This document shows positions 1 through 64,000 of a stretch of 64,000 nucleotides of DNA, in pieces. How positions within the stretch are numbered: position 1 is the first letter of the stretch; each line of letters opens with the position of its first letter. The stretch covers positions 17,519,495 through 17,583,494 of the forward strand of contig CM073328.1 of assembly GCA_037043015.1 (NCBI GenBank), in the 5' to 3' direction. The translations under genes and the position numbers were made by a program. Origin of the DNA: Bryum argenteum (Eukaryota > Streptophyta > Bryopsida > Bryales > Bryaceae). The notes under the pieces are model-generated. The model saw only the letters and a program-made list of their open reading frames with translations, had not been told where the DNA came from and did not search any database.

Positions 1-102
1 ACTGCTATGATCTATTGAAGCAGTTTCAGCTAGTTCGATTCTTGCTGTTTGTATAAGGATAGCAAGGACTGACGACTACTGTTTGGACCTGCTCTGATAC
101 CA

Positions 103-362
103 TGTAGAAAAACAGGAATGGAATGTGCAACAATGAGATAAATTTGTGTTACAAAATCAAAGCATAAATACAAGCGGGATGATCCTATAATTTAGGATCT
201 CTAATCAACTGGCTGCTACTGCGCTACAGAACTGACTAACTACTGTTGGTCTGTTCTTGGATGCTGTCCCTGTAGAGACTGCGGCCACGTAGACTAATTG
301 GAGTGGCCACCTGGACCGAGTTCATATGGATGCCACGTGGACTGCTTGGTCATACTTCAACA
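103..362 (-). mobile_element. LTR of a Copia-type retrotransposon cut by the window edge
   Basis: Read on the minus strand this is a 260-bp LTR beginning TGTTGAAGTATGACC and ending TTTTTCTACA (TG...CA). Immediately inside it (102 down to 91) is TGGTATCAGAGC, the classical plant primer-binding site complementary to the 3' end of initiator tRNA-Met. The LTR is therefore the 5' LTR of an element whose internal region continues leftward off the window. Bases 363-367 (ttaat) should be one half of the 5-bp target duplication; the other half is outside. The Copia assignment rests only on the LTR start and size, since no gag or pol is visible. Confidence 0.8.
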
Positions 363-367
363 TTAAT

Positions 368-759
368 TACAAAGAATGAGAGCATGTGGAGAGCCCTTCG
401 AACATTATTTTTACATATGTTTATAGCAAATATTTTTACAGGAGAAGGGTGGAGCAAAGCAACATCTAGGAAAGCGTTCTAGGAACGTTGGGGAACTTCC
501 TCAATTTGTAGCATGAGAAATATAATTAGCCAGTTTCGAAGACTAATTTCATTCGAAAGCTGGTCCCGAGTACCGTTACTTCAGACTTTTCCACCCTCGA
601 TTTTGAACTTCAAATTCTTGCATGTCCTTGATAGAATCATGCATTATTTTCTAAAGAATCTCAGCCTTGCAATGGCTTTATCAGATCTGAAATTTTAAGG
701 TAAGCGGATGCAAATTGTTTCACAAAGACGCACAATCATGCATTACAGCCTCACAGTTT
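368..759. other. intergenic, no gene seen
   Basis: A/T-rich single-copy-looking DNA. The only open frame of note (513-698, +) has no recognisable features. Similarity to the 3' end of the first small-peptide gene begins near 760. Confidence 0.5.
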
Positions 760-837
760 GATTCAGAGACAAGCTTGATGAGATAAAATCGTGCTTAAAG
801 CAAAATTGTCTTAAGTTTGTGGTCTTTTTGTACATCA

Positions 838-855
838 CCAATTCTAAAGAATTGG
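838..855 (-). promoter_or_regulatory. 3' UTR hairpin of peptide gene copy A
   Basis: On the minus strand CCAATTC-TTTA-GAATTGG forms a perfect 7-bp stem with a 4-base loop, followed directly by TGATGTACAAAAAG. The hairpin and following GATGTA recur at the matching place in copies B to F. UGUA is a known plant poly(A) upstream signal, so a role in 3'-end formation or mRNA stability is plausible but inferred. Confidence 0.55.
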
Positions 856-1100
856 ATGGGACCAAAGAATGGCAGAGCTAAGTATGTGTCTACGTACATC
901 AGGCCCCCTGGTCTACAAAACGGGGTCCCAAAGAATGAATGGGTTTCTGTTCCGAATGTCGGTAACAATGTTGATGGGATCGAAGATTTCCAGCAGGGTG
1001 AAGTCTATGATCACCGCACAACTGGTATGAGCAACTGGTCACTCACGGTGACTACCATTGCTCGCTGTATCGCTGTACAAAATTTGCTGATGAATTCGGT

Positions 1101-1319
1101 TCAGAAGCCCTTTCCGGGTCTCCACTTGGATGAACCACCATCACCTTCGCAATCGTCGAAGTCGCAGCTGTGCGAGGGAGGCCTCCATCGTGAAGAGCCT
1201 CCATCACCTTCGAAGTGGTGCGAGGGAGGTCTCCATCGGGACGAGCCGCCATCACCTTCGCAGTCGTCGTTATAGGAAGGCTTCCACCTGGAGCCACCAC
1301 CATCACCTTCGGCACCCAT
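1101..1319 (-). CDS. GDGG-SKWRP repeat peptide, copy A (72 aa, four cores)
   Basis: Starts MGAEGDGGGSRWK and contains four cores: GDGGGSRWKP (residues 5-14), GDGGSSRWRP (22-31), GDGGSSRWRP (38-47) and GDGGSSKWRP (59-68). It ends PGKGF and a TGA. Spacers contain DDC before cores 2 and 4 and PPSHHF/PPSHSC between others. There is no signal peptide or membrane segment. It is nearly identical to copy D (20538-20756) in the opposite orientation, and homology runs through the 3' UTR to about 760, so the pair is a recent inverted duplication. A TATA box lies 225 bp upstream. An in-frame ATG at 1412 could add 31 residues, but that extension is not shared by other copies, so the conserved M(A/G)AEGDGG start is preferred. 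Function unknown. Confidence 0.72.
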   Translation of the reverse strand: MGAEGDGGGSRWKPSYNDDCEGDGGSSRWRPPSHHFEGDGGSSRWRPPSHSCDFDDCEGDGGSSKWRPGKGF

Positions 1320-1542
1320 GTCTAGCAAAGCAAATGGTCGATCGATGTCCTCCAGGCCGAGTTCGATCAGTCGACTGAGCAGAAAGCTTCCTTGTTTGAT
1401 GCAGCCGTACAATCTTCTAGCGGACCAGTACTTGCACTGGATTCTTTAAGTTTCGAGTGAGTCGCTGAGGAAGATAGATTGATTGGGTTGTGGAAAGGCT
1501 GTAGGTAAGTTGTGAATGAAGAATGGGGGTCAGTAGGAGCTC

Positions 1543-1598
1543 TTATATGGGGGAGTATACGCGGTCAGCGGTCAGAATGGGAAAACCGCGTCGGCTGT
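1543..1598 (-). promoter_or_regulatory. promoter of copy A
   Basis: Minus-strand reading: CAGCCGACGCGGTTTTCCCA at 1598-1579, then CATATAAGAG (TATA box, about 1550-1541), then the leader CCATTCTTCATTCACAACTT shared almost word for word with copy D. The upstream GACGCG block matches the block upstream of copies B to F, though here its distal CCGAC half is degenerate. Confidence 0.55.
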
Positions 1599-1599
1599 T

Positions 1600-2015
1600 C
1601 AAATATTTGAGCAGCTAGAAGCGTTTCCGTTGCTCGACGTCGGACGAGAAGCAGCCATTGTGGACGAGAGAGGGCAGTCGAGCATCCGTTGTAGTCAACA
1701 ACACTGTTTCAGTCTTCTCACCCGAATGATTTTTTTTCCTTTTTGTAACCAATCACTTCGCCGAATTTTTGGGTTCTGTTGCTGCACTAACGACATGTCT
1801 CTACTTTTTGGTAGGCCCATAGACCAGGGCGCCTCCTCGTGCCCTTGTTCATCATCACCCCAAATGTCGGACTGACACTCTGGCTTCAGCTAGAATATTA
1901 ATTGTTGACCTCGGTCAGCTCTAGGGCACCCTTGGCATTTGGAGTAGCTTATCAAGTATGTCCAACCATCATAATTACTTTATAAGTATGGATGTTTTCT
2001 CGCCGAATAATAAAC
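1600..2015. other. intergenic, no gene seen
   Basis: No supported gene. The last 40 bases (about 1978-2018, ataagtatggatgttttc ... aataaactta) recur at about 2541-2582, so the Tourist-like elements sit between two copies of a short local repeat. Confidence 0.4.
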
Positions 2016-2018
2016 TTA

Positions 2019-2080
2019 GAGCATTCCCACCCATTGCATACTGAGCTGAATAATCAGGGCGCCTATGGGTGGTGATGCCC
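2019..2080. mobile_element. 62-bp Tourist-like mini element
   Basis: Ends are GAGCATTCCCACCCAT and, inverted, GGGCATCACCACCCAT; both sides carry TTA (2016-2018 and 2081-2083), the target duplication typical of PIF/Harbinger MITEs. It is very short, so it may be an internally deleted derivative. Confidence 0.55.
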
Positions 2081-2083
2081 TTA

Positions 2084-2493
2084 GAGCATTGGCACGGTAG
2101 CCCCTCCAAGCAAGCCCATTCAATGTAATGATTTATGGGTTTGTTGAGGGAGAACTCTGGAGGAAACAATGGGGAGACCCACCCCAAAAAGTCCAAATTG
2201 ACATGATCTACCCATCTTTCAAGGTAGCAGTCCCAAAATAAGCCTCCCAAGGACCCTACTACTAAAGAAGTTTATTGAACGCTTACCATAAAAAAAAAGT
2301 ATATTTTTTGGAGGTGAACTTTTGAGTTTAGAGAGACCTTCGAAGAGTGAGGGCCAAGGCCATTCGGAGGGGTTGTTGCCACTCAAAAATAGTTTTGGAG
2401 GGACCAACAAAGAATGGAGTGGGGCATGTTTTCTTCGAAGACCCCAGGATTATTAGGTTTGCGGGCTTAAAATGGTCTGCAGTGCAAATGCTC
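2084..2493. mobile_element. 410-bp Tourist-like MITE abutting the previous one
   Basis: Inverted ends GAGCATTGGCACGGTAGCCC and GAGCATTTGCACTGCAGACC. The left flank TTA is shared with the neighbouring mini element; the right flank is TTC rather than TTA, so one duplication base has changed or the end is one element nested against another. Confidence 0.55.
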
Positions 2494-4263
2494 TTCTAGC
2501 AACATAGGGGCATTTCAAAGCTACAGTCACAAGTTATATTACTATACAAGTATGGATGTTTTTTCAATGATAATAAACTTATAGTAAGCTATGGGTGTCC
2601 TAGAGTTGTAGTTCCGATGTTTTTCAATGGAATAGAATGCAAAGTTCTTTGATGAGTTCATGAATTCAACTTCAACAACTCTAATAAAAAATAGTTCGAG
2701 TGTACCACACAAGTACTTGCCCCTAAGATTGTACTCATAGATGTAATGCCATGTATACTTGAACCACATTTCATATATTTTGGACTTTTTTATTTAGCAT
2801 TTCAGTTACAAACATAGTTCTTGAAGTTGTGACATAGCGATCCACTTCACGAGTTTGACTGTATTATATTGGTTTGGGGTATACGCTCTGAAGTGCAGAA
2901 ATAGCTGGCTATGGCGGAACGGCTATGGAGGCCTTCGTTGTTCACCCGATCAAACCTTCAAACAGTTCTTACAACAGATTCATGCCTTTGATCCTCCGAT
3001 CTGTGTCTTATTACGCTCTTCAGCAATCAATCATTCAGGAATGCTGTATTGAAAACAAACCCAGGAAACAATCACAGATTAAAACAAAGTGTGCGACGGG
3101 GCGAATAATTGGTTTCATTCAGCGGCTGTCCAAATTCGATTAGACTGCATCTGAGGGTACAATCACCCTTTGAAAGAAAATTCTCTTCAACCTAAAATTC
3201 TCTTCCAGGTAGTACAAAAGCTGAACCAGATTGTCCTGAAGACGTCACGGAATTCTAATTCTGATTGAGGATTCTCAGTCTTCGTTGTCGGCGAAATCGG
3301 CGAAACTCTTATTCTAAATACCGATCTAGGTAAAGCTAGCTGGTAGCAACCTAGGTAATTCCTGGTCCAAGCAACCTTACTTTTAATTAATTTCAACCGA
3401 CAATAAGCATAATCTGCAGTTCAAATCTCGAGCGCGTTTCTGACAATCCGATTAGCAGATTACCGGTCACGCAATGTCCAGCACCATCAAATGATTAGAA
3501 AGTACCAAACTGTACAGAACTCAAGATTGTGCATCTTATTCTCAAGCTGTCCGAAGTGCTGGTTTTCTTGGCCACTGTACACTGCACTCTTCTTCACAAG
3601 GATCCGACGAAAGATTTGTAAGCTTTTGATGCTTGGTCGCCCAGCAACCAACTTCTTCCGCGGATTTTGGTGCAGGGTGTCAACGCTAGATTACTGCTGC
3701 TCCTTCTCGGACACGGCATTGCATTAATGCTACATTGTGCAGAACGGAATACCTGCAGAATGCGGTCATAGGGTCACGCAGTACTCCTGTGCATCTACAC
3801 CCATTTCCGTGACTCGTAGAAAGTCCGTATTCTTCAGTTCGTTACTCTCATAATGCTTAGTGCTGTACAGGTCTTAAATTCGGTAGGTACCACTTTCAGG
3901 AGTCACGCAAGTCAATACATACTGGGACTCTTCATGTTTTGAAAATCTTGTATGTTTCTTATGTTATCTATATCTACCTGTCACGACTGGAATCTGGCAT
4001 TGAGATGCATACTGGTCATAACACATCAATTGTTCCAAGAAAATATATGTTGGTGACCGAGTCCCAAATGACCGTAACTTCGGCATCCCTTCAGAGAGAT
4101 CAATCAGAACTGATTGTCAAGAAAATACTGTGAGTCTGGTTGAAGATGTATTCAGGCCTCCAATGTTGAACGTATCCTTTGTTCTATTTTATTCGTCAAT
4201 AAGGAATAAAAACAATGCAGTTTGCTAGCTGAGTCACCAGGAGTCAAAAATATTCCTTGGCAT
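2494..4263. other. intergenic, no gene seen
   Basis: About 1.8 kb without a supportable gene. All open frames are short and lack recognisable domains. Bases 4256-4263 (cttggcat) are the left target duplication of the large fold-back element that follows. Confidence 0.45.
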
Positions 4264-4352
4264 CAGGGATGTCACAGCGTCCGGACGTCCGCAGGGGGTT
4301 ATGGGAGCGTCCGTGACTTAGAGATTTTGGACTATTTACCTAAGGTAAAAGG

Positions 4353-4530
4353 GGCGACCGATCTTCGGCCCGGGCGACCGGTCTTCGGCCCGGACGACCG
4401 GTCTTTGGCCGGGGCGACCGGTCTTTGGCCCGGGCGACCGGTTTTTGGCCCGGGCGACCGGTCTTTGGCCCGGGCGACCGGTTTTTGGCCCGGGCGACCG
4501 GTTTTTGGCCCGGGCGACTGGCCCGCCGAC
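4353..4530. repeat. 20-bp minisatellite in the hAT-like element
   Basis: About nine tandem copies of a 20-bp unit, ggcccgggcgaccggtcttt, with c/t and single-base changes. It lies in the left subterminal part of the element. Long open frames on both strands here are by-products of the repeat. Confidence 0.85.
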
Positions 4531-4599
4531 CGGCCCAACCCGGGGCGACCGGTAGAGCAGTGGCCGTCTGATCGGTCGGCGGTCGACCCGACCGACCGG

Positions 4600-4641
<42 letters not shown>

Positions 4642-4690
4642 GCTGATGGCTGATGGCCAGGCCGTCTGATCGGTCGGCGGTCGTCCCGAC

Positions 4691-4723
<33 letters not shown>

Positions 4724-4727
<4 letters not shown>

Positions 4728-4802
4728 ATTTAGAATCCGGTCGCTCCGTCCGATCGGTCGGGCCGACCGATCGGACGGAGCGACCGGATTCTAAATTTAG
4801 AT
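4724..4802. repeat. 79-bp hairpin, left subterminal
   Basis: Near-perfect palindrome with arms of about 39 bp centred on CGGTCGG-G-CCGACCG. The same 79-bp sequence occurs at 8792-8870. It is preceded by poly(A) tracts (4601-4638 and 4693-4721). Confidence 0.85.
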
Positions 4803-6215
4803 TTTTTATTTTATTTTATTTTTTAAATTTCCCCGGACGGCGTGGGCGTCCGAAGCCGCCTTGGTGGGGAGCTAAGAATGGCGGCCACTCCTCTTAACCC
4901 TAACCCTATTCCAATTTATTTCAACAACCATTTTGAATTTCTTGAACTCCCCCCACCCCCTAAAGTTTTTCAAGACCCAGATTACACTATTTGGGGTTCC
5001 CGCTCAAATAAGATTCTCCTTGCTTTGAGCATTACGATCTCACTAATGGAAAAGAATCGACAGTTTAAATTTTACAAGTCACTAAAAATTCAAGTTAACT
5101 TTAAGATCCTACGGTTGGATCTTCTAAACATTGCTTCAAATGAGGCTTTTCAAGCATGAAGAATTTCGGCAATTTCGCATCAAGGATATCTAGGGATTAA
5201 GATCTCTTTATTTTATCTAAAATTTAACCATACTTAAGTTACTTTTGTGAATTGATTGATGATTCATTTAATCTTATTATCATGGTCCGGAAGATATTAC
5301 CTACTTCGTACTACTTATGGTATGTACTACCTAGTGTGGAATCATGAATTTTTCACATCAACCCCTTTAATCACAAACATGACAAGGTTTGCTTAATATT
5401 GAATAACTTATTATAAAAGGAGACTAATAGTATCTTCATAGATAAGTATTGGCCTTTATCATATAAGATAAAACTTAAGGAAACCATACAAATAAATAAG
5501 TACTAAGAATAGAAATGAGAATTTTATTTTGCTATTGAAAGTTTAGGTGTCTTTAATCTATTACAAGAGAATTATTAATTGTTATGAGGATTTCAAGTTT
5601 TCACCTACAACAATTTAATCTTAGAATTAAGGTTTTTATATTGTCTTTGGGAAGAAAGTTTACAAGAGTTAGAAAACTCACATTTCTTAACACATTTATT
5701 TTTCCTTCAAACCCCCCCCCCTAGCCTTTAGGGGTTAAATAAACAACCACCCATTTGGATTCAAATAAAATTTGTTTAGATACTTAGATCCGTAAATGGT
5801 TAGTAACTATAATATTTTTCATTATCATAAGTCAATGTGAATATATTGCAAATTCTATCAAAGCATGACATTGTACCCCTACAGAATTCCAAGTGATTCA
5901 TGGATAGTTAAGATTCATATGAACAATGAGGAGTTATTTATAATAAGTTCTATTTTTCATGTGTGTCCAAGCCCATAAGATCTTTTGAGTAAAACATTCC
6001 CTTCTATGAAAAGAAGATCTTCCCGACATTCCCCTGACAAAATCGGCATGTGGATTAATGCCCTGATTTAGATTGCAGGTACAATGTCAGGTACCTAAAA
6101 ATAGACAATTCTTAAATGCAAGCAAGAGGAGGAAGAAGAAGGGAGAGATGAGGGAGTGTTGGTGAGTGAGAGAGGAAGAGAGGAGCGCAAGACACCGACC
6201 GGTCGCTCGGTCGAT
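4803..6215. repeat. left arm of the giant inverted repeat
   Basis: Pairs with 6462-8791. Matches include the gcgtgggcgtccgaagccgc block (4850 against 8719), the Ataa-rich middle, the C-run at 5713 against the G-run at 6943, and the agaggaggaagaagaag block (6125 against 6535). Its 4910-5210 part resembles the TTAACCCCTAAA-ended element at 16571, suggesting the arm captured or derives from such an element. Confidence 0.85.
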
Positions 6216-6309
6216 CGAACTGACGCGGTCGCTGGCCGACCGATCGGTCGGAGGGCGCGACCGGAATTCAAGGGGAAAAAAAAAAAAAAAAAAAAAACTT
6301 TGGCTTATC

Positions 6310-6465
6310 GCCCGAGCGACCGATTGACGGAGGGACCGACCGATTGACCTACCGAGCGACCGACCGAGCGACCGAACGATGTCGACCAATGGACCGACCG
6401 ATGTCGACCGATGGACCGACCGAGCGACCGACCGATGGACCGACCGATCGACCGAGCGACCGGTC
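6310..6465. repeat. GACC/GACCGA simple-type repeat at the palindrome centre
   Basis: Irregular 4- and 8-bp repeats of cgac and cgaccgat make up the loop and inner edges of the fold-back. All six frames stay open by composition, giving false ORFs. Confidence 0.75.
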
Positions 6466-8791
6466 GGTGTCTTGCGCTCCTCTCTTCCTCTATCACTCAC
6501 CAACACTCCCTCATCTCTCCCTTCTTCTTCCTCCTCTTGCTTGCATTTAAGAATTGTCTATTTTTAGGTACCTGACATTGTACCTGCAATCTAAATCAGG
6601 GCATTAATCCACATGCCGATTTTGTCAGGGGAATGTCGGGAAGATCTTCTTTTCATAGAAGGGAATGTTTTACTCAAAAGATCTTATGGGCTTGGACACA
6701 CATGAAAAATAGAACTTATTATAAATAACTCCTCATTGTTCATATGAATCTTAACTATCCATGAATCACTTGGAATTCTGTAGGGGTACAATGTCATGCT
6801 TTGATAGAATTTGCAATATATTCACATTGACTTATGATAATGAAAAATATTATAGTTACTAACCATTTACGGATCTAAGTATCTAAACAAATTTTATTTG
6901 AATCCAAATGGGTGGTTGTTTATTTAACCCCTAAAGGCTAGGGGGGGGGGGTTTGAAGGAAAAATAAATGTGTTAAGAAATGTGAGTTTTCTAACTCTTG
7001 TAAACTTTCTTCCCAAAGACAATATAAAAACCTTAATTCTAAGATTAAATTGTTGTAGGTGAAAACTTGAAATCCTCATAACAATTAATAATTCTCTTGT
7101 AATAGATTAAAGACACCTAAACTTTCAATAGCAAAATAAAATTCTCATTTCTATTCTTAGTACTTATTTATTTGTATGGTTTCCTTAAGTTTTATCTTAC
7201 ATGATAAAGGCCAATACTTATCTATGAAGAATACTACTAGTTTTCTTTTATAATAAGTTATTTAATATTAAGCAAACCTTGTCATGTTTGTGATTGAAGG
7301 GTTGGTGTGAACAATACATGATTCCAAACTAGGTTTTGTAATGTAGATGAGGTTTTCAACCCATCTTACATCTCGGAGGTAAAAAATAAGTCCAACAAGA
7401 ATCCTTTTTAAATCAGATACATCTTGTCAAAATTTGGAATAGAGTACAAAATGGTTGATTGGGCCTTTAGTAGTTGAGCGTTAGAGTGAATATCCAATCA
7501 TGTACTATATTGAAAGGCTATTAGCATCATATAAGTATATGAATATGTGAAGGAAAAAGACATATAACATAAAACTTACAATACAAATTCATGCAACCCA
7601 AATTTAGAAGAACAATACTACAAAGTATTATGTGCTAATATTTATCTTTCAAGTGTATGTGTGAGTATGAAGATTATATTTCTATAAGACTCTCCTAAAC
7701 ATTTAACAAGTTACGTAGTGGTAATGTGTAAATATAGATTTTTCATTTAATTGATCTTGGTAGATGTTCATAACTCCTGAATAAATATGAGTCATGTCCA
7801 CATTTATGGCGTATGTTATTTTTTATTTTTGTAGAAAGTGATGTGTCTTCAATATCTTATTATAGCAATTCATAATACTACATGATCAAATATACAATGA
7901 TATATTATTTTAAGATGCGATTAGTTGATATTGACCCCATTTGATTTATATGGCAATAAAATTTGTATTGAATAAAAATAATCTTTGTGGAAGCGTTTTC
8001 TTATCCTCAAGTGAAGATTTTTTATTTAATCTTATTTGACCCTTATGATGCTATGTGTTTTTGGCAAATGACACTAAGAACTTACACCCCCAAAATACCA
8101 AGTGCCCTTCACAGTGAATTAAGACATTAGGCTTGTTCCTAAAGTTTGCAATTTGGGAATTAAAGAAAAATACGTAATTTAAACTAAAAAACACATGAAC
8201 ATCATCCTATTTTCTCTTTTAAGTTGTTAAACATCAACATGCCATAAGTAGTACAAAGTAAGTAACATCTTCCGGACCATGATAATAAGATTAAATGAAT
8301 CATCAATCAATTCGCAAAAGTAACTTAAATATGGTTATAATTTATAGATAAAATAAAGAGATCTTAATCCCTAGATATCCTTGATGCGAAATTGCCTAAA
8401 TTCTCCATGCTTATAAAGCCCTATTTGAAACAATGTTTAGAAGATCCAACCGTAGGATCTTAAAGTTCACTTGAGTTTTTAGTCACTTGTAAAATTTAAA
8501 CCGTTGATTCTTTTCCATTAGTGAGATCGTAATGCTCAAAGCAAGGAGAATCTTATTTGAGCGGGAACCCCAAATAGTGTAATCTGGATCTTGAAAAACT
8601 TTAGGGAGGGAGTTGTTAAGAAATTCAAAATGGTTGTTGGAATAAATTAGAATAGGGTTAGGGTTAAGAGGAGTGGCCGCCATCCTTAGCTCCCCACCAA
8701 GGCGGCTTCGGACACCCACGCCGTCCAGGGAAATTTTTAAAAAAAAAATAAAATTAAAAAAAATAAAAAATAATAAAAAAAAATAAAAAAT
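6462..8791. repeat. right arm of the giant inverted repeat
   Basis: Inverse of the left arm at high identity, interrupted by extra sequence at 7336-8228. The left arm has the corresponding junction at about 5320 (ttatggtatg|tactacctag). Confidence 0.85.
7336..8228. other. extra 0.9 kb present only in the right arm
   Basis: A/T-rich, no open frame of note. It is either an insertion in the right arm or, more simply, a deletion in the left arm. I did not find clear terminal repeats at its edges. Confidence 0.5.
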
Positions 8792-8870
8792 TCTAAATTT
8801 AGAATCCGGTCGCTCCGTCCGATCGGTCGGCCCGACCGATCGGACGGAGCGACCGGATTCTAAATTTAGA
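8792..8870. repeat. 79-bp hairpin, right subterminal
   Basis: Perfect palindrome tctaaatttagaatccggtc ... with the same sequence as 4724-4802. The match is expected from the larger palindrome, but here each hairpin is also self-complementary. Confidence 0.85.
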
Positions 8871-8902
8871 TTTTTTTCCTTCCTTAAATTCCGGTCGGGT
8901 CG

Positions 8903-9016
8903 TCCGACCGGTCGACCGCCGACCGATCCGTCGACCGCCATCCGACCGGTCGACCGCCGACCGATCCGTCGACCGCCGTCCGACCGGTCGACCGCCGACT
9001 GATCGGTCGACCGTTA
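8903..9016. repeat. 38-bp minisatellite
   Basis: Three tandem units beginning tccgaccggtcgaccgccga at 8903, 8941 and 8979. It lies in the right subterminal region; a related but not identical gatcggtcggcggtcg stretch is on the left at about 4569 and 4668. Confidence 0.8.
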
Positions 9017-9275
9017 GCGATCTGACGGTTGTGGATCTCCGAATCAAATCTCATGGTCACCACGACCTTCGGTCGCCTCGACCGGGCGCCGGTCGGAGCG
9101 AATTTTCTCGGTCGCTCTAAAGAAGATCAGATTTGAACGGCTTAGATGCGAGCTCCAAGAAGATCTAGTGGTTGAAATTTTTACTGTTGTCGTAGTAATT
9201 CCATTTTACCCCCCCGAACGGACGTCCGACCAAAAAAACTCAAAAGACGTCCATATTGACATCCCTGCTTGGCAT

Positions 9276-10140
9276 GGCCTCCCATGCGAATGTAACCTTC
9301 TGACTGGCGATCACGGGAAACGTACAGTACTGTGTACAACCCACATCCTTATACCCTTTTCTGACTACTATAAGTGACTAAGAAAATACCATGCACATAC
9401 TTTAAACTCAACTAATTGAATTGTTTTAAATGTATTATTGGTTTTGTTCCTTGAGACAAAGTCCTTGACATGACTGAGCTCAACAACTCATGCATATTTA
9501 TCACTTCCATTTTCTTATTATCACTTTCTTTGCACTTGCTGCACTCTTACTCCAAATCAGAAAGAGTAAACAAGTTATTCTGTTCTAACATGGGGTTTGT
9601 TCCTTCACATTCTTTCTTTGTCTCTTACAAAATAAAGATGACTATATAATCCATCGCCCTTGTTACATTGGCCGAATGGTATTTTGGGCATGGCCACTAG
9701 AAGATAATTGATTTGTTCAAGCTCTTTTTCAATTCAATTTTGATGCAAGTCGTTATCATTAGACAATCTGCTAAAGAATCTGATTCATAATCTCCCACTT
9801 TATTCAAGACTACATTCAAAAAATATATTCAGGGTCATTTTCACAACTTTTCAGGTACATAGTTTTCTTCTGATAGAGTGAGCTCTAGTAAACCTCAGTG
9901 ACGTGTGTATGACGTATGTATGATCGATACTGGCTTCAATGGCTACTGCCGTGTACCGACATTGACACCGACAGTTCTTTGTGCATGCCCTTCATAAAAT
10001 CATCGCGGGTAGTGAAGCACTTGTGAAGTCAGATACTATCTAGCTCGACCCTAGACAAAATTTGATTCGTCCCGAACGGAGATGCATTGCAACTGACAAT
10101 GTACAAGATCGACAAGCTTAATGAGAGAAAATGGTGCAAA
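9276..10140. other. intergenic, no gene seen
   Basis: No supportable gene. From about 10080 the sequence begins to match the distal 3' flank of copy A (acaagctt.atgaga.aaaat). Confidence 0.45.
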
Positions 10141-10184
10141 AAGCACATTTGTTTTAAGTTTGTGGTCTTTCGATTTTTACATCA

Positions 10185-10202
10185 TCGATTCTACAGAATT
10201 GG
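10185..10202 (-). promoter_or_regulatory. 3' UTR hairpin of copy B
   Basis: Minus strand CCAATTC-TGTA-GAATCGA followed by TGATGTAAAAA. The stem is weakened by one mismatch compared with A, C and D, but position and following GATGTA agree. Confidence 0.45.
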
Positions 10203-10415
10203 ATGAGACCAAAGAATGGCAGCTAAGTAAGTGTCTCTACATCAGGCCCCCTGGTCTACAAAAACGGGGTCACAAAAAATGGGTATATGAATGAGTTGTT
10301 CCCTAATGTCGGTAACAAAAAAAATTGCAGAAGGATGAAGTCAATGATCATCGCATATCTGGTGACTACCATTTGCTCGCAGTATCGCTGTACAAGACTT
10401 GCTTAGCCGGTGAAC

Positions 10416-10631
10416 TCAGAATCCCTTTCCGGGCCTCCACCTAGAGGAGCCACCATCACCTTCACAGTCGTCGAAGCCACAGCACGAGAAGGGCCTCCAT
10501 CTCGAAGAGCCACCATCACCTTCGCGGTTCCACTTGGAGCCACCACCATCACCTTCGCGGTTCCACTTGGAGCCACCACCATCACCTTCGCGGTTCCACT
10601 TGGAGCCACCACCATCACCTTCAGCACCCAT
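10416..10631 (-). CDS. GDGG-SKWRP repeat peptide, copy B (71 aa, five cores)
   Basis: Starts MGAEGDGGGSKWNR. The first three cores are identical EGDGGGSKWNR units (11 aa, residues 4-36) joined head to tail without spacers, followed by GDGGSSRWRP (38-47), a spacer FSCCGFDDCE, and GDGGSSRWRP ending PGKGF. In the first three cores the final proline is arginine. The DNA of the triplet is a 33-bp perfect tandem repeat (10521-10619), so recent unequal exchange or slippage multiplied one core without breaking frame. An in-frame ATG at 10760 could extend it by 43 residues, but the extension is not shared. The 3' flank matches copy A through the hairpin at 10185. Confidence 0.7.
   Translation of the reverse strand: MGAEGDGGGSKWNREGDGGGSKWNREGDGGGSKWNREGDGGSSRWRPFSCCGFDDCEGDGGSSRWRPGKGF
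10521..10619 (-). repeat. 33-bp tandem array inside copy B
   Basis: Three identical 33-bp units (minus strand: one EGDGGGSKWNR each). The period is a multiple of three, so copy number can change without a frameshift. Confidence 0.9.
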
Positions 10632-10688
10632 CTTAATGCCTGAGAAAGCGCTGTCACAAGCAGGCTCGGACGTCACTAGAATCGCAGT

Positions 10689-10921
10689 CACAGAAGCTCT
10701 TTCAAGTTTCTGGAATGAATCGCAGTCACTCCGAATCAGGACTGTGCTCAAATCTTTCACGTTTTCTGGGGTAAGTCTAGAATCGATGGAATGGGAATGA
10801 TGACTACGTTAGAATCTATAGGTGTTCCACAGAAGCTCTTTCAAGTTTCTGGAATGAATCGCAGTCACGACTGTACTCAGATCTTTCACTGCTCTGGGGT
10901 GAGTCTGGAATCGATGGAATG
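10689..10921 (-). repeat. tandem duplication of the copy B leader
   Basis: The block starting cacagaagctctttcaagtt occurs at 10689 and again at 10828, each followed by aatcgatggaatgggaatga. It lies between the TATA box and the coding region, so it doubles the 5' UTR. Confidence 0.75.
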
Positions 10922-10943
10922 GGAATGACGAGGATTCATGGGA

Positions 10944-11013
10944 CTATATAACGAGAGTGAGGTTTGACTGGAGGGGGGGTCAGACACGTCGGTATGACTG
11001 GGAAACGCGTCAA
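10944..11013 (-). promoter_or_regulatory. promoter of copy B
   Basis: Minus strand: GTTGACGCGTTTCCCAGTCA then TACCGACGTGT (11013-10984), then TTATATAG at 10952-10944. TACCGAC is the dehydration-responsive (DRE/CBF) core and ACGTG the ABRE/G-box core. Stress or abscisic-acid control is an inference from these cores. Confidence 0.55.
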
Positions 11014-11019
11014 CTTGAA

Positions 11020-11681
11020 GCAGTGTAGCCGGAAGCGAAGACGGGTCCGGGACCAGACGCCCCCGTCGCCCGACAATGTTGGAAAAAGGAGGGTACTCGA
11101 CGCCCCATTTTCAACGCCGTATGAATTCACCTCTACTAGGGACAGTAGGTGTCATGCTACGTCAGCACGCCAGGTGACATGCTAATTAGAGCGAACTGGA
11201 CAAATGTGTGCGTCCAAAACGTTCCTGCCTTTCAGTTAGTCGCTTTCTCTGTTTGTCGTACCTGTTGTCGTCATTTGTTGGGTTAGAATTTCAGCATAGG
11301 AATCAGCAGCTACGATGGAATTCAGTAGACTTGGAGCTGTTTACTTCAATGGCCTGTTTGTTCATTCTTGTTGATATTTGAAGCACAGTGCTGTAGGTAG
11401 GAAGATAACTCAAGTTTGAATGTAAAGTGGATAGATTACTGAGATGCTACACTATATAGTGTATTTAGTGTGAGGAATTGTAATTGCGAATATCACTCTA
11501 ACTGTCAAAAAAGTTACTTTTGGAAAAACACTAATTGGCATTTTACATGGGAAGTCAAACCATATAGGAGGCCGAAGGAGGGGATATTCCTCTCCACATG
11601 ATTGGTTTCATTTTTGTGCTACAAAAAACGGATCAATTACATTGAGAGGGTTTTTGCTCTCCATGTGCAGCTTGACTCCCT
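11020..11681. other. intergenic, no gene seen
   Basis: No supportable gene. Bases 11678-11681 (ccct) are the left target duplication of the next element. Confidence 0.4.
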
Positions 11682-12304
11682 GGGTGATGGTCTGGTTGGG
11701 GTACCCAAAAAGGTTGTCCCATGAACAATTGCACTCTATGCTGGTGTGACAAACATATCCATTTTTAAACTGTAATACAATAAGACTTCATTAGATGTGG
11801 TTTTAGTTGTCTATACTTATAATGTATCAGGAAAAAAAATTAAAAATTAAAAAAAATATTTTGAAGTAATTTTATTTGATTTTTTAGTTGAAAAAGTAAG
11901 TCATGTCCCAATAACCTAAAATCCATAGAATCAAGCAAATGGAATATCAACCATTTTTATTTTAATATAATTTTTGAATATGACCTACATCTTCTTGTAT
12001 AGAATACAAAATAATTTATTTGATAATAAAAAAATTAATTCATTGTGCACTATAATGCCTGCAAATCCCCAAATTCAACACTTTTTCCCTCATCTATGAA
12101 TGGATCCAAAAAAAATAAAAAATCTAAAAGAAAATCTATAGGCATATATACTTTGATTTCAGTGAGGTGCATGATATTTTATTTTCTATTTTAGGGTCTT
12201 TTTACTTGATTAAAATGACTAAATTAGACAAACTTTGGAGGCTTTCAATAAAAATAACCTAATTAGTGTGTCCAAAAAGTGATACCCCAAGCTTACCATT
12301 GCCC
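11682..12304 (+). mobile_element. 623-bp element with 4-bp duplication, copy 1
   Basis: Begins GGGTGATGGTCTGGTTGGGG and ends, inverted, GGGCAATGGTAAGCTTGGGG, an imperfect terminal repeat of about 24 bp. It is flanked by CCCT on both sides. A copy of exactly the same length lies inverted at 28377-28999 with a different duplication (TCAT), which fixes the boundaries. There is no coding capacity. A 4-bp duplication occurs in few DNA-transposon superfamilies (for example Sola), so assignment is open. Confidence 0.82.
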
Positions 12305-12850
12305 CCCTATGTAAAGCAACCCTAAATGTGAATTCTAAGACTATTTCAGAAAGAATAATACTTTGACATTGAGATCTTTTGAGATATGAATATCTAGTGT
12401 TAGTAAGAAAATGAAACTTGAGACGAGGTGCAATGGGCTGCTGCTAAAAGTAGTCACTACACATGCAGCCAACACTAAATACTCACAAATTGACAAATAG
12501 TGTTGAAAAGGTAGTAAGGGTAAGCACATTATTCATCACCTCACACTAGATACACTATGTAGTGAAGTGGCTCATTGCTTGCATTTAGGTAAGGGTGAAG
12601 ATCACAAAAAAGGCGATTTAGAGGTTTAGTTTTTTGGTTTTAGGCTATGGATTATGGGTGGTTTGGGTCTTCTGTCTATATTTGAAGTTAATTTGTTTCA
12701 AGGAATTTGTCTACTACCAATAAAAAATGCTTTACATTTTTTACTTTTTATTTTCATTACCTAGATGCAATGAGATTGTGGTGCTTTAGTTAGAGTAAGT
12801 TGATGGGGTAGTTATCTTACACAATACATTTAGATATCCTTATTCCAATA
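12305..12850. other. intergenic, no gene seen
   Basis: No supportable gene; A/T-rich. A run at 12596-12670 is G/T-rich but shows no repeat unit. Confidence 0.4.
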
Positions 12851-13223
12851 GAGAAATCCGCTAAGGACGACGGACTAGGGACCAAGACACCAAGTTTCGG
12901 TTGGATTGGGCCAAACGTCGAACTGGGCACCAATTTTTACTCTAAGATCGAACTTGGGACTAAACTCAAAAATGATTTTGATGGTTTTCTGAGTTTGGTC
13001 GTGAGTTCAACTTGGTGCCTAGTCCGCAACGTAATGCATGAAAGACCAGAGGGGCACGATTGTTGTTCATTTATGTGTCAAGGTCCCTAGTTTACATCTG
13101 GTCCCGGTTTGGTGCATTTGGTCCCCAATTCGTTCTACTTAGCGGATAACTGAAAACATGGCACAAGATGATGGACTAGAGAGCAACTGGAGTCCAAACC
13201 GGGGACTACTTAGCGGATTTCTC
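12851..13223. mobile_element. 373-bp TA-flanked inverted-repeat element
   Basis: Ends GAGAAATCCGCTAAG and its exact inverse CTTAGCGGATTTCTC, with TA on both outer sides. That is the Tc1/mariner (Stowaway-like) insertion pattern, although the ends are not the CTCCCTCCGT type. The interior has internal echoes such as ggactagggaccaa/ggtccctagt. No coding capacity. Confidence 0.7.
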
Positions 13224-14518
13224 TATTATATCTATGGCAAAACATGCGAGTTTCTTTATTTGGGATTTGAGATTATATGCCTAAATTCTTTTCCAAGAGC
13301 AATTTTACAGTATTTCTACTTGAGTTTGATGCAATTGAACTTGTGATACTATGCTTTATTTTTTGAACTTCTAGAAATGAACCAAGCACATGAGAGGAAT
13401 TTTTGACCTCCTTTGTACTGCTTGACTCTCCATGCAAAACATCCATTTAAGTAAGAGTGTTGTTCAAGGGAAAGTGTTGTGTTGCATTATATATAGTTTT
13501 GATTTTATAACAAGTGATGTAATATTTTGAATTGCTTGAGCAATGTTATCGATTGGCTGCCAAAGATTGAATCGAAATATCGAAAAGAAGTAGAAATACA
13601 AAAAATAATAATTAGAGGAAAGAATTGTTGTGTTTAATATCGACAGCGTGGATCTGAAGCTTTTGTGCAGCATGTCTGCAGACCAAAAGGCCCCACTTGC
13701 AGAATCATTCCGCTATTCCGGTACAGTTCTCATGCTTCGAGGAAGGTACTGTTCTCGAATTTATTGGCAGTTTAGAGCCGCTTTTTTTTAATATTTTTTA
13801 TTACCATCCTCATTATCAGGGCATGAATCTTGTCTTCTTGCTCTAGATAGACAGCCTGCTTCAATTTTTGGATGTCTCAACGCCACTATCCATAAAATCG
13901 TGCGCATGGGGGAGCCAAATGAGACGACAATTCTGCATGGAGATGCTCTATTTACTTACCTACATGAAAAGAACATGAATTATTTTTTGGAATGGAGTAA
14001 CAATTATCAAGTCCCTCTCTGCATCATGTCCTCCAAATAATCCCTGAAATATTGTACAACCTTTGGATGTTATGATTTTGCCATTGATAAAAATTTGATT
14101 GTCAATTCTTGGAATTATAACTACAAAGAGACTTACGTAAAGATCTTAGGGTTGGAAGTCTTTTATTTGTTTTAAATTTGGTATATACCCCTAGGAGTGC
14201 ATAGAGGTAGGAAATTGCAGTTTCAAGCTCTCAAACACACAAGGAATGTGAGAAGATAAGACCTTACTATAATTGGGTAATACACTAATATATATTTGTA
14301 GATACTATGTAAGTAGAAGGAAACGAATACACAATCACCTCATCACTGCTACTTTGGCACATCACAAATTGCAATGCCAACATTGTAGAACCTTACAAGA
14401 ATTTATGTATGTTTAATCAATATTTTAGTGAATAAGAAGTTGAGCAGAATTTGAATCTTGTGACTCCAATCTCTATGAAAGTTGATCTTGGATTATATCC
14501 AAACACCTTTCCACCACT
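13224..14518. other. intergenic, no gene seen
   Basis: About 1.3 kb, A/T-rich, no supportable gene or clear repeat. Confidence 0.4.
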
Positions 14519-14663
14519 GTTGTCTTATCAGACAAAATTCCTATTCATTTGTTAGACAAAATTTAGATGAGATGTACATTTGATACATTGAAAATGTTTT
14601 AAATGTACACCTCATCTAAACTGTGTCTGACAAATGAATAGGAATTTTGTCTAATAAGACAAC
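14519..14663. mobile_element. 145-bp fold-back MITE
   Basis: GTTGTCTTATCAGACAAAAT at the left and its inverse at the right; the arms pair over about 65 bp (tcctattcatttgt, atgtacattt) around a short loop. No unambiguous target duplication. Confidence 0.65.
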
Positions 14664-15340
14664 CCTGAGCACTTTCCACTGTACTACAATATTTGGACAC
14701 TTAAAACTCTTACACACATCCAAGTCCATTATAATTATTGAGACTCTTTGCTCTCTCTTGTTGAGAAATCATATGAGAAATTAGCAAATTTAGTGTCTTT
14801 GTGAAGTCAAAAGTCACTTTAAAGAGAATTTGACCATTTAGTGCAACACTCTAGAACGGCGAACATTCCATTGCAACTACGGCGTTACACAAACTCAGGA
14901 GTGTTCTCATTTTTGCAGACTAATTCCAATAAGATCTCCAGGTGAATCGTTCTGAACAGTTCAGTGCGTGACCGACATCCTTGCAAATTGTAGAGGTCTG
15001 ACTGTAACCAGTGTACGATTCTATTATGCTGGTTGAAAAAGTAATGCCAAGAGAAGAACTTTCAACGGCTCGTGCTGGCTTGCACATCAAGGAAAGTCCA
15101 GTTTCTACAGCAAAACAATCCGTTCAGTCTTGTAGGCTGAACTACAACATTTACAACGAAGCGTTAGCTGAACAGTTGTCAATCGAACTGCGCGCTGCAG
15201 TAAAAGCAGCGTGATTTGTTAGACCGTCAGCTAGCATTGTGGTACATCGTGCAGTGCCATATATTTAGCTGCTCAGCTCTTCCCAGATTCATGACAACCT
15301 CCATGAATGCTCCTCCTCGATAATGCTCCTCCCCGATCCA
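14664..15340. other. intergenic; one weak open frame
   Basis: A 67-codon frame at 15011-15214 (+) is moderately polar and has no recognised domain. I do not call it a gene. Confidence 0.35.
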
Positions 15341-15985
15341 AGTTGCGAATCGATTAGGACATTATTGTAGACACTGTAGGACCTTGAAGTTATCCGTCAA
15401 ATCTTCGTGAACACTCTCTTTCACAGACCCTAGGATCAGAACTGTAAAACACAGTCACTGCAGGATCTTGAAGTTTATGCATCTGATTCTCTAAGCGTAG
15501 TGAACACCCTTTCGATCGCATCGATCGGTAGTCTCAAACCGACACTGCAGAAAGCTGTGAAGTTAAGCATATGATCCTCCTAGGATCGAATCAATCAGGA
15601 CTTTCAAACCGACGTTGCAGAGCTTTGGAGTTGACCATCTCATGATTTGAGTTTCATGAATGCTCTTCAATCCTCACTCTAGGACCGTACTGATCAGACG
15701 TTCATGAAGACGCTGTAGCACTGTGGAATCTCATTATCCGACAAAAAGTGATCATGCAAGTTTGCAGAGAATGTTTCAATAAATGCAAGCAAGCAAATTA
15801 TGATTAGTTTTCTGTTAGAATAATATGTTCGATTCTACAGTGCTACAGTGTTTACATGAACGTTCTGACCAGTACGATCCGAGAGTGAGGGAGAGCATTT
15901 ATGCTGCTTAGAATAGGAGATGCTCAATCTCAAAGCGCTACAACGTCTGCATGAACGTCACGATCAGTTCGATCCTACGGTGAGG
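15341..15985. repeat. degenerate tandem repeat block with an inverted tail
   Basis: Units of roughly 70-100 bp share cactg(t/c)ag(g/a)..cttgaagtt and (c/t)taggatcg..atcag. Anchors are at about 15375, 15466, 15544, 15612 and 15713, and inverted forms (gctaca.cgt..catgaacgt) at about 15846 and 15940. The repeats are too diverged to give clean boundaries. No frame is kept open across them. Confidence 0.55.
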
Positions 15986-16570
15986 AGTAACTAAAAGTTT
16001 TTGCCGGCTTGGTAGTGATCTCCAGATTCATGACGATCATGGTATCGGATCTCAACAGTGGGCGATAGTAAGAATATTCACCTGTCCGGACAAGGTTAAT
16101 CATTGGCTGTGGAGTGCAGGTAGGAGATCATTCTCGGGTTGGTTCATTGGCTGAGTCCATTTTTAGCCAGTCTGAAGTTGATCATTGCCATGATTCTGAT
16201 GGTGGAATTTTAAACATTATTCCAGAATTATGTACCGCAGTCGTCGTTTCAGTGTGTTGTTGGGACTTGGGAAGCCTCGGTCCCTGTGTGTTTGTGACTG
16301 TGAGATTGATGGGATTTATTTTCTACAAAATTATAACTAACTGGTGTGGAAACGACGATCAAGTTGTGATGTGGGATCCTTGATATCTTGTATAATAGGA
16401 GAAGTGATTATTGACTGACATGTTCTGAATTTCTAAAAACCAAAATAATATGAGCTGACCATTGAAAAGGAAATTCCTATATACCAGAATTGAGTTGGGG
16501 TCTCTAGTAAATCACTCAAAATAATGCCCCCCCCTCGCTGCACAAGAGAGTGCCAGGTATTTAATGTGGT
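15986..16570. other. intergenic; one weak open frame
   Basis: A frame at 16114-16383 (+, 89 codons) has no recognisable domain. Bases 16568-16570 (ggt) precede the next element. Confidence 0.35.
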
Positions 16571-16842
16571 TTAACCCCTAAAGATTCAAGAAAGCGAAAA
16601 TTAATGGCTTTTTGGGATTTCCGCTCGGAAAAACGTCTGCCAACTTTGACCATTATAATCTCAAAATCCGAGAAAAATTAACGGTTCAAATTTTACCAAT
16701 GAGGAAAGGGTCAACTTAACTTCAAGATCCTAGGGTTGGATATTCTAATTAATTCTTAAATTGAGTTATTCCGGGCCTAAAGTAGAGGAAGGTCCTTTGC
16801 AATAGTTTAGGCAATTTTGTATCAAGGATCTTTAGGGGTTAA
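16571..16842. mobile_element. TTAACCCCTAAAGAT-ended element, copy 1
   Basis: Left end TTAACCCCTAAAGATTCAAG, right end CAAGGATCTTTAGGGGTTAA (inverse). GGT lies on both sides. About 270 bp, non-coding. It aligns along its length with 54148-54424, and with part of the arm of the large hAT-like element. Confidence 0.72.
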
Positions 16843-17800
16843 GGTGTATTTCACACACATATATTGCGTGTTTTTTATGAGGAAGATTTTCTCAGTTCAA
16901 GAATGTAACCATGATTATACCCATCATGCTCAAAATTAGATGAAAGTGATTGCCAAAAACTTCAATTCAACAAGCTTGTCATTGTTCTTGGAAGAAGTTG
17001 GTTAGCGATATGTGTGTACGGTAACGAAGACTTCTAGGTTGACTTACAAGGGTTGGTACTAGGCATTGACTGATTTGTACGTGTAGAGAGCTCAACACAT
17101 GTCCTTTACGATAACAAAATTGTCCACGATAACTGTGAATTGACTAGACTATGATTCGGGATACTTAGACAAAAAGACTTCAATAAAAGAGCAAAGCTAT
17201 TCTCAAATTTCCTCTAATTAAATGTAATAATACAGTCTCATTGAGACTTTACATAATCCAAATATCAAAAGTATGTAAAGAAAGTGATGGATGTTCAACT
17301 TCCTGTAGCAACAGATATAATCGCACATACAAACTTATTCTCATGAGGAGACCAGAACTATTGATCTTTTCATTTTTGAAGTCTCCACAATCATTTTGAA
17401 GAATTCCTAAATGCAAACATGAAAATTAGCACCTTAATTGTAGGTGTCATAAATAATTTCAAAGGAGAAGAAAATTCCTTCTATCATTGTGAGGATGGCC
17501 TAGGTCGCCCAGCTAGGAAGATGACCAGGTCAATAATGCCAGGGTCCCCCATTTGGGCTGGCACGAGCTAATGCTGGTCCCACTTTTCAAGAGAGAAAGC
17601 TCAGGACTGGTCCGGTTACACTGTGCTCAGGCGGACCGAAACAGTGTCGTTGACATTTGCGACACTCAGTCATGTGGTGTCGTTTGCGACTTTCCTTTTT
17701 TATTTGCGACATGCAAGTGAATCCCGTCCTCCTTCACTGTTACTTAGAATCGGAAACGCTCCATGCTGCTCAACGATCTAACTTTCAAGAATTGCTGACG
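16843..17800. other. intergenic upstream of copy C
   Basis: No supportable gene. The distal promoter of copy C may extend into its last 200 bp. Confidence 0.4.
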
Positions 17801-17940
17801 GACGCGCTTCCATTCTGATCGACGTCACGTACGTACTGGGGACTGTGCGTCACTCACTGTCTGTCTCCCATCACGGCTTGACCTCGCTCCAGTCCCCGAT
17901 TCATTCGACAGAGGCCTGATCACTATCTCTTATATAAGAG
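17801..17940 (+). promoter_or_regulatory. promoter of copy C
   Basis: GACGCGCTTCCATTCTGATC followed by GACGTCACG (17801-17829), then TATATAAGAG at 17931-17940, then a leader with tcttcattcctcattcacac. The ACGTCACG and adjacent CACGTACGTAC are bZIP-type ACGT cores. Confidence 0.6.
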
Positions 17941-18099
17941 CATCGTTTGGTCTTCATTCCTCATTCACACTTTACCGGCAGTCTTCAGTACATGAACCAA
18001 GTCTGCCTTTCAAGTTCCCGAGCATCTAGTACTGATCTAGTGAGAAAAGCTCAATTCCGTTCCAAGATTTTGCCTACAGTGTTCGTATTAGGGTGCGCT

Positions 18100-18186
18100 A
18101 TGGCTGCTGAAGGTGATGGTGGTGGCTCCAAGTGGAAGCCTTTCTTGTGCGAAGGTGATGGTGGCTCCTCGAAGTGGAGGCCTTGA
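18100..18186 (+). CDS. GDGG-SKWRP repeat peptide, copy C (28 aa, two cores)
   Basis: The shortest two-core form: MAAEGDGGGSKWKP, spacer FLCE, GDGGSSKWRP, TGA. The ATG is 160 bp downstream of the TATA box. An in-frame ATG at 17992 would add 36 residues unlike anything in the other copies. The 3' UTR keeps the family landmarks gtacagcgatac.gcgagcaatggta, ttgttaccgacattcggaac and ttctttgggaccccgtttgt, then the hairpin at 18390. The family's last core and PGKGF tail are missing, so this copy has lost, or never gained, two cores. Confidence 0.65.
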   Translation: MAAEGDGGGSKWKPFLCEGDGGSSKWRP

Positions 18187-18389
18187 AAGGGATGATCAGA
18201 GAGTTCTGTACAGCGATACTGCGAGCAATGGTAGACACCGTTGTGTGCGATGATCGAGACTTCATCCCACTGCGATTTTTTGACGCCATTAACCTTTGTT
18301 ACCGACATTCGGAACAAATCATTCATACACCCATTCTTTGGGACCCCGTTTGTAGACACAAATTCTTAGCTGCCATTCTTTGGTCCGAC

Positions 18390-18407
18390 CCAATTCTAAT
18401 GAATTGG
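18390..18407 (+). promoter_or_regulatory. 3' UTR hairpin of copy C
   Basis: CCAATTC-TAAT-GAATTGG (7-bp perfect stem), then CGATGTGTACATTG. The loop differs from A and D while the stem is unchanged. Confidence 0.55.
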
Positions 18408-20200
18408 CGATGTGTACATTGACCACCAACTTAAAAAACGGTGCTCTACGCACTTACATCATTTGTTGATCAACATTGTCTTACTATCTTGTACACGAAT
18501 GGCACATGTGCGCCTGGAATTGGTCGAAACATTCGCATTCGCTCAGCTTCACGCTAGGGTGAGTTCGATGAGGTCAGTGCAAGTTAGGGGCTGAGATTCA
18601 GTTTATGTGCATTAAGTACTACCCGCTAAGATCCTGTCAACGACACACGAGAAGTTGATTCTGATAATTGGAGGTCAATTTAACGTTTAGTGTCGGTATT
18701 CGGCACCAGCAAATTGGTGTAAAAAAAGACCCTCCGATCCCAGACCGCCACTACCCGACATTGCCGACACAACATCTCCGTTGTTCGCCATAGAAGACAC
18801 CCGCTGTCGAACTTTCACTTATTTTTGAAACATTCATGCAACGGAGCACTGAAACCTCACCCCTCCGGAATCGCAGTACCTCTAGCTAGCTCTTTTGATT
18901 TTCGGTACCCCCTGCAATTAGTTACCACATTGTAGTTATGACATAAATTCGATACAAGGCGGAGTTTAGCTCTTATTTCTTCAAGGATACCTTCATTTGG
19001 GCCGAGCAAAACAAAATTAAAATTCGGTAACCGCCGGATCAAGTACTGTACGTTCTTGTTATTAACAACTGTTGGTGGCCACAGAATAATTGCACGATGA
19101 ATCACTGGAAGGCATCTTATCAATACTCGCAACCAAGTTGCCAAGTTGCCAACCTCGAATACATCCATCGATTATTATACAATTTGAACCAATCGAAGCA
19201 CTGTACAGTCGATAACACATTAAGAATTTAAGGTGGTTGAATTTAGAATGGCGAGGCTAGGTTTCGGCTATCGCATTCCTTGTAGGTTACCTGTCAGCAA
19301 ATATACGGCGCACCATCCATTTCAGAACCATCATCATCCGGGTAATTTACCGAGTTGCCGACTTCCTGGAGTCTTCAAGAATCGTGGCAAGTTGGCTACC
19401 GACGGAGCAGAAAAAAAAACATTGTGTTCTCTGTCCGGGTCAGTTATTATCTGACTGACATAATGTTGTGACAGCCTGGCTCAAATTCTGTACTATTGTA
19501 CAAGTTTCATCAAATTGGACAAGTTTTGAGGGATTTTGTACTATAATTGTACAAACTTTGATGGAACCGGGAGGGTCGTTGTACCTTTTAATCACAGCAT
19601 GATTGAATCTCAACTCTGGTTTTGATTACTCGTGTAAAATTTATCTACTCTAAGTTGCTGAAATCCCATCGATCAGAAGCCTGACGTTGTTAAGAACATA
19701 CTGATGTTTCAACCGTTGTACTATCAAGTCTTACATAGGCCGCTCCGCCATAGCCAGGCTCAAGCTCAACTAGTAAGACTCTTGCTTCAGATACGACTAA
19801 TGCGACAAAAGACCTCGGTTTATTCTCCTTGAGATTCATCTGGAATCAAAGTAGGGTCCTAAGCATGAAATTAATGTAAAGAATGCTTTAAGTGCCTTCA
19901 GCAAGTGATGGGTGCTTGTAATGATGAACAGTTCCAACTTCCAGGAGCTGACCGAGTCAACAATGGAGCGAGAGGGGCAGAGTCCTTCATTTGGGCTGTA
20001 GAGGCCCGGCACGTGTTGCCCGGGTCCACTCAAAAAGTGAACCAGGAATTGTCGCTCTTTCAGCAACAGAACTTGGAATTCTGCAAAGCGGACTGGAACA
20101 GTGGCGCTGACTATCAAGTCCTTCCCGATCCATGCTGCTATGGCCCGTCCTTGAGCAGCCTTTCATCGGGAACGCTTCATGTCACTCAAGTTTTTGAACA
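18408..20200. other. intergenic between copies C and D
   Basis: No supportable gene. Frames at 18857-19168 (-) and 19905-20222 (+) have no recognised domain. A short palindromic stretch with ttgtacaa/gtactat is at about 19485-19560. Confidence 0.4.
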
Positions 20201-20203
20201 CCC

Positions 20204-20310
20204 GACGCGCTTCGTCTTCTAGCGACGTGGGTCCGGCACTCCGTGTCGAAAATCGCGGCTTGACTGCCTAATCCAGACACAGGCTCGTATGATCGACTTT
20301 AATATAAGAG
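20204..20310 (+). promoter_or_regulatory. promoter of copy D
   Basis: GACGCGCTTCGTCTTCTAGC then GACGTGGG (20204-20231), then AATATAAGAG at 20301-20310, then ccattcttcgttcacaactt, the leader also seen in copy A. Confidence 0.6.
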
Positions 20311-20537
20311 CACGAACTGGCCTCCATTCTTCGTTCACAACTTACTTACAGCCTTGGACCATTCGAGCAATCTTTCGAAGACCTCAAGTGACTTCTGAAG
20401 TGATCAAAAGCTAGAAAAGACGGTGTATCATTTGAACAACACAAGTGCAAGTTTGGCAACGTTCGGCGATTCTGCTGCATTCTTGATTTGGGGAAGAAGC
20501 GTCGACTAAGTTTTCGGGAAGTTGAATAGTTCCTGCA

Positions 20538-20756
20538 ATGGCTGCCGAAGGTGATGGTGGTGGCTCGAAGTGGAAGCCTTCCTACTACGACGACTGCGAA
20601 GGTGATGGCGGCTCGTCCCGCTGGAGACCTCCCTCGCACCACTTCGAAGGTGATGGGGGCTCTTCACGATGGAGGCCTCCCTCGCACAGCTGCGACCTCG
20701 ACGATTGCGAAGGTGATGGTGGTTCATCCAAGTGGAGACCCGGAAAGGGCTTCTGA
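20538..20756 (+). CDS. GDGG-SKWRP repeat peptide, copy D (72 aa, four cores)
   Basis: The clearest family member. Cores: GDGGGSKWKP (residues 5-14), GDGGSSRWRP (22-31), GDGGSSRWRP (38-47), GDGGSSKWRP (59-68), tail PGKGF. An in-frame TGA 15 bp upstream makes the ATG at 20538 the only start. Across the cores the fixed residues Gly, Asp, Gly, Gly, Ser and Trp use varied third bases (GGT/GGC/GGG; TCG/TCC/TCA), and Arg is AGG, AGA or CGG. That is the pattern of selection on the peptide. There is no signal peptide, dibasic site or membrane segment; composition is Gly, Asp, Ser, Arg/Lys, Pro with one Trp per core. Repeated cores in variable spacers recall precursors of ribosomal peptides, but no maturation enzyme is seen nearby. 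Function unknown. Confidence 0.75.
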   Translation: MAAEGDGGGSKWKPSYYDDCEGDGGSSRWRPPSHHFEGDGGSSRWRPPSHSCDLDDCEGDGGSSKWRPGKGF

Positions 20757-20975
20757 AACGAATTCATCAGCAAATTTTGTACAGCGATACAGCGAGCAAT
20801 GGTAGTCACCGTGAGTGACCAGTTGCGGTCGCGAGCGACCGAGCGAATGATGTTCCAATCATCTCGCTCAGGAGGCTTCACATCAAGTCTAGAGATCATT
20901 CATACACCCAATCATTCTTTAGGACCCCGTTTGTAGACCAGGGGGCCTACATTAGCTGCCATTCTTTGGTCCCAT

Positions 20976-20993
20976 CCAATTCAGTAGAATTGG
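20976..20993 (+). promoter_or_regulatory. 3' UTR hairpin of copy D
   Basis: CCAATTC-AGTA-GAATTGG, 7-bp perfect stem, followed by TGATGTAAGAAAAAGACCAC. Confidence 0.55.
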
Positions 20994-23011
20994 TGATGTA
21001 AGAAAAAGACCACAAATCAAAGACAAATGTGCTGTATGCACGATTTTATCTCATCAAGCTTGTCTATCTTGTTTCATTCATTGTCAGTTCTAGTGCATCC
21101 GCGTCCGGGTCAAATGTATCTGCTCAAATTATGGAAGGTTAAGGTCGATGAAGCCCCTACTCGTGAGAATGTTTCGCTTACTAGATAGTGTAGTTTCAAA
21201 CTGATTCGCTGAAGGCTTCATGCGTGATCGGTTTCGCTCAGCATGCGCATCCGGGACCGTGCAGTCGATGCTCGAATAATCAAAACTGTTGAACCCAGGA
21301 TGATTGATGTAATCGACTTGAACTTCTTCTTTCAGTTGATTTCTATCGATTCATATATTTCCAAAACATTAACATTTTTTGAAACCAAAATTCTGAATGT
21401 TCGGGCAGCGAGTAGCAGGTTTCATCACCTTGGAATGTGCCTCATTTCCATATGAGGTACTAATTTTGAGTTAGGTTTCATACTAGTCGCTTGACTCACT
21501 TCTAAGATATTTACTTATTTTTCTAACCATTAAAGTGCAACCAAATAAATAAATATTTATTTATTTATGTATATTTATTTATTTATTTTATAATTTTGGT
21601 TCTTTCTATTAGCTAACCATAGTAAGTCACACGTAAGGTAACATGCTCAAAAACGAAGCAAATTTCATGTGAAAAAGTTCCTCATCCATGGAGTGGTCCA
21701 AGGATTTTTTACAGAAGAGCGTTGATGATAGAAGCAAATTTTATAACTTATAAAAATCTGGTTATGAAATTCGGAAGCTGATATCACATGTGTTCCAAAA
21801 AGCAATTACAGTAGTGTACATTTGCAGGTTACAATCTTTCTCACGGAAAAATCAGCCTAATGCGAGAGACCCAAAGTACAAGGTTCACGGTGTTGCTTAC
21901 ATTCTGAACAAGTTCCTTCACATAAGTTAGTACTAAACTCAAGTATAACGGATGCCTTAAATGCATGAATAAATACAGGTGTTTGTACCTTTTCGATCCT
22001 ACATGACTTTCAGCAGGCAGGGCGGTGAACTGGCCCTTGAAAAAATGTAACAAAAAGAAACATAAAAAATACCGGTACGTACCAAGAAAGGTCTATTATG
22101 ACTGCATGAGCGAATATACTCTAAGCGTGTGCAAATATGTACATTCAAGGGGCGGTAAACTGTACCGTATGACCGTGTAACATATTCTTGTACAACTCAC
22201 ACAGTACAAGGCCGATAATAAAGACCAGTCCTGGAAACTAATCAAAGTCCCAGTATGAGCACCAGTACTATAGCATGTTCGTGCGTATTAATACTAGCAA
22301 ACTTTGTTGTACGTGCACACTTGTCAAACATTCAAACTATGTTATCTGGAAAAAGCAGAAATTATAAGGCAATGAGGATTGAGATTTCGATTGAGTAGTG
22401 AGTTGGTAACTTGAACGAGGCATTCCATAGCTGTAACTATTCTTACTTGTCAACGTACTGATTGATATGTTGAGACTCCGAGTAAGACTCCACTATTGAC
22501 TCCGTGTTAGAACGACCAAATTCATCAGAATCTGATGTAGAATATTCTGAGAGTGCTTGGATCACTCAGTCTCAGAATATACAAACACACTACTAGAACA
22601 CATAAAGGTGTGCTTGTTTTATGTTTTTTGCTGCAATCACCATATTTAAATAAATCAATACAGATTTTCATGTCAGTGGTGTAAAATATAATTCGTTTTT
22701 GAGAATTCATTGTACAGGTAGATTATTGTTTTGTACAATCAATGTAGTGATGAATTGTGAGCTCACTAGATTAAACTTTTTGTAAAATGACAAGCTCGAT
22801 GACCACGTAGGATCATCAAGCATACAATATGTGCATTCAAGTAGGAGGTGACCTACATTAAACCAAATGAATTGGTTTCAAGAAGAAATGTGACTTGCAC
22901 TCGCAAACATTCATAACTATCATGAGACAAGTCTAATTGGCTTAATCTCAATTACTCCAATCTCCTAGTACATGGATTCCCATGGCCACTCCCAATGAGC
23001 TTGTTGTCACA
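20994..23011. other. intergenic; contains an AAAT/TTTA microsatellite
   Basis: No supportable gene. An (AAAT)n/(TTTA)n tract at about 21543-21591 is self-complementary. Similarity to the copy A distal flank (tttatctcatcaagcttgtct) ends near 21067. Confidence 0.45.
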
Positions 23012-23446
23012 AACCTCAATTCCGTTAATTTGGCAATATTATGGTAAAATGGCACGATTTAAGGTGGAAAAAATGAAAAAAACAACACTTGTTTTTGTCA
23101 TTTTTTGACATGATAGAGCAAATTTTTCTGAGCGGCCGCTCAAAACCAGAGATATTTCTGAGCGGCCGTTGAGAAAAAACTGCCCTTCGACAGAATTTGA
23201 AGGTCAAAATTCATCAAATAGTGTGATTATTATGGAATTTTTGATGATATTACAGAAATTTGTTGATATAATGGAAGATGTGGGTGATATTAAAAAACGT
23301 GCCATTTTGCAAGCATAAATCTTTGAGATTTTGAGTTCAAAAATATGCCGGTAGAATGGCACGTTTCAGAAACGCGACCAAATTGGCACAACATGGCTTT
23401 GGCAATATGGCACAAGGAATTGTGCCATTTTAACAGAATTGAGGTT
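23012..23446. mobile_element. AACC(C/T)CAATTCCGTTAA element, copy 1 (435 bp)
   Basis: Left end AACCTCAATTCCGTTAATTT, right end inverse (...taacagaattgaggtt). Flanked by CACA on both sides (23008-23011 and 23447-23450). Longer than the two other copies (34160, 39078), so it carries extra internal sequence or they are deleted. Non-coding. Confidence 0.78.
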
Positions 23447-24349
23447 CACAATAAATTATATTAGCTTAGTAAGCATTTCAAAGGTTTACCAACTCCTTAA
23501 GCTTGCACTCTAAATAACCTTCTCCTGTTTTTATGATGAGCTTTGAATGAGGATGCCAGATGTTTGGGTCCTTGGGAGACTTATCTTGAAACTGTCGACT
23601 TGAGAAGTGTGTTGATCATGTCAAATGTTGGGAGGGTCTGTTGTGCCGATGCTCTATCAAACCAGTGTGCTCGAAGCCAACATTTTGCATGCGCACAGGT
23701 CTGCAATAATCGTATCAAGCCGCGAGATCGGACTTGAGTAGTTACCGACAACAATTAAATATCTGAGATCTCAGAAGAGATTTTCTGACACATAGAGGAA
23801 ACATTTCTAGTGTGGTAACATAAATTCTATGTACCAACACATGCAATTTGCTGCGCAACAAGACAGAAGATGACCTTCACTTGGTAGTTGAACAGGCATT
23901 GATAGATCATGTACTCACTGCGGCGCGATCGATCAGATACTCACACTAAAACCTCAGATTCCTTAGCACGAGCTCGAGTCTGCAATTTCCTCTCGGATTC
24001 AAGTCTTCCTTGTCTACAGGTAACTTTTGGCACGACTCAAATCATTGAACTGAATAGTGGATTCTGCTATTCGATATCGTAATCTCAAAGTCTGTATCTC
24101 ATTTTTGTAACAGTGCTGGTCGAATCAAGGCCCGTTCGGCGTAAATTCAGGTGATGATGTAATCGAATCATGTGCGAGATTGAATCCTTAATCCTGCTAC
24201 AGCAATTGTGATCGATTGACCGAGGAGATTTCGTTGCGCAAGACGACGCAGGAGCGATTATTCATGTTTCGACGTGTGTCGGGCTCTGAAAGTGTCCATA
24301 GCCGCTATGGCCATGGCAATCGGTATCGGAAACAAATTAAACCTTCAAC
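23447..24349. other. intergenic, no gene seen
   Basis: No supportable gene; a 64-codon frame at 23543-23737 (+) has no recognised features. Confidence 0.4.
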
Positions 24350-24667
24350 GCCCAAGGAAACCTAGGGGTTTTTTTCAACAAAATCTGCTCTGTAGCTCTC
24401 ATTGTACTCAACTTTTTACTTATATTTTGATGTCAAATTGGTTACCTTCTTATGATGTATTCAAAAAAATGAAATTTTACAACTCAAACCATAAATTGTA
24501 AGAGTGATTTTGTGCTTTCAAAGGATTGTGATAGGTAAGTTGGGGTTGTACATAACCTTGTAGGAGGTTGCAAGCTCATCATTGATTGGTTCATTCATGA
24601 TGCCCAAGTCGAGAAGATGTTGTGATCTAATTTTGGGTTGCTCCTTTCAGACCCCATGGCCATTTAA
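24350..24667 (-). repeat. diverged inverted copy of the 31941-32315 element
   Basis: Stretches such as ttgtgctttcaaaggattgtg, gttggggttgtacataacct and gaggttgcaagctcatcattg are inverse matches to 32040-32160. The right edge (gaccccatgg at 24652) corresponds to the left part of that element (ccatggggtc at 31957). Terminal repeats are eroded. Confidence 0.6.
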
Positions 24668-26050
24668 GGATTGATATTGTTGTATGATAGTTAGTTAGTT
24701 ACTCCAACTTCGAATTTAGGGGTTGATTAGATACATTAATTATAGATGTCTCAAAGGAACGATGGTGTTTGGGTGTGAGTAGCAAGTGAGTTGGAGGAAG
24801 TGGAGTTCACCACTGTTAATATGTGGGACACATGTAGAAGCAATGACCTCGACATCCATGACTAGTGGAATGACGAGGTGACTGCTCACCCATTGACAAA
24901 AGTAGTCGCACCTCATCTTCATTTGTCTTAATGCATCCCAATTACCAAGAAGCTAAAATGCCTTGTGACGTCGTTGGCTTTGGAGTCTCATTACTCACCT
25001 ACTTGGCTCCATCTCCATCCAAAGCTCATCCATCTCACTCAACTTGTTTTCTGCTTGTCTCCTCAAGGTCACTCTATGATTCTCTAGGGAATGGCTTGGA
25101 GGTACTATATTATTTCCAGACACCCTAAATATGTAGTGAACAACAAGAATAAGCATGACGCTCAAATGTTGTTAAGAATTGGCAAGGAAAAGTGCAATCA
25201 ATTGCACTTTACATAACTTCAATCATGTTTAATGTACACATCCTGCATTACAAATTTGACAAAATGAAAGTTTGAAGTAGTTCAGATCTACAAAATAAAC
25301 AGCAATTACAAACAATATTGTTCAATGTCCATCTGTCGCTCAAAATGTTTGGTAAAGTTCATGAGTCCTATGACTTTAATTCTTATTAACTTGTGAAATA
25401 TTCCTCGTATCAACATGGTAATGATGAAATTATTGTAGTTTAATATTGCAATTACTCAATAAGTAAGCTTTCCCTTCGTTCCAAAGATAGTCAGAAGACT
25501 ATCAATAATCAACTTAACATAGTCATAGTACTTGTTGTAATGAAATAATTTGACAAAAAAAGAATAGCTCAAAACTTTCACCACTTCCCATACAATTTGT
25601 CTTCATGTAACAAACAGTCACTTCCCATACAATTTGTCTTTATGCAACAAACAGTCACTTCCCATACAATTTGTCATTACGTAACAAACAGTGTAGTAGC
25701 CTTTTCACCACTGTAAGGAAGAACAGACCATATTTCAAATACTGAAGGTACGGAGAATCACTTATAGAACCATGTAATTATAGTCAAACGTAGTACCTGC
25801 ATGTACAAGTCCTGTAGAATTCAGTCGTCTAAAGAGCTCGTGGTCGCGAAGTCGCGACCACGAGCCTCCTGCTAGGAAACCCAGTAGTAGCTAGAAGTGG
25901 AAAACATTGTGCACAATTGCTGCAGCAGCAGCTCAAAACGGAAATTCAATATCGATGTAATTCTATGGAATTCGTCGACATCGATCGTTCAAAGAATTCG
26001 CCCGCTGCAGCTCCATTGATCAACCATTTGGACAGGAGACCCTCGATCGA
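24668..26050. other. intergenic upstream of copy E
   Basis: No supportable gene; the 37-bp array at 25582 is the only clear structure. A palindrome cgtggtcgcgaagtcgcgaccacg is at about 25839-25862. Confidence 0.4.
25582..25692. repeat. 37-bp tandem repeat, three copies
   Basis: Unit begins cacttcccatacaatttgtc at 25582, 25619 and 25656, and ends aacaaacagt. Few mismatches between units. Non-coding. Confidence 0.88.
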
Positions 26051-26056
26051 CGTACT

Positions 26057-26222
26057 GACGCGTTGCTGCGGTCATACCGACGTGGGATTGTCAGAGCCTG
26101 ACTGTCTGTCTCGGCCCCAAAGTCAATTGTAGGAGCTCTAGCGGCTGGCTGCCCCCTAGGAAGCTTACTTACGAAAATGACTTACTACCGAAATCGATCT
26201 TTACTATATAAGCTGCCGAATT
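26057..26222 (+). promoter_or_regulatory. promoter of copy E
   Basis: GACGCGTTGCTGCGGTCA then TACCGACGTGGG (26057-26085), the fullest match to the block in copies B and F, then TATATAAG at 26215-26222 and a leader with ccaccattctcccatctccc. Confidence 0.62.
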
Positions 26223-26528
26223 GGCCACCATTCTCCCATCTCCCAAGCTCTTCACCATTCTCTCTGCATCGATCGATCGCTATCTAACTACATTCTGATC
26301 AATTGAAAGGAGCTACAATCTGTTCGATCGAAGGGTAACTTCAGTCTGATCGATCGAAGGGGGGATATTGACCAGGTCGGTATCATCGATCGGAGTCCAG
26401 GCAGTGATATGCAGTCTCAGTAATCGGAGTGCAGAATTGGAGGTATCGATCGGCTATCATCGACCAGGAGTTGAAAGAATTCATAATTACTGCAAATTTT
26501 GAACTTGACTGTCGGTACTACGAGATCG

Positions 26529-26645
26529 ATGGGTGCGGAAGGTGATGGTGGTGGCTCGAAGTGGAAGCCTGCAACCTGCGAAGGTGATGGCGGCTCCTCG
26601 AAATGGAAACCTCCCTGCTCCCTGTACCATGCGGCTCGAAGGTGA
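26529..26645 (+). CDS. GDGG-SKWRP repeat peptide, copy E (38 aa, two cores, third out of frame)
   Basis: MGAEGDGGGSKWKP, spacer ATCE, GDGGSSKWKP, then PCSLYHAARR and a TGA at 26643-26645. A third core follows in the +1 frame at 26638-26679 (EGDEGSSEWKPPS, stop), overlapping the stop. A single-base shift in the spacer has thus cut the third core off. That core has also lost Gly3 (to Glu) and Lys (to Glu), as expected once it was no longer read. The leader is long (TATA to ATG 307 bp) and rich in atcgatcg. The 3' UTR carries a CACTA-like insertion at 26861 but keeps the hairpin. Confidence 0.62.
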   Translation: MGAEGDGGGSKWKPATCEGDGGSSKWKPPCSLYHAARR

Positions 26646-26860
26646 TGAAGGTTCATCCGAATGGAAGCCGCCTTCGTGATTTTCGAAAACCATCATCGGG
26701 ATCATTTCAATGTAAATTTAAGCTGCAATGGTACTCGAGATCATATGCGGAGGTGATCATTTTCACTCTTTGCTGTATCTGCTGCCGACATACAACCATT
26801 CTTCAGGGCCCCGACGTATGTGTGGTCCGACGTAGATTAGCTCCCATTCTTCGAAGCATA

Positions 26861-26940
26861 CACTACTAGAAAACACTCAGGAGTTTAAGCAACAAAGTAA
26901 CCGATCGTTGCTTTAGCCCTTCAGTCTTTCTGTAGTAGTA
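26861..26940. mobile_element. 80-bp CACTA-like mini insertion in the copy E 3' UTR
   Basis: Left end CACTACTAGAAAACACTCAG, right end inverse TACTACTACAGAAAGACTGA. It interrupts the family's 3' UTR landmark between tagctcccattctt and the hairpin. The left end is typical of CACTA elements; the right end reads TAGTA instead of TAGTG and a 3-bp duplication is not clear. Confidence 0.5.
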
Positions 26941-26958
26941 AGCTTCATTCATAGCGAG

Positions 26959-26977
26959 CCAGTTCAATCAGTTCTGG
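26959..26977 (+). promoter_or_regulatory. 3' UTR hairpin of copy E
   Basis: CCAG-TTCAATCAGTT-CTGG: the stem is shorter than in A, C and D, but A-T pairs have changed on both sides to keep CCAG/CTGG pairing. It is followed by CGATGTAATAAAAACC, which also contains AATAAA. Confidence 0.45.
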
Positions 26978-28376
26978 CGATGTAATAAAAACCACAGAAA
27001 CTCAATTATACACTTATGTCACCTCCTTTTGGAGTTTTTCTAACTTGCACTTTTACTTACATTAGTGAAAAAGTAACGTGTACATAGGGGAGATTCATCT
27101 ATTCATGGGCTATTCTGTAGTTACGAGCAAATTTGCAGCTCATTAATCGATTGCTTTGCATCGCACACGTTATTTTTTCATCAATGGATGTGAACTGTCG
27201 GTACTGATACTCAGGCTTGGTGCGTTTGCTTATTCAATTATGAAGATTTCCAGAAGCAATTCCTCAGAGGCTGATATCATGAAGATTAATAAGATATTTT
27301 CCAAGTTTTCATCCTCGTCTTGAATTCCACATAGGTTTTGATCGTTTCGTATCATCTTGATCATAGTAAAGAATCCTTAATGGAAGTTTCGAAACACTTA
27401 CGCTTACTTTTGAATTGCAAGGCCATAGCTACTCATTAAATCAAAACAATCATTATAATTATCGTTCTTCCGCCATTTCTGATGTAAACCGAAATCATAA
27501 AAAATTCTATGCACAATAATTTTGGCTTGTTTCATTCCTTGTTTCATTCCAGTACACTAACGTTTCTCCACAGAATCTAAAATGCGACGAGTCAGTGTCA
27601 ATACTAAATTCCATTAGATTGGGGGTTAGTTCACATGCCATTTTATGTGAAGGCTACATTCATCAAATCAATGTTCAGTATTTGACGTTGTTTCCAGGTT
27701 TCTAGTTTTCATTGATTATTCATCGATTATACATATGTAATTGACTTTCTGAATATGATCCTTGAGCTCAGAATACTTTACAATTCAAGAGTCTGTACTA
27801 ATTAAATCGTATAAACTCTTTGAAAAGTTGCTAGGCCAAAAGTTCCCAAAAGCCTGAAAAACTATTGAACTAACCATGTAATCATATTAATATGGTAATG
27901 CAAAGTGTTGGTGATTCTATTTCTCTTCCACTGAATGCCTAGATCTCAATCATTCAGATACTCTATCTTACCGTACACTGAGTAGTTTGCCTTCCCTTGG
28001 CTGCCATTTTATTGGAATTGGGGCTCTCAGTAACGAGATACTCATGCACTTATACATACCAATGCAACCGCGTTTGTCGCACGATGAGTGAGTTGTCCAA
28101 TTTTCGCAAACCCCAGGCACGTGAAAGTAGTTACTCAGTGCGTCCAGATGCATGAAATCTAAAGTAAGGGTGGCTGGATCTCCAATGAAGGACTTGCAGC
28201 AACGTAGTACTTTCAGTGCGTTGAGTCAGTAACGATAACAGACAGACAGACAGACACACAGAAACGATAACAGCGAGCGATCGACGACTTGTGCGCCTCA
28301 CCGCGTTCAAGTACAACATTTCATTCCATCAGGTACTACAGGACGGACTTTTCATTGGAATGTGGCTCACCATCAT
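26978..28376. other. intergenic, no gene seen
   Basis: No supportable gene; a short (GACA)n run lies at about 28239-28256. Bases 28373-28376 (tcat) are the left duplication of the next element. Confidence 0.4.
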
Positions 28377-28999
28377 GGGCAATGGTAAGCTTGGGGTATC
28401 ACTTTTTGGACACACTAATTAGGTTATTTTTATTGAAAGCCTCCAAAGTTTGTCTAATTTAGTCATTTTAATCAAGTAAAAAGACCCTAGAATAGAAAAT
28501 AAAATATCATGCACCTCATTGAAATCAAAGTATGTATGCCTATAGATTTTCTTTTAGATTTTTTATTTTTTTTGGATCCATTCATAGATGAGGGAAAAAG
28601 TGTTGAATTTGGGGATTTGCAGGCATTATAGTGCACAATGAATTAATTTTTTTATTATTAAATAAATTATTTTGTATTCTATACAAGAAGATGTAGGTCA
28701 TATTCAAAAATCATATTAAAATAAAAATGGTTGATATTCCATTTGCTTGATTCTATGGATTTTAGGTTATTGGGACATGACTTACTTTTTCAACTAAAAA
28801 ATCAAATAAAATTACTTCAAAATATTTTTTTTAATTTCTAATTTTTTTTCTTGATACATTATAAGTATAGACAACTAAAACCACATCTAATGAAGTCTTA
28901 TTGTATTACAGTTTAAAAATGGATATGTTTGTCACACCAGCATAGAGTGCAATTGTTCATGGGACAACCTTTTTGGGTACCCCAACCAGACCATCACCC
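28377..28999 (-). mobile_element. 623-bp element with 4-bp duplication, copy 2
   Basis: Inverted, near-identical copy of 11682-12304 with the same length. Flanked by TCAT on both sides (28373-28376 and 29000-29003). The high identity and clean ends suggest both copies are young. Confidence 0.82.
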
Positions 29000-29003
29000 T
29001 CAT

Positions 29004-30849
29004 TGGAATGAGTACTACAGTAGCACTCAGCTGCATTGATACCAGGAGTGGAGGTAACTAAGGTAGTTGACTCCTTGCAACCATTAAATTGTACGACAAC
29101 CGTAATTGTATCTCTATCTCTGTAATAGTAGAGAAAACGCAGTACGAGGCACCACAGCAGCAGTTTCGCTGTTATTTCCAAGTAAAGTTCATGGAGATTA
29201 CGAACATGTACTATCACCTTGCCGACATGTGGTATGAATGCCGCTCAGTCTGCAAGGATTTATTTGTCATAAAAGGCTGAGTGTCCAGAGACAACTAACG
29301 TTTCACATTGATGTTGTTGATGATATTAAATGATGTGATCTACTTTAAGATTATGGACAGAAAATCTAGTCCTTACAAAAGAAGTGACTATAACTATAAA
29401 ATATGTTTCGAAAGTCCGAAATTAGTTTGTAATAGTCTGATGAAAGTCAGATCAAGATCACGAATTTGATCCTGTAACCGAATGTTCATTAAGCTCACCC
29501 AGCTGATCTCTTACTACACATTCATGCCAATGTTACATATCAAAAATCTACATGATGTCAAGCCGGAAAATAATAGATTTTGGTACAAATTTGGGTCCAC
29601 ACGAAATTACTCATTGATTTCTCATCGTGAGTAATTTGTATAAAAAAACCAGACACAAGCATGCTAGCTTGAAGACTCCTGAATGACATGTGACAGACTC
29701 TTGGATGACATGTTCTTTGTCTACTTTGAAGAACACGGGACCGAGGTGGTATGAGAGAACTGAAGATTTTTAACTTTCTGTAATTATTACACCGTTTGAT
29801 TTAACGGGAAAAAAAACAACTTTCTGAAGCATCTGGACACTAAGTACTGCATGTCAGCATAGCGTACCGTCCAATGACTGACTAAACAACAGAGTGACCA
29901 CTGGATCTGTACAACTAGCTAGCTCCGAAACAAATACCGTAACTACTCGCACCTCAAACCTGATTGCCTTTCAATTTTTCAGAGGTACAATCAGGCGCGA
30001 CGAAGTTAAAAAATCATGTCGAAGGGGCGAGACCTTCTGAATAAGCAAGGTAACACGAACCTGCATGAGCGATCGATCGATGCCGCCAATTTGGTAGTCT
30101 GGGAACTGACCCGCCCGGGCTATTATCACAGTATCATTTGAATCCGTACAGTAGCATGTTCATTGTTTGTACCAACCGTTTGGTACTAACACGGAATTCG
30201 TTCGTACCTTGAGTTGTACATGCAAATCCAGATACATTCGTTTCTGTGAGTGACGGTAAGCTATGATGAGCAGCCACTTAATTGCATGCAGTAGCTAGTA
30301 AGTGGCCAGATGGCAGATAGTGAACAAGTTAATTGTGTGCTTGGCGAAGGACGAGATTTAACTGATTGCGGTTGCAATATCAGTCGACGTACGTACAGAG
30401 TCTCATCCACTTGCACGTCTGTCTTGTTCGGACAGACATTTTCTGTCGCCGACAATGCCTACAGTCTGCCTACAGTCCACTTGTGTCAATTTTTATCTGT
30501 CACTCTTGTCTCAGTCCTGCTCCTGATAGTGCACTTTATGAGTCCTGTCTCAATCCTGCTCCCAATAGTGCACTTTATGAGACAAGCGCCGACTGTCTAA
30601 AATTCCTGCATCCATCGATCATTATTGAAATTTTACTGATTTGAGTTCGGGTGCGAATGGTAGTAGGTATGTCTATCTGTAGTTTGAAGAATGTCTATAC
30701 ACAATCGGTGTGTTAATATCTATCTTTGAAATGTTCACTTCTAAAAATGTGCCTTTTCTTCCACTGCCCTAGCTTGCTTTTTAGATTACATGTACTCTTT
30801 CTAGATTACATGTACTCAAACATTTTGTGAGATATGTATCTCAAGTAGA
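29004..30849. other. intergenic, no gene seen
   Basis: No supportable gene. A short tandem duplication with a unit of about 40 bp (cctgctcc.atagtgcacttt) at 30515-30582 creates overlapping open frames that I regard as spurious. Confidence 0.4.
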
Positions 30850-31832
30850 TTAACTCCTAAACGCCCTAACCTATTTTTAGCAGAAAAGCACATTTCCATA
30901 GAAATCGTCATAAATGAAAATGAAGAGAAGCTATTAAGATCTCAACCGTACAAACTTGTAGTAGACTTATTGAAAATCATGTGGACCAAAATATGAGTCA
31001 TGAGGCCTTATAGATCTGGAGATCGTAACATATTAATATCAAAAACAAACTGCAAAATTTCATCATTTTCACTTTGAGGTGGAAATGCTACCAATATACC
31101 TATTGCAATGAAAAAACCACCAACTAGAAAGATGCTCACCTTCATCTTAATAAGTCCTTTACCCAACAAAAATTCATCAAAAATATTTCTTGGCTCAAAT
31201 AAAAGCTATGCAATGGTAAAAATTACCGAACATTTTACAAACTAAGGAAAAATAGTCCAAAACTAAACCCTTTGCATTCAATTTCATGCCTTATCTTCAA
31301 ACCATCTTCGATCTTGTTAAGGTTTCTACCACTTAGACTAGATTCCAATTGAAGCCATCCCAAAAAATTAAGTTGAAATCCAACGGTGGATGAAGGAGAT
31401 ATAGCTCCTCAAATATCATCCATTTTCTCACTTTTTCTATTAACGAAACATCATTGCAAATCCAATAGCAAAATCATTTGGATCAAAAAACTTCTCACTA
31501 CAAAGTTGTTAAGAATCACCTTAAGATCATGACCATGAAAAAAAATTCATGAAAAACTATTTTTAATTTCACATAATTGGCTTGCAATGGTAATACATGC
31601 CCCATGCTTGGAAACCCAAAAACAAGAGCTGTTTTCACTAAAGTGCATTCCATTAATTCATACTTTATTGTATGGGCTTGCGAATTTTACAACACAAACT
31701 AGACTTGATTTGGAGCCTAACCCAAGTGATTTCATCCAAAACAAATCTCATATGAAGAAGATAATTATGCTATTCAAAGTTGCTGCCTTCCATCCAAAAT
31801 GTCGTTTTTGACATTCAACGTTTAGGGGTTAA
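30850..31832. mobile_element. TTAACCCCTAAACG-ended element, 983 bp
   Basis: Left end TTAACTCCTAAACGCC, right end AACGTTTAGGGGTTAA (inverse). Non-coding. The left 170 bp is clearly homologous to a truncated copy at 48883-49020 (aactcaaccg.acaaac.tgtag and catgtggaccaaaa). No certain target duplication. Confidence 0.65.
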
Positions 31833-31940
31833 AGGAAAAGGTTGTGCACGGTTTGAGAGTGATATTGGAAAATTATAATCAAGGGTGAGGTTGGAGACTA
31901 TAGAACTCTATTTCACCCTCAATAAGTGTGCCATGCAACA

Positions 31941-32315
31941 TTAACCCTTAGACGCCCATGGGGTCTGAAACGGGCAGCCCAAAATTGGATCACAACATCT
32001 TTTGGACTTGGGCACCATGAATAGTGCACTTTTTGAACTTAGGCATCATGAATAGACCAATCAATGATGAGTTTGCAACCTCTTACAAGGTTATGTACAA
32101 CCCCAACCTACCTACCACAATCCTTTCAAAGCACAAAATCATTTATACAAATTGTGATTTGAATTGTGAAATTTCACTAGTCTTTTTGAATGCATCAGAA
32201 GAAGGTGATCAGTTTGACATCAAAATATAAGTGAAATGTTGAGTACAGTGAGAGCTACAAGGGAGATTCTATTGAAATCATGCCCCTCGGGCTTGCTTGG
32301 GCGTTTACGGGTTAA
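31941..32315. mobile_element. TTAACCCTTAGACGCCC-ended element, 375 bp
   Basis: Left end TTAACCCTTAGACGCCCA, right end GGGCGTTTACGGGTTAA (inverse), ACA on both sides. The 68-codon frame inside is not conserved in the diverged copy at 24350. Confidence 0.65.
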
Positions 32316-33610
32316 ACATTGATGACATCAAGTTTTCTCCGTTCATTCCTTCATAACCCACGTTCTTGACGCACACGAGTACTAAATATTGGTGATGTGA
32401 GCCAAAAAACCACTATGGAGTAGCCTTTGGTCACGAGGGGATTGACAAGAACAACACATGAAGAGAGGAACAAGGGAGAAGAGAAGACGAGAAGAAATGA
32501 AGAAGAAACAAGGGGAAGTGAAGAAGAAAACCCCCGCCGGCCTCCTTTTAACCCTCTTCCGGATTTTGGCTCGCCATCGCTTCATCTTAGCTCCGATTTG
32601 GGTGTGCCATAGCTTTTTGGAAAGTTAAGTCAATTTTGCACTCGCCCCCAAAATCTCAGATGCATAGGATCAAAACCCAAGGACTGATGGTCAAAATACT
32701 GGGGCCTACTTCTTTTTACCACCGGCGGAAAAACCCTTCAACACCCCCAACTTTGGAAGGGTGTTTCTCACTCCCTATAACTCGGAATCGGGCGTGCCAT
32801 ATACCAATGGAGAGCTCTTTTGGAGCTCTATCTACCCTATAAATCTCAGCAGCATAGGGAAAAAACTCCGTGACTGATTGCTGTTTGAACACAGCTGATT
32901 TGTTCACTGCCGAGGGCAAAACCGTTTTCGACACCCCGACTTTGGGAGCCAATTTCTCCCTCTCTACAACTCGGATTTGAGCATGCTTACTACCGTTGGA
33001 AAGCTCTACTTACAAGCTACCTACCTCAAAAATTTCAATCAATTTGAAGAAGAATTGAGCGACTGATGAGGGAAAGACCGACAGACATTTGATAGGGATT
33101 GAGAGAATTGAGTGAAAGGGGCCCACGGCCTCCATCTTCTACCAACAACTAAGCAATTCAAGAAGAAATAAAAAGAAACAAAATTGAGAGGAAGGTCCAC
33201 CTAACCTCAAATTTCAAACACAACATAGACATCAAAGACTAGTTGTACAAAGCTCATGGTAAAACGCTTAATTCTAATTTAAGCAACTAACCCTATTTCT
33301 AATTTAGGATTCACTAGGGGGAATTTTTCCTCCTCTAGTTCTTCTCCATCATCAATTGGATCCACTAGGGGGAATTTTTCCTCCTCTAGTCCTTCCACAC
33401 CCTAAAGCTTAAGTTGGTCTTAAACGTCTCATCAAAGGCCTTGCAACAACTAACCGCTAATATACAAATTGTATTCAAAACTAAATCATTGTATATTCAT
33501 CAATTTACCTCAAGATGTCATGATTTGCAAACACTTCATTAATAAAAGTCATTATTAACAACATTTAAACAAGAGAGCGCTCTCACGCTCTCACAAGTGA
33601 CGACTTGTTC
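32316..33610. other. intergenic; short direct duplication
   Basis: No supportable gene. Two direct copies of tccactagggggaatttttcc-type sequence lie at about 33310-33345 and 33359-33394. Purine-rich aagaagaga stretch at 32456-32530. Confidence 0.4.
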
Positions 33611-34735
33611 TTCACATTGCTTCCTTTATAACCCACAATCCTTTTTTATCGAGAAATTGTGCAAGCATGATCACAAAATGTAATAGTGCTTGCAGAGTTT
33701 TGCGGAAGGTATGTCTTTCACCACTGCATAACCAATAGTCACTAACTGCGTTTTGAATGAACGAAATTTTTACCATTGGCTTTGCATGATTGGTTGTAGG
33801 CAATATGATTTGAGTCTCTTCTACACCTCTATATATGATATAGTACATAAAAACACCGCACATTATGTAAGTTTCACTCTTCAATCTTAACTCCAAACTT
33901 GAAGATTTATTCTCTAGAGGGAGATGCCAATAGTCCATGACCACATCGTCAATAGCATGTTGATACTTGTTATCATTTACTTAAAAGCCCACTTTCCCAC
34001 TTTCCATGTTTCCTTCTATTCAAGAAACTCTGCAAGCATCATTACAAAATAAAACAAATGCTTGCAGAGTTACATGACCAGTATGTCATTCATCAGTCAG
34101 TGCATGATTAATTGTCACTTACTACACTCTGGATGAACTAAATTCACACCATTGCTTTAAACCCCAATTCCGTTAAAATGGCATTATTCCGGTAAAATGG
34201 CACACCTCAACTTTCTGAACTGTAGTTCAAAAAGCATGTGATATAACAGAATTTTAAGTTGATATTAGGGAAAATTAGTGACCATGTATACAAAGAAGTG
34301 ATATTACCAAAAACAATTGTGATATTACAGAATATACCATTTTATATGAGCACAAATGTAAGATCTAGTGTGACAAAATGGCACATGGCATAGTGCCATT
34401 TTATCGGAATTGAGGTTTTCACTTTCCACATTTCCTTCTCATCAAGAAACTCTACAAGCACCATTACAAAATAAAACAAATGCTTGCAGGCTTACATGAA
34501 CGGTACGTCATTCATGAGTGTATGATCAATTGTCACTTACTACACTCTAAATGAATTGAAGTCACACCATTGCTTAACGCCATTACTCCATTAGAGTAGG
34601 CAATGTGATTTGCCTCATCTCTACACCTACCTATAATATAAAGTTCTACATAAAACACCACACACTATGTAAGCTTCACCCTTCAATTTTAAATCCAAAG
34701 GCAAATATTCATATTTTAGCATGCTATTGATTTAA
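33611..34735. repeat. three direct copies of a 170-380-bp unit
   Basis: The unit starts near ttccttctatcaagaaactctgcaagca and includes atgcttgcagagtt, cacttactacactctg.atgaa, accattgc and, in copies 1 and 3, tctacacct.tat and acaccgcacattatgtaag. Copies: about 33615-33985, 33986-34159 and 34421-34735. The middle copy is interrupted by the element at 34160. Non-coding. Confidence 0.65.
34160..34417. mobile_element. AACCCCAATTCCGTTAA element, copy 2 (258 bp)
   Basis: Left end AACCCCAATTCCGTTAAAAT, right end inverse with two changes (...ttatcggaattgaggtt). Flanks TTTA and TTCA (3 of 4 match). Near-identical to copy 3 at 39078. It sits inside the middle unit of the local triplication, so it is younger than that duplication. 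Confidence 0.78.
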
Positions 34736-36590
34736 TTTTGTGATCAATAACCCTCCATCACAAAATTACATCAATAGCATGCTAGCACTTGTAATTATGA
34801 ACTGAAAACTTAGAATCATACGCCAGTCTGGCACACGTTGTTGTGGGCTTGTGGCAACATTGCATTTTTGGTTCATCAGTGCCCCAAAGCTAAAGAAAGT
34901 CAAGACAATCGGAACCACCCTATGTGGCTCTGTGATTTGGATCATTTGACTTGACAGGAACTCTTGCTGCTTATGTTACAGACTCACCCTAGCCGCCAAA
35001 GCTTAGGGAGGAACGCATACGTGAAGCCTACACGTATGCCATCAAGACAACGTAGTTCAAAAGCACCAGCCTCATTGAACTCTACCCTCAGTTGACATTA
35101 AGAGCGGTTCCTTAAACAATTTGACAAGAATCAGCTCCTACGAAGGAGTTTGTAAAAAGGAAAGAGCTCCAACTCTTTTGGAAAAGGAAAAAAAAACTTC
35201 CCTAGACTCAATCGATTGACTCTCCCCACCCCTGAGGTATAGGTACCTTGTTACATTAAGCTTTTGGTTACCAGTGGCTACTTGTTGCTTACTAGTCGGT
35301 CTCTAGTATCAAGATGCTCCCTCGTAGAGAAACTTACTATGGTATGTAGAGGAACTTACTATGGTACTACATATAACACTAATCTCTGCAAGACAATGTT
35401 TTAAAGTGCCTTGGTTCTTGATGTATTTCTCAAATTTTTAAGATATTTGTTTAATCAAGATCAATTTGAAATAAAATAAAATAAAACTTTATTCATTTAT
35501 TATTATTCTTAAAAAAAACAACGTCTCAAGTCGGCCCAAACGTGGACAAGACACTCAATACGATAAATTAGAAACCGCATGGATAATCAAGTCCCATTTT
35601 GAAGCTCTCTTGAAAGTGCAAATTAATGAATTTGCTGCCAAAGACAGGCCTGGAGAGACAATTTTTGAATGAGAGAACACCACTCACTGTTTGATTAATC
35701 AATTTGTCTGTACATATTAAGGACTATCAATCATATGTCCTGATTCAAAAATGACAGAATGACACTGGTGATTCTTGCAATGTTTGTCAGTTTGAGTGGC
35801 ATCATTCTTTTAATCAAGATAAGTGAGATTGTCTGCTACATAAAATCAGCTACAGTCATCCGCCTGTTGTAGGCGCAAATTTTTCAGTCAGATACTCAGA
35901 TGAACTAGGCTTTGCTTTCCAAGGTGTGGTCTGCTCGGTCATCGATTTCTCTCACTTATTTTGCATGACTGTCTTTACATCATGTGGAGTTTTAAAAGTT
36001 GATCAGAGAATATTTATTTTCATCATTCATGAATTAGTACATGCAAACTTTGAGACTGAGGTGAGGACACATTGTTGTACGAGCATTGCCACCGGACATC
36101 CGATTGTACAAGACTTGATCCTAGCTATCAAGAGAGGAATCTGATTGGAACTAAATTTGCTCTAAGACTCACATAAATATTATTATCATTCTCTGAATTA
36201 GCCTGTACTTTGAAATTCTACTGCAGCCTTTGAAAACTTTTGACATGGTGCAAGTTAATCTCACCCAAGAGGCATCGTGCAAGAGGCATGATCATAAAGT
36301 TCAACGCCGGTGCCAATCCTCACCTCGAAGCTTCGTGATTTGAATGCTGTATAAGTACTTGCATAAAGCTCAAATAAAAGACAGTACTTAAATGATTGGT
36401 AAGTTACTGCTACCGACAATTGGAAATCGATCGACATTGTAGTAGCTCTGAAAGCGTTTTAAGACTGACCGGAGACGCATAACTCATCACAATCCTCCGA
36501 CACATGTATTCTCAATATAGACAAGCTCAGTGAATGAGAAGAAAAATGAATAAATGCGCTGAATTTGCGGTCAATATGTACATCGCCTTT
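34736..36590. other. intergenic, no gene seen
   Basis: No supportable gene. A 60-bp hairpin tagcatgctattgat...atcaatagcatgcta spans about 34718-34782, and a 23-bp direct repeat gaaacttactatggta is at about 35329-35370. Confidence 0.4.
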
Positions 36591-36591
36591 G

Positions 36592-36604
36592 GCTCAGACC
36601 GAGC
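36592..36604 (-). promoter_or_regulatory. putative 3' UTR hairpin of copy F
   Basis: Minus strand GCTC-GGTCT-GAGC, then CAAAGGCGATGTACATATTG. The sequence differs from the A-to-D stem but again pairs, and GGCGATGTA follows. UGUACAUA also fits a Pumilio-type site. Confidence 0.4.
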
Positions 36605-36700
36605 TGATCTACATCAGACCCCCTCGGTTACAAAATGGGGTCGTAAAAAATGCTCCTATTTCGAAGGGGTCAACCTCATCGATTGACCCAAACAAAAAAT

Positions 36701-36896
36701 GCCGACATCTCGAAAGGATGAGGCCTCGGAGAAAAATACAAGTCTCCGGAAACATCACTTTCGCTTGATATCAAACATCGCTCGCTACTAGACTGTACAA
36801 AGTTTCGGATGCCGATATCTCGAAAGAATGAAGCCTCGATCGGTAACAAAACAAGTCTCCGGAAACATCACTTCCGCTTGATATCAAACATTGCTG
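36701..36896 (-). repeat. 110-bp tandem duplication in the copy F 3' UTR
   Basis: gccga(c/t)atctcgaaag at 36701 and 36811, each followed by caagtctccggaaacatcac and cgcttgatatcaaacat. It is downstream of the stop of copy F on its strand. Confidence 0.8.
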
Positions 36897-36917
36897 TACA
36901 AAAATGTCGGATCGATC

Positions 36918-37058
36918 TCAAGGTCTCCATTTGGAGGCGCCACCATCGCCACGCCTCGGAGGCCTCCATCGCGACGAGCCACCATCACCTTCAACGTAAT
37001 CTTCACTGCAAGAAGCACGGTTCCACTTCGAGCCACCACCATCACCTTCCGCAGCCAT
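36918..37058 (-). CDS. GDGG-SKWRP repeat peptide, copy F (46 aa, three cores)
   Basis: MAAEGDGGGSKWNR, spacer ASCSEDYVE, GDGGSSRWRP, spacer PRR, GDGGASKWRP and immediately TGA. The last core has Ala where others have Ser or Gly, as in copies G and H, so F links the two subgroups. The spacer keeps the Cys-acid arrangement without the exact DDC. An in-frame ATG at 37178 would add 40 residues not found elsewhere. TATA to ATG is about 380 bp, the longest leader of the set. The 3' region contains a tandem duplication and then the aacggggtc-like landmark (ccctcggttacaaaatgggg) and hairpin. Confidence 0.66.
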   Translation of the reverse strand: MAAEGDGGGSKWNRASCSEDYVEGDGGSSRWRPPRRGDGGASKWRP

Positions 37059-37439
37059 CACCAGAGCCCGCAGTAGATAATCTTCGAACCAACTCACAGT
37101 CAAGAAGAAACTCTTAACCAAGCAAGTCTTTGATCGAACAATAGAAGCTAGACCCTCAATCTCAATCGCTTCAGTCAAACAAAAACGAAGAACACTTCGT
37201 GTCTCTTATATGCTCGATCGAACTGATGATCAAATTCACAACCAAGCAAGTCCTCAAAAAGCACAGTCAAGCTAGACCCTCAATCGCCAATCATATGAAA
37301 AATGGACACTCCGTGTCTCTAATGTGATCGATTTACATTCTATTCCTCAACACAAGCAAGTTTCTGAGCACTAGCTAGAGTTCAACTTTGTATTCCAGAA
37401 TGGAAAGAGTGAATGAGGAATGGAGGAGAATTGGAATTC

Positions 37440-37603
37440 TTATATGGGATTCGAATAATTCATGAGTTAGTATTAAGAGAGAAAGAGCAGTGTGAGTGTC
37501 ACGAGCATGCCTTGAGCTTGAAGGTTACGTTCAAAGGTTTCATTGACTGCTGGTTCGGTCAAGAGGGAGCGCAGACACGTCGGTATGACTGAAAGCGCGT
37601 CGG
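37440..37603 (-). promoter_or_regulatory. promoter of copy F
   Basis: Minus strand: GCCGACGCGCTTTCAGTCA then TACCGACGTGTCTG (37603-37571), then CATATAAG at 37446-37439, then ctcctccattcctcattcac. Nearly the same block as copy B. Confidence 0.6.
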
Positions 37604-39077
37604 CTGAAAGGAATGAATGGTGAGGTATGGAGCCAGGCAGTGGATGAGATTCAAATGGAATAGTGATAGTTTCTATAAGTGGGGAGCCAGATGCCAGGTT
37701 TTGGACTGGCAAATGAGGGAGCGTGTGCGCCCAAAAGGGACGATGGCCTTTTCTGCAAGGGCATGGTTGACATCGAGCGTCAGGCTGCACGTGCTACGAC
37801 CCCACCACCATCATGTTTTGACCAGGTTTATGGTAAGGTGTTCAATAATGGCTCAATTTTCAGCACAGAAAATTTATTTTGGATGTAGATAGTGGAAGTA
37901 AATTTTTTTTATTTTTTAAATTTTTTTAAAAAATTTCAAATTATTTAACCAATTAATGTATTAATCAATTGAGAGCATACATAAACCGGAGTAGTGTCCT
38001 ACTTGGTTAGAGTGATTTTTTGTTGTGTTTTATTAGAAAATTCTCATTGCAAATTGGGTTTGGAAAGACTAAGAAGTCCCTATACATGGTGGCAGTATTC
38101 TTTGCACTCGAAACTAGGAATTTTATATGCGACATTGTCGAACGTCATACATACACGATAGTCAAACAGACATTGACCGTCGGAGGACGCATACGACATT
38201 GAAGAGGCAAATGATCGTATTTTTTAGATGCATCTTTTAGTCTGGTCAAAGACCCCGTCGAACTCGACAATTTAGACATACATTACAAAAAGTGTGTACA
38301 ACCCTCCTCAAACCTTTGTGACGAGTAAAGCCCGAAGCTTGGTGCCTTCATGCGTCTGTTTGCATGGTGGCAACATCTTATGCAGGAGGTTGCCTTGTCA
38401 TCTGGTGCCCGTTGTCATCTTGTGCTCCTGCCGTTGTACTTCTGTTGCGCCTCTTCAGCTGGCGTCCTATAGCTTGTCGTCACCTCCCTGTCATAGCAAT
38501 TGCGCTCTGAGTCTACCATGCGTCCTCTTGCATGCGCCTACCCCCTCAACTAATCTTTGCCGACGTGTTGATCAAGTTATAACTCAAAGGCCTGTCGAAA
38601 GCTTCTAGCGCATGTATTGTTGCGCAAATTCAATCTACACCCTTCTAGCTCTAAACCTCACTCGAAATTTCCCAGATCTCCCATGGGAGGCTCACCCCCT
38701 TCCAATTAAGAACCATCTCTTCCCTCTTAACAATTACCTTATTCATGCCCAACACTTCATCAAACTTAAGAAGGAATTTGTCCTTGTATTGGAGAATGAT
38801 CGATATACACAAGGTCAGTGATTCTTACCCATGCCTTTTAATGGCATCAATTAAGGCCTCCCAAACTTTAAATTTTCCTACTAGAACGTACAATTTCTCA
38901 TTAGAGAATCATTAGGCATTACGCCAGATTCAAATAACCTAAAGAACGAATCCTCTCAAAGAAATCCGCAAAGTATTTCCATCTCTAACTTTCTAGAGCA
39001 AGATAGAACCAAAAATGCATTGTTGCCAAAAGAAGACAATTCCACTTACTCCCAAAAGTTTGGGGACCATCATAATA
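37604..39077. other. intergenic, no gene seen
   Basis: No supportable gene. A 104-codon Cys/Pro-rich frame at 38294-38608 (+) is not recognised and has no support beyond being open. Bases 39074-39077 (aata) are the left duplication of the next element. Confidence 0.35.
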
Positions 39078-39334
39078 AACCCCAATTCCGTTAAAATGGC
39101 ATTATTCCGGTAAAATGGCACACTTCAAATTTCTGAACTGTAGTTCAAAAACCATGTGATATAACAGAATTTTAGGGTGATATTAGGGGAAATGAGTGAC
39201 AATGTATATAAAGAAGTGATATTACAAAAAAAATTGTGATATTACAGAATATACCATTTTATATGAGCACAAATGTAAGATCTAGTGTGACAAAATGGCA
39301 CATGGCATAATGCCATTTTAACGGAATTGGGGTT
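39078..39334. mobile_element. AACCCCAATTCCGTTAA element, copy 3 (257 bp)
   Basis: Perfect ends AACCCCAATTCCGTTAAAAT and inverse. AATA on both sides (39074-39077, 39335-39338). Non-coding. Its internal gtgatat(t/a)a repeats match copy 2. Confidence 0.82.
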
Positions 39335-41400
39335 AATAGTGTATAAGATAGTTTGGGCATAGTCACATGCTTGCCTTGCCTTGGAGCAATCATAAATTTT
39401 GTGTTGATGGATTTAGGCTCCCTTGCAATACAACAAATGTAGCTTTTATCTATTTGCGGGATCATTTGGTTCCTCAAGACTTTTACTACAACAACTTTAT
39501 ATGATATACTCTTTCTGGGGTTTGATTCTTTTCCAAACACCCTTCCATTTAGGAGTTGAAGCAATTTTTGTGCATGGGGAAAATTAGTAGGAAGATAAAG
39601 CATTCCAAGTATAATTTTATTTTTTCGTATCTTCTACAATGAGTTATGAATTTTTGAAGTTGGAAATCAATAGGTGTTTCTGAAATGATGCGCTAAAGCA
39701 ACACCCTATAATGTATATAGTGAGTACATCGTATTGTTGTATGGGGAAGTTGTTATGTACTTTTGAGTGAAGATTACTAGTGCTTCATTATGGGACTCCA
39801 GACCACTCTACTATAAGTACCTGGTAAACCATGGGATTCAAGGGCAAATTCAAGAGAAATTAGATTTGTCATATTTGTTCCCGGTTCCATCATTTGTTCC
39901 TAGTTCTCATTATTTGTTCCTCGTTCCATCTCCCATTCCCAATTCCTATCCTTTGTTCCCAGTTCTTAATTCCCCTCCAATGTTCTCTTCATCTCCCATA
40001 CACCCTCTTTTGCTCCCATTTTCATGTTCCATATTCCTTGTCCCTTGAACTCCTTGTTATATCATCGGGATATAATAAAATCTTAATAACAATCGAATAC
40101 CACTTATGAAAAGTCTTCAACATCTTTAAAACTCTTCATACCCTGTGTACATAACCAAATGATGATGACCATGACCATGAAGGTATAGATCACTAAGGAC
40201 AGACACACAAGATCGTGTTCTTTTATATAAAGAGATTCTACAAAAGTGTTCCCAATATTACAATGGTAGGCTACTGAGCAGTGGGTCTCATTCCCTCCCA
40301 CTTGACCTTAAACCCCAGCTTCGCGGAGCAGCGGATTAGGGTTAAGGAGAGAGAAACAGGGGAGCATGTCGGAAGCGCGGAGTGGATCAAGATTTTTGCG
40401 GCGCACAAGTAGTCGATTCAAGCGCGTATCGCTGACCCTTTTCAATTTTCAGCTTTGTAAGCGAAGAATTGGCCTACCCCTCAAAACTAGGAAGCACCAC
40501 TTATCACAATTAGCTCCAGATCCGAGCCTTGACAAATCCTTGCAAGGTCTCGTGCTTACATAGCCCCTTTGAATTGCCTCACCACCTTACAGCATGGAAA
40601 ATTCCTCTTGAAAGCAAATGGTCGTGTGAGGAAAAGGACTCCTTCCTTCCAATTTAAGTCAATTGCTCCTTAAACCCTGGAGAGCTTCACTATCACCGTG
40701 TGAATACTCAAGCCCGCAAGACGTTGATGCGATTCCAATTTGAACCGTGCCGTGAGAGACTGTCACTAAGTGATAAAGCGCCATGTCAACAATTAGTGTT
40801 GAAGTTCCATTACAACCTCGAGAGATGCTTCCAACATTCGCTGAGGTCAACTTCCTGTCCTGAGTCAAAGGAGGAATAACAATCTCTCATTCATTTCAGG
40901 TGTTAATAATTTTTTACTTCAGAAAAGAAATTCTTCTGCTATGGCAGTTCAAGAATGTTTCGTGACAGAATGTTGTTATTGAATAGGGGCTTCATGCGCT
41001 TTACTGAAAGCTGTAAAGCTGTTTGTGGGTCAAGGTTGCCGATCCTTGCTGCGATTGCGGAAAATCAATTAAACTGGGCAATTTAGGTCAACTAATCACC
41101 TAACTTCTCTTTATCTTGCTCACATTTTTTCATCATTGATAATCTGAGACAACCAATGCTGTGGGAAGTGAGGTGAGGTGAAAACAGAATTATAGTCAAT
41201 TTGAGGAAGCAAGTTCTCAATGACCTAGTACCATACGATTGCACAACACCAATTGAATCTATTATTGCAATGATATCAAATGCTCGTAAGAATGCTATGA
41301 AGTTCGTGTAAAACTAATCACATGAGCGACAGCACAAGAATGGAGTGTAAGCAATGAGTCTTTGCTGATGAAAAGTGATATACAATACAGTTGGTTCCTA
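39335..41400. other. intergenic, no gene seen
   Basis: No supportable gene. A pyrimidine-rich ttccc/tgttcc stretch runs 39879-40045. A frame at 40366-40563 (+), starting MSEARSGSRF, follows ggattagggttaagg but is unrecognised. Confidence 0.35.
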
Positions 41401-41409
41401 TCTGAGGGT

Positions 41410-41765
41410 CCCTGGAGCGATGAGTTTAGCTCAAGGATCATCGCTGCATCGAAGCACTCTAATGAAGCTGCACTTCTAAAAACCAAAATCGAAGCTTCAC
41501 CGTGTCCAGGAAGAATCCTCAAGCCGCTGAATGGCTGTTGATTTCTCTTTGCTGAGTTCAGTTCAGGGATCATCACTTCGAAAATGGTACACATGGAAGC
41601 AGAATGACGAAGCTGGAGCTCTGAATAGCAAAAGCAGAATAAGCTTCACGACCTCCAGGAAGAATCGTTAAGCTTCAATGGCAGATGCAGCTGCAGCTCC
41701 GAACACCAAATGCAGAAGAAGCTTTTACAGTGTCCGGGAAGAATCCTCAAGCTTCAATGGCAGCT
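41410..41765. repeat. degenerate direct repeats, possible small-gene remnant
   Basis: gaagctgca.ctct(a/g)aa.acc and tccaggaagaatcctcaagc recur at about 41465-41525, 41610-41672 and 41685-41755; ctcaaggatcatcgct recurs as ttcagggatcatcact at 41423 and 41560. Open frames exist on both strands (41678-41950 +, 90 codons; 41295-41594 -, 99 codons), so the coding strand, if any, is undecided. No domain recognised. Confidence 0.5.
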
Positions 41766-42288
41766 CACGTCCTGATCCGCGGTGGGTTCCACTTCGAGTG
41801 CCCTCCATCTCCTTCGAAATCCATGCAATCTGCTCTAAAATTCTGCTTCTTGAATGTGTGAACCTGAAAGCCAGCAGCAGCTATGGTGGATTCACTGTTC
41901 AGAACGAGAGCAATGAAGAAGCAGTGTGGTGGTTCCTGTTTTATGATTGAATTGCTTCACTGCCAAGTCATCCTGGCGGTATAGTCGGCAGTAAGTGTCA
42001 ATGAATTTCTCCCTTCATTCTTGCACCACAATTTATCATCAGCATCGACAGACAAAACAAAAAAGAATCGTAGTTCTTTTAATTTAATACGGTTGCACAT
42101 TCTTGTGGGGCAAGGAACTGGGATGAGTGACGTTGTTGCAGGAGAACTTGCCTCTGCCTGGCCATCACTTGCATGGAAGATTCAGTTCTTGAAAGTGTCG
42201 GGAGCACTTGCTTATAATGGCTGGCTAGCTGCTGTTATGGTAGTTACGAGCAGCCGAGTCGCACCTGATGACGAAAAGCGGGGCTTGT

Positions 42289-42530
42289 TTCCACATTGAG
42301 ATTCCAAGCTGCTGCGCAGGCGTGGGGCGCGGCCCTGCCGCGCGAGTGCCTGGCACTCGCTCCGCTCGCGCTTTCCCACACTGAGCTTTAGCCTGTCCTA
42401 GCGTCCTTGAGTCCTTTTTCTTTTTTCTAGATTTCTTGTAGTCTTGTGCCCAGGCCACTTGTGGCTGGGGATGTATATTATCTCATGCAATGAAAGTTCT
42501 TTCATTTGTGTCAAAAAAAAAAAAAAAAAA
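42289..42530 (+). mobile_element. poly(A) retroposon (SINE or truncated LINE)
   Basis: A 242-bp insertion ending in an A tract (42513-42530). It is bounded by a direct repeat AAAAGCGGGGCTTGT (42274-42288 and 42527-42541). Long direct repeat plus terminal poly(A) is the mark of target-primed reverse transcription. No protein coding is evident; the G/C-rich 5' part could hold RNA polymerase III boxes but I cannot define them. Confidence 0.8.
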
Positions 42531-42563
42531 GCGGGGCTTGTAGGTGACCCCACAGACAGATGA

Positions 42564-42852
42564 GTTTTGAACGGATCACTGTATTTTAGTGGTACGAGCG
42601 TTTTTCGGAGCTCAGGGAGGGGATGGGTAATGAGCCCCCTAATTTTGTGATGTATAGGCTGTAAATGCCAAGGAGTACGCTTCGAAGACTAATTTGGGGT
42701 CGCAGACCTCAAATTTGAATTCAAAATCATCAAAATCGGTCATCAGGGGGTCCAAATGGAGAATTCCACAAATTTTGAGGAAAAAATCCCATTGGCTGAT
42801 GGGCTCTCCGAAAAACGCTCGTAGGAGTGAAATACAGGGATCCGTTTTGAAC
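42564..42852. mobile_element. 289-bp inverted-repeat MITE
   Basis: The arms of about 47 bp pair, including CGTTTTTCGGAG at 42599 and CTCCGAAAAACG at 42807, and gttttgaacggatc/gatccgttttgaac at the tips. A related fragment (ttttgatgattttgaattc, cctcaa) occurs at 53735-53775. No coding capacity. Confidence 0.65.
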
Positions 42853-44040
42853 CCCGTGCAACTCTTTTACATCATGTCTTGTTTTATATTGTAGATAACA
42901 ATTTTATGATTGCGACTTGTTAGTAATCAAGAGCCTAACCAAACTTAAATCAATCCAAATTAGGCCTCAGTCAACCAGGGTAAACATGTTAAGTTCACAC
43001 TTTAATAGTGCATTTAGGGTTTGGCTTGAAACATAATTATATTAGATCCGAATTTTGAATATCTCTTGCAAGATGCCACATTTAACTAAATTCAGACTCT
43101 AGACTAAAAGAGATTTTGGAACTTTTATTTTGTTTTGTGAAGTGATTAGTATGCTGATTGAAAACCAACTTGGAGGGAATTGAGTTTTATTACATTCTTG
43201 TGGAATGCCCAAAATCAATTCTTTATTTTCTTGAATTTTTTGTTCTCGAAGCCCCTATTGTATTACATCTTGAATGCACTTACTCCAGAAGTAGTGAAAT
43301 GTAACATTTTGAATGGATGATGGAAGTAATGGCATACAGTGAGGTAGACGAAACCAAGATCCAAGAATAATGATAATTTGTAAATGGGTACATTGGTAAA
43401 ACAATGATAAGGAAAGAATTAACCAAGCCAAGATAGAGCACCTTGTAACAAACCATACACAAAAAGTAAGGCACCAAATCATCAATGTTACGTCAACATT
43501 GACTTGGCTATAGATGCTCATTCTTTAGAAATATTCAGTTCATTCATTCTGTCCAAGTCTCTAGGAGAGAAAGAGCACTTTACATACCCAGCCCTTTGGC
43601 GGGCCGCCGCTGACGCACGGTATACACGCACGGCAACCGCGGGGGAGAATTTCTGCGTCACCATGGCCGCAGACTCACTTGGTCGATTCCAGCAGTTTCG
43701 CTCTGGCGGCGCACAATTCCCCACCACCATCGTGTCGTCGGTCTCCGCAACCAGATCAATTACCGTACTAGTCTTCATTTCCTAAGAAACCTCGCGCTGG
43801 CTCTTGCTCGCAAACTCCATGCAACCATCAGCACAGTTGACCCAGATCATACTGAACTTGCTAGCTTACTTCTAGCAATCGATAACAAAACAGTCATCAT
43901 AAGTTTCACTATCGCGTTACTTTTCAAAACTCGTATATTCCACGCCCACATGGTTGAACAATTTCATTTGAATCAAAAGAACTACTCCCCGTGTCTGTCT
44001 CCCACCTTGAAGCTTGTCTTACAAGGCGTTTTGTATCCGC
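42853..44040. other. intergenic upstream of copy G
   Basis: No supportable gene. A G/C-rich island at 43590-43760 is open on both strands (43504-43785 +, 43518-43778 -); neither frame has a recognised domain. Confidence 0.35.
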
Positions 44041-44050
44041 GTTCGGAACG

Positions 44051-44058
44051 TTTATAAG
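44051..44058 (+). promoter_or_regulatory. TATA box of copy G
   Basis: TTTATAAG, 142 bp before the ATG. Upstream, ggcgttttgtatccgcgttcgg (44017-44038, approximate) only loosely recalls the GACGCG block. Confidence 0.4.
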
Positions 44059-44199
44059 CGCACCCCTGCGACCAATTCCACCAACATTCAATTCCTGAAA
44101 CAGGATTCTCTGTGATCATAACGATCTAGCACTAGACTGAAAGATCTAGTGATTCTGGTACGTGGTTTTAGCTTGAGTCCAGTGAGGAATTTTCGATCG

Positions 44200-44304
44200 A
44201 TGGCGGTGTTGGGCGATGGTGGAGCATCGAAGTGGAGGCCTCCGACTAGAGCTGTTATGGGCGATGGTGGGTCATCGAAGTGGAGGCCTCCCTGTAAGGC
44301 TTAG
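44200..44304 (+). CDS. GDGG-SKWRP repeat peptide, copy G (34 aa, two cores before a TAG)
   Basis: MAVLGDGGASKWRP, spacer PTRAVM, GDGGSSKWRP, PCKA, then TAG at 44302-44304. The start lacks the usual AE before the core, and Ala replaces Gly/Ser in core 1. Synonymous drift from copies A to F is large (GGC GAT GGT GGA GCA TCG) while residues are kept. The frame continues after the TAG into another complete core. The 3' UTR does not carry the hairpin seen in A to F. An overlapping 81-codon frame at 44216 is a shadow. Confidence 0.6.
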   Translation: MAVLGDGGASKWRPPTRAVMGDGGSSKWRPPCKA

Positions 44305-44346
44305 TTGGGCGATGGTGGCTCATCGAAATGGAGACCTCCGAATTGA
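44305..44346 (+). pseudogene. third core of copy G beyond the in-frame TAG
   Basis: Directly after the TAG and in the same frame: LGDGGSSKWRPPN and TGA. The core is intact at every fixed residue, so either the TAG is very recent or it is sometimes read through. The next base context, TAG followed by T, is not a known strong readthrough signal. Confidence 0.55.
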
Positions 44347-44350
44347 GGTC

Positions 44351-44582
44351 CTCATCACGAAAGCTTTGCAACATTTTTTCAAGAACCGCCGTTGCTGTGG
44401 GAGCTTTCTTGCTCCGAAAGCGAGACACATTCAAACTGTCAGCCGGTTGAAGAAATGCTAGTATGAGCTTCATCGAAAGCTTTGCAATATTCTTTCAAGA
44501 ACCGTCGTTGCTGTGGGAGCTTTCTTGCTCCGGAAGCGAGACACATTTAAACTGTCAGCCGGTCGAAGAAATGCTAGTAAGA
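44351..44582 (+). repeat. 116-bp tandem duplication downstream of copy G
   Basis: gaaagctttgcaa at 44359 and 44475; both units contain gctgtgggagctttcttgct and gcgagacacatt(c/t)aaactg. About 95 percent identical by eye. Confidence 0.9.
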
Positions 44583-45728
44583 GCTTCATCGAGCTAGCTC
44601 TTCCGAGAGGACATTCAGTCCGACGGCTAGTGAAACAACAGTTTTCCATTCTTTCAGAGCTTCGAATATCACTTCGTAGCTTTATTGTCGATCCATTGAT
44701 CGAGCAATTTGTAGTGAAGTAGCCTGATTCTTTGCTCACACATCCGAGGATGTTGACAGTACATAGCCCATTTATTCAGCTTTGAAGCTGCAATCCAATG
44801 TACATATGAATTTGAGGATCGTTTCCGCATTTTGTAAAAAAATTGATCTCAACTCTGAGCTGATTTTGCAACCCTCTGTCAAATCTTAATTTTCTGTCAC
44901 TTGACAATGAATCAAATGCTCTATAGCTCCACTTTGATCGATGAACTACGATTCTGGTAACTGTCGGTACAAATACTGTAGCCTGGATCATTGTTCTGTT
45001 TCGATGCATATCAGGTGTCACTCTGTCATTAGTTTTCTGTTACTAAGAGTATAATCCTGTTCGATGCAACCCTAATTGATGAAACAAGGATGTTTACTCC
45101 CCCACATAATTTACTGCAAGCAATTCTTCGAGAGTCTGAGTGTACAAAGATTATTGATCTTCTCGAAGAAGGATTTGCATAAAGAATGGAATTTTGCATA
45201 GTTACATTCTTGTTCGAATTTGCATTGATTGTCTTAGTTATGGTCGCACTTTATCAAGGGCCTTTCTTCGTACTAAAGTTAGGAGTTGATCTTTTTCTGC
45301 TCAAACATCCGCGTTCCAGCTCTACCGACATTTAGACTAGATTCACTAATGCACGCTCCGAAGCCAGCTTGCAAACTGGCGATGGAGCCATCAAAGTCAC
45401 AATACCAATAGAAAAGTGCCAGGTAGTTCGTTGTAAAAAGTGTACTACAATGATCTTGTGTGATCTTTGGGATGTTTCTCAGCATTGAGAGCATGTGTTC
45501 GAAAGGGCAACTAGAACAGTAGAATAAGACGATGATGATAGATTTGAAGATGAACTTTGTCGTTTCTGTGTTAATAAACGATAAAGAGTTTTTATCATAG
45601 CTTTTTATCATTTACTTTCAATCATATACTCAAACATAAAAGGAATTCGTTCATTCTGTATTGTACACTCATATCATGATAGTTTGGATTAGGTTTGTTG
45701 CTGCAAGTTTGGAGGCGTAATGTTTAAT
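44583..45728. other. intergenic, no gene seen
   Basis: No supportable gene. Bases 45725-45728 (taat) are the left duplication of the next element. Confidence 0.4.
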
Positions 45729-45994
45729 TTAACCCCTAAAAGAGAAGCTCTATATTGACCTTTTAGATAGCCATTTCTGAAACTTGTGAAAAAAGCTTTT
45801 CAAATTATATTTTGTGAATTTAACAGTGAGATCTTGTTTATATCTATTTAATTATTTTTCTGAGCAATTTTTATCAGATTTCACCGTACGGTCTTGAGAT
45901 ATATTGAGTCAAAGTTTCAGTTTTTGTAAATACAGCTTAACTTGTTTTAGCGAATCGACCGGATTTGGGCTTCTCTCTCCTCTTAGGGGTTGAA
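45729..45994. mobile_element. TTAACCCCTAAAAG-ended element, 266 bp
   Basis: Left TTAACCCCTAAAAGAGAAGC; right inverse TTCAACCCCTAAGAGGAGAG. TAAT on both sides (45725-45728, 45995-45998). Same family as 16571 by its ends, with a different interior. Confidence 0.65.
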
Positions 45995-45998
45995 TAAT

Positions 45999-46499
45999 CA
46001 CTTATACATGTATGACTCTTCTAAGGAAATAAAAATTGCCATTCATTGAATTGAAATGTGTTTGTATTTGCTAGATTTGACACTACTTTATGTTGATTAT
46101 AAAACCAATGATGTCAAAATCAAACAAGAATTCGAATTTCCTTTCAAATATAAATGTACATAAATGTTCATCATCGCATGACCAACTCAAAAGGAGAATG
46201 TTACAATGTGATAAGCCAATAAAAGCAACCTAGTTTGTAATGAAATCGGTCGCAAACAATCCAAATTTGTAGCTATCATAGTAGGTATCCAAAATATGTC
46301 AAAAGAATGCACTTCCCATAGAAAACACTTGCAACAACCACAATCTCTTAAATTCCTTCCCCTAGTTGAGTTTTCTTATTTACTTACCAATTTGATAAAT
46401 ATGATCAAAGTTTACTCTAATGCAACACAGATTTGTGTATGATATGAGGACTATGCAAATCTACTTGTTATACTATATAAACTGAATATTTTCTACTAC
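45999..46499. other. intergenic, no gene seen
   Basis: A/T-rich, no supportable gene. Confidence 0.4.
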
Positions 46500-46502
46500 T
46501 TA

Positions 46503-46920
46503 AGGCCCGTTCGCACTTGGCCTTTGCAAAGAGCGTGGCTAAAAATTTAACACCCCCACAATTTGGGGAGGAATACCTTCTCTTGAGGAAAGGTGTCATC
46601 AATGAGGCTCGTAAAGGTGTAATCAATAGTGAGGGGATTACGTAATGACCCCTCAAGTGGGACAATACATAAGACCATTCTTAGGAGAGGAAAATTTGAG
46701 AATCTTTCCAATATTGGTGCTCCCTTAAGTATTGCCTACTATTGCTCGAAGCTCTTTTGTCCTCCTAAATGTTTGCTAATACCCTACTCTTTAAAGTGTG
46801 CCATGTGGACATCCATGTAGGATTGGTAATTACTAATGAATGTAGGTGCGAACACACACTTTTTAATAGAGTTAAGACCCCCTCCTAAGAACTCCTCTAA
46901 GGCCAAGTGCGAATAGGCCT
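46503..46920. mobile_element. 418-bp Tourist-like MITE
   Basis: Ends AGGCCCGTTCGCACTTGGCC and inverse of AGGCCTATTCGCACTTGGCC, with TTA on both sides (46500-46502, 46921-46923). GGCC..TTCG ends and a TTA duplication are diagnostic of PIF/Harbinger MITEs. It could have been moved by a Harbinger transposase such as that at 55.7 kb, but the ends of that element are not known. Confidence 0.85.
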
Positions 46921-47391
46921 TTAATGACTAATGGTATGTTGGTAAAACTTTGGTAAATCTATACATAAACTTATAAACTAATAGTATGTTGGTGAAACTT
47001 TGATAAGTACATATGGATGTTACATTCAACTAGATCCGAACTCATTCATAAAATTGAGACTAGAAAAGATAGTAGATTTTTGACGTTTGTAAAGTAATAA
47101 TTATGCTAGTTAAAAACCAACTTTGAGGGATTGAGTGTCTTTATATCGTTGTAGAATTCCCCTATTTAATTTTAATTTGGTTGACTTTTGTGTTCACAAA
47201 GCCTTAGAGGGAGCCCCCCATGTGTTACTTTGGACTGCACTTAACCCATAAGTACTTGAATGTGACATATAGAATAACACTTGCTTTAAGAGGTAATTTA
47301 AAAATAAAATAAAAATAAAAATAAAAAAAATAACAAACTTCAGTTCTTCCTAGTCTTCTCTATTTATATTGAGGAAAATACTAAATATGTA

Positions 47392-47493
47392 CTCCCTCCG
47401 TCTCATTATTATTGTCCAGTAGGTTCTTTGAAATCTACCTCCCAAGGTAGATTTGAGCGAACCTACTGGACAATAATAATGGAACGGAGGGAG
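47392..47493. mobile_element. 102-bp Stowaway-like MITE
   Basis: CTCCCTCCGTCTCATTATTA at the left and inverse at the right (arms about 40 bp including gtccagtaggtt), flanked by TA (47390-47391, 47494-47495). The CTCCCTCCGT end is classic plant Stowaway. Confidence 0.92.
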
Positions 47494-47495
47494 TA

Positions 47496-48882
47496 TATGA
47501 TAAGCTTGACATACTGGGGCCTATGACAACTGTTGGAGAACACTTTCATTGGTGTCCTCAAAGCAATGAACGATGAGTACTAGCATTTAGTTACAAGTTG
47601 GCTAATTGATTTTGAGAATTTCCGAATGGAGTTTCAAGGTTTAGGCTTTTCGCCGGTTAATTTTTTTGAAAAATACCCCAGTATCACAGGGTTATCACAT
47701 AGGTATCACCCATGTATAAGAGGGGTATCAATCACAATTACCGGATGATGATCATGTGAAGTGAAAGGATTCAACCGGATGACCTCTGATAACTTCCCGG
47801 ACTGTGCCTCAAAGTCGCTGCAGGTGTGAAAGGGAAGCTTGTCGGGCAAGCATGGATACCACAATTTCTTCCTCCGCAAGTATTTTCATAGCCTCTCATT
47901 TTGAACAAAATAAAGCGCCTCAGGATTCCTCTGGTATTTATGTCACTCTAAACCGGGGCAGGTAAATTACAATAGAATTTCTGGGAAGTGGAATCTGGTC
48001 TTGGACCCTCCCACTTATAGAAAGTGTCCATGTCCCTGCATTTTTATGAATAGAATGGACATGGGCCCAGAACTGGATTCCGGAAAGAGGTACGAAGCTG
48101 AGGGCAACGAATTAACCTCTACGAGCTCAATCAACCATTTTATGGTGGATCCCGTATTTTGAGGAGGTGTAGCAAAAAAAATTGGAAATTGTTTCTACTA
48201 TCCAAAAGTTTGGTGGGTTGAGAACCACATTCAGAACCTCGTTTCGATTCATAGATTGTTCTACAATAAGCCTTCAAACACAAACATGGCAAGGTTTCCT
48301 TAATGATGGAAAACTTACTATTTTGGAAAACTAATAATGTTGTTCTTAGGTTATCAATGGCCTTTCTCTCCATTATCATATAATATGTTAATTAAGCCAA
48401 TTATATCAAGCTCCAGCTGCTCATAATAAAAAGTGTTTTTTCTAATGATTTTCAAAGTTTTACTCTCTTTATTTCATTGTAAAATTGCAAGTTGCTATTC
48501 TGAGAAATTTAACCGTATGGATGTGATATAAGCCTTTTGATCTTCATTTTGTCTATCGAGCAAAACTTCATAAAAATTACAGATTGCATATTTTATAACA
48601 CATCTAAATTTATTTCCAAACCCCTTGGGCGTGTAGGGTGAAAATTTGGCCAATTCCCACTATCAAAATAGGTTTGAAAATGTTGTGGAAATGAAGTTTG
48701 GTAGAGTTTTAAGACAAGTTCTGAGAGTATAATTTGTCATTTATAGGACGAGGGTTGGTTTCCTCTAAATTTGAATGACTTTAATAAATATTACTCACAC
48801 TACCCCCAATGAAGTTTGTTTTAAAGGTTGTCTCAAATCTACCTAGGAGTGTGGTAGTTTTTAGACAATCTCCAAAAGAAGT
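47496..48882. other. intergenic, no gene seen
   Basis: No supportable gene. Confidence 0.4.
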
Positions 48883-49020
48883 TTAACCCTTGAACGTTTT
48901 TAGGATATTTTTAGCCTTTTTTAAAAAAGTGTCATATATAGAAACAAAGATAAGCTATTTAGAACTCAACCGCACAAACATGTAATAGACTTGTGGCAGA
49001 TCATGTGGACCAAAACTTCA
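48883..49020 (+). repeat. truncated copy of the 30850 element
   Basis: TTAACCCTTGAACG start, then segments matching 30864-31010: taagctattta(g)a.ctcaaccg, acaaac.tgta.tagactt, atcatgtggaccaaaa. The right end is lost. Confidence 0.55.
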
Positions 49021-49372
49021 CTCAAGAGAACCCAATCATACTAAAGAATATATTCTCTCTCTATAAGAACAATCATTCTAATAGTAATATCTAGATTGGT
49101 TATATTTACTCCTTAATTGTCGGTTTTCTCTCAAATAACCTCAAATTTCAAGATGACACTCAACTCTAAATTCTTCAAAAGTAGCACTTAATACTCAATT
49201 GTTCCGGACAGTAATTCAAGGTCAAGACTCAAGACAAGATAAAGGGGAGATCTGGAAGGGAGACCAAGATAAACTAAAAGTGAGGGAATTCCTTACACAA
49301 GACTTCTGATGATACTTGAAGTAAAACAAGAGAAAATAGTATTGATAACTAGAAAATAGGTACAATTAGTGT

Positions 49373-49806
49373 TTAACCCTTAAGCGCCCACAGTGTCGTT
49401 TTTCGACATTTTGGATGTGAGGCTTCGTCTTTGGTGCACAACCCGGCTTTCATCCCATTGGTTTTTCATCCGCCGTTTTTTTGCTCAACTCCTCGGTGGG
49501 TTTACTCTACTCCCTCCTTGGATAAATAGTAAAAACCTTGATCCTCAATTTGTGAGAGTGGGCGAAAGAGATTTTTCATGAAAGTTTTGGTGGTGTGATC
49601 TTCACCCTTTTTTTGCATGGATCTTGAAATCCATAGCTCCAAATGGCATGCAACTTGGTGGTCATACTAATTGCCATGCTCCAAAGAAGATCCTACGGTT
49701 GGATTTTCCATTTTCATCTTTTATTTTTTTCTACGCAGTTTTGAAAAAATCAGCATTATTACCAACTGTTAGGAGCTTTACCCCCCCTTGGGCGTTTAGG
49801 GGTTAA
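49373..49806. mobile_element. TTAACCCTTAAGCGCCC-ended element, 434 bp
   Basis: Left TTAACCCTTAAGCGCCCA, right GGGCGTTTAGGGGTTAA (inverse). No clear duplication (gtgt / gaga). Two short open frames inside are not conserved in the relatives. Confidence 0.65.
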
Positions 49807-51893
49807 GAGAGTGAAGAACAACAACTTTCAACTCTCTATATCTATTAGGCTAAAAGAAACTTCCGAGGGAAGATCCTCGAAACCGCCATAGGACCTTCTG
49901 GAGGCACGGACAGCTTCTGGAATCCCAGAAAATAAAGCGGAAGTTTCCTGAATATAAAACGCTTCCGCGGTAAGACCCCGGAAGCAGCAATAGGACCTTC
50001 TGGAATATAGGAGGGTAAAGTGGAAACTTTCTAAATCTAATAGAACCTCCTAAAAGCTATGGAAGATTCTAGAATCTTCCAGAAACTTAGACACACAAAC
50101 TATATTAAATAAACAGACTCTAGAAAGTTCTTGCAATACAAGTGAATCACGGTATACTCATAGGTGTGGATGACACTTGGTATGACACGTTCGTGATACC
50201 AACATCTCTAGCCACTAATGTCACTTTCCATTACACCATAGGCTTTGAATTTCTTTCAAAGAATAAGAAACACTCCTTTAGCACAAAAGCAAAACCCATC
50301 TTAATGCCCACTTTTTTTTTTTTTTTTTTTTTTTTTTTTCTTTTTTTTTTTTTTACTTGATGAAAATGATAAAGCGGTCCATAATAGCAAAAATTCTAGC
50401 TCGTTCTCTACATTTTTAACACATGAAATAACCTCCCTTGATAACAAACAACTTATAGGCAAATCAAGGAGGTTGTTGTAGAGGGCGTTGAGTGCATATG
50501 ATAAAATAGAAAAAGTACACCGATAACTTCACAAAAATATCATTAGTGTTCAATAATAAAGGATTTTTCAAGAGTTTCAACTCTTCTATCAACAAAAAGT
50601 TGGTCGATTAGACCTTTAGTTGAAGTTAAGCAATGATAAATATTCTTGATGACCCTTTGACATACTCCTGTCCGAGATGTCCACTTCTATTGCTCTTCAA
50701 TATTATCTATTTCCAAAAACACATGTCCACATCACACTTCAAAAAAGGAACACGCATTTTTCAAAGAAGATCTTGCATCAATTGTGCAAAAGAAACCACG
50801 ACAGCATTTTGTTGCCCATGGCACATCGTGCATGGTTCACATTTTCTCTTATTTAATCCCGACAAGGATTTGCCAGAGACCATGATGCACAATCCCAACA
50901 AGGATTTGCCAAAAACCACAACTGCGCCGTGCTCTACGTGCTCTAAGCTTTAAGGCTGTAGAGTTTCAAGATTGTCAATGTCATCAAATTATAGTAACAA
51001 TAGATTAATGGCATATCTAACTAAATATAAACTTACTTATGAACTTTGGGATTACCCCATCCCCAGACCTGCAATCTATACATGTGAAGAATATCTTCAC
51101 AAAATCTAACTCTTAGAAACCATTTTCTATGTAATGATGTTAAACGTAGACTCTGAAAATATTATATAAAGCGTAGAAAGTATGCTTCACTTCCTTTCAA
51201 AACCTAACAACGTACTCTTACACCGTCTCTCGTAGCATACCTGGTCTTGATTCGGAAAAACCCAGATTCTCCAAAATAGTCGAAAATATGTCAGAAGCCA
51301 TTGATATCCAAAACTTTTGGAATTTCATGGTTGACTGAATCAAACTTCTAGGATACAAAAAACCTCAGAATATCACTGATTCTTCAAGCACAAGCTGACA
51401 AACTAGTATAAACTCGTTAACTAATCTCGATGCGCTTGAACTTCAGAATTACGACGAAATCATGCATGTTTCCATTCTAGAAGGTGAGTTAATGAGCTTC
51501 AGAATCACGACGTTTCCATTCTAGAACATCTAAGTGGGTCAGTGCCGCGATGGTCAATGGCAATGGATACAGTCGTGTCAGTGTCAGAATCAAGGATCAA
51601 CGGGCGCAACTTGTCCATCACGACATTGATCACGGTCTGTCTGGCTCTGTCAATCCACAAACATATCCATTAATTGCAAATCCAATACAGTGTTAAAGAA
51701 GGTAACGCACAGACTCACCACCATGCAAGTTAGTCAAGCATTCTTATGTCGCTCGCTCTTGAACAGCCGATTTTGTAACATTACATTCTCCCAGCATTGA
51801 GAATCGTGCCCTGTATTTAGTTTCTGAAGCTTCGCAGACAGTGATCGCAGCCAACAGTTAGTTTACTGATCGAAGAGCTGGATCGAACGATCA
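49807..51893. other. intergenic; poly(T) tract
   Basis: No supportable gene. A 45-base T-rich run at 50311-50355 may be the tail of a minus-strand retroposon, but I find no flanking direct repeat. Two copies of cccgacaaggatttgcca.a at 50858 and 50893 give a spurious frame. agaagcatcc/gaagatt-type repeats at 49860-50090 (ttccggaa-like) are irregular. Confidence 0.35.
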
Positions 51894-52022
51894 ATGGGTG
51901 CTGCAGGCGATGGCGGTGCTTCCAAATGGCGGCCTCCTCAAATCGTTCACCATTCTCATCGACTCTGTAATCTGCAAATCAATCAAGCTCTTGAAGGTCA
52001 AGCACATCGTTGCAAATCTTGA
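51894..52022 (+). CDS. GDGG-SKWRP peptide, copy H (42 aa, single core)
   Basis: MGAAGDGGASKWRP then PQIVHHSHRLCNLQ and a polar tail ending CKS before TGA. Only one core, with Ala as in copies F and G. The core DNA (GGC GAT GGC GGT GCT TCC AAA TGG CGG CCT) differs from copy D at nearly every free third base while the protein is kept. I do not find the GACGCG/TACCGACG block, a convincing TATAAG box, or the 3' hairpin nearby. It could be an old, separately regulated member or a relic kept by chance. Confidence 0.45.
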   Translation: MGAAGDGGASKWRPPQIVHHSHRLCNLQINQALEGQAHRCKS

Positions 52023-53513
52023 TGCAGGTTCCGGCATTGTAAATCGATGACATGTATCATTCTGTAGAGAATTTTTCGTTTTATAGGTTGAGACATATTC
52101 TTTCATGAAGTTAGTCTCGATCGAGCAAGACTTCAGTTTTGGTTAGAGACTCTCGGGGCGAGAGTATTGTACCTATCTGTGAGATTAATGGCGCCTTGTA
52201 CGTACAGCCATCGCTAGTACGTTTCTTTAGCTACACTCAACTTTCGTATTGACAGAGTGCATGTGGAAGTGTTATCATATCAAATTTATATCAGATTTTG
52301 AGAGTGGTTGAGTGTGTGCTTCTTCTTTAGATTCAGTTGGATTGCACCTCTTTACTCGCACTGATCTACTTGGGTACATTTCATAGCTTGAGTGGGTGAA
52401 ATAGCTTACATCACACTTTGGATGAACCTGATCAACCGCCGTATATCACCTGTGTCAGAAAGTGAGAAACTTCAACTCTGTTACATTGGCTGTATTTTGC
52501 TAAATGGGCAGTGTTAGACTATGAATTAGTGTTTCACAGAATTGTTGGTGTTTTATGTAGACTTTTGACAATTAGTGGAGGGAGTGAAGGGACCAGTAAG
52601 ATGACTGACGCTTGTGAACTCACGAATCAGGCTGTACTTTTCACTTTCTGATTCTGACCTTCTCACTTTTGGATTCTTGATAGATCTGCTGTCCACTTCC
52701 TTCTCGAAGCCCCGTAATAGACCGCCATTAACGTTGATATTTGTCACACGTAAGACTGGTGAGAATTGTTAAAGGTCTTTCATTAGGAGAACTGAGGTTT
52801 CAAGTCTGAACTGTATAACTCTCTGAAGATTCACTCTGCACTCACATTCGTCAATATATCTCATTCGAGAGCTTCACACTTTTCCATATGAATTCTTACA
52901 ATTCCAGGGTTTCTCTGACCCTAATAGTATTGAAACTAATGTGAATCAGATGAGCAGCATTAATCAGTGAGTTAACGAACTAGTGTTTACTAGTTGTGAC
53001 CCACATTCGATTAGGGTTAGTCCACGTTCGACAGACATTCTTCAAGGAAGGAGCCATTCAATTTTCAGTACTAGTACACGTACTAGCTTCATTCCAGGTG
53101 GATTTCAAGAACTCTCAAGAGACATATGATTTCTCCCCACATGGTAAAAATCGGACATTCGTACGCCGATCATGTACGTGAAAGAGGAAATAAGAGATCT
53201 CGACCTTTTTCCGCATTTTTCCTTTTGTGAAACTCGCAACTTTTACTATGGAATGTACGAAAGGAATACATGATTATTCTGCGAGGAAGTACGTACCAGT
53301 GATCGAGTGGTGCGCACGATTAATTGATGGCAGCGGAAGCTGAAGCAGCAGCAGGACCGGAAAACGTGCGGTTGTGGAATTCCAGACACCAGAATTCCGC
53401 GGGTTTTGGAATTCCAGAACACCGGGAATCAGTGCTCGGCTTTAAAGTGAAGATTTTTCCATCGAAAAGGAGCACGAGTGAGTGTGAAAGGGAGTGGCGG
53501 CAGTGGTGGCCGG
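52023..53513. other. intergenic, no gene seen
   Basis: No supportable gene. A G/C-richer frame 53324-53596 (+) starts MMAAEAEAAAG but has no recognised domain and runs across the orphan promoter block. Confidence 0.35.
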
Positions 53514-53540
53514 GCACGCGTCCACTCATACCGACACTTG
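53514..53540 (+). promoter_or_regulatory. orphan copy of the peptide-gene promoter block
   Basis: GCACGCGTCCACTCA then TACCGACACTTG, matching GACGCG...TCATACCGACGTG of copies B, E and F. No TATA box or GDGG core follows within 1 kb. Confidence 0.4.
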
Positions 53541-54147
53541 TAAGCTATGATGATGGTGTCGGCAACATCGAAGCTTGCACGATGAAAGTATATTAATGAG
53601 ATTGGAGTATCCATGTCAGTTAGAGTACAGCCCTGCGCCCTCACCGGGAAAATTCACTGCCCGGGGAGCCGGGGCAATGGTTCGTGGTAGCTACCAAGGA
53701 GGCACCCTGGAATCCGTGGAGAACCCCCCAAGTTCAATTTTGATGATTTTGAATTCAGAAATGGGATATGTGGCCTCAAGGGCGTATTCCTTTGCAATTT
53801 AATCCAATACATCAAAAAATAGGGGGCTCCTTTACCTCTCCCCCACCCTCCTTGGTATTTGTTGTGAGCAAGAGATTGACAAGAAAGAAGTAACTAATGT
53901 GTCACCTCCAAAACATAAAGAAAATGGCTTCAAAAGCACAAATTGAGAACAAACTTGTGCTGATAACGTTAGTGGTTGATGCTAATTACATGCACTAACT
54001 AATAGTATTAGTAACTTACAGTAGGAGTAGAACTTTTTATTTACAACCGTATCTACTACGAACGCTAACCGGGGGAGCCGGAGGGTTACTAAAGGAGGTT
54101 AAGGTTTTGAAGTTTTGGTTGGGTCTTTCAAACAATAAGAGCGGTGA
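53541..54147. other. intergenic; MITE fragment
   Basis: No supportable gene. About 53660-53830 resembles the interior of the 42564 MITE in parts (ttttgatgattttgaattc, gtggcctcaagg). Confidence 0.4.
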
Positions 54148-54424
54148 TTAACACCTAAAGATCCAAGAAAGCCGTTCGAAATGGCTTTTTGGAATTTTTG
54201 CAAGGCAAAAAGTCGGCCAACTTTTACCATTATAATCTCAAATTCGGAGAAAATTTAAGGGTTCAAATTTGACATACGAGTGAAGGGTCAAGTTAACTTC
54301 AAGATCTTACGGTTGGATTTTCTAATTAATGCTTTAGATTGAGTTTCTCCGGGGTTGAAGTAGAAGACTGAGGGTCCTTTGTGAAAATCTAGACAATTTT
54401 GTATCAAGGATCTTTAGGGGTTAA
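54148..54424. mobile_element. TTAACCCCTAAAGAT-ended element, copy 2
   Basis: Left TTAACACCTAAAGATCCAAG, right CAAGGATCTTTAGGGGTTAA. It aligns with 16571-16842 throughout (accattataatctcaaa, gggtcaa.ttaacttcaaga). Target duplication unclear. Confidence 0.72.
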
Positions 54425-55298
54425 AACACAGTTTTGGTAAGATATGGGAATATGGTAGTGTATTTCAAACAAAATATTGCGATGTTTTAGATGCAGTTTT
54501 GGCAAGATACAAGGCTATGAGAAACGCAACCGTCTTCTAAATATATTTTTTTATTTTTAGAAAATAAAAAAATCCACACAATTGGAGGATGAAAATTTGA
54601 ATCCCATCGAAAAAGTGTACTGATCATATGGAAATCAGCCCAATTGCAACTTGCTACCTTAATATAGTGGCTACTACATATGTTAGTGCTAGAGATTAGC
54701 ATTCAGGGACCTTCCCACCTGGCAATTTGTAAAATAGAGAAATTGAGGGAAAGAGCGCTATTATGCAAAACAGGGAATGTGTTCACACGGTGGGAGATCA
54801 GTACATGGGCTGACCGTATTCTCAGGGGTATTCTGATGGTTAATATTGTATTACTTTATAATGGGTTCACATATGGGGGGTCTTATCCGAAAAGGCAGCC
54901 ATGTCACTGTTTAGTGATTACTTTTTTAACTGACCATTCACACTTGAGGTGGGTGATCTTACGCCCGGGCATGTGGTGGGCCCCACTTCGACCACTTCCG
55001 TCTCCCTCTTGTCGAGGCACTGCGTTGATCGAGTTGGGTTTCTGTTATCCTTCGCGCGTTACGTGAAGTGGTCTGATCCTGAGATCGTCCTTGCCTTGGT
55101 CCTCGTAATTCATTTATGTTGTTTCCTTCCCTTGTGCATTTGAAGCGGTTTATTTTATTTTTGTCGGAAGGTTCTGATAGCTCCAGTATTCAGAATTCAA
55201 GTGATTTCTAGTTTCTTTGAAGGCAATTCTCTAATTTATGTGCGCACTTGCTGCGCCATCCACGGAGTTGCGATCGCCGTTGACATCCCCTCTGATTA
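54425..55298. other. upstream region of the Harbinger transposase
   Basis: No separate gene is supported; a 128-codon frame at 54680-55066 (+) is unrecognised. It may hold the left end and promoter of the Harbinger element, but I could not locate its terminal repeat. A likely splice donor (ttag|gtaagg) is at 55299/55300. Confidence 0.4.
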
Positions 55299-55685
55299 GG
55301 TAAGGACTTCAGTGACTTTTCATTGGTTTCAATTTCGGAATTCGTTAGGTGCAGATTCGGGTGCATTTCAGAGAGGCTTTAGGGTTTAGGTGGTGAGATC
55401 CCCGTAGATATGCATACAATATTCATTTCTTTCATTTTGCGTACTGTCAATGCGTTGGTTGGAACTGTAATTCTGTATGGTTGTTGTTGAGTTCGTTATG
55501 TCTGGTTTTTTCTGATGGAAATGACAAGCTTCGGACAATCATTCAGTAATAGCTTCGGATATTTCTACAGTGAGGGTTTAGGTGCCGGTCTCGTGCATCG
55601 CATATCTTTGAGATTACCTCACAACTATTTTGATGATGCGCTTTTATCCCCCTGTGTATGTGCAGGAGCTCGGTGTACGTTGACA

Positions 55686-57047
55686 ATGGACCCATTCCTT
55701 TCTCCCCTGAACACTTTGGCTTTCACCACCTGGCTGTTGGCACTGCTTCTCCACTCATATGAGCTCCAACCTGCTGTTTTGCCGCTCGAAGGTGACGATG
55801 AACAAGATGACTCTTTGTTGGCCATCGTGCTTGACAAGGACAGTACCGAGGTGGACACAACATCGTTACTTCGTGATACACTTCACACGTTCAGACTGTA
55901 TACCACATACACATTTTTTGACGACGACCTTAGATACTGGGTGAAGCCACGTTCGACAACGTGGTTTTCCCGATTTCTCTTGACTCAATACGACAACTTA
56001 CGATGGGTTTCCATGTTCCGTATGACCAAGCCATGTGTGTTGGAGTTGGCGGAGCTTTTGCGGCCTCATGTAGCATGGCAGAACACCAAGTACCGGTTTG
56101 CCATTCCTGTCTTGGTTCGTGTTGCGTGTACCCTATTTAAACTAACCCACGATGCAAATCTAACTATCTGCAGCGAGATGTTTGCTATTGGACGCAGTAC
56201 TGTTTCGAAAATCTTGCGGGAGGTTGTTCATGAAATCAATGAAACTTTACGTTCAGAGATAATGTGGCCGAATGGTCAAAGAATGCGGGAGACACAAGCG
56301 AAGTTTTCTAACTTGTGTGGATTACCTGCAGTCGTTGGAGCCATAGACGGGACTCACATCTCTATTTCTAAACCTCAATTTGGTGCAGCATACTACTACT
56401 ACTTTAAGTCTGGCGGGTACACTATTAACTGCCAAGCGGTGGTAGATAGTGACAAGCAATTTGTAGACCTGTACTTGGAAATGCCTAGTTCGACTAATGA
56501 CAGTCGTGTCCTCAGGCGTTCTTCTTTATTTTCTTTGGCCATGCATGGCAACTTGTTCGATGCGCAGTACTCTGTAGACGGTCACAACCCTTATGTAATC
56601 GGTGATCTTGGGTATCCACTACTTCCGTGGCTCATGGTGCCTCACAAGATCACACGCTACCTTTCAGCTTCAGAGTCTTTATTCAACAAGAAGCTGCGAA
56701 AAGGTAGATGCGTAGTAGAAAACGCATTTGGAATACTAAAACAATCATTTCGTGAACTGTTGGAAAAGTCGGACCTTCACGTAACTTTCATGCCGGATGT
56801 CATACTTTGCTGTGCAATATTGCACAACGTACTGTTGCGCCAGTCACACGATGAAGTTGAGGAACTACTTCACATACTTCGGCAGGAAGGGTTAGACGGT
56901 GAAGTAGTCGATGATGAGGAAGCTGAAGAAGGTGGTTTGCATGAACCCGGTGAACATATCCCAGACAATGTAGCGACAGTGATGGGGTCCGAGAAGAGGT
57001 CACAGATTGGGATTTACCTCAGTACTCAACGTCGGCAGAATCCGTAG
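55686..57047 (+). CDS. PIF/Harbinger transposase
   Basis: A DDE-type nuclease that would cut and paste the element at TTA/TAA-like targets. The open frame is uninterrupted from 55515 (510 codons). I place the start at 55686 (MDPFLSPLN, 453 aa) because tgtgtatgtgcag|gag at 55665 is a good splice acceptor matching a donor near 55300, so the first 57 codons are probably intron. Numbering from 55515: helix-turn-helix-like region about 195-240 (CSEMFAIGRSTVSKILREVV); catalytic motifs AIDGTHI (Asp278), SSTNDSRV (Asp329), GDLGYPLLPWLM (Asp364) and VVENAFGILK (Glu402). The tail is acidic and ends before a tag. All key residues are present, so the protein may be active. It is convergent with its Myb/SANT partner, the usual two-gene layout of this superfamily. 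Length is within the usual 350-500 aa. Confidence 0.93.
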   Translation: MDPFLSPLNTLAFTTWLLALLLHSYELQPAVLPLEGDDEQDDSLLAIVLDKDSTEVDTTSLLRDTLHTFRLYTTYTFFDDDLRYWVKPRSTTWFSRFLLTQYDNLRWVSMFRMTKPCVLELAELLRPHVAWQNTKYRFAIPVLVRVACTLFKLTHDANLTICSEMFAIGRSTVSKILREVVHEINETLRSEIMWPNGQRMRETQAKFSNLCGLPAVVGAIDGTHISISKPQFGAAYYYYFKSGGYTINCQAVVDSDKQFVDLYLEMPSSTNDSRVLRRSSLFSLAMHGNLFDAQYSVDGHNPYVIGDLGYPLLPWLMVPHKITRYLSASESLFNKKLRKGRCVVENAFGILKQSFRELLEKSDLHVTFMPDVILCCAILHNVLLRQSHDEVEELLHILRQEGLDGEVVDDEEAEEGGLHEPGEHIPDNVATVMGSEKRSQIGIYLSTQRRQNP

Positions 57048-57775
57048 CTGCTCAGGTACGCTCTCTATTTTTGTTTTCTTTTTTTTATTGCATCTATCAT
57101 GTGCTCACTTACAAAATGTTACCTGCTCCATTCCATGTAGAGAGTTGCATCAGAGGAACTTCCTTTTAGAAGTACGGGGTGCACCTTAACATTGCTTCAC
57201 TGTTTTTGTAGATAGGATGCAGCAGGCTCAGTGGAGGGAGGGGCAGGAGCCTGCTTTGTTCCGTATGATAAGCTTTTGAGGTAGGCCGCTCATGTCATTC
57301 ACTAATCCATTTTTTTTACCACAAAGACAATCCAAACTTTATTTCAAATAGAGATGTTAGACTACCGTTGAGCCAGTCTATGCATCTATGCAAACAGTAA
57401 TTGAAATGAGCGATTAAAAAACGAAGACTCTACCTCTTCCTCCCATGCTCTCTATCACACTAACAGGTAACGTCTACTGGCAGGTGGGAGATACGGAGGC
57501 GCTGCACGTACGAGGCAGCACGGTAGAAGGTCAGATGTTCTGTAGTCGATGTTAATGTTGTTAAGCTTCACCTAGGTCAGATGCAGTGGGTGGAGTAGCA
57601 GTTGTTGTAGCGGTAGTAGGGGAGTCCTGAGTCATTCCATTACTGTTTGTCGAGTCGGGGTAGATGTTGGCAACAGTAGGGTGCTCATTCCTTCGCGCTT
57701 GGTAGATTGTGTTTTCTTTAGGGGGTGGCATATTCTCCGCATGGCTGGGTATGTTGTGGCCGGTGGCTCTAAATG

Positions 57776-59069
57776 TGTCGCAACCCTTGCTAGCTCACCT
57801 TGGCTTACACCAACTTTTTCCCAACTCTAGCAAGTGTCACGAGCGCTAACTCTGCACATCCCCCACATGCACAAAGTTAGCTCTCCATACCAACCACCGA
57901 GCTCACCGCTTGGTTATCAATCCCTCTTACTCATGCAACCGGAACTCAACCCCTTCGTAGGTAGCCAATGGTTAGGTGCGGACTTCCACTTATGTCCAAG
58001 GCCCAACTTGGTGGCACTCCCATACCACGCGGCCTAACCGCACTTGGTGGTGTCTCCTCACCACCGCCCATGACCACCATGGTGACCCCAAGGCCACCAA
58101 GTAATCACAACGCCGGCGGTGAGACACCACCCCACATCGGTAGCACTCATGGTCCTCATTTTGCCTATATGAGTCCCCGTGGTGAAGCCCCAACACTAGC
58201 TCCCCCACCGGGACTCACCTTGTCCTTATGAGCCACCGTGGTGAAGCCCCAACACTAGCTCCACCCACCGTGCCTCATTTTGCACTTTGAGTCCCCATGG
58301 TGGAGCCCCAACACTAGCTCCACCCATTGGGACTCACCTTGGCTTGGGAGTCCCCATGGTGAGGCCCCAACACTAGCCACACCACTCGGGACTCCCACCT
58401 TGGTCACCACCAAGGCACCATGGGAGTGGGGAGGAGACCAGCCCTCCCCATAGTATACTCTGTGGGATTCGGCAGCCCCTGGTCCTAGGTGAAGGGCTGG
58501 ACCCTCACACCTCTTAGTTTTGGAAGACCACCCAATCTCCCAATGCCTTAGCCGCTGGAAGGCCCCGGGAGACTTCCCGAACCTTCCAGGGCTCGTATCT
58601 ACCTCGTCCCGCATCCAAACGCGACGAGCGACCACTCTATCGACATCTACTCGTCAAGTAGATGCCGATAGACACCTTACTTGCCTCATTCCGACAAGTA
58701 TTGAGGGAGTTATGCCCCTCTGAAGATTCGGGAGTCCCGGGCCAGCTTCCCAGTCCAGCACTGTCCCTGGACAGCACTCACTTTAGTCCCACAATCTTCC
58801 AACTCCCATAACTTTTAGCTCACACCTCCAACTGAGGTGCTCCTTAGCATCCCGGAATCGTGGCAACATGAGCTTCCATAATCTCATGTCCATTCCGTCG
58901 TGGCTCCTAGTCTCCGTGGGTGAGAGGCGTCTCCAACGCCCGGGGTCCTCTCCCACACTAGGCCCACTTAGGTTCCCTTCACCTTGGCACCCCAAGGCCC
59001 GGGCGTCACTCCGGTGTCCCCCTTGGGCCCTTGGTGTTGCGGGCACTCCTCAAGGAGAGGTGCGCGACA
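57776..59069 (+). mobile_element. solo LTR (Ty3/gypsy-like), 1,294 bp
   Basis: Begins TGTCGCAACCC and ends GCGCGACA, with inverted TGTCGC/GCGACA tips. Both sides have the 5-bp duplication AAATG (57771-57775, 59070-59074). No primer-binding site or internal genes adjoin, so it is a solo LTR left by recombination between two LTRs. It is strikingly G/C-rich against its surroundings, and holds a 59-bp minisatellite. Open frames within it are spurious. Confidence 0.87.
58182..58417. repeat. 59-bp minisatellite in the solo LTR
   Basis: ggtgaagccccaacactagc recurs at 58181, 58240, 58299 and 58358, each followed by a variant of caccgggactcaccttg. Four units. Confidence 0.85.
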
Positions 59070-60647
59070 AAATGCATGCCCTCCTCGGGCTATCAAGCTC
59101 TCTCCTCGCAGATCGGGGAACATCATCCCCACCGGGTTTGTAAACCCCTGCGCTGATGTACTAAACTGTGGCTGTCTAATTGGAGCCATGTTCTCAAAGG
59201 ACTGTCTGTTCTCCATTGTTAACCCCCGGCCTAATACTGTTGAGAGCTGCGATAAGCAGACAACCATTTCTCCTTGCTTGATAATGGACATCCGAGCATT
59301 TTCATTCGCAATACTAGCATTCCCATACATGCGACGGTACTTTTCTCATTGATAAGCCATTTGCTCCGTAAATAGCTTGAGTTGGACCTCTATTTTGGAT
59401 CGCTCCAACTCCCGAGAGGCATCAGCAATCTCTTGCATCTGGGATGCCATAACAGCCCCTGTGGCTTTGGTGGCATCTGCGATTACCGAGTGGCCACTTA
59501 CGTTTTTCTACGAACTGCTGTGTTGCCGGGGCGTCTTTGTCCTACTTACGTGTTCTCAAATGAGCTGAGCACCTGTGGAGTAATCCCGGGGGGAATGCCT
59601 GCAAAAGGACGCGCACTTGGGCTACCTCCGGTGCCCAAAGCCCTCGCTTGCTGGACAGGCGTTGAGACGCTGCTAAGAGGAGACTTCTGCTGAGAGGATG
59701 CATCCTTGGATTCAAATGTCTCCTGTACGGAGTTGTCGTAATTATGGATCCTCTCGCTCTGCCTCACTATCCTCATCCCCTTCCTGCTGATGTTGCTGAG
59801 ACGGTGGCATGTAGTTGCCATCACTTGGCGATAAAAGATCCCGGACGTGAGGGGGCTGAATCTGTGGCCGGTTACTGAACCATTCATGAATGGCATCGTA
59901 AAATTCTTAGCAAACATGCGAGGTAGGCCCTCTGCCTTCTTTTCTGCCGACGACAGCTCCCAATAGTCGGGCACATTCCTCCCTGTCCGACCAAGATAAT
60001 CAGTAATCCGCTTGTAATCCGGGATGAGTTGATTCCATTTCGCCTTGCACGCTGGCCCGTCCCGCAAGCATGGTGAAAAGCCGGCACGCATCATGTCGTT
60101 AGAAATCTGAATCCATTTCGTGTTGTCAGGAGTCATGAGATCACGTCCATCTACTGTGTCTAATTCCTCCAGGTACATCTCTCTTTTTGCACGAATGAGA
60201 ACTAGTATCTCCTGTGGCAACCAGTTTGGCCCGCGGTCCTTTCTGGTCCGCTTAGCCGGGCTGGAATGAAGAGGGTTGATCTGTGGGGGAGGTCGCGCTA
60301 CTCCGAACACTCCTCCTGTACGATGCATCGCCCGGCTTGGACCATATGGTGGTGGAAAGTTCGACCCTGTCATTGTCACATACATGGTAGAAAACTGTTC
60401 TTATGCATGACTGTCTCTACAGTGCAAAAATTTGCATTAAAGTAAAACAAATGAAGTAGAGGCACAGAAGTCAGAATTCTGAATGCTTTGCAAGGCAGTG
60501 AGAGTTCTGCGATACCATCGTGATGTGTGTACTTATTTAGGCATCGGAACGTTGTTTGTTTGTGTGCAGGTACATATTGTTCTATACAGGACTATTTATA
60601 ATAGTCAGCCGCCTCATGTGGATCATTGCAAAATGCCAGGTATCCAC

Positions 60648-60840
60648 CATACACCTTGAAACATTCAAAGAAATCACTATTCGAATTCAGGGAGCTCTTT
60701 ATATTTCTTCGAACTCTTCATACACCTTGACACGTTGAGGGAAATCACTATTCGAATTCAGGAAACTATTTATATTTCTTCGAACTCTTCATACACCTTG
60801 ACACGTTCAGGGAAAACACTACTCGAGTTCTCGTTATATT
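60648..60840. repeat. 71-bp tandem repeat
   Basis: catacaccttga at 60648, 60719 and 60790, with cactattcgaattcagg in each unit and tatatttcttcgaactcttc between units. Just upstream of the Myb/SANT gene. Confidence 0.88.
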
Positions 60841-62172
60841 GTTAATTGGTGATTGAAAAGAATGTTCACTGAATCAAAAATGGAAATATTTTATGACACA
60901 GGGAAGGTGGAACTAACCGTCAACAAGAATAGCACTGGGCCTGTAGGGGCCGGAGGACTGGTCGACATCAACACTGTTGTCCATTTCGAATGCTGGATCT
61001 GCAGGGCCGGATTATCAACGACATTCAAGTTTAAATCGATGAAACAACATCAACCAGTGCATGAAACACCGTCCGTATAAGGTGAGTTCCTTACACAAAC
61101 ACGGACTACTCTAATTGCAGTCGTTACAGTTCATGACTTCAAAACAATGTGTGACCGTCTGCATCTTCTTCAATCTTCTGCAAATAGACTCTAACAAAAT
61201 CTCTCAATTTCAACGTCATGAACTCTAGGACGAAGAGAAGTTGACCATTCAGCAAAGAATCTGAAAACAACGTTCATGATCGAAATAAAAACCAAGAGAA
61301 GTGGCAATCAAAACAAGGATTGTACCTGGGAGGTGGCTGCACATTACAATTAAAGGTTCGTTTACAACCCCCCCTCCTTTCATAGTTGTTTCTATGTGGA
61401 GTCCTCGCCGCAGATGTGCCAACACCTCCCCAACTGTCATGGCCACCTTTTCTGAAACCTCGGCTCATTTGTAGAAACCACTCTTACGTAAGGGGACCTC
61501 GCGAGCCCCTTTACGTATGACCGCCCAAATAACTCTCAAATCTCCGAATTCCGTAGATATTTAACAACTACTTGAGCTGCACTTATCTTCTGGTGGGCGA
61601 GCAACAATTGCCGCAATTTTCTGTAAAACCGCTCTTACCCCATCCCACTTATCCTGACACGTAGGTTCGGTGTTCACCAATGTGCGCAGGTCGGAATGCC
61701 CAACATATTACAGGCCGCTATTACCGATAATACCACCTTCGAATTGCCAAGTGGGAACATGTCTTTACTCACAATCTCTCATCTATTTTGAAAATACAAA
61801 AAGTGCTACTCGCTGAGGAAACTCTTCCTCTGGTTCTTGTTGTATTCTTCATCGGTACATCGATTGGTTAAAAAAAAAAAAAAAAAAAAACACGTATTGA
61901 TGACCAAAAGCAAGCAGTCAAGTCAGTCTAGACCTCACTAAAGTACAACTAAGTGCATCGTGTTCCCAACTTCCCATCAATAGAGACAGACGTTAAGATC
62001 GTATTCTCCAAGTCAATATTATCGTCGTCCCTGGATTTCAAATCATGTACTCAAGTACTCTCATTTAAGGCCGGAGGAAAAAAACACCTGAAATGAGCAC
62101 AATGCACAATTCTTCAAGTTTTTCTTGAAATGTGCTCAGGACTTGTGCAATTTTTCTACTTGATATGATTCA
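60841..62172. other. intergenic; poly(A) tract
   Basis: No supportable gene. A short palindrome cgtaaggggacctcgcgagccccttta lies at about 61478-61505. An A run at 61869-61890 has no flanking direct repeat I can find. The frame at 60853-61080 (+) contains HFECWICRAGL but is unrecognised. The right end of the Harbinger element should lie in this stretch, undetected. Confidence 0.35.
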
Positions 62173-62175
62173 TAA

Positions 62176-62540
62176 GAGCATCTCCAACAGAGACTCGGCG
62201 AAATGGCTCTGGGAGAGGCTCCTTCCGAGCTCGCGGAATGTAGCAGAGGCCCGACTTGTCCGGCCAGTGGCACCACACCCACCGGTGGCTCTAATGGAGG
62301 AGACTGAAACCCGCCTTATCCTGTCACAAGTGCAAAATACACGCTCATAGAGCTTTGACCAGCTCTCAAGTGCTCTGTACAGAGCTCTCTATATCTTGCG
62401 ATTTGGCCGTGCCCTGAGCCTCCTTGGCAGAGCCCGACTTCCATGCTACCGCTGCAGAGTTAATGGTGCGATTCTATTTTCCGAGTTTGCCAGCAGGTTA
62501 CCATTTTCTTGGCCTCCCACAGTCTCCGCTGGAGAAGCTC
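62176..62540. mobile_element. 365-bp TAA-flanked PIF/Harbinger-type MITE
   Basis: Ends GAGCATCTCCAACAGAGAC and inverse of GAGCTTCTCCAGCGGAGAC, with TAA on both sides (62173-62175, 62541-62543). GAGCATCTCCAACAG is a common plant MITE end. Confidence 0.82.
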
Positions 62541-62543
62541 TAA

Positions 62544-64000
62544 GGCATATTCACAACCATCAAAAAAGAGAAAAAGAGGAAAGAAGTTACATTAATAGAG
62601 TATACTTTAAAAGGTACAAATGTTAGATTCTATGGTACATAATATACGCACTTTCAGGAAAGCTATGGTTATAGTAGAGTAATCTGAAATGAAGCAAGTC
62701 TTCCCAATGATGCTATAGGAACATTCACTCACAGGTACATAGTAGCTTCTCTATACTAGAGTACCATGTACTCATCATAGGGTATCACTTTAGAGCTGCC
62801 ACCATTTTATGTCCAACTTCAAAAATTCATAACTCATTGTAGAAAAGTCCAAAAATGATGATTTCACTTGCTCTAACTTTCTACCACTTTTCTGCATGCA
62901 CGAAAAATTGCTTGCACTCATACCATCATTGTAGATTTTCAGTACTGAAAAATGCGCCATGATTGGCCAGCTTACTATATGTGTGACGTCAAATGAACTC
63001 TTTTGTTACATCAATGTGCTTTTTTGTGATCCAGACCCATTTCTTAATTTTTGGACACGTGAGGTTTTAAGAAATTTGTGCAAAATGTATTTGGCCTTTG
63101 ATACCGTGTGATCCAAGGAAGTTATTCTGAAACTTTTGTGAGGAATTTCTGTAGAGGAATTCCCATCAGCTGGTTTTGAGTAAGAATATTAAGTTCTTAA
63201 AAAAAAAATTGTTACAAATAAATGACTTCCTTAGTTGCCAAGGTAAAGTACAACGGTGTTGTACGGTGTAGCCGGTCATACATTTGGGCCTACAAAGAAA
63301 CACTAAAAACCTAATAAAGTAAAAAGAACTCTTTAGAAAGAGACTAAGAACACCTAACTTCAAGAATTCATGCGCCGCCATTGAGGAGAACTTCACCAAA
63401 GTAGCTAGAACTCCATTCTTGCACCAATTCGCTCCAAATTGATTTATGAACTCCTCACTTTTATTTGAACTTTGCGTCGTGCCAATTGACCATAGTCAAT
63501 AAGCCCCTTTCAAGGAAAAAGCTCTAGTTTCTCTTTCTCCTTAATACACCTTGTGTTGTTGAAAGTAGCATCATTGCTCTCGCACCATGAAGTCCACAAA
63601 TTAGTGCCTTGAAGAAGAAGCCAAATCCTACTTACATAATTGAATCTAAAAGACATTTTGTGGGCAAAGATGCATGAGTTTCAATTAAGGTTAGGGACTT
63701 GATTATGCCTAATTCTAATGTGACACTTTACAAGAAAGTATAAAATAATCAAATCCTCTAAATTAAATGCGACAAAATTTGATCCACCATTTGGCGGTAA
63801 ACTTTTGAAGAAGACCAGGTCATTTATCGGACACTGATATGTGTTTTAAAAAAAACTCCTCTGCTTTGCACTACATCACATACGTTTCTTAAATCGAAGA
63901 CCTTCGCATGGATTAATTGGTCAATCTTAGTGATAAAAGAATGATCTAAAAACTTGATACACCTATACAACCTTAAATCTTTGAGATTTAACCCTTTACA
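62544..64000. other. intergenic, no gene seen
   Basis: A/T-rich, no supportable gene to the window end. Confidence 0.4.

Follow-up and report, generated by a model that had tools for sequence, protein, structure and literature searches.

A cluster of small leaderless genes with a repeated GDGGxS(K/R)W core in the moss Bryum argenteum

One chromosome of Bryum argenteum carries a cluster of small ORFs built around a repeated GDGGxS(K/R)W core, and these ORFs are coding and under purifying selection that is strongest in the cores. We propose, with a probability of roughly 0.42, that the family consists of leaderless, disordered and multivalent mini-proteins in which each core would serve as a docking motif.

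Nine loci of the window and their flanks

The window, i.e., the whole stretch of 64,000 nucleotides that was analyzed (contig CM073328.1), holds nine loci on both strands with 25 in-frame GDGGxS(K/R)W cores. A preliminary description had listed eight loci on both strands, with ORFs of 28-72 aa and 1-5 cores each and about 25 cores in all. All eight ORFs are present with these lengths and core numbers. Of the 25 cores, 24 lie at the listed loci (one of them at 44.2 kb, behind a TAG); the remaining core marks a ninth locus (41765-41824) that had been missed. The features, in window coordinates, are:

1101..1319, minus strand: W1, 72-aa ORF with four cores (MGAEGDGGGSRW...GKGF)
1540..1547, minus strand: TATA-like box of W1, TATAAGAG, 228 nt before the ATG; consensus match only
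921..1079, minus strand: 3' UTR landmarks of W1 (17-mer 921-937; 28-mer 1052-1079)
10416..10631, minus strand: W2, 71-aa ORF with five cores
10943..10950, minus strand: TATA-like box of W2, TATATAGT, 319 nt before the ATG; weak
10265..10281, minus strand: 3' UTR landmark of W2 (2 mismatches)
18100..18186, plus strand: W3, 28-aa ORF with two cores
17931..17938, plus strand: TATA-like box of W3, TATATAAG, 169 nt before the ATG
18207..18348, plus strand: 3' UTR landmarks of W3 (28-mer 18207-18234; 17-mer 18332-18348)
20538..20756, plus strand: W4, 72-aa ORF with four cores; recent duplicate of W1
20303..20310, plus strand: TATA-like box of W4, TATAAGAG, 235 nt before the ATG
20778..20929, plus strand: 3' UTR landmarks of W4 (28-mer 20778-20805; 17-mer 20913-20929)
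26529..26645, plus strand: W5, 38-aa ORF with two cores
26205..26212, plus strand: TATA-like box of W5, TATATAAG, 324 nt before the ATG
26797..26813, plus strand: 3' UTR landmark of W5 (3 mismatches)
36918..37058, minus strand: W6, 46-aa ORF with three cores
37203..37210, minus strand: TATA-like box of W6, TATAAGAG, 152 nt before the ATG
41765..41824, minus strand: W7, MDFEGDGGHSKWNPPRIRT, 19-aa ORF with one core; putative gene, called by core match
44200..44304, plus strand: W8, 34-aa ORF with two cores
44053..44060, plus strand: TATA-like box of W8, TATAAGCG, 147 nt before the ATG
51894..52022, plus strand: W9, 42-aa ORF with one core and a tail without repeat

W1 and W4 match at 97% of the DNA over 289 nt, and cores 1-3 of W2 are identical at the DNA level (33-nt repeats). 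An upstream in-frame ATG at 17992 would lengthen W3 to 64 aa; in W8, a third core (44308-44331) follows in frame after the TAG stop. TATA-like boxes, scored as consensus matches with no chance baseline, precede seven of the nine loci by 147-324 nt, and none was found in the 400 nt before the W9 ORF. Downstream, a 28-mer recurs at three loci (≤1 mismatch) and a 17-mer at five (≤3 mismatches). Promoter and 3' UTR landmarks had been ascribed to six loci; the 3' UTR elements do not cleanly mark six. Blocks shared between members occur both 5' and 3' of the ORFs. Searches for RNA genes in the window returned nothing (Rfam 0, tRNA 0).

At the A locus (A1-A4, C8:17,270,049-17,270,603), four consecutive mini-ORFs (20-30 aa, same core) lie downstream of one well-placed TATA box; a second TATA-like string, TATATAGC, stands 29 nt before A2. 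Polycistronic small-ORF genes include ENOD40 in plants and tarsal-less/polished rice in insects. The A locus resembles them in its four ORFs after one TATA box, as read from the DNA alone, and encodes a different peptide. ENOD40 is counted among the sORF peptides (PMC11756074).

Extent of the cluster and purifying selection on its genes

A degenerate core pattern gave 68 hits genome-wide, against 7 for the reversed pattern that served as control. As 64 of the 68 fall within C8:17,270,097-17,584,643, the cluster reaches about 250 kb to the left and about 1.5 kb to the right of the window. What had been described as a cluster of eight thus comprises some 30 ORFs and spans 315 kb of a single chromosome. 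Sphagnum-type and other relatives, used as queries on this genome, found nothing beyond it. Dispersed singleton hits on C1, C2, C3 and C10 stay at the background seen with the reversed control; the C3 singleton is a candidate ORF that ends in ...ESGSKWRNRFGDGGGSKW. Genes of the cluster arise in tandem and decay: the window holds tandem and inverted DNA copies, and some members are broken by frameshift, premature stops or a lost start, so that part of the cluster is decaying.

Among close paralogues, synonymous sites have diverged nearly as the flanks have (0.275 per site; flanks 0.20-0.22), and nonsynonymous divergence is about five times lower (0.051). In the B subgroup (eight B genes), dN/dS is 0.047 in the cores vs 0.233 in the spacers. 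Synonymous change close to that of the flanks, far lower nonsynonymous change and the low core ratio together identify the ORFs as protein-coding genes, and a dN/dS near 1, which the preliminary description had named as speaking against its proposal, was not found, the observed values lying far below 1. Since the spacers are constrained as well, they may also matter. The W/D group has a higher dN/dS (0.328) than the B subgroup, and for the W1/W4 pair alone constraint is not significant (P = 0.098).

The constraint is visible in the residues themselves. Of 65 cores picked by motif, 64-65 keep each of the residues G, D, G, G and S, and 63 keep the Trp, with varying third bases, just as had been described. 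The start M(A/G)AEGDGG, earlier attributed to most loci, occurs at six of the nine window loci and not at the other three. By eye, a hydrophobic stretch is absent from the conserved start M(A/G)xxGDGG, in agreement with the earlier term leaderless; hydrophobic extensions from upstream in-frame ATGs occur only in B5 and W3 and are unshared in the family alignment, and a family-wide signal peptide was therefore rejected.

Relatives and comparison with known families

The preliminary description had proposed a core search beyond this genome; across 5.8 billion proteins, it returned 32 candidate relatives, of which ten new ones are clear (E up to 1.2e-3). The five candidates with a named source are all from Sphagnum, with moderate to weak support (for P0012, E 7e-3 against a profile built without it; for P0030-P0032, E 2-7). 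Relatives outside this genome thus likely exist, with Sphagnum among them. In the Sphagnum candidates the core is internal or C-terminal in otherwise unlike, longer proteins. CY35_07G103200 of S. magellanicum (P0012) and BDL97_07G095400 of S. fallax (P0023) share the core grammar, PP tail included, and carry GDGGSSNYKPP, GDGKGSPWNPP or GDGKGSSWRPP, and GDGGGSKIKPG. They differ from the moss ORFs in their length (121 and 128 aa), their three degenerate cores and a long non-core N-terminal part; both are unannotated hypothetical proteins, and no function can therefore be taken from them. Prokaryotic and viral origins were rejected: none of 176 pattern matches was confirmed in a contig scan for close relatives of one 52-aa member, and none of 17 in viral contigs.

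That no plant family with this core is known, as had been claimed, agrees with our searches. Pfam gave no credible match for 26 family members (sole hit PDE6_gamma, E 0.053, one member), the bacterial and archaeal models of NCBIfam none for 23 of the 24 aligned members, and PDB no credible match; a search of the main text of open PMC articles found none of the core strings. A described protein family that matches did not emerge from these searches. CLE and CEP models of Pfam likewise found no match. In multi-domain CLE or CEP precursors, nearly identical cores alternate with variable spacers, and a signal peptide is present; the repeated-core layout is alike, but the moss family has no family-wide signal peptide by eye. 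The lack of such a peptide and of a curated-model match sets the family apart from secreted plant peptide hormones of CLE, CEP, RGF and PSY type.

Possible roles of the core

Under the docking proposal, small TATA-box genes would express leaderless, intrinsically disordered mini-proteins, multiplied by tandem duplication and by internal repetition of the core. Each GDGGxS(K/R)W(R/K/N)PP core would act as a short linear motif for docking, with its Trp as the anchor, the number of cores (1-5) would set the valency for one putative intracellular partner, and extra gene copies would set the dose. AlphaFold, run on the single sequence of W4, predicted no structure (mean pLDDT 53), which is weak evidence of disorder. 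Across the family, core number ranges from one to five and single-core members of 19-23 aa exist, so one core may suffice as a unit. The first core begins at residue 5 in 22 of the 30 ORFs of this genome and in 12 of the 32 other candidates; in P0001, P0006, P0024 and P0025 a Met stands exactly four residues ahead of the internal first core. We count this register in favor of docking because such a layout needs no cleavage, and likewise the core in otherwise unlike Sphagnum candidates, as portable motifs behave in this way. The low nonsynonymous divergence, the stronger constraint on cores than on spacers, and the recurring 5' and 3' blocks and TATA-like boxes also speak for it; the constrained spacers, the W1/W4 and W/D values, the broken members and the E-values of the Sphagnum candidates speak against it. 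No known domain that binds the core motif could be named.

The main rival, which we consider rather unlikely, is that the ORFs are leaderless signal precursors of systemin/Pep type, cytosolic and cut on wounding, with the core (or core and spacer) released as ligand. A conserved core, a looser spacer and a multi-core layout are usual in ligand precursors, and the family shows all three; the spacers of the B array are basic, and no family-wide signal peptide was seen by eye. Systemin/Pep precursors normally contain one ligand, at the C terminus, whereas the moss ORFs hold 1-5 equal cores from near residue 5, and no relation in sequence was seen; a resemblance of PPSKR, present in some spacers, to systemin is too short to count. 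Non-secretory families such as systemin and the Pep class do exist in plants and are short, plant-encoded and without signal peptide (PMC11756074), as the moss ORFs seem to be by eye. However, conservation is weak at the residue that precedes the core (1.6 bits in this genome, 1.3 bits in the other candidates) and the positions after W-x-P-P carry ≤1.7 bits, so that no common cleavage site is evident, and the single-core members would need little processing. Together with this weak conservation, the common residue-5 register argues mildly against a processed precursor.

Hydrophilic, glycine-rich stress-protection peptides of LEA/hydrophilin type, in which composition would matter more than sequence, are an improbable alternative. 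Mosses tolerate drying, mean hydropathy is below 0 in all 30 ORFs and Gly+Ser+Pro make up 22-53%, but selection acts on exact residues rather than on overall composition, hydrophilins would not be expected to have a fixed Trp, and no LEA model of Pfam matched W4 or the 26 family members. Still less probable are RiPP-like precursors, in which the core would be the enzyme recognition stretch and the variable spacers would yield the product: conserved repeated blocks do alternate with variable ones, but purifying selection on the B spacers is clear, there is little spacer in single-core members, and a Pfam scan of six window ORFs showed no tailoring enzyme. That the ORFs are chance reading frames in a dispersed or satellite DNA repeat would account for the tandem and inverted copies and for the stops in some of them, but is very improbable given the synonymous vs nonsynonymous contrast, the relatives in other records and the confinement of this DNA to one cluster. 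The preliminary description had named a genome-wide repeat with the frame not kept as speaking against its proposal; two transposon-like repeats of the window, by contrast with the cores, have at least 40 scored matches each on many contigs (best 40 of 235 and 754 candidates).

Taken together with the docking proposal, the family may represent a class of multivalent, leaderless mini-proteins that is as yet undescribed, extends across bryophytes and has GDGGxS(K/R)W as its defining motif, with about 30 tandem genes in one moss, including one polycistronic gene for four mini-proteins, and with a portable docking or signaling module that also occurs in longer Sphagnum proteins. We hold this tentatively, and slightly less firmly than we otherwise would, given the modest E-values behind the link to Sphagnum. 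Gene annotation easily misses small leaderless ORFs, and to our knowledge few have evidence of selection as clear. As this one genome offers about 30 naturally varying versions of the motif, core number, spacer and Trp are separately testable. The A locus is a possible plant case of polycistronic mini-protein genes, and if the docking or signaling reading is true, the family would constitute a new bryophyte peptide system.

A tandem cluster on contig C8

The window occupies C8:17,519,495-17,583,494 of the 258.8-Mb assembly. A 24-base degenerate pattern for the core, the eight-residue motif GDGGxS(K/R)W, matched the whole genome 68 times, against 7 matches for the reversed-pattern control. The preliminary description had named a genome-wide repeat with its reading frame lost as counting against the family; 64 of the 68 matches are confined to one stretch, C8:17,270,097-17,584,643, and the remaining four, on contigs C1, C2, C3 and C10, are at control level. 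A shorter core pattern with one mismatch allowed was unspecific (152 matches versus 95 for its control). A protein search of the genome with one member gave 27 matches, 24 of them inside the C8 stretch, among which the window locus W2 had an E-value of 4.1; the three outside had E-values of 3.1-4.7. The catalogue of the cluster comprises 30 ORFs, listed here by group, with two details in window positions:

A1-A6: 20-30 aa, one core each; Cys replaces Trp in A1
B1-B12: C8 17.300-17.401 Mb, minus strand, an array; 7 of 12 are 52 aa with three cores (example: MGVMGDGGSSKWRPPKQSAAMGDGGSSKWRPPSKSPLGDGGSSKWRPPSRLQ)
C1, D0, W1-W9 (window) and E1: the rest of the catalogue
41765-41824, minus strand: 19-aa ORF, the ninth window locus (W7)
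44308-44331: a core of W8 behind an in-frame TAG

Within the window, 25 in-frame core matches fall at nine loci on both strands, one of the 25 being that behind the TAG in W8. This agrees with the approximately 25 cores first estimated, and all eight loci originally claimed are present, with sizes of 28-72 aa and 1-5 cores apiece as described; the total rises to nine with the 19-aa ORF. Several members are damaged, B3 by a frameshift and B9, D0 and W8 by stops that precede further cores; B7 is without the family ATG and B8 is one codon short. The tandem cluster has undergone birth and decay, with variable core number and relatives elsewhere.

Coding constraint and ORF layout

Seven pairs of close paralogues show a synonymous divergence of 0.275 per site and a nonsynonymous divergence of 0.051, and their 200-nt flanks (eight pairs, B9/B12 added) differ by 0.200 on the upstream side and 0.219 on the downstream side and align with many gaps. 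Synonymous sites thus diverge about as the flanks do, and amino-acid sites about five times more slowly; as the seven pairs were selected for equal length, their gap-free reading frames are not a result. When base changes were placed randomly in five pairs, which are not mutually independent, the fraction with as few amino-acid changes as observed was 0 (5000 trials), 0.0004, 0.0118, 0.098 and 0, the value of 0.098, which is not significant, belonging to the recent duplicates W1/W4. Pooled dN/dS, which took in the B and W/D genes with A, C1 and E1 outside the pools, was 0.125 in the B group (nine genes, B3, B7 and B9 being left out) and 0.328 in the W/D group (seven genes, W7-W9 being left out), well under the ratio near 1 that had been named as counting against coding function. 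In a B subgroup of eight genes (B3, B7, B8 and B9 dropped) it was 0.047 in the 11-residue cores versus 0.233 in the spacers. Over 65 cores pS was 0.691 and pN 0.078, a biased contrast since these cores were picked by motif. The C8 ORFs are mini-protein genes under selection, with constraint focused on the cores.

The first core starts at residue 5 in 22 of the 30 ORFs (B7 being counted from a non-ATG start), at residue 8 in the six A ORFs and at residue 3 in ORF C1. Information content is 3.5-4.3 bits at seven of the core's eight positions and 2.95 at the variable fifth; the following (R/K/N)-P-P carries 2.3-3.2 bits, and the residue preceding the core, mostly E, M or L, 1.6 bits, partly through shared descent.

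At the A locus, four ORFs, each complete with an ATG and a stop, lie within approximately 555 bp after a TATAAATCC box. A polycistron of four mini-ORFs after one box is plausible rather than proven, because a TATATAGC string 29 nt upstream of A2 could be a second start. By eye, A2 and A3 differ at 10 of 131 aligned bases, of which two lie within the ORF and both are silent. A5 and A6 make up a similar pair.

With a loose pattern, 26 of the 30 ORFs have a TATA-like string in the 400 bp before them (a raw count, several being common to neighbours or probably due to chance), and A6, B2, B5 and W9 have none. Among the alignment parts listed, the B array has a common TATA region, several members carry a CATTCATTCTTCC-like block, and the leader from this region to the ATG is gapped. 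The 3' landmarks attributed earlier to six loci do exist and are shared, though less widely: a 28-nt landmark occurs at W1, W3 and W4 only, in the window and the whole genome, and a 17-nt landmark at W1-W5 in the window. A TGTACATAA-like string, whose sequence is like that of PUF-protein sites or upstream polyadenylation elements, is common to the 3' flanks of B4, B6, B8, B10 and B11 (C8:17.36-17.40 Mb; one base off in B11).

Other features of the window and the assembly

55515-57047, plus strand: DDE-superfamily transposase ORF (PF13359, E 8e-29)
59546-60385, minus strand: Myb/SANT-like (trihelix) ORF (PF13837, E 7.7e-9)
approximately 5363-7301: long inverted repeat with a short centre; its arms match mostly at 99-100%, falling to 93% at the outer end
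11682-12304 and 28377-28999: a pair of inverted copies of a 623-nt sequence, 99% identical
4332-4551: GGGCGACCGGTCTTTGGCCC-like 20-nt unit, rich in G+C and repeated in tandem (eight registers listed); adjoins long A-runs

We take the transposase to be of the PIF/Harbinger type, and the trihelix protein presumably resembles those of mosses. A 401-nt arm piece of the inverted repeat had at least 40 matches (40 scored, 235 candidates) at 97-100% identity, those listed often being plus/minus pairs approximately 750-900 bp apart; the inverted repeat is a young foldback-like mobile element. A 501-nt piece of the 623-nt sequence had at least 40 matches (40 scored, 754 candidates) at 99-100% on many contigs; this is a young high-copy repeat.

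Ten contigs of the assembly measure between 44.1 and 16.8 Mb, the eleventh 7.0 Mb and the next, C12, 0.11 Mb, with C15, C17, C19 and C21 outside this count. The moss Climacium dendroides, placed in Leucodontales in the abstract of its genome note, is reported to have 11 chromosomes, one of only 4.7 Mb being probably a sex chromosome (PMC11503002), and 11 is likewise the number in Straminergon, a moss of the Hypnales. The smallest chromosome is the sex chromosome in two Hypnales and two Sphagnum (PMC10619864). Genomes of Sphagnum, at 395 and 439 Mb, exceed this assembly in size, and that of Hypnum curvifolium has 262 Mb (PMC13120521).

Relatives and a possible docking role

Queried with one sequence, a collection of 5.8 billion proteins yielded a single match, P0001 (E 1.2e-7). 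A first profile, built from 23 peptides of the genome and P0001, gave 20 matches at E up to 10 among the 8000 candidates scored, the best by shared words; 11 had E ≤1.2e-3, namely P0001 and ten new proteins (P0002-P0011), followed by P0012 of Sphagnum magellanicum (E 7e-3). A second profile, with 19 of these 20 built in, gave 23 matches, 15 at E <0.003, the E-values of members and near copies (P0012 4.5e-10, P0021-P0023) being partly by construction. All searches together yielded 32 proteins, of which P0020 looks like chance. The five proteins with a named organism are all from Sphagnum (three S. magellanicum, S. fallax, S. balticum), and the sources of the others may be mosses or environmental samples; three Sphagnum proteins, P0030-P0032, have E 2-7 and depend on their visible cores. 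The first core lies at residue 5 in 12 of the 32, and at residue 6 or earlier in 15. P0001 and P0002 have a KQS spacer in common with the B array. By eye, P0028 is nearly a copy of the first approximately 61 residues of ORF C1.

P0014, P0018, P0024, P0025 and P0029 form a separate set of relatives with MSGEGDGGGS(K/R)W and a hydrophobic stretch; their C-terminus is IDVAVC-like, reading IDVSVC in P0025. A 59-aa ORF at L011 1348-1527 (C3:26,666,874-26,667,050), the sole match in the genome, ends in ESGSKWRNRFGDGGGSKW; this end resembles the cores at the C-terminus of Sphagnum proteins, and the ORF is possibly a dispersed family member.

Neither 84,980 prokaryotic species, scanned with one member as query, nor viral contigs gave a confirmed relative. 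The initial impression that no plant family with this core is known was borne out: Pfam, NCBIfam and PDB gave no credible match, and nine core strings had no hit in the full text of 5.39 million open papers. As a kind, repeated-core mini-proteins of plants encoded in tandem clusters are known; this motif family, together with its leaderless layout and the possible gene with four ORFs, appears undescribed within the databases and open papers searched.

The mini-proteins would be intracellular and are predicted to be disordered; a single-sequence structure model has a mean pLDDT of 53. Release of ligands is the alternative to docking, and we moderately prefer docking, because the first core is mostly at a fixed place near the N-terminus, some members have just one core, no residue stands out as a shared cutting site, and the Sphagnum candidates bear the core mid-body or C-terminally in unlike, longer proteins. 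The Trp-anchored motif would then act as a docking site, and repeated cores would provide multivalent docking.
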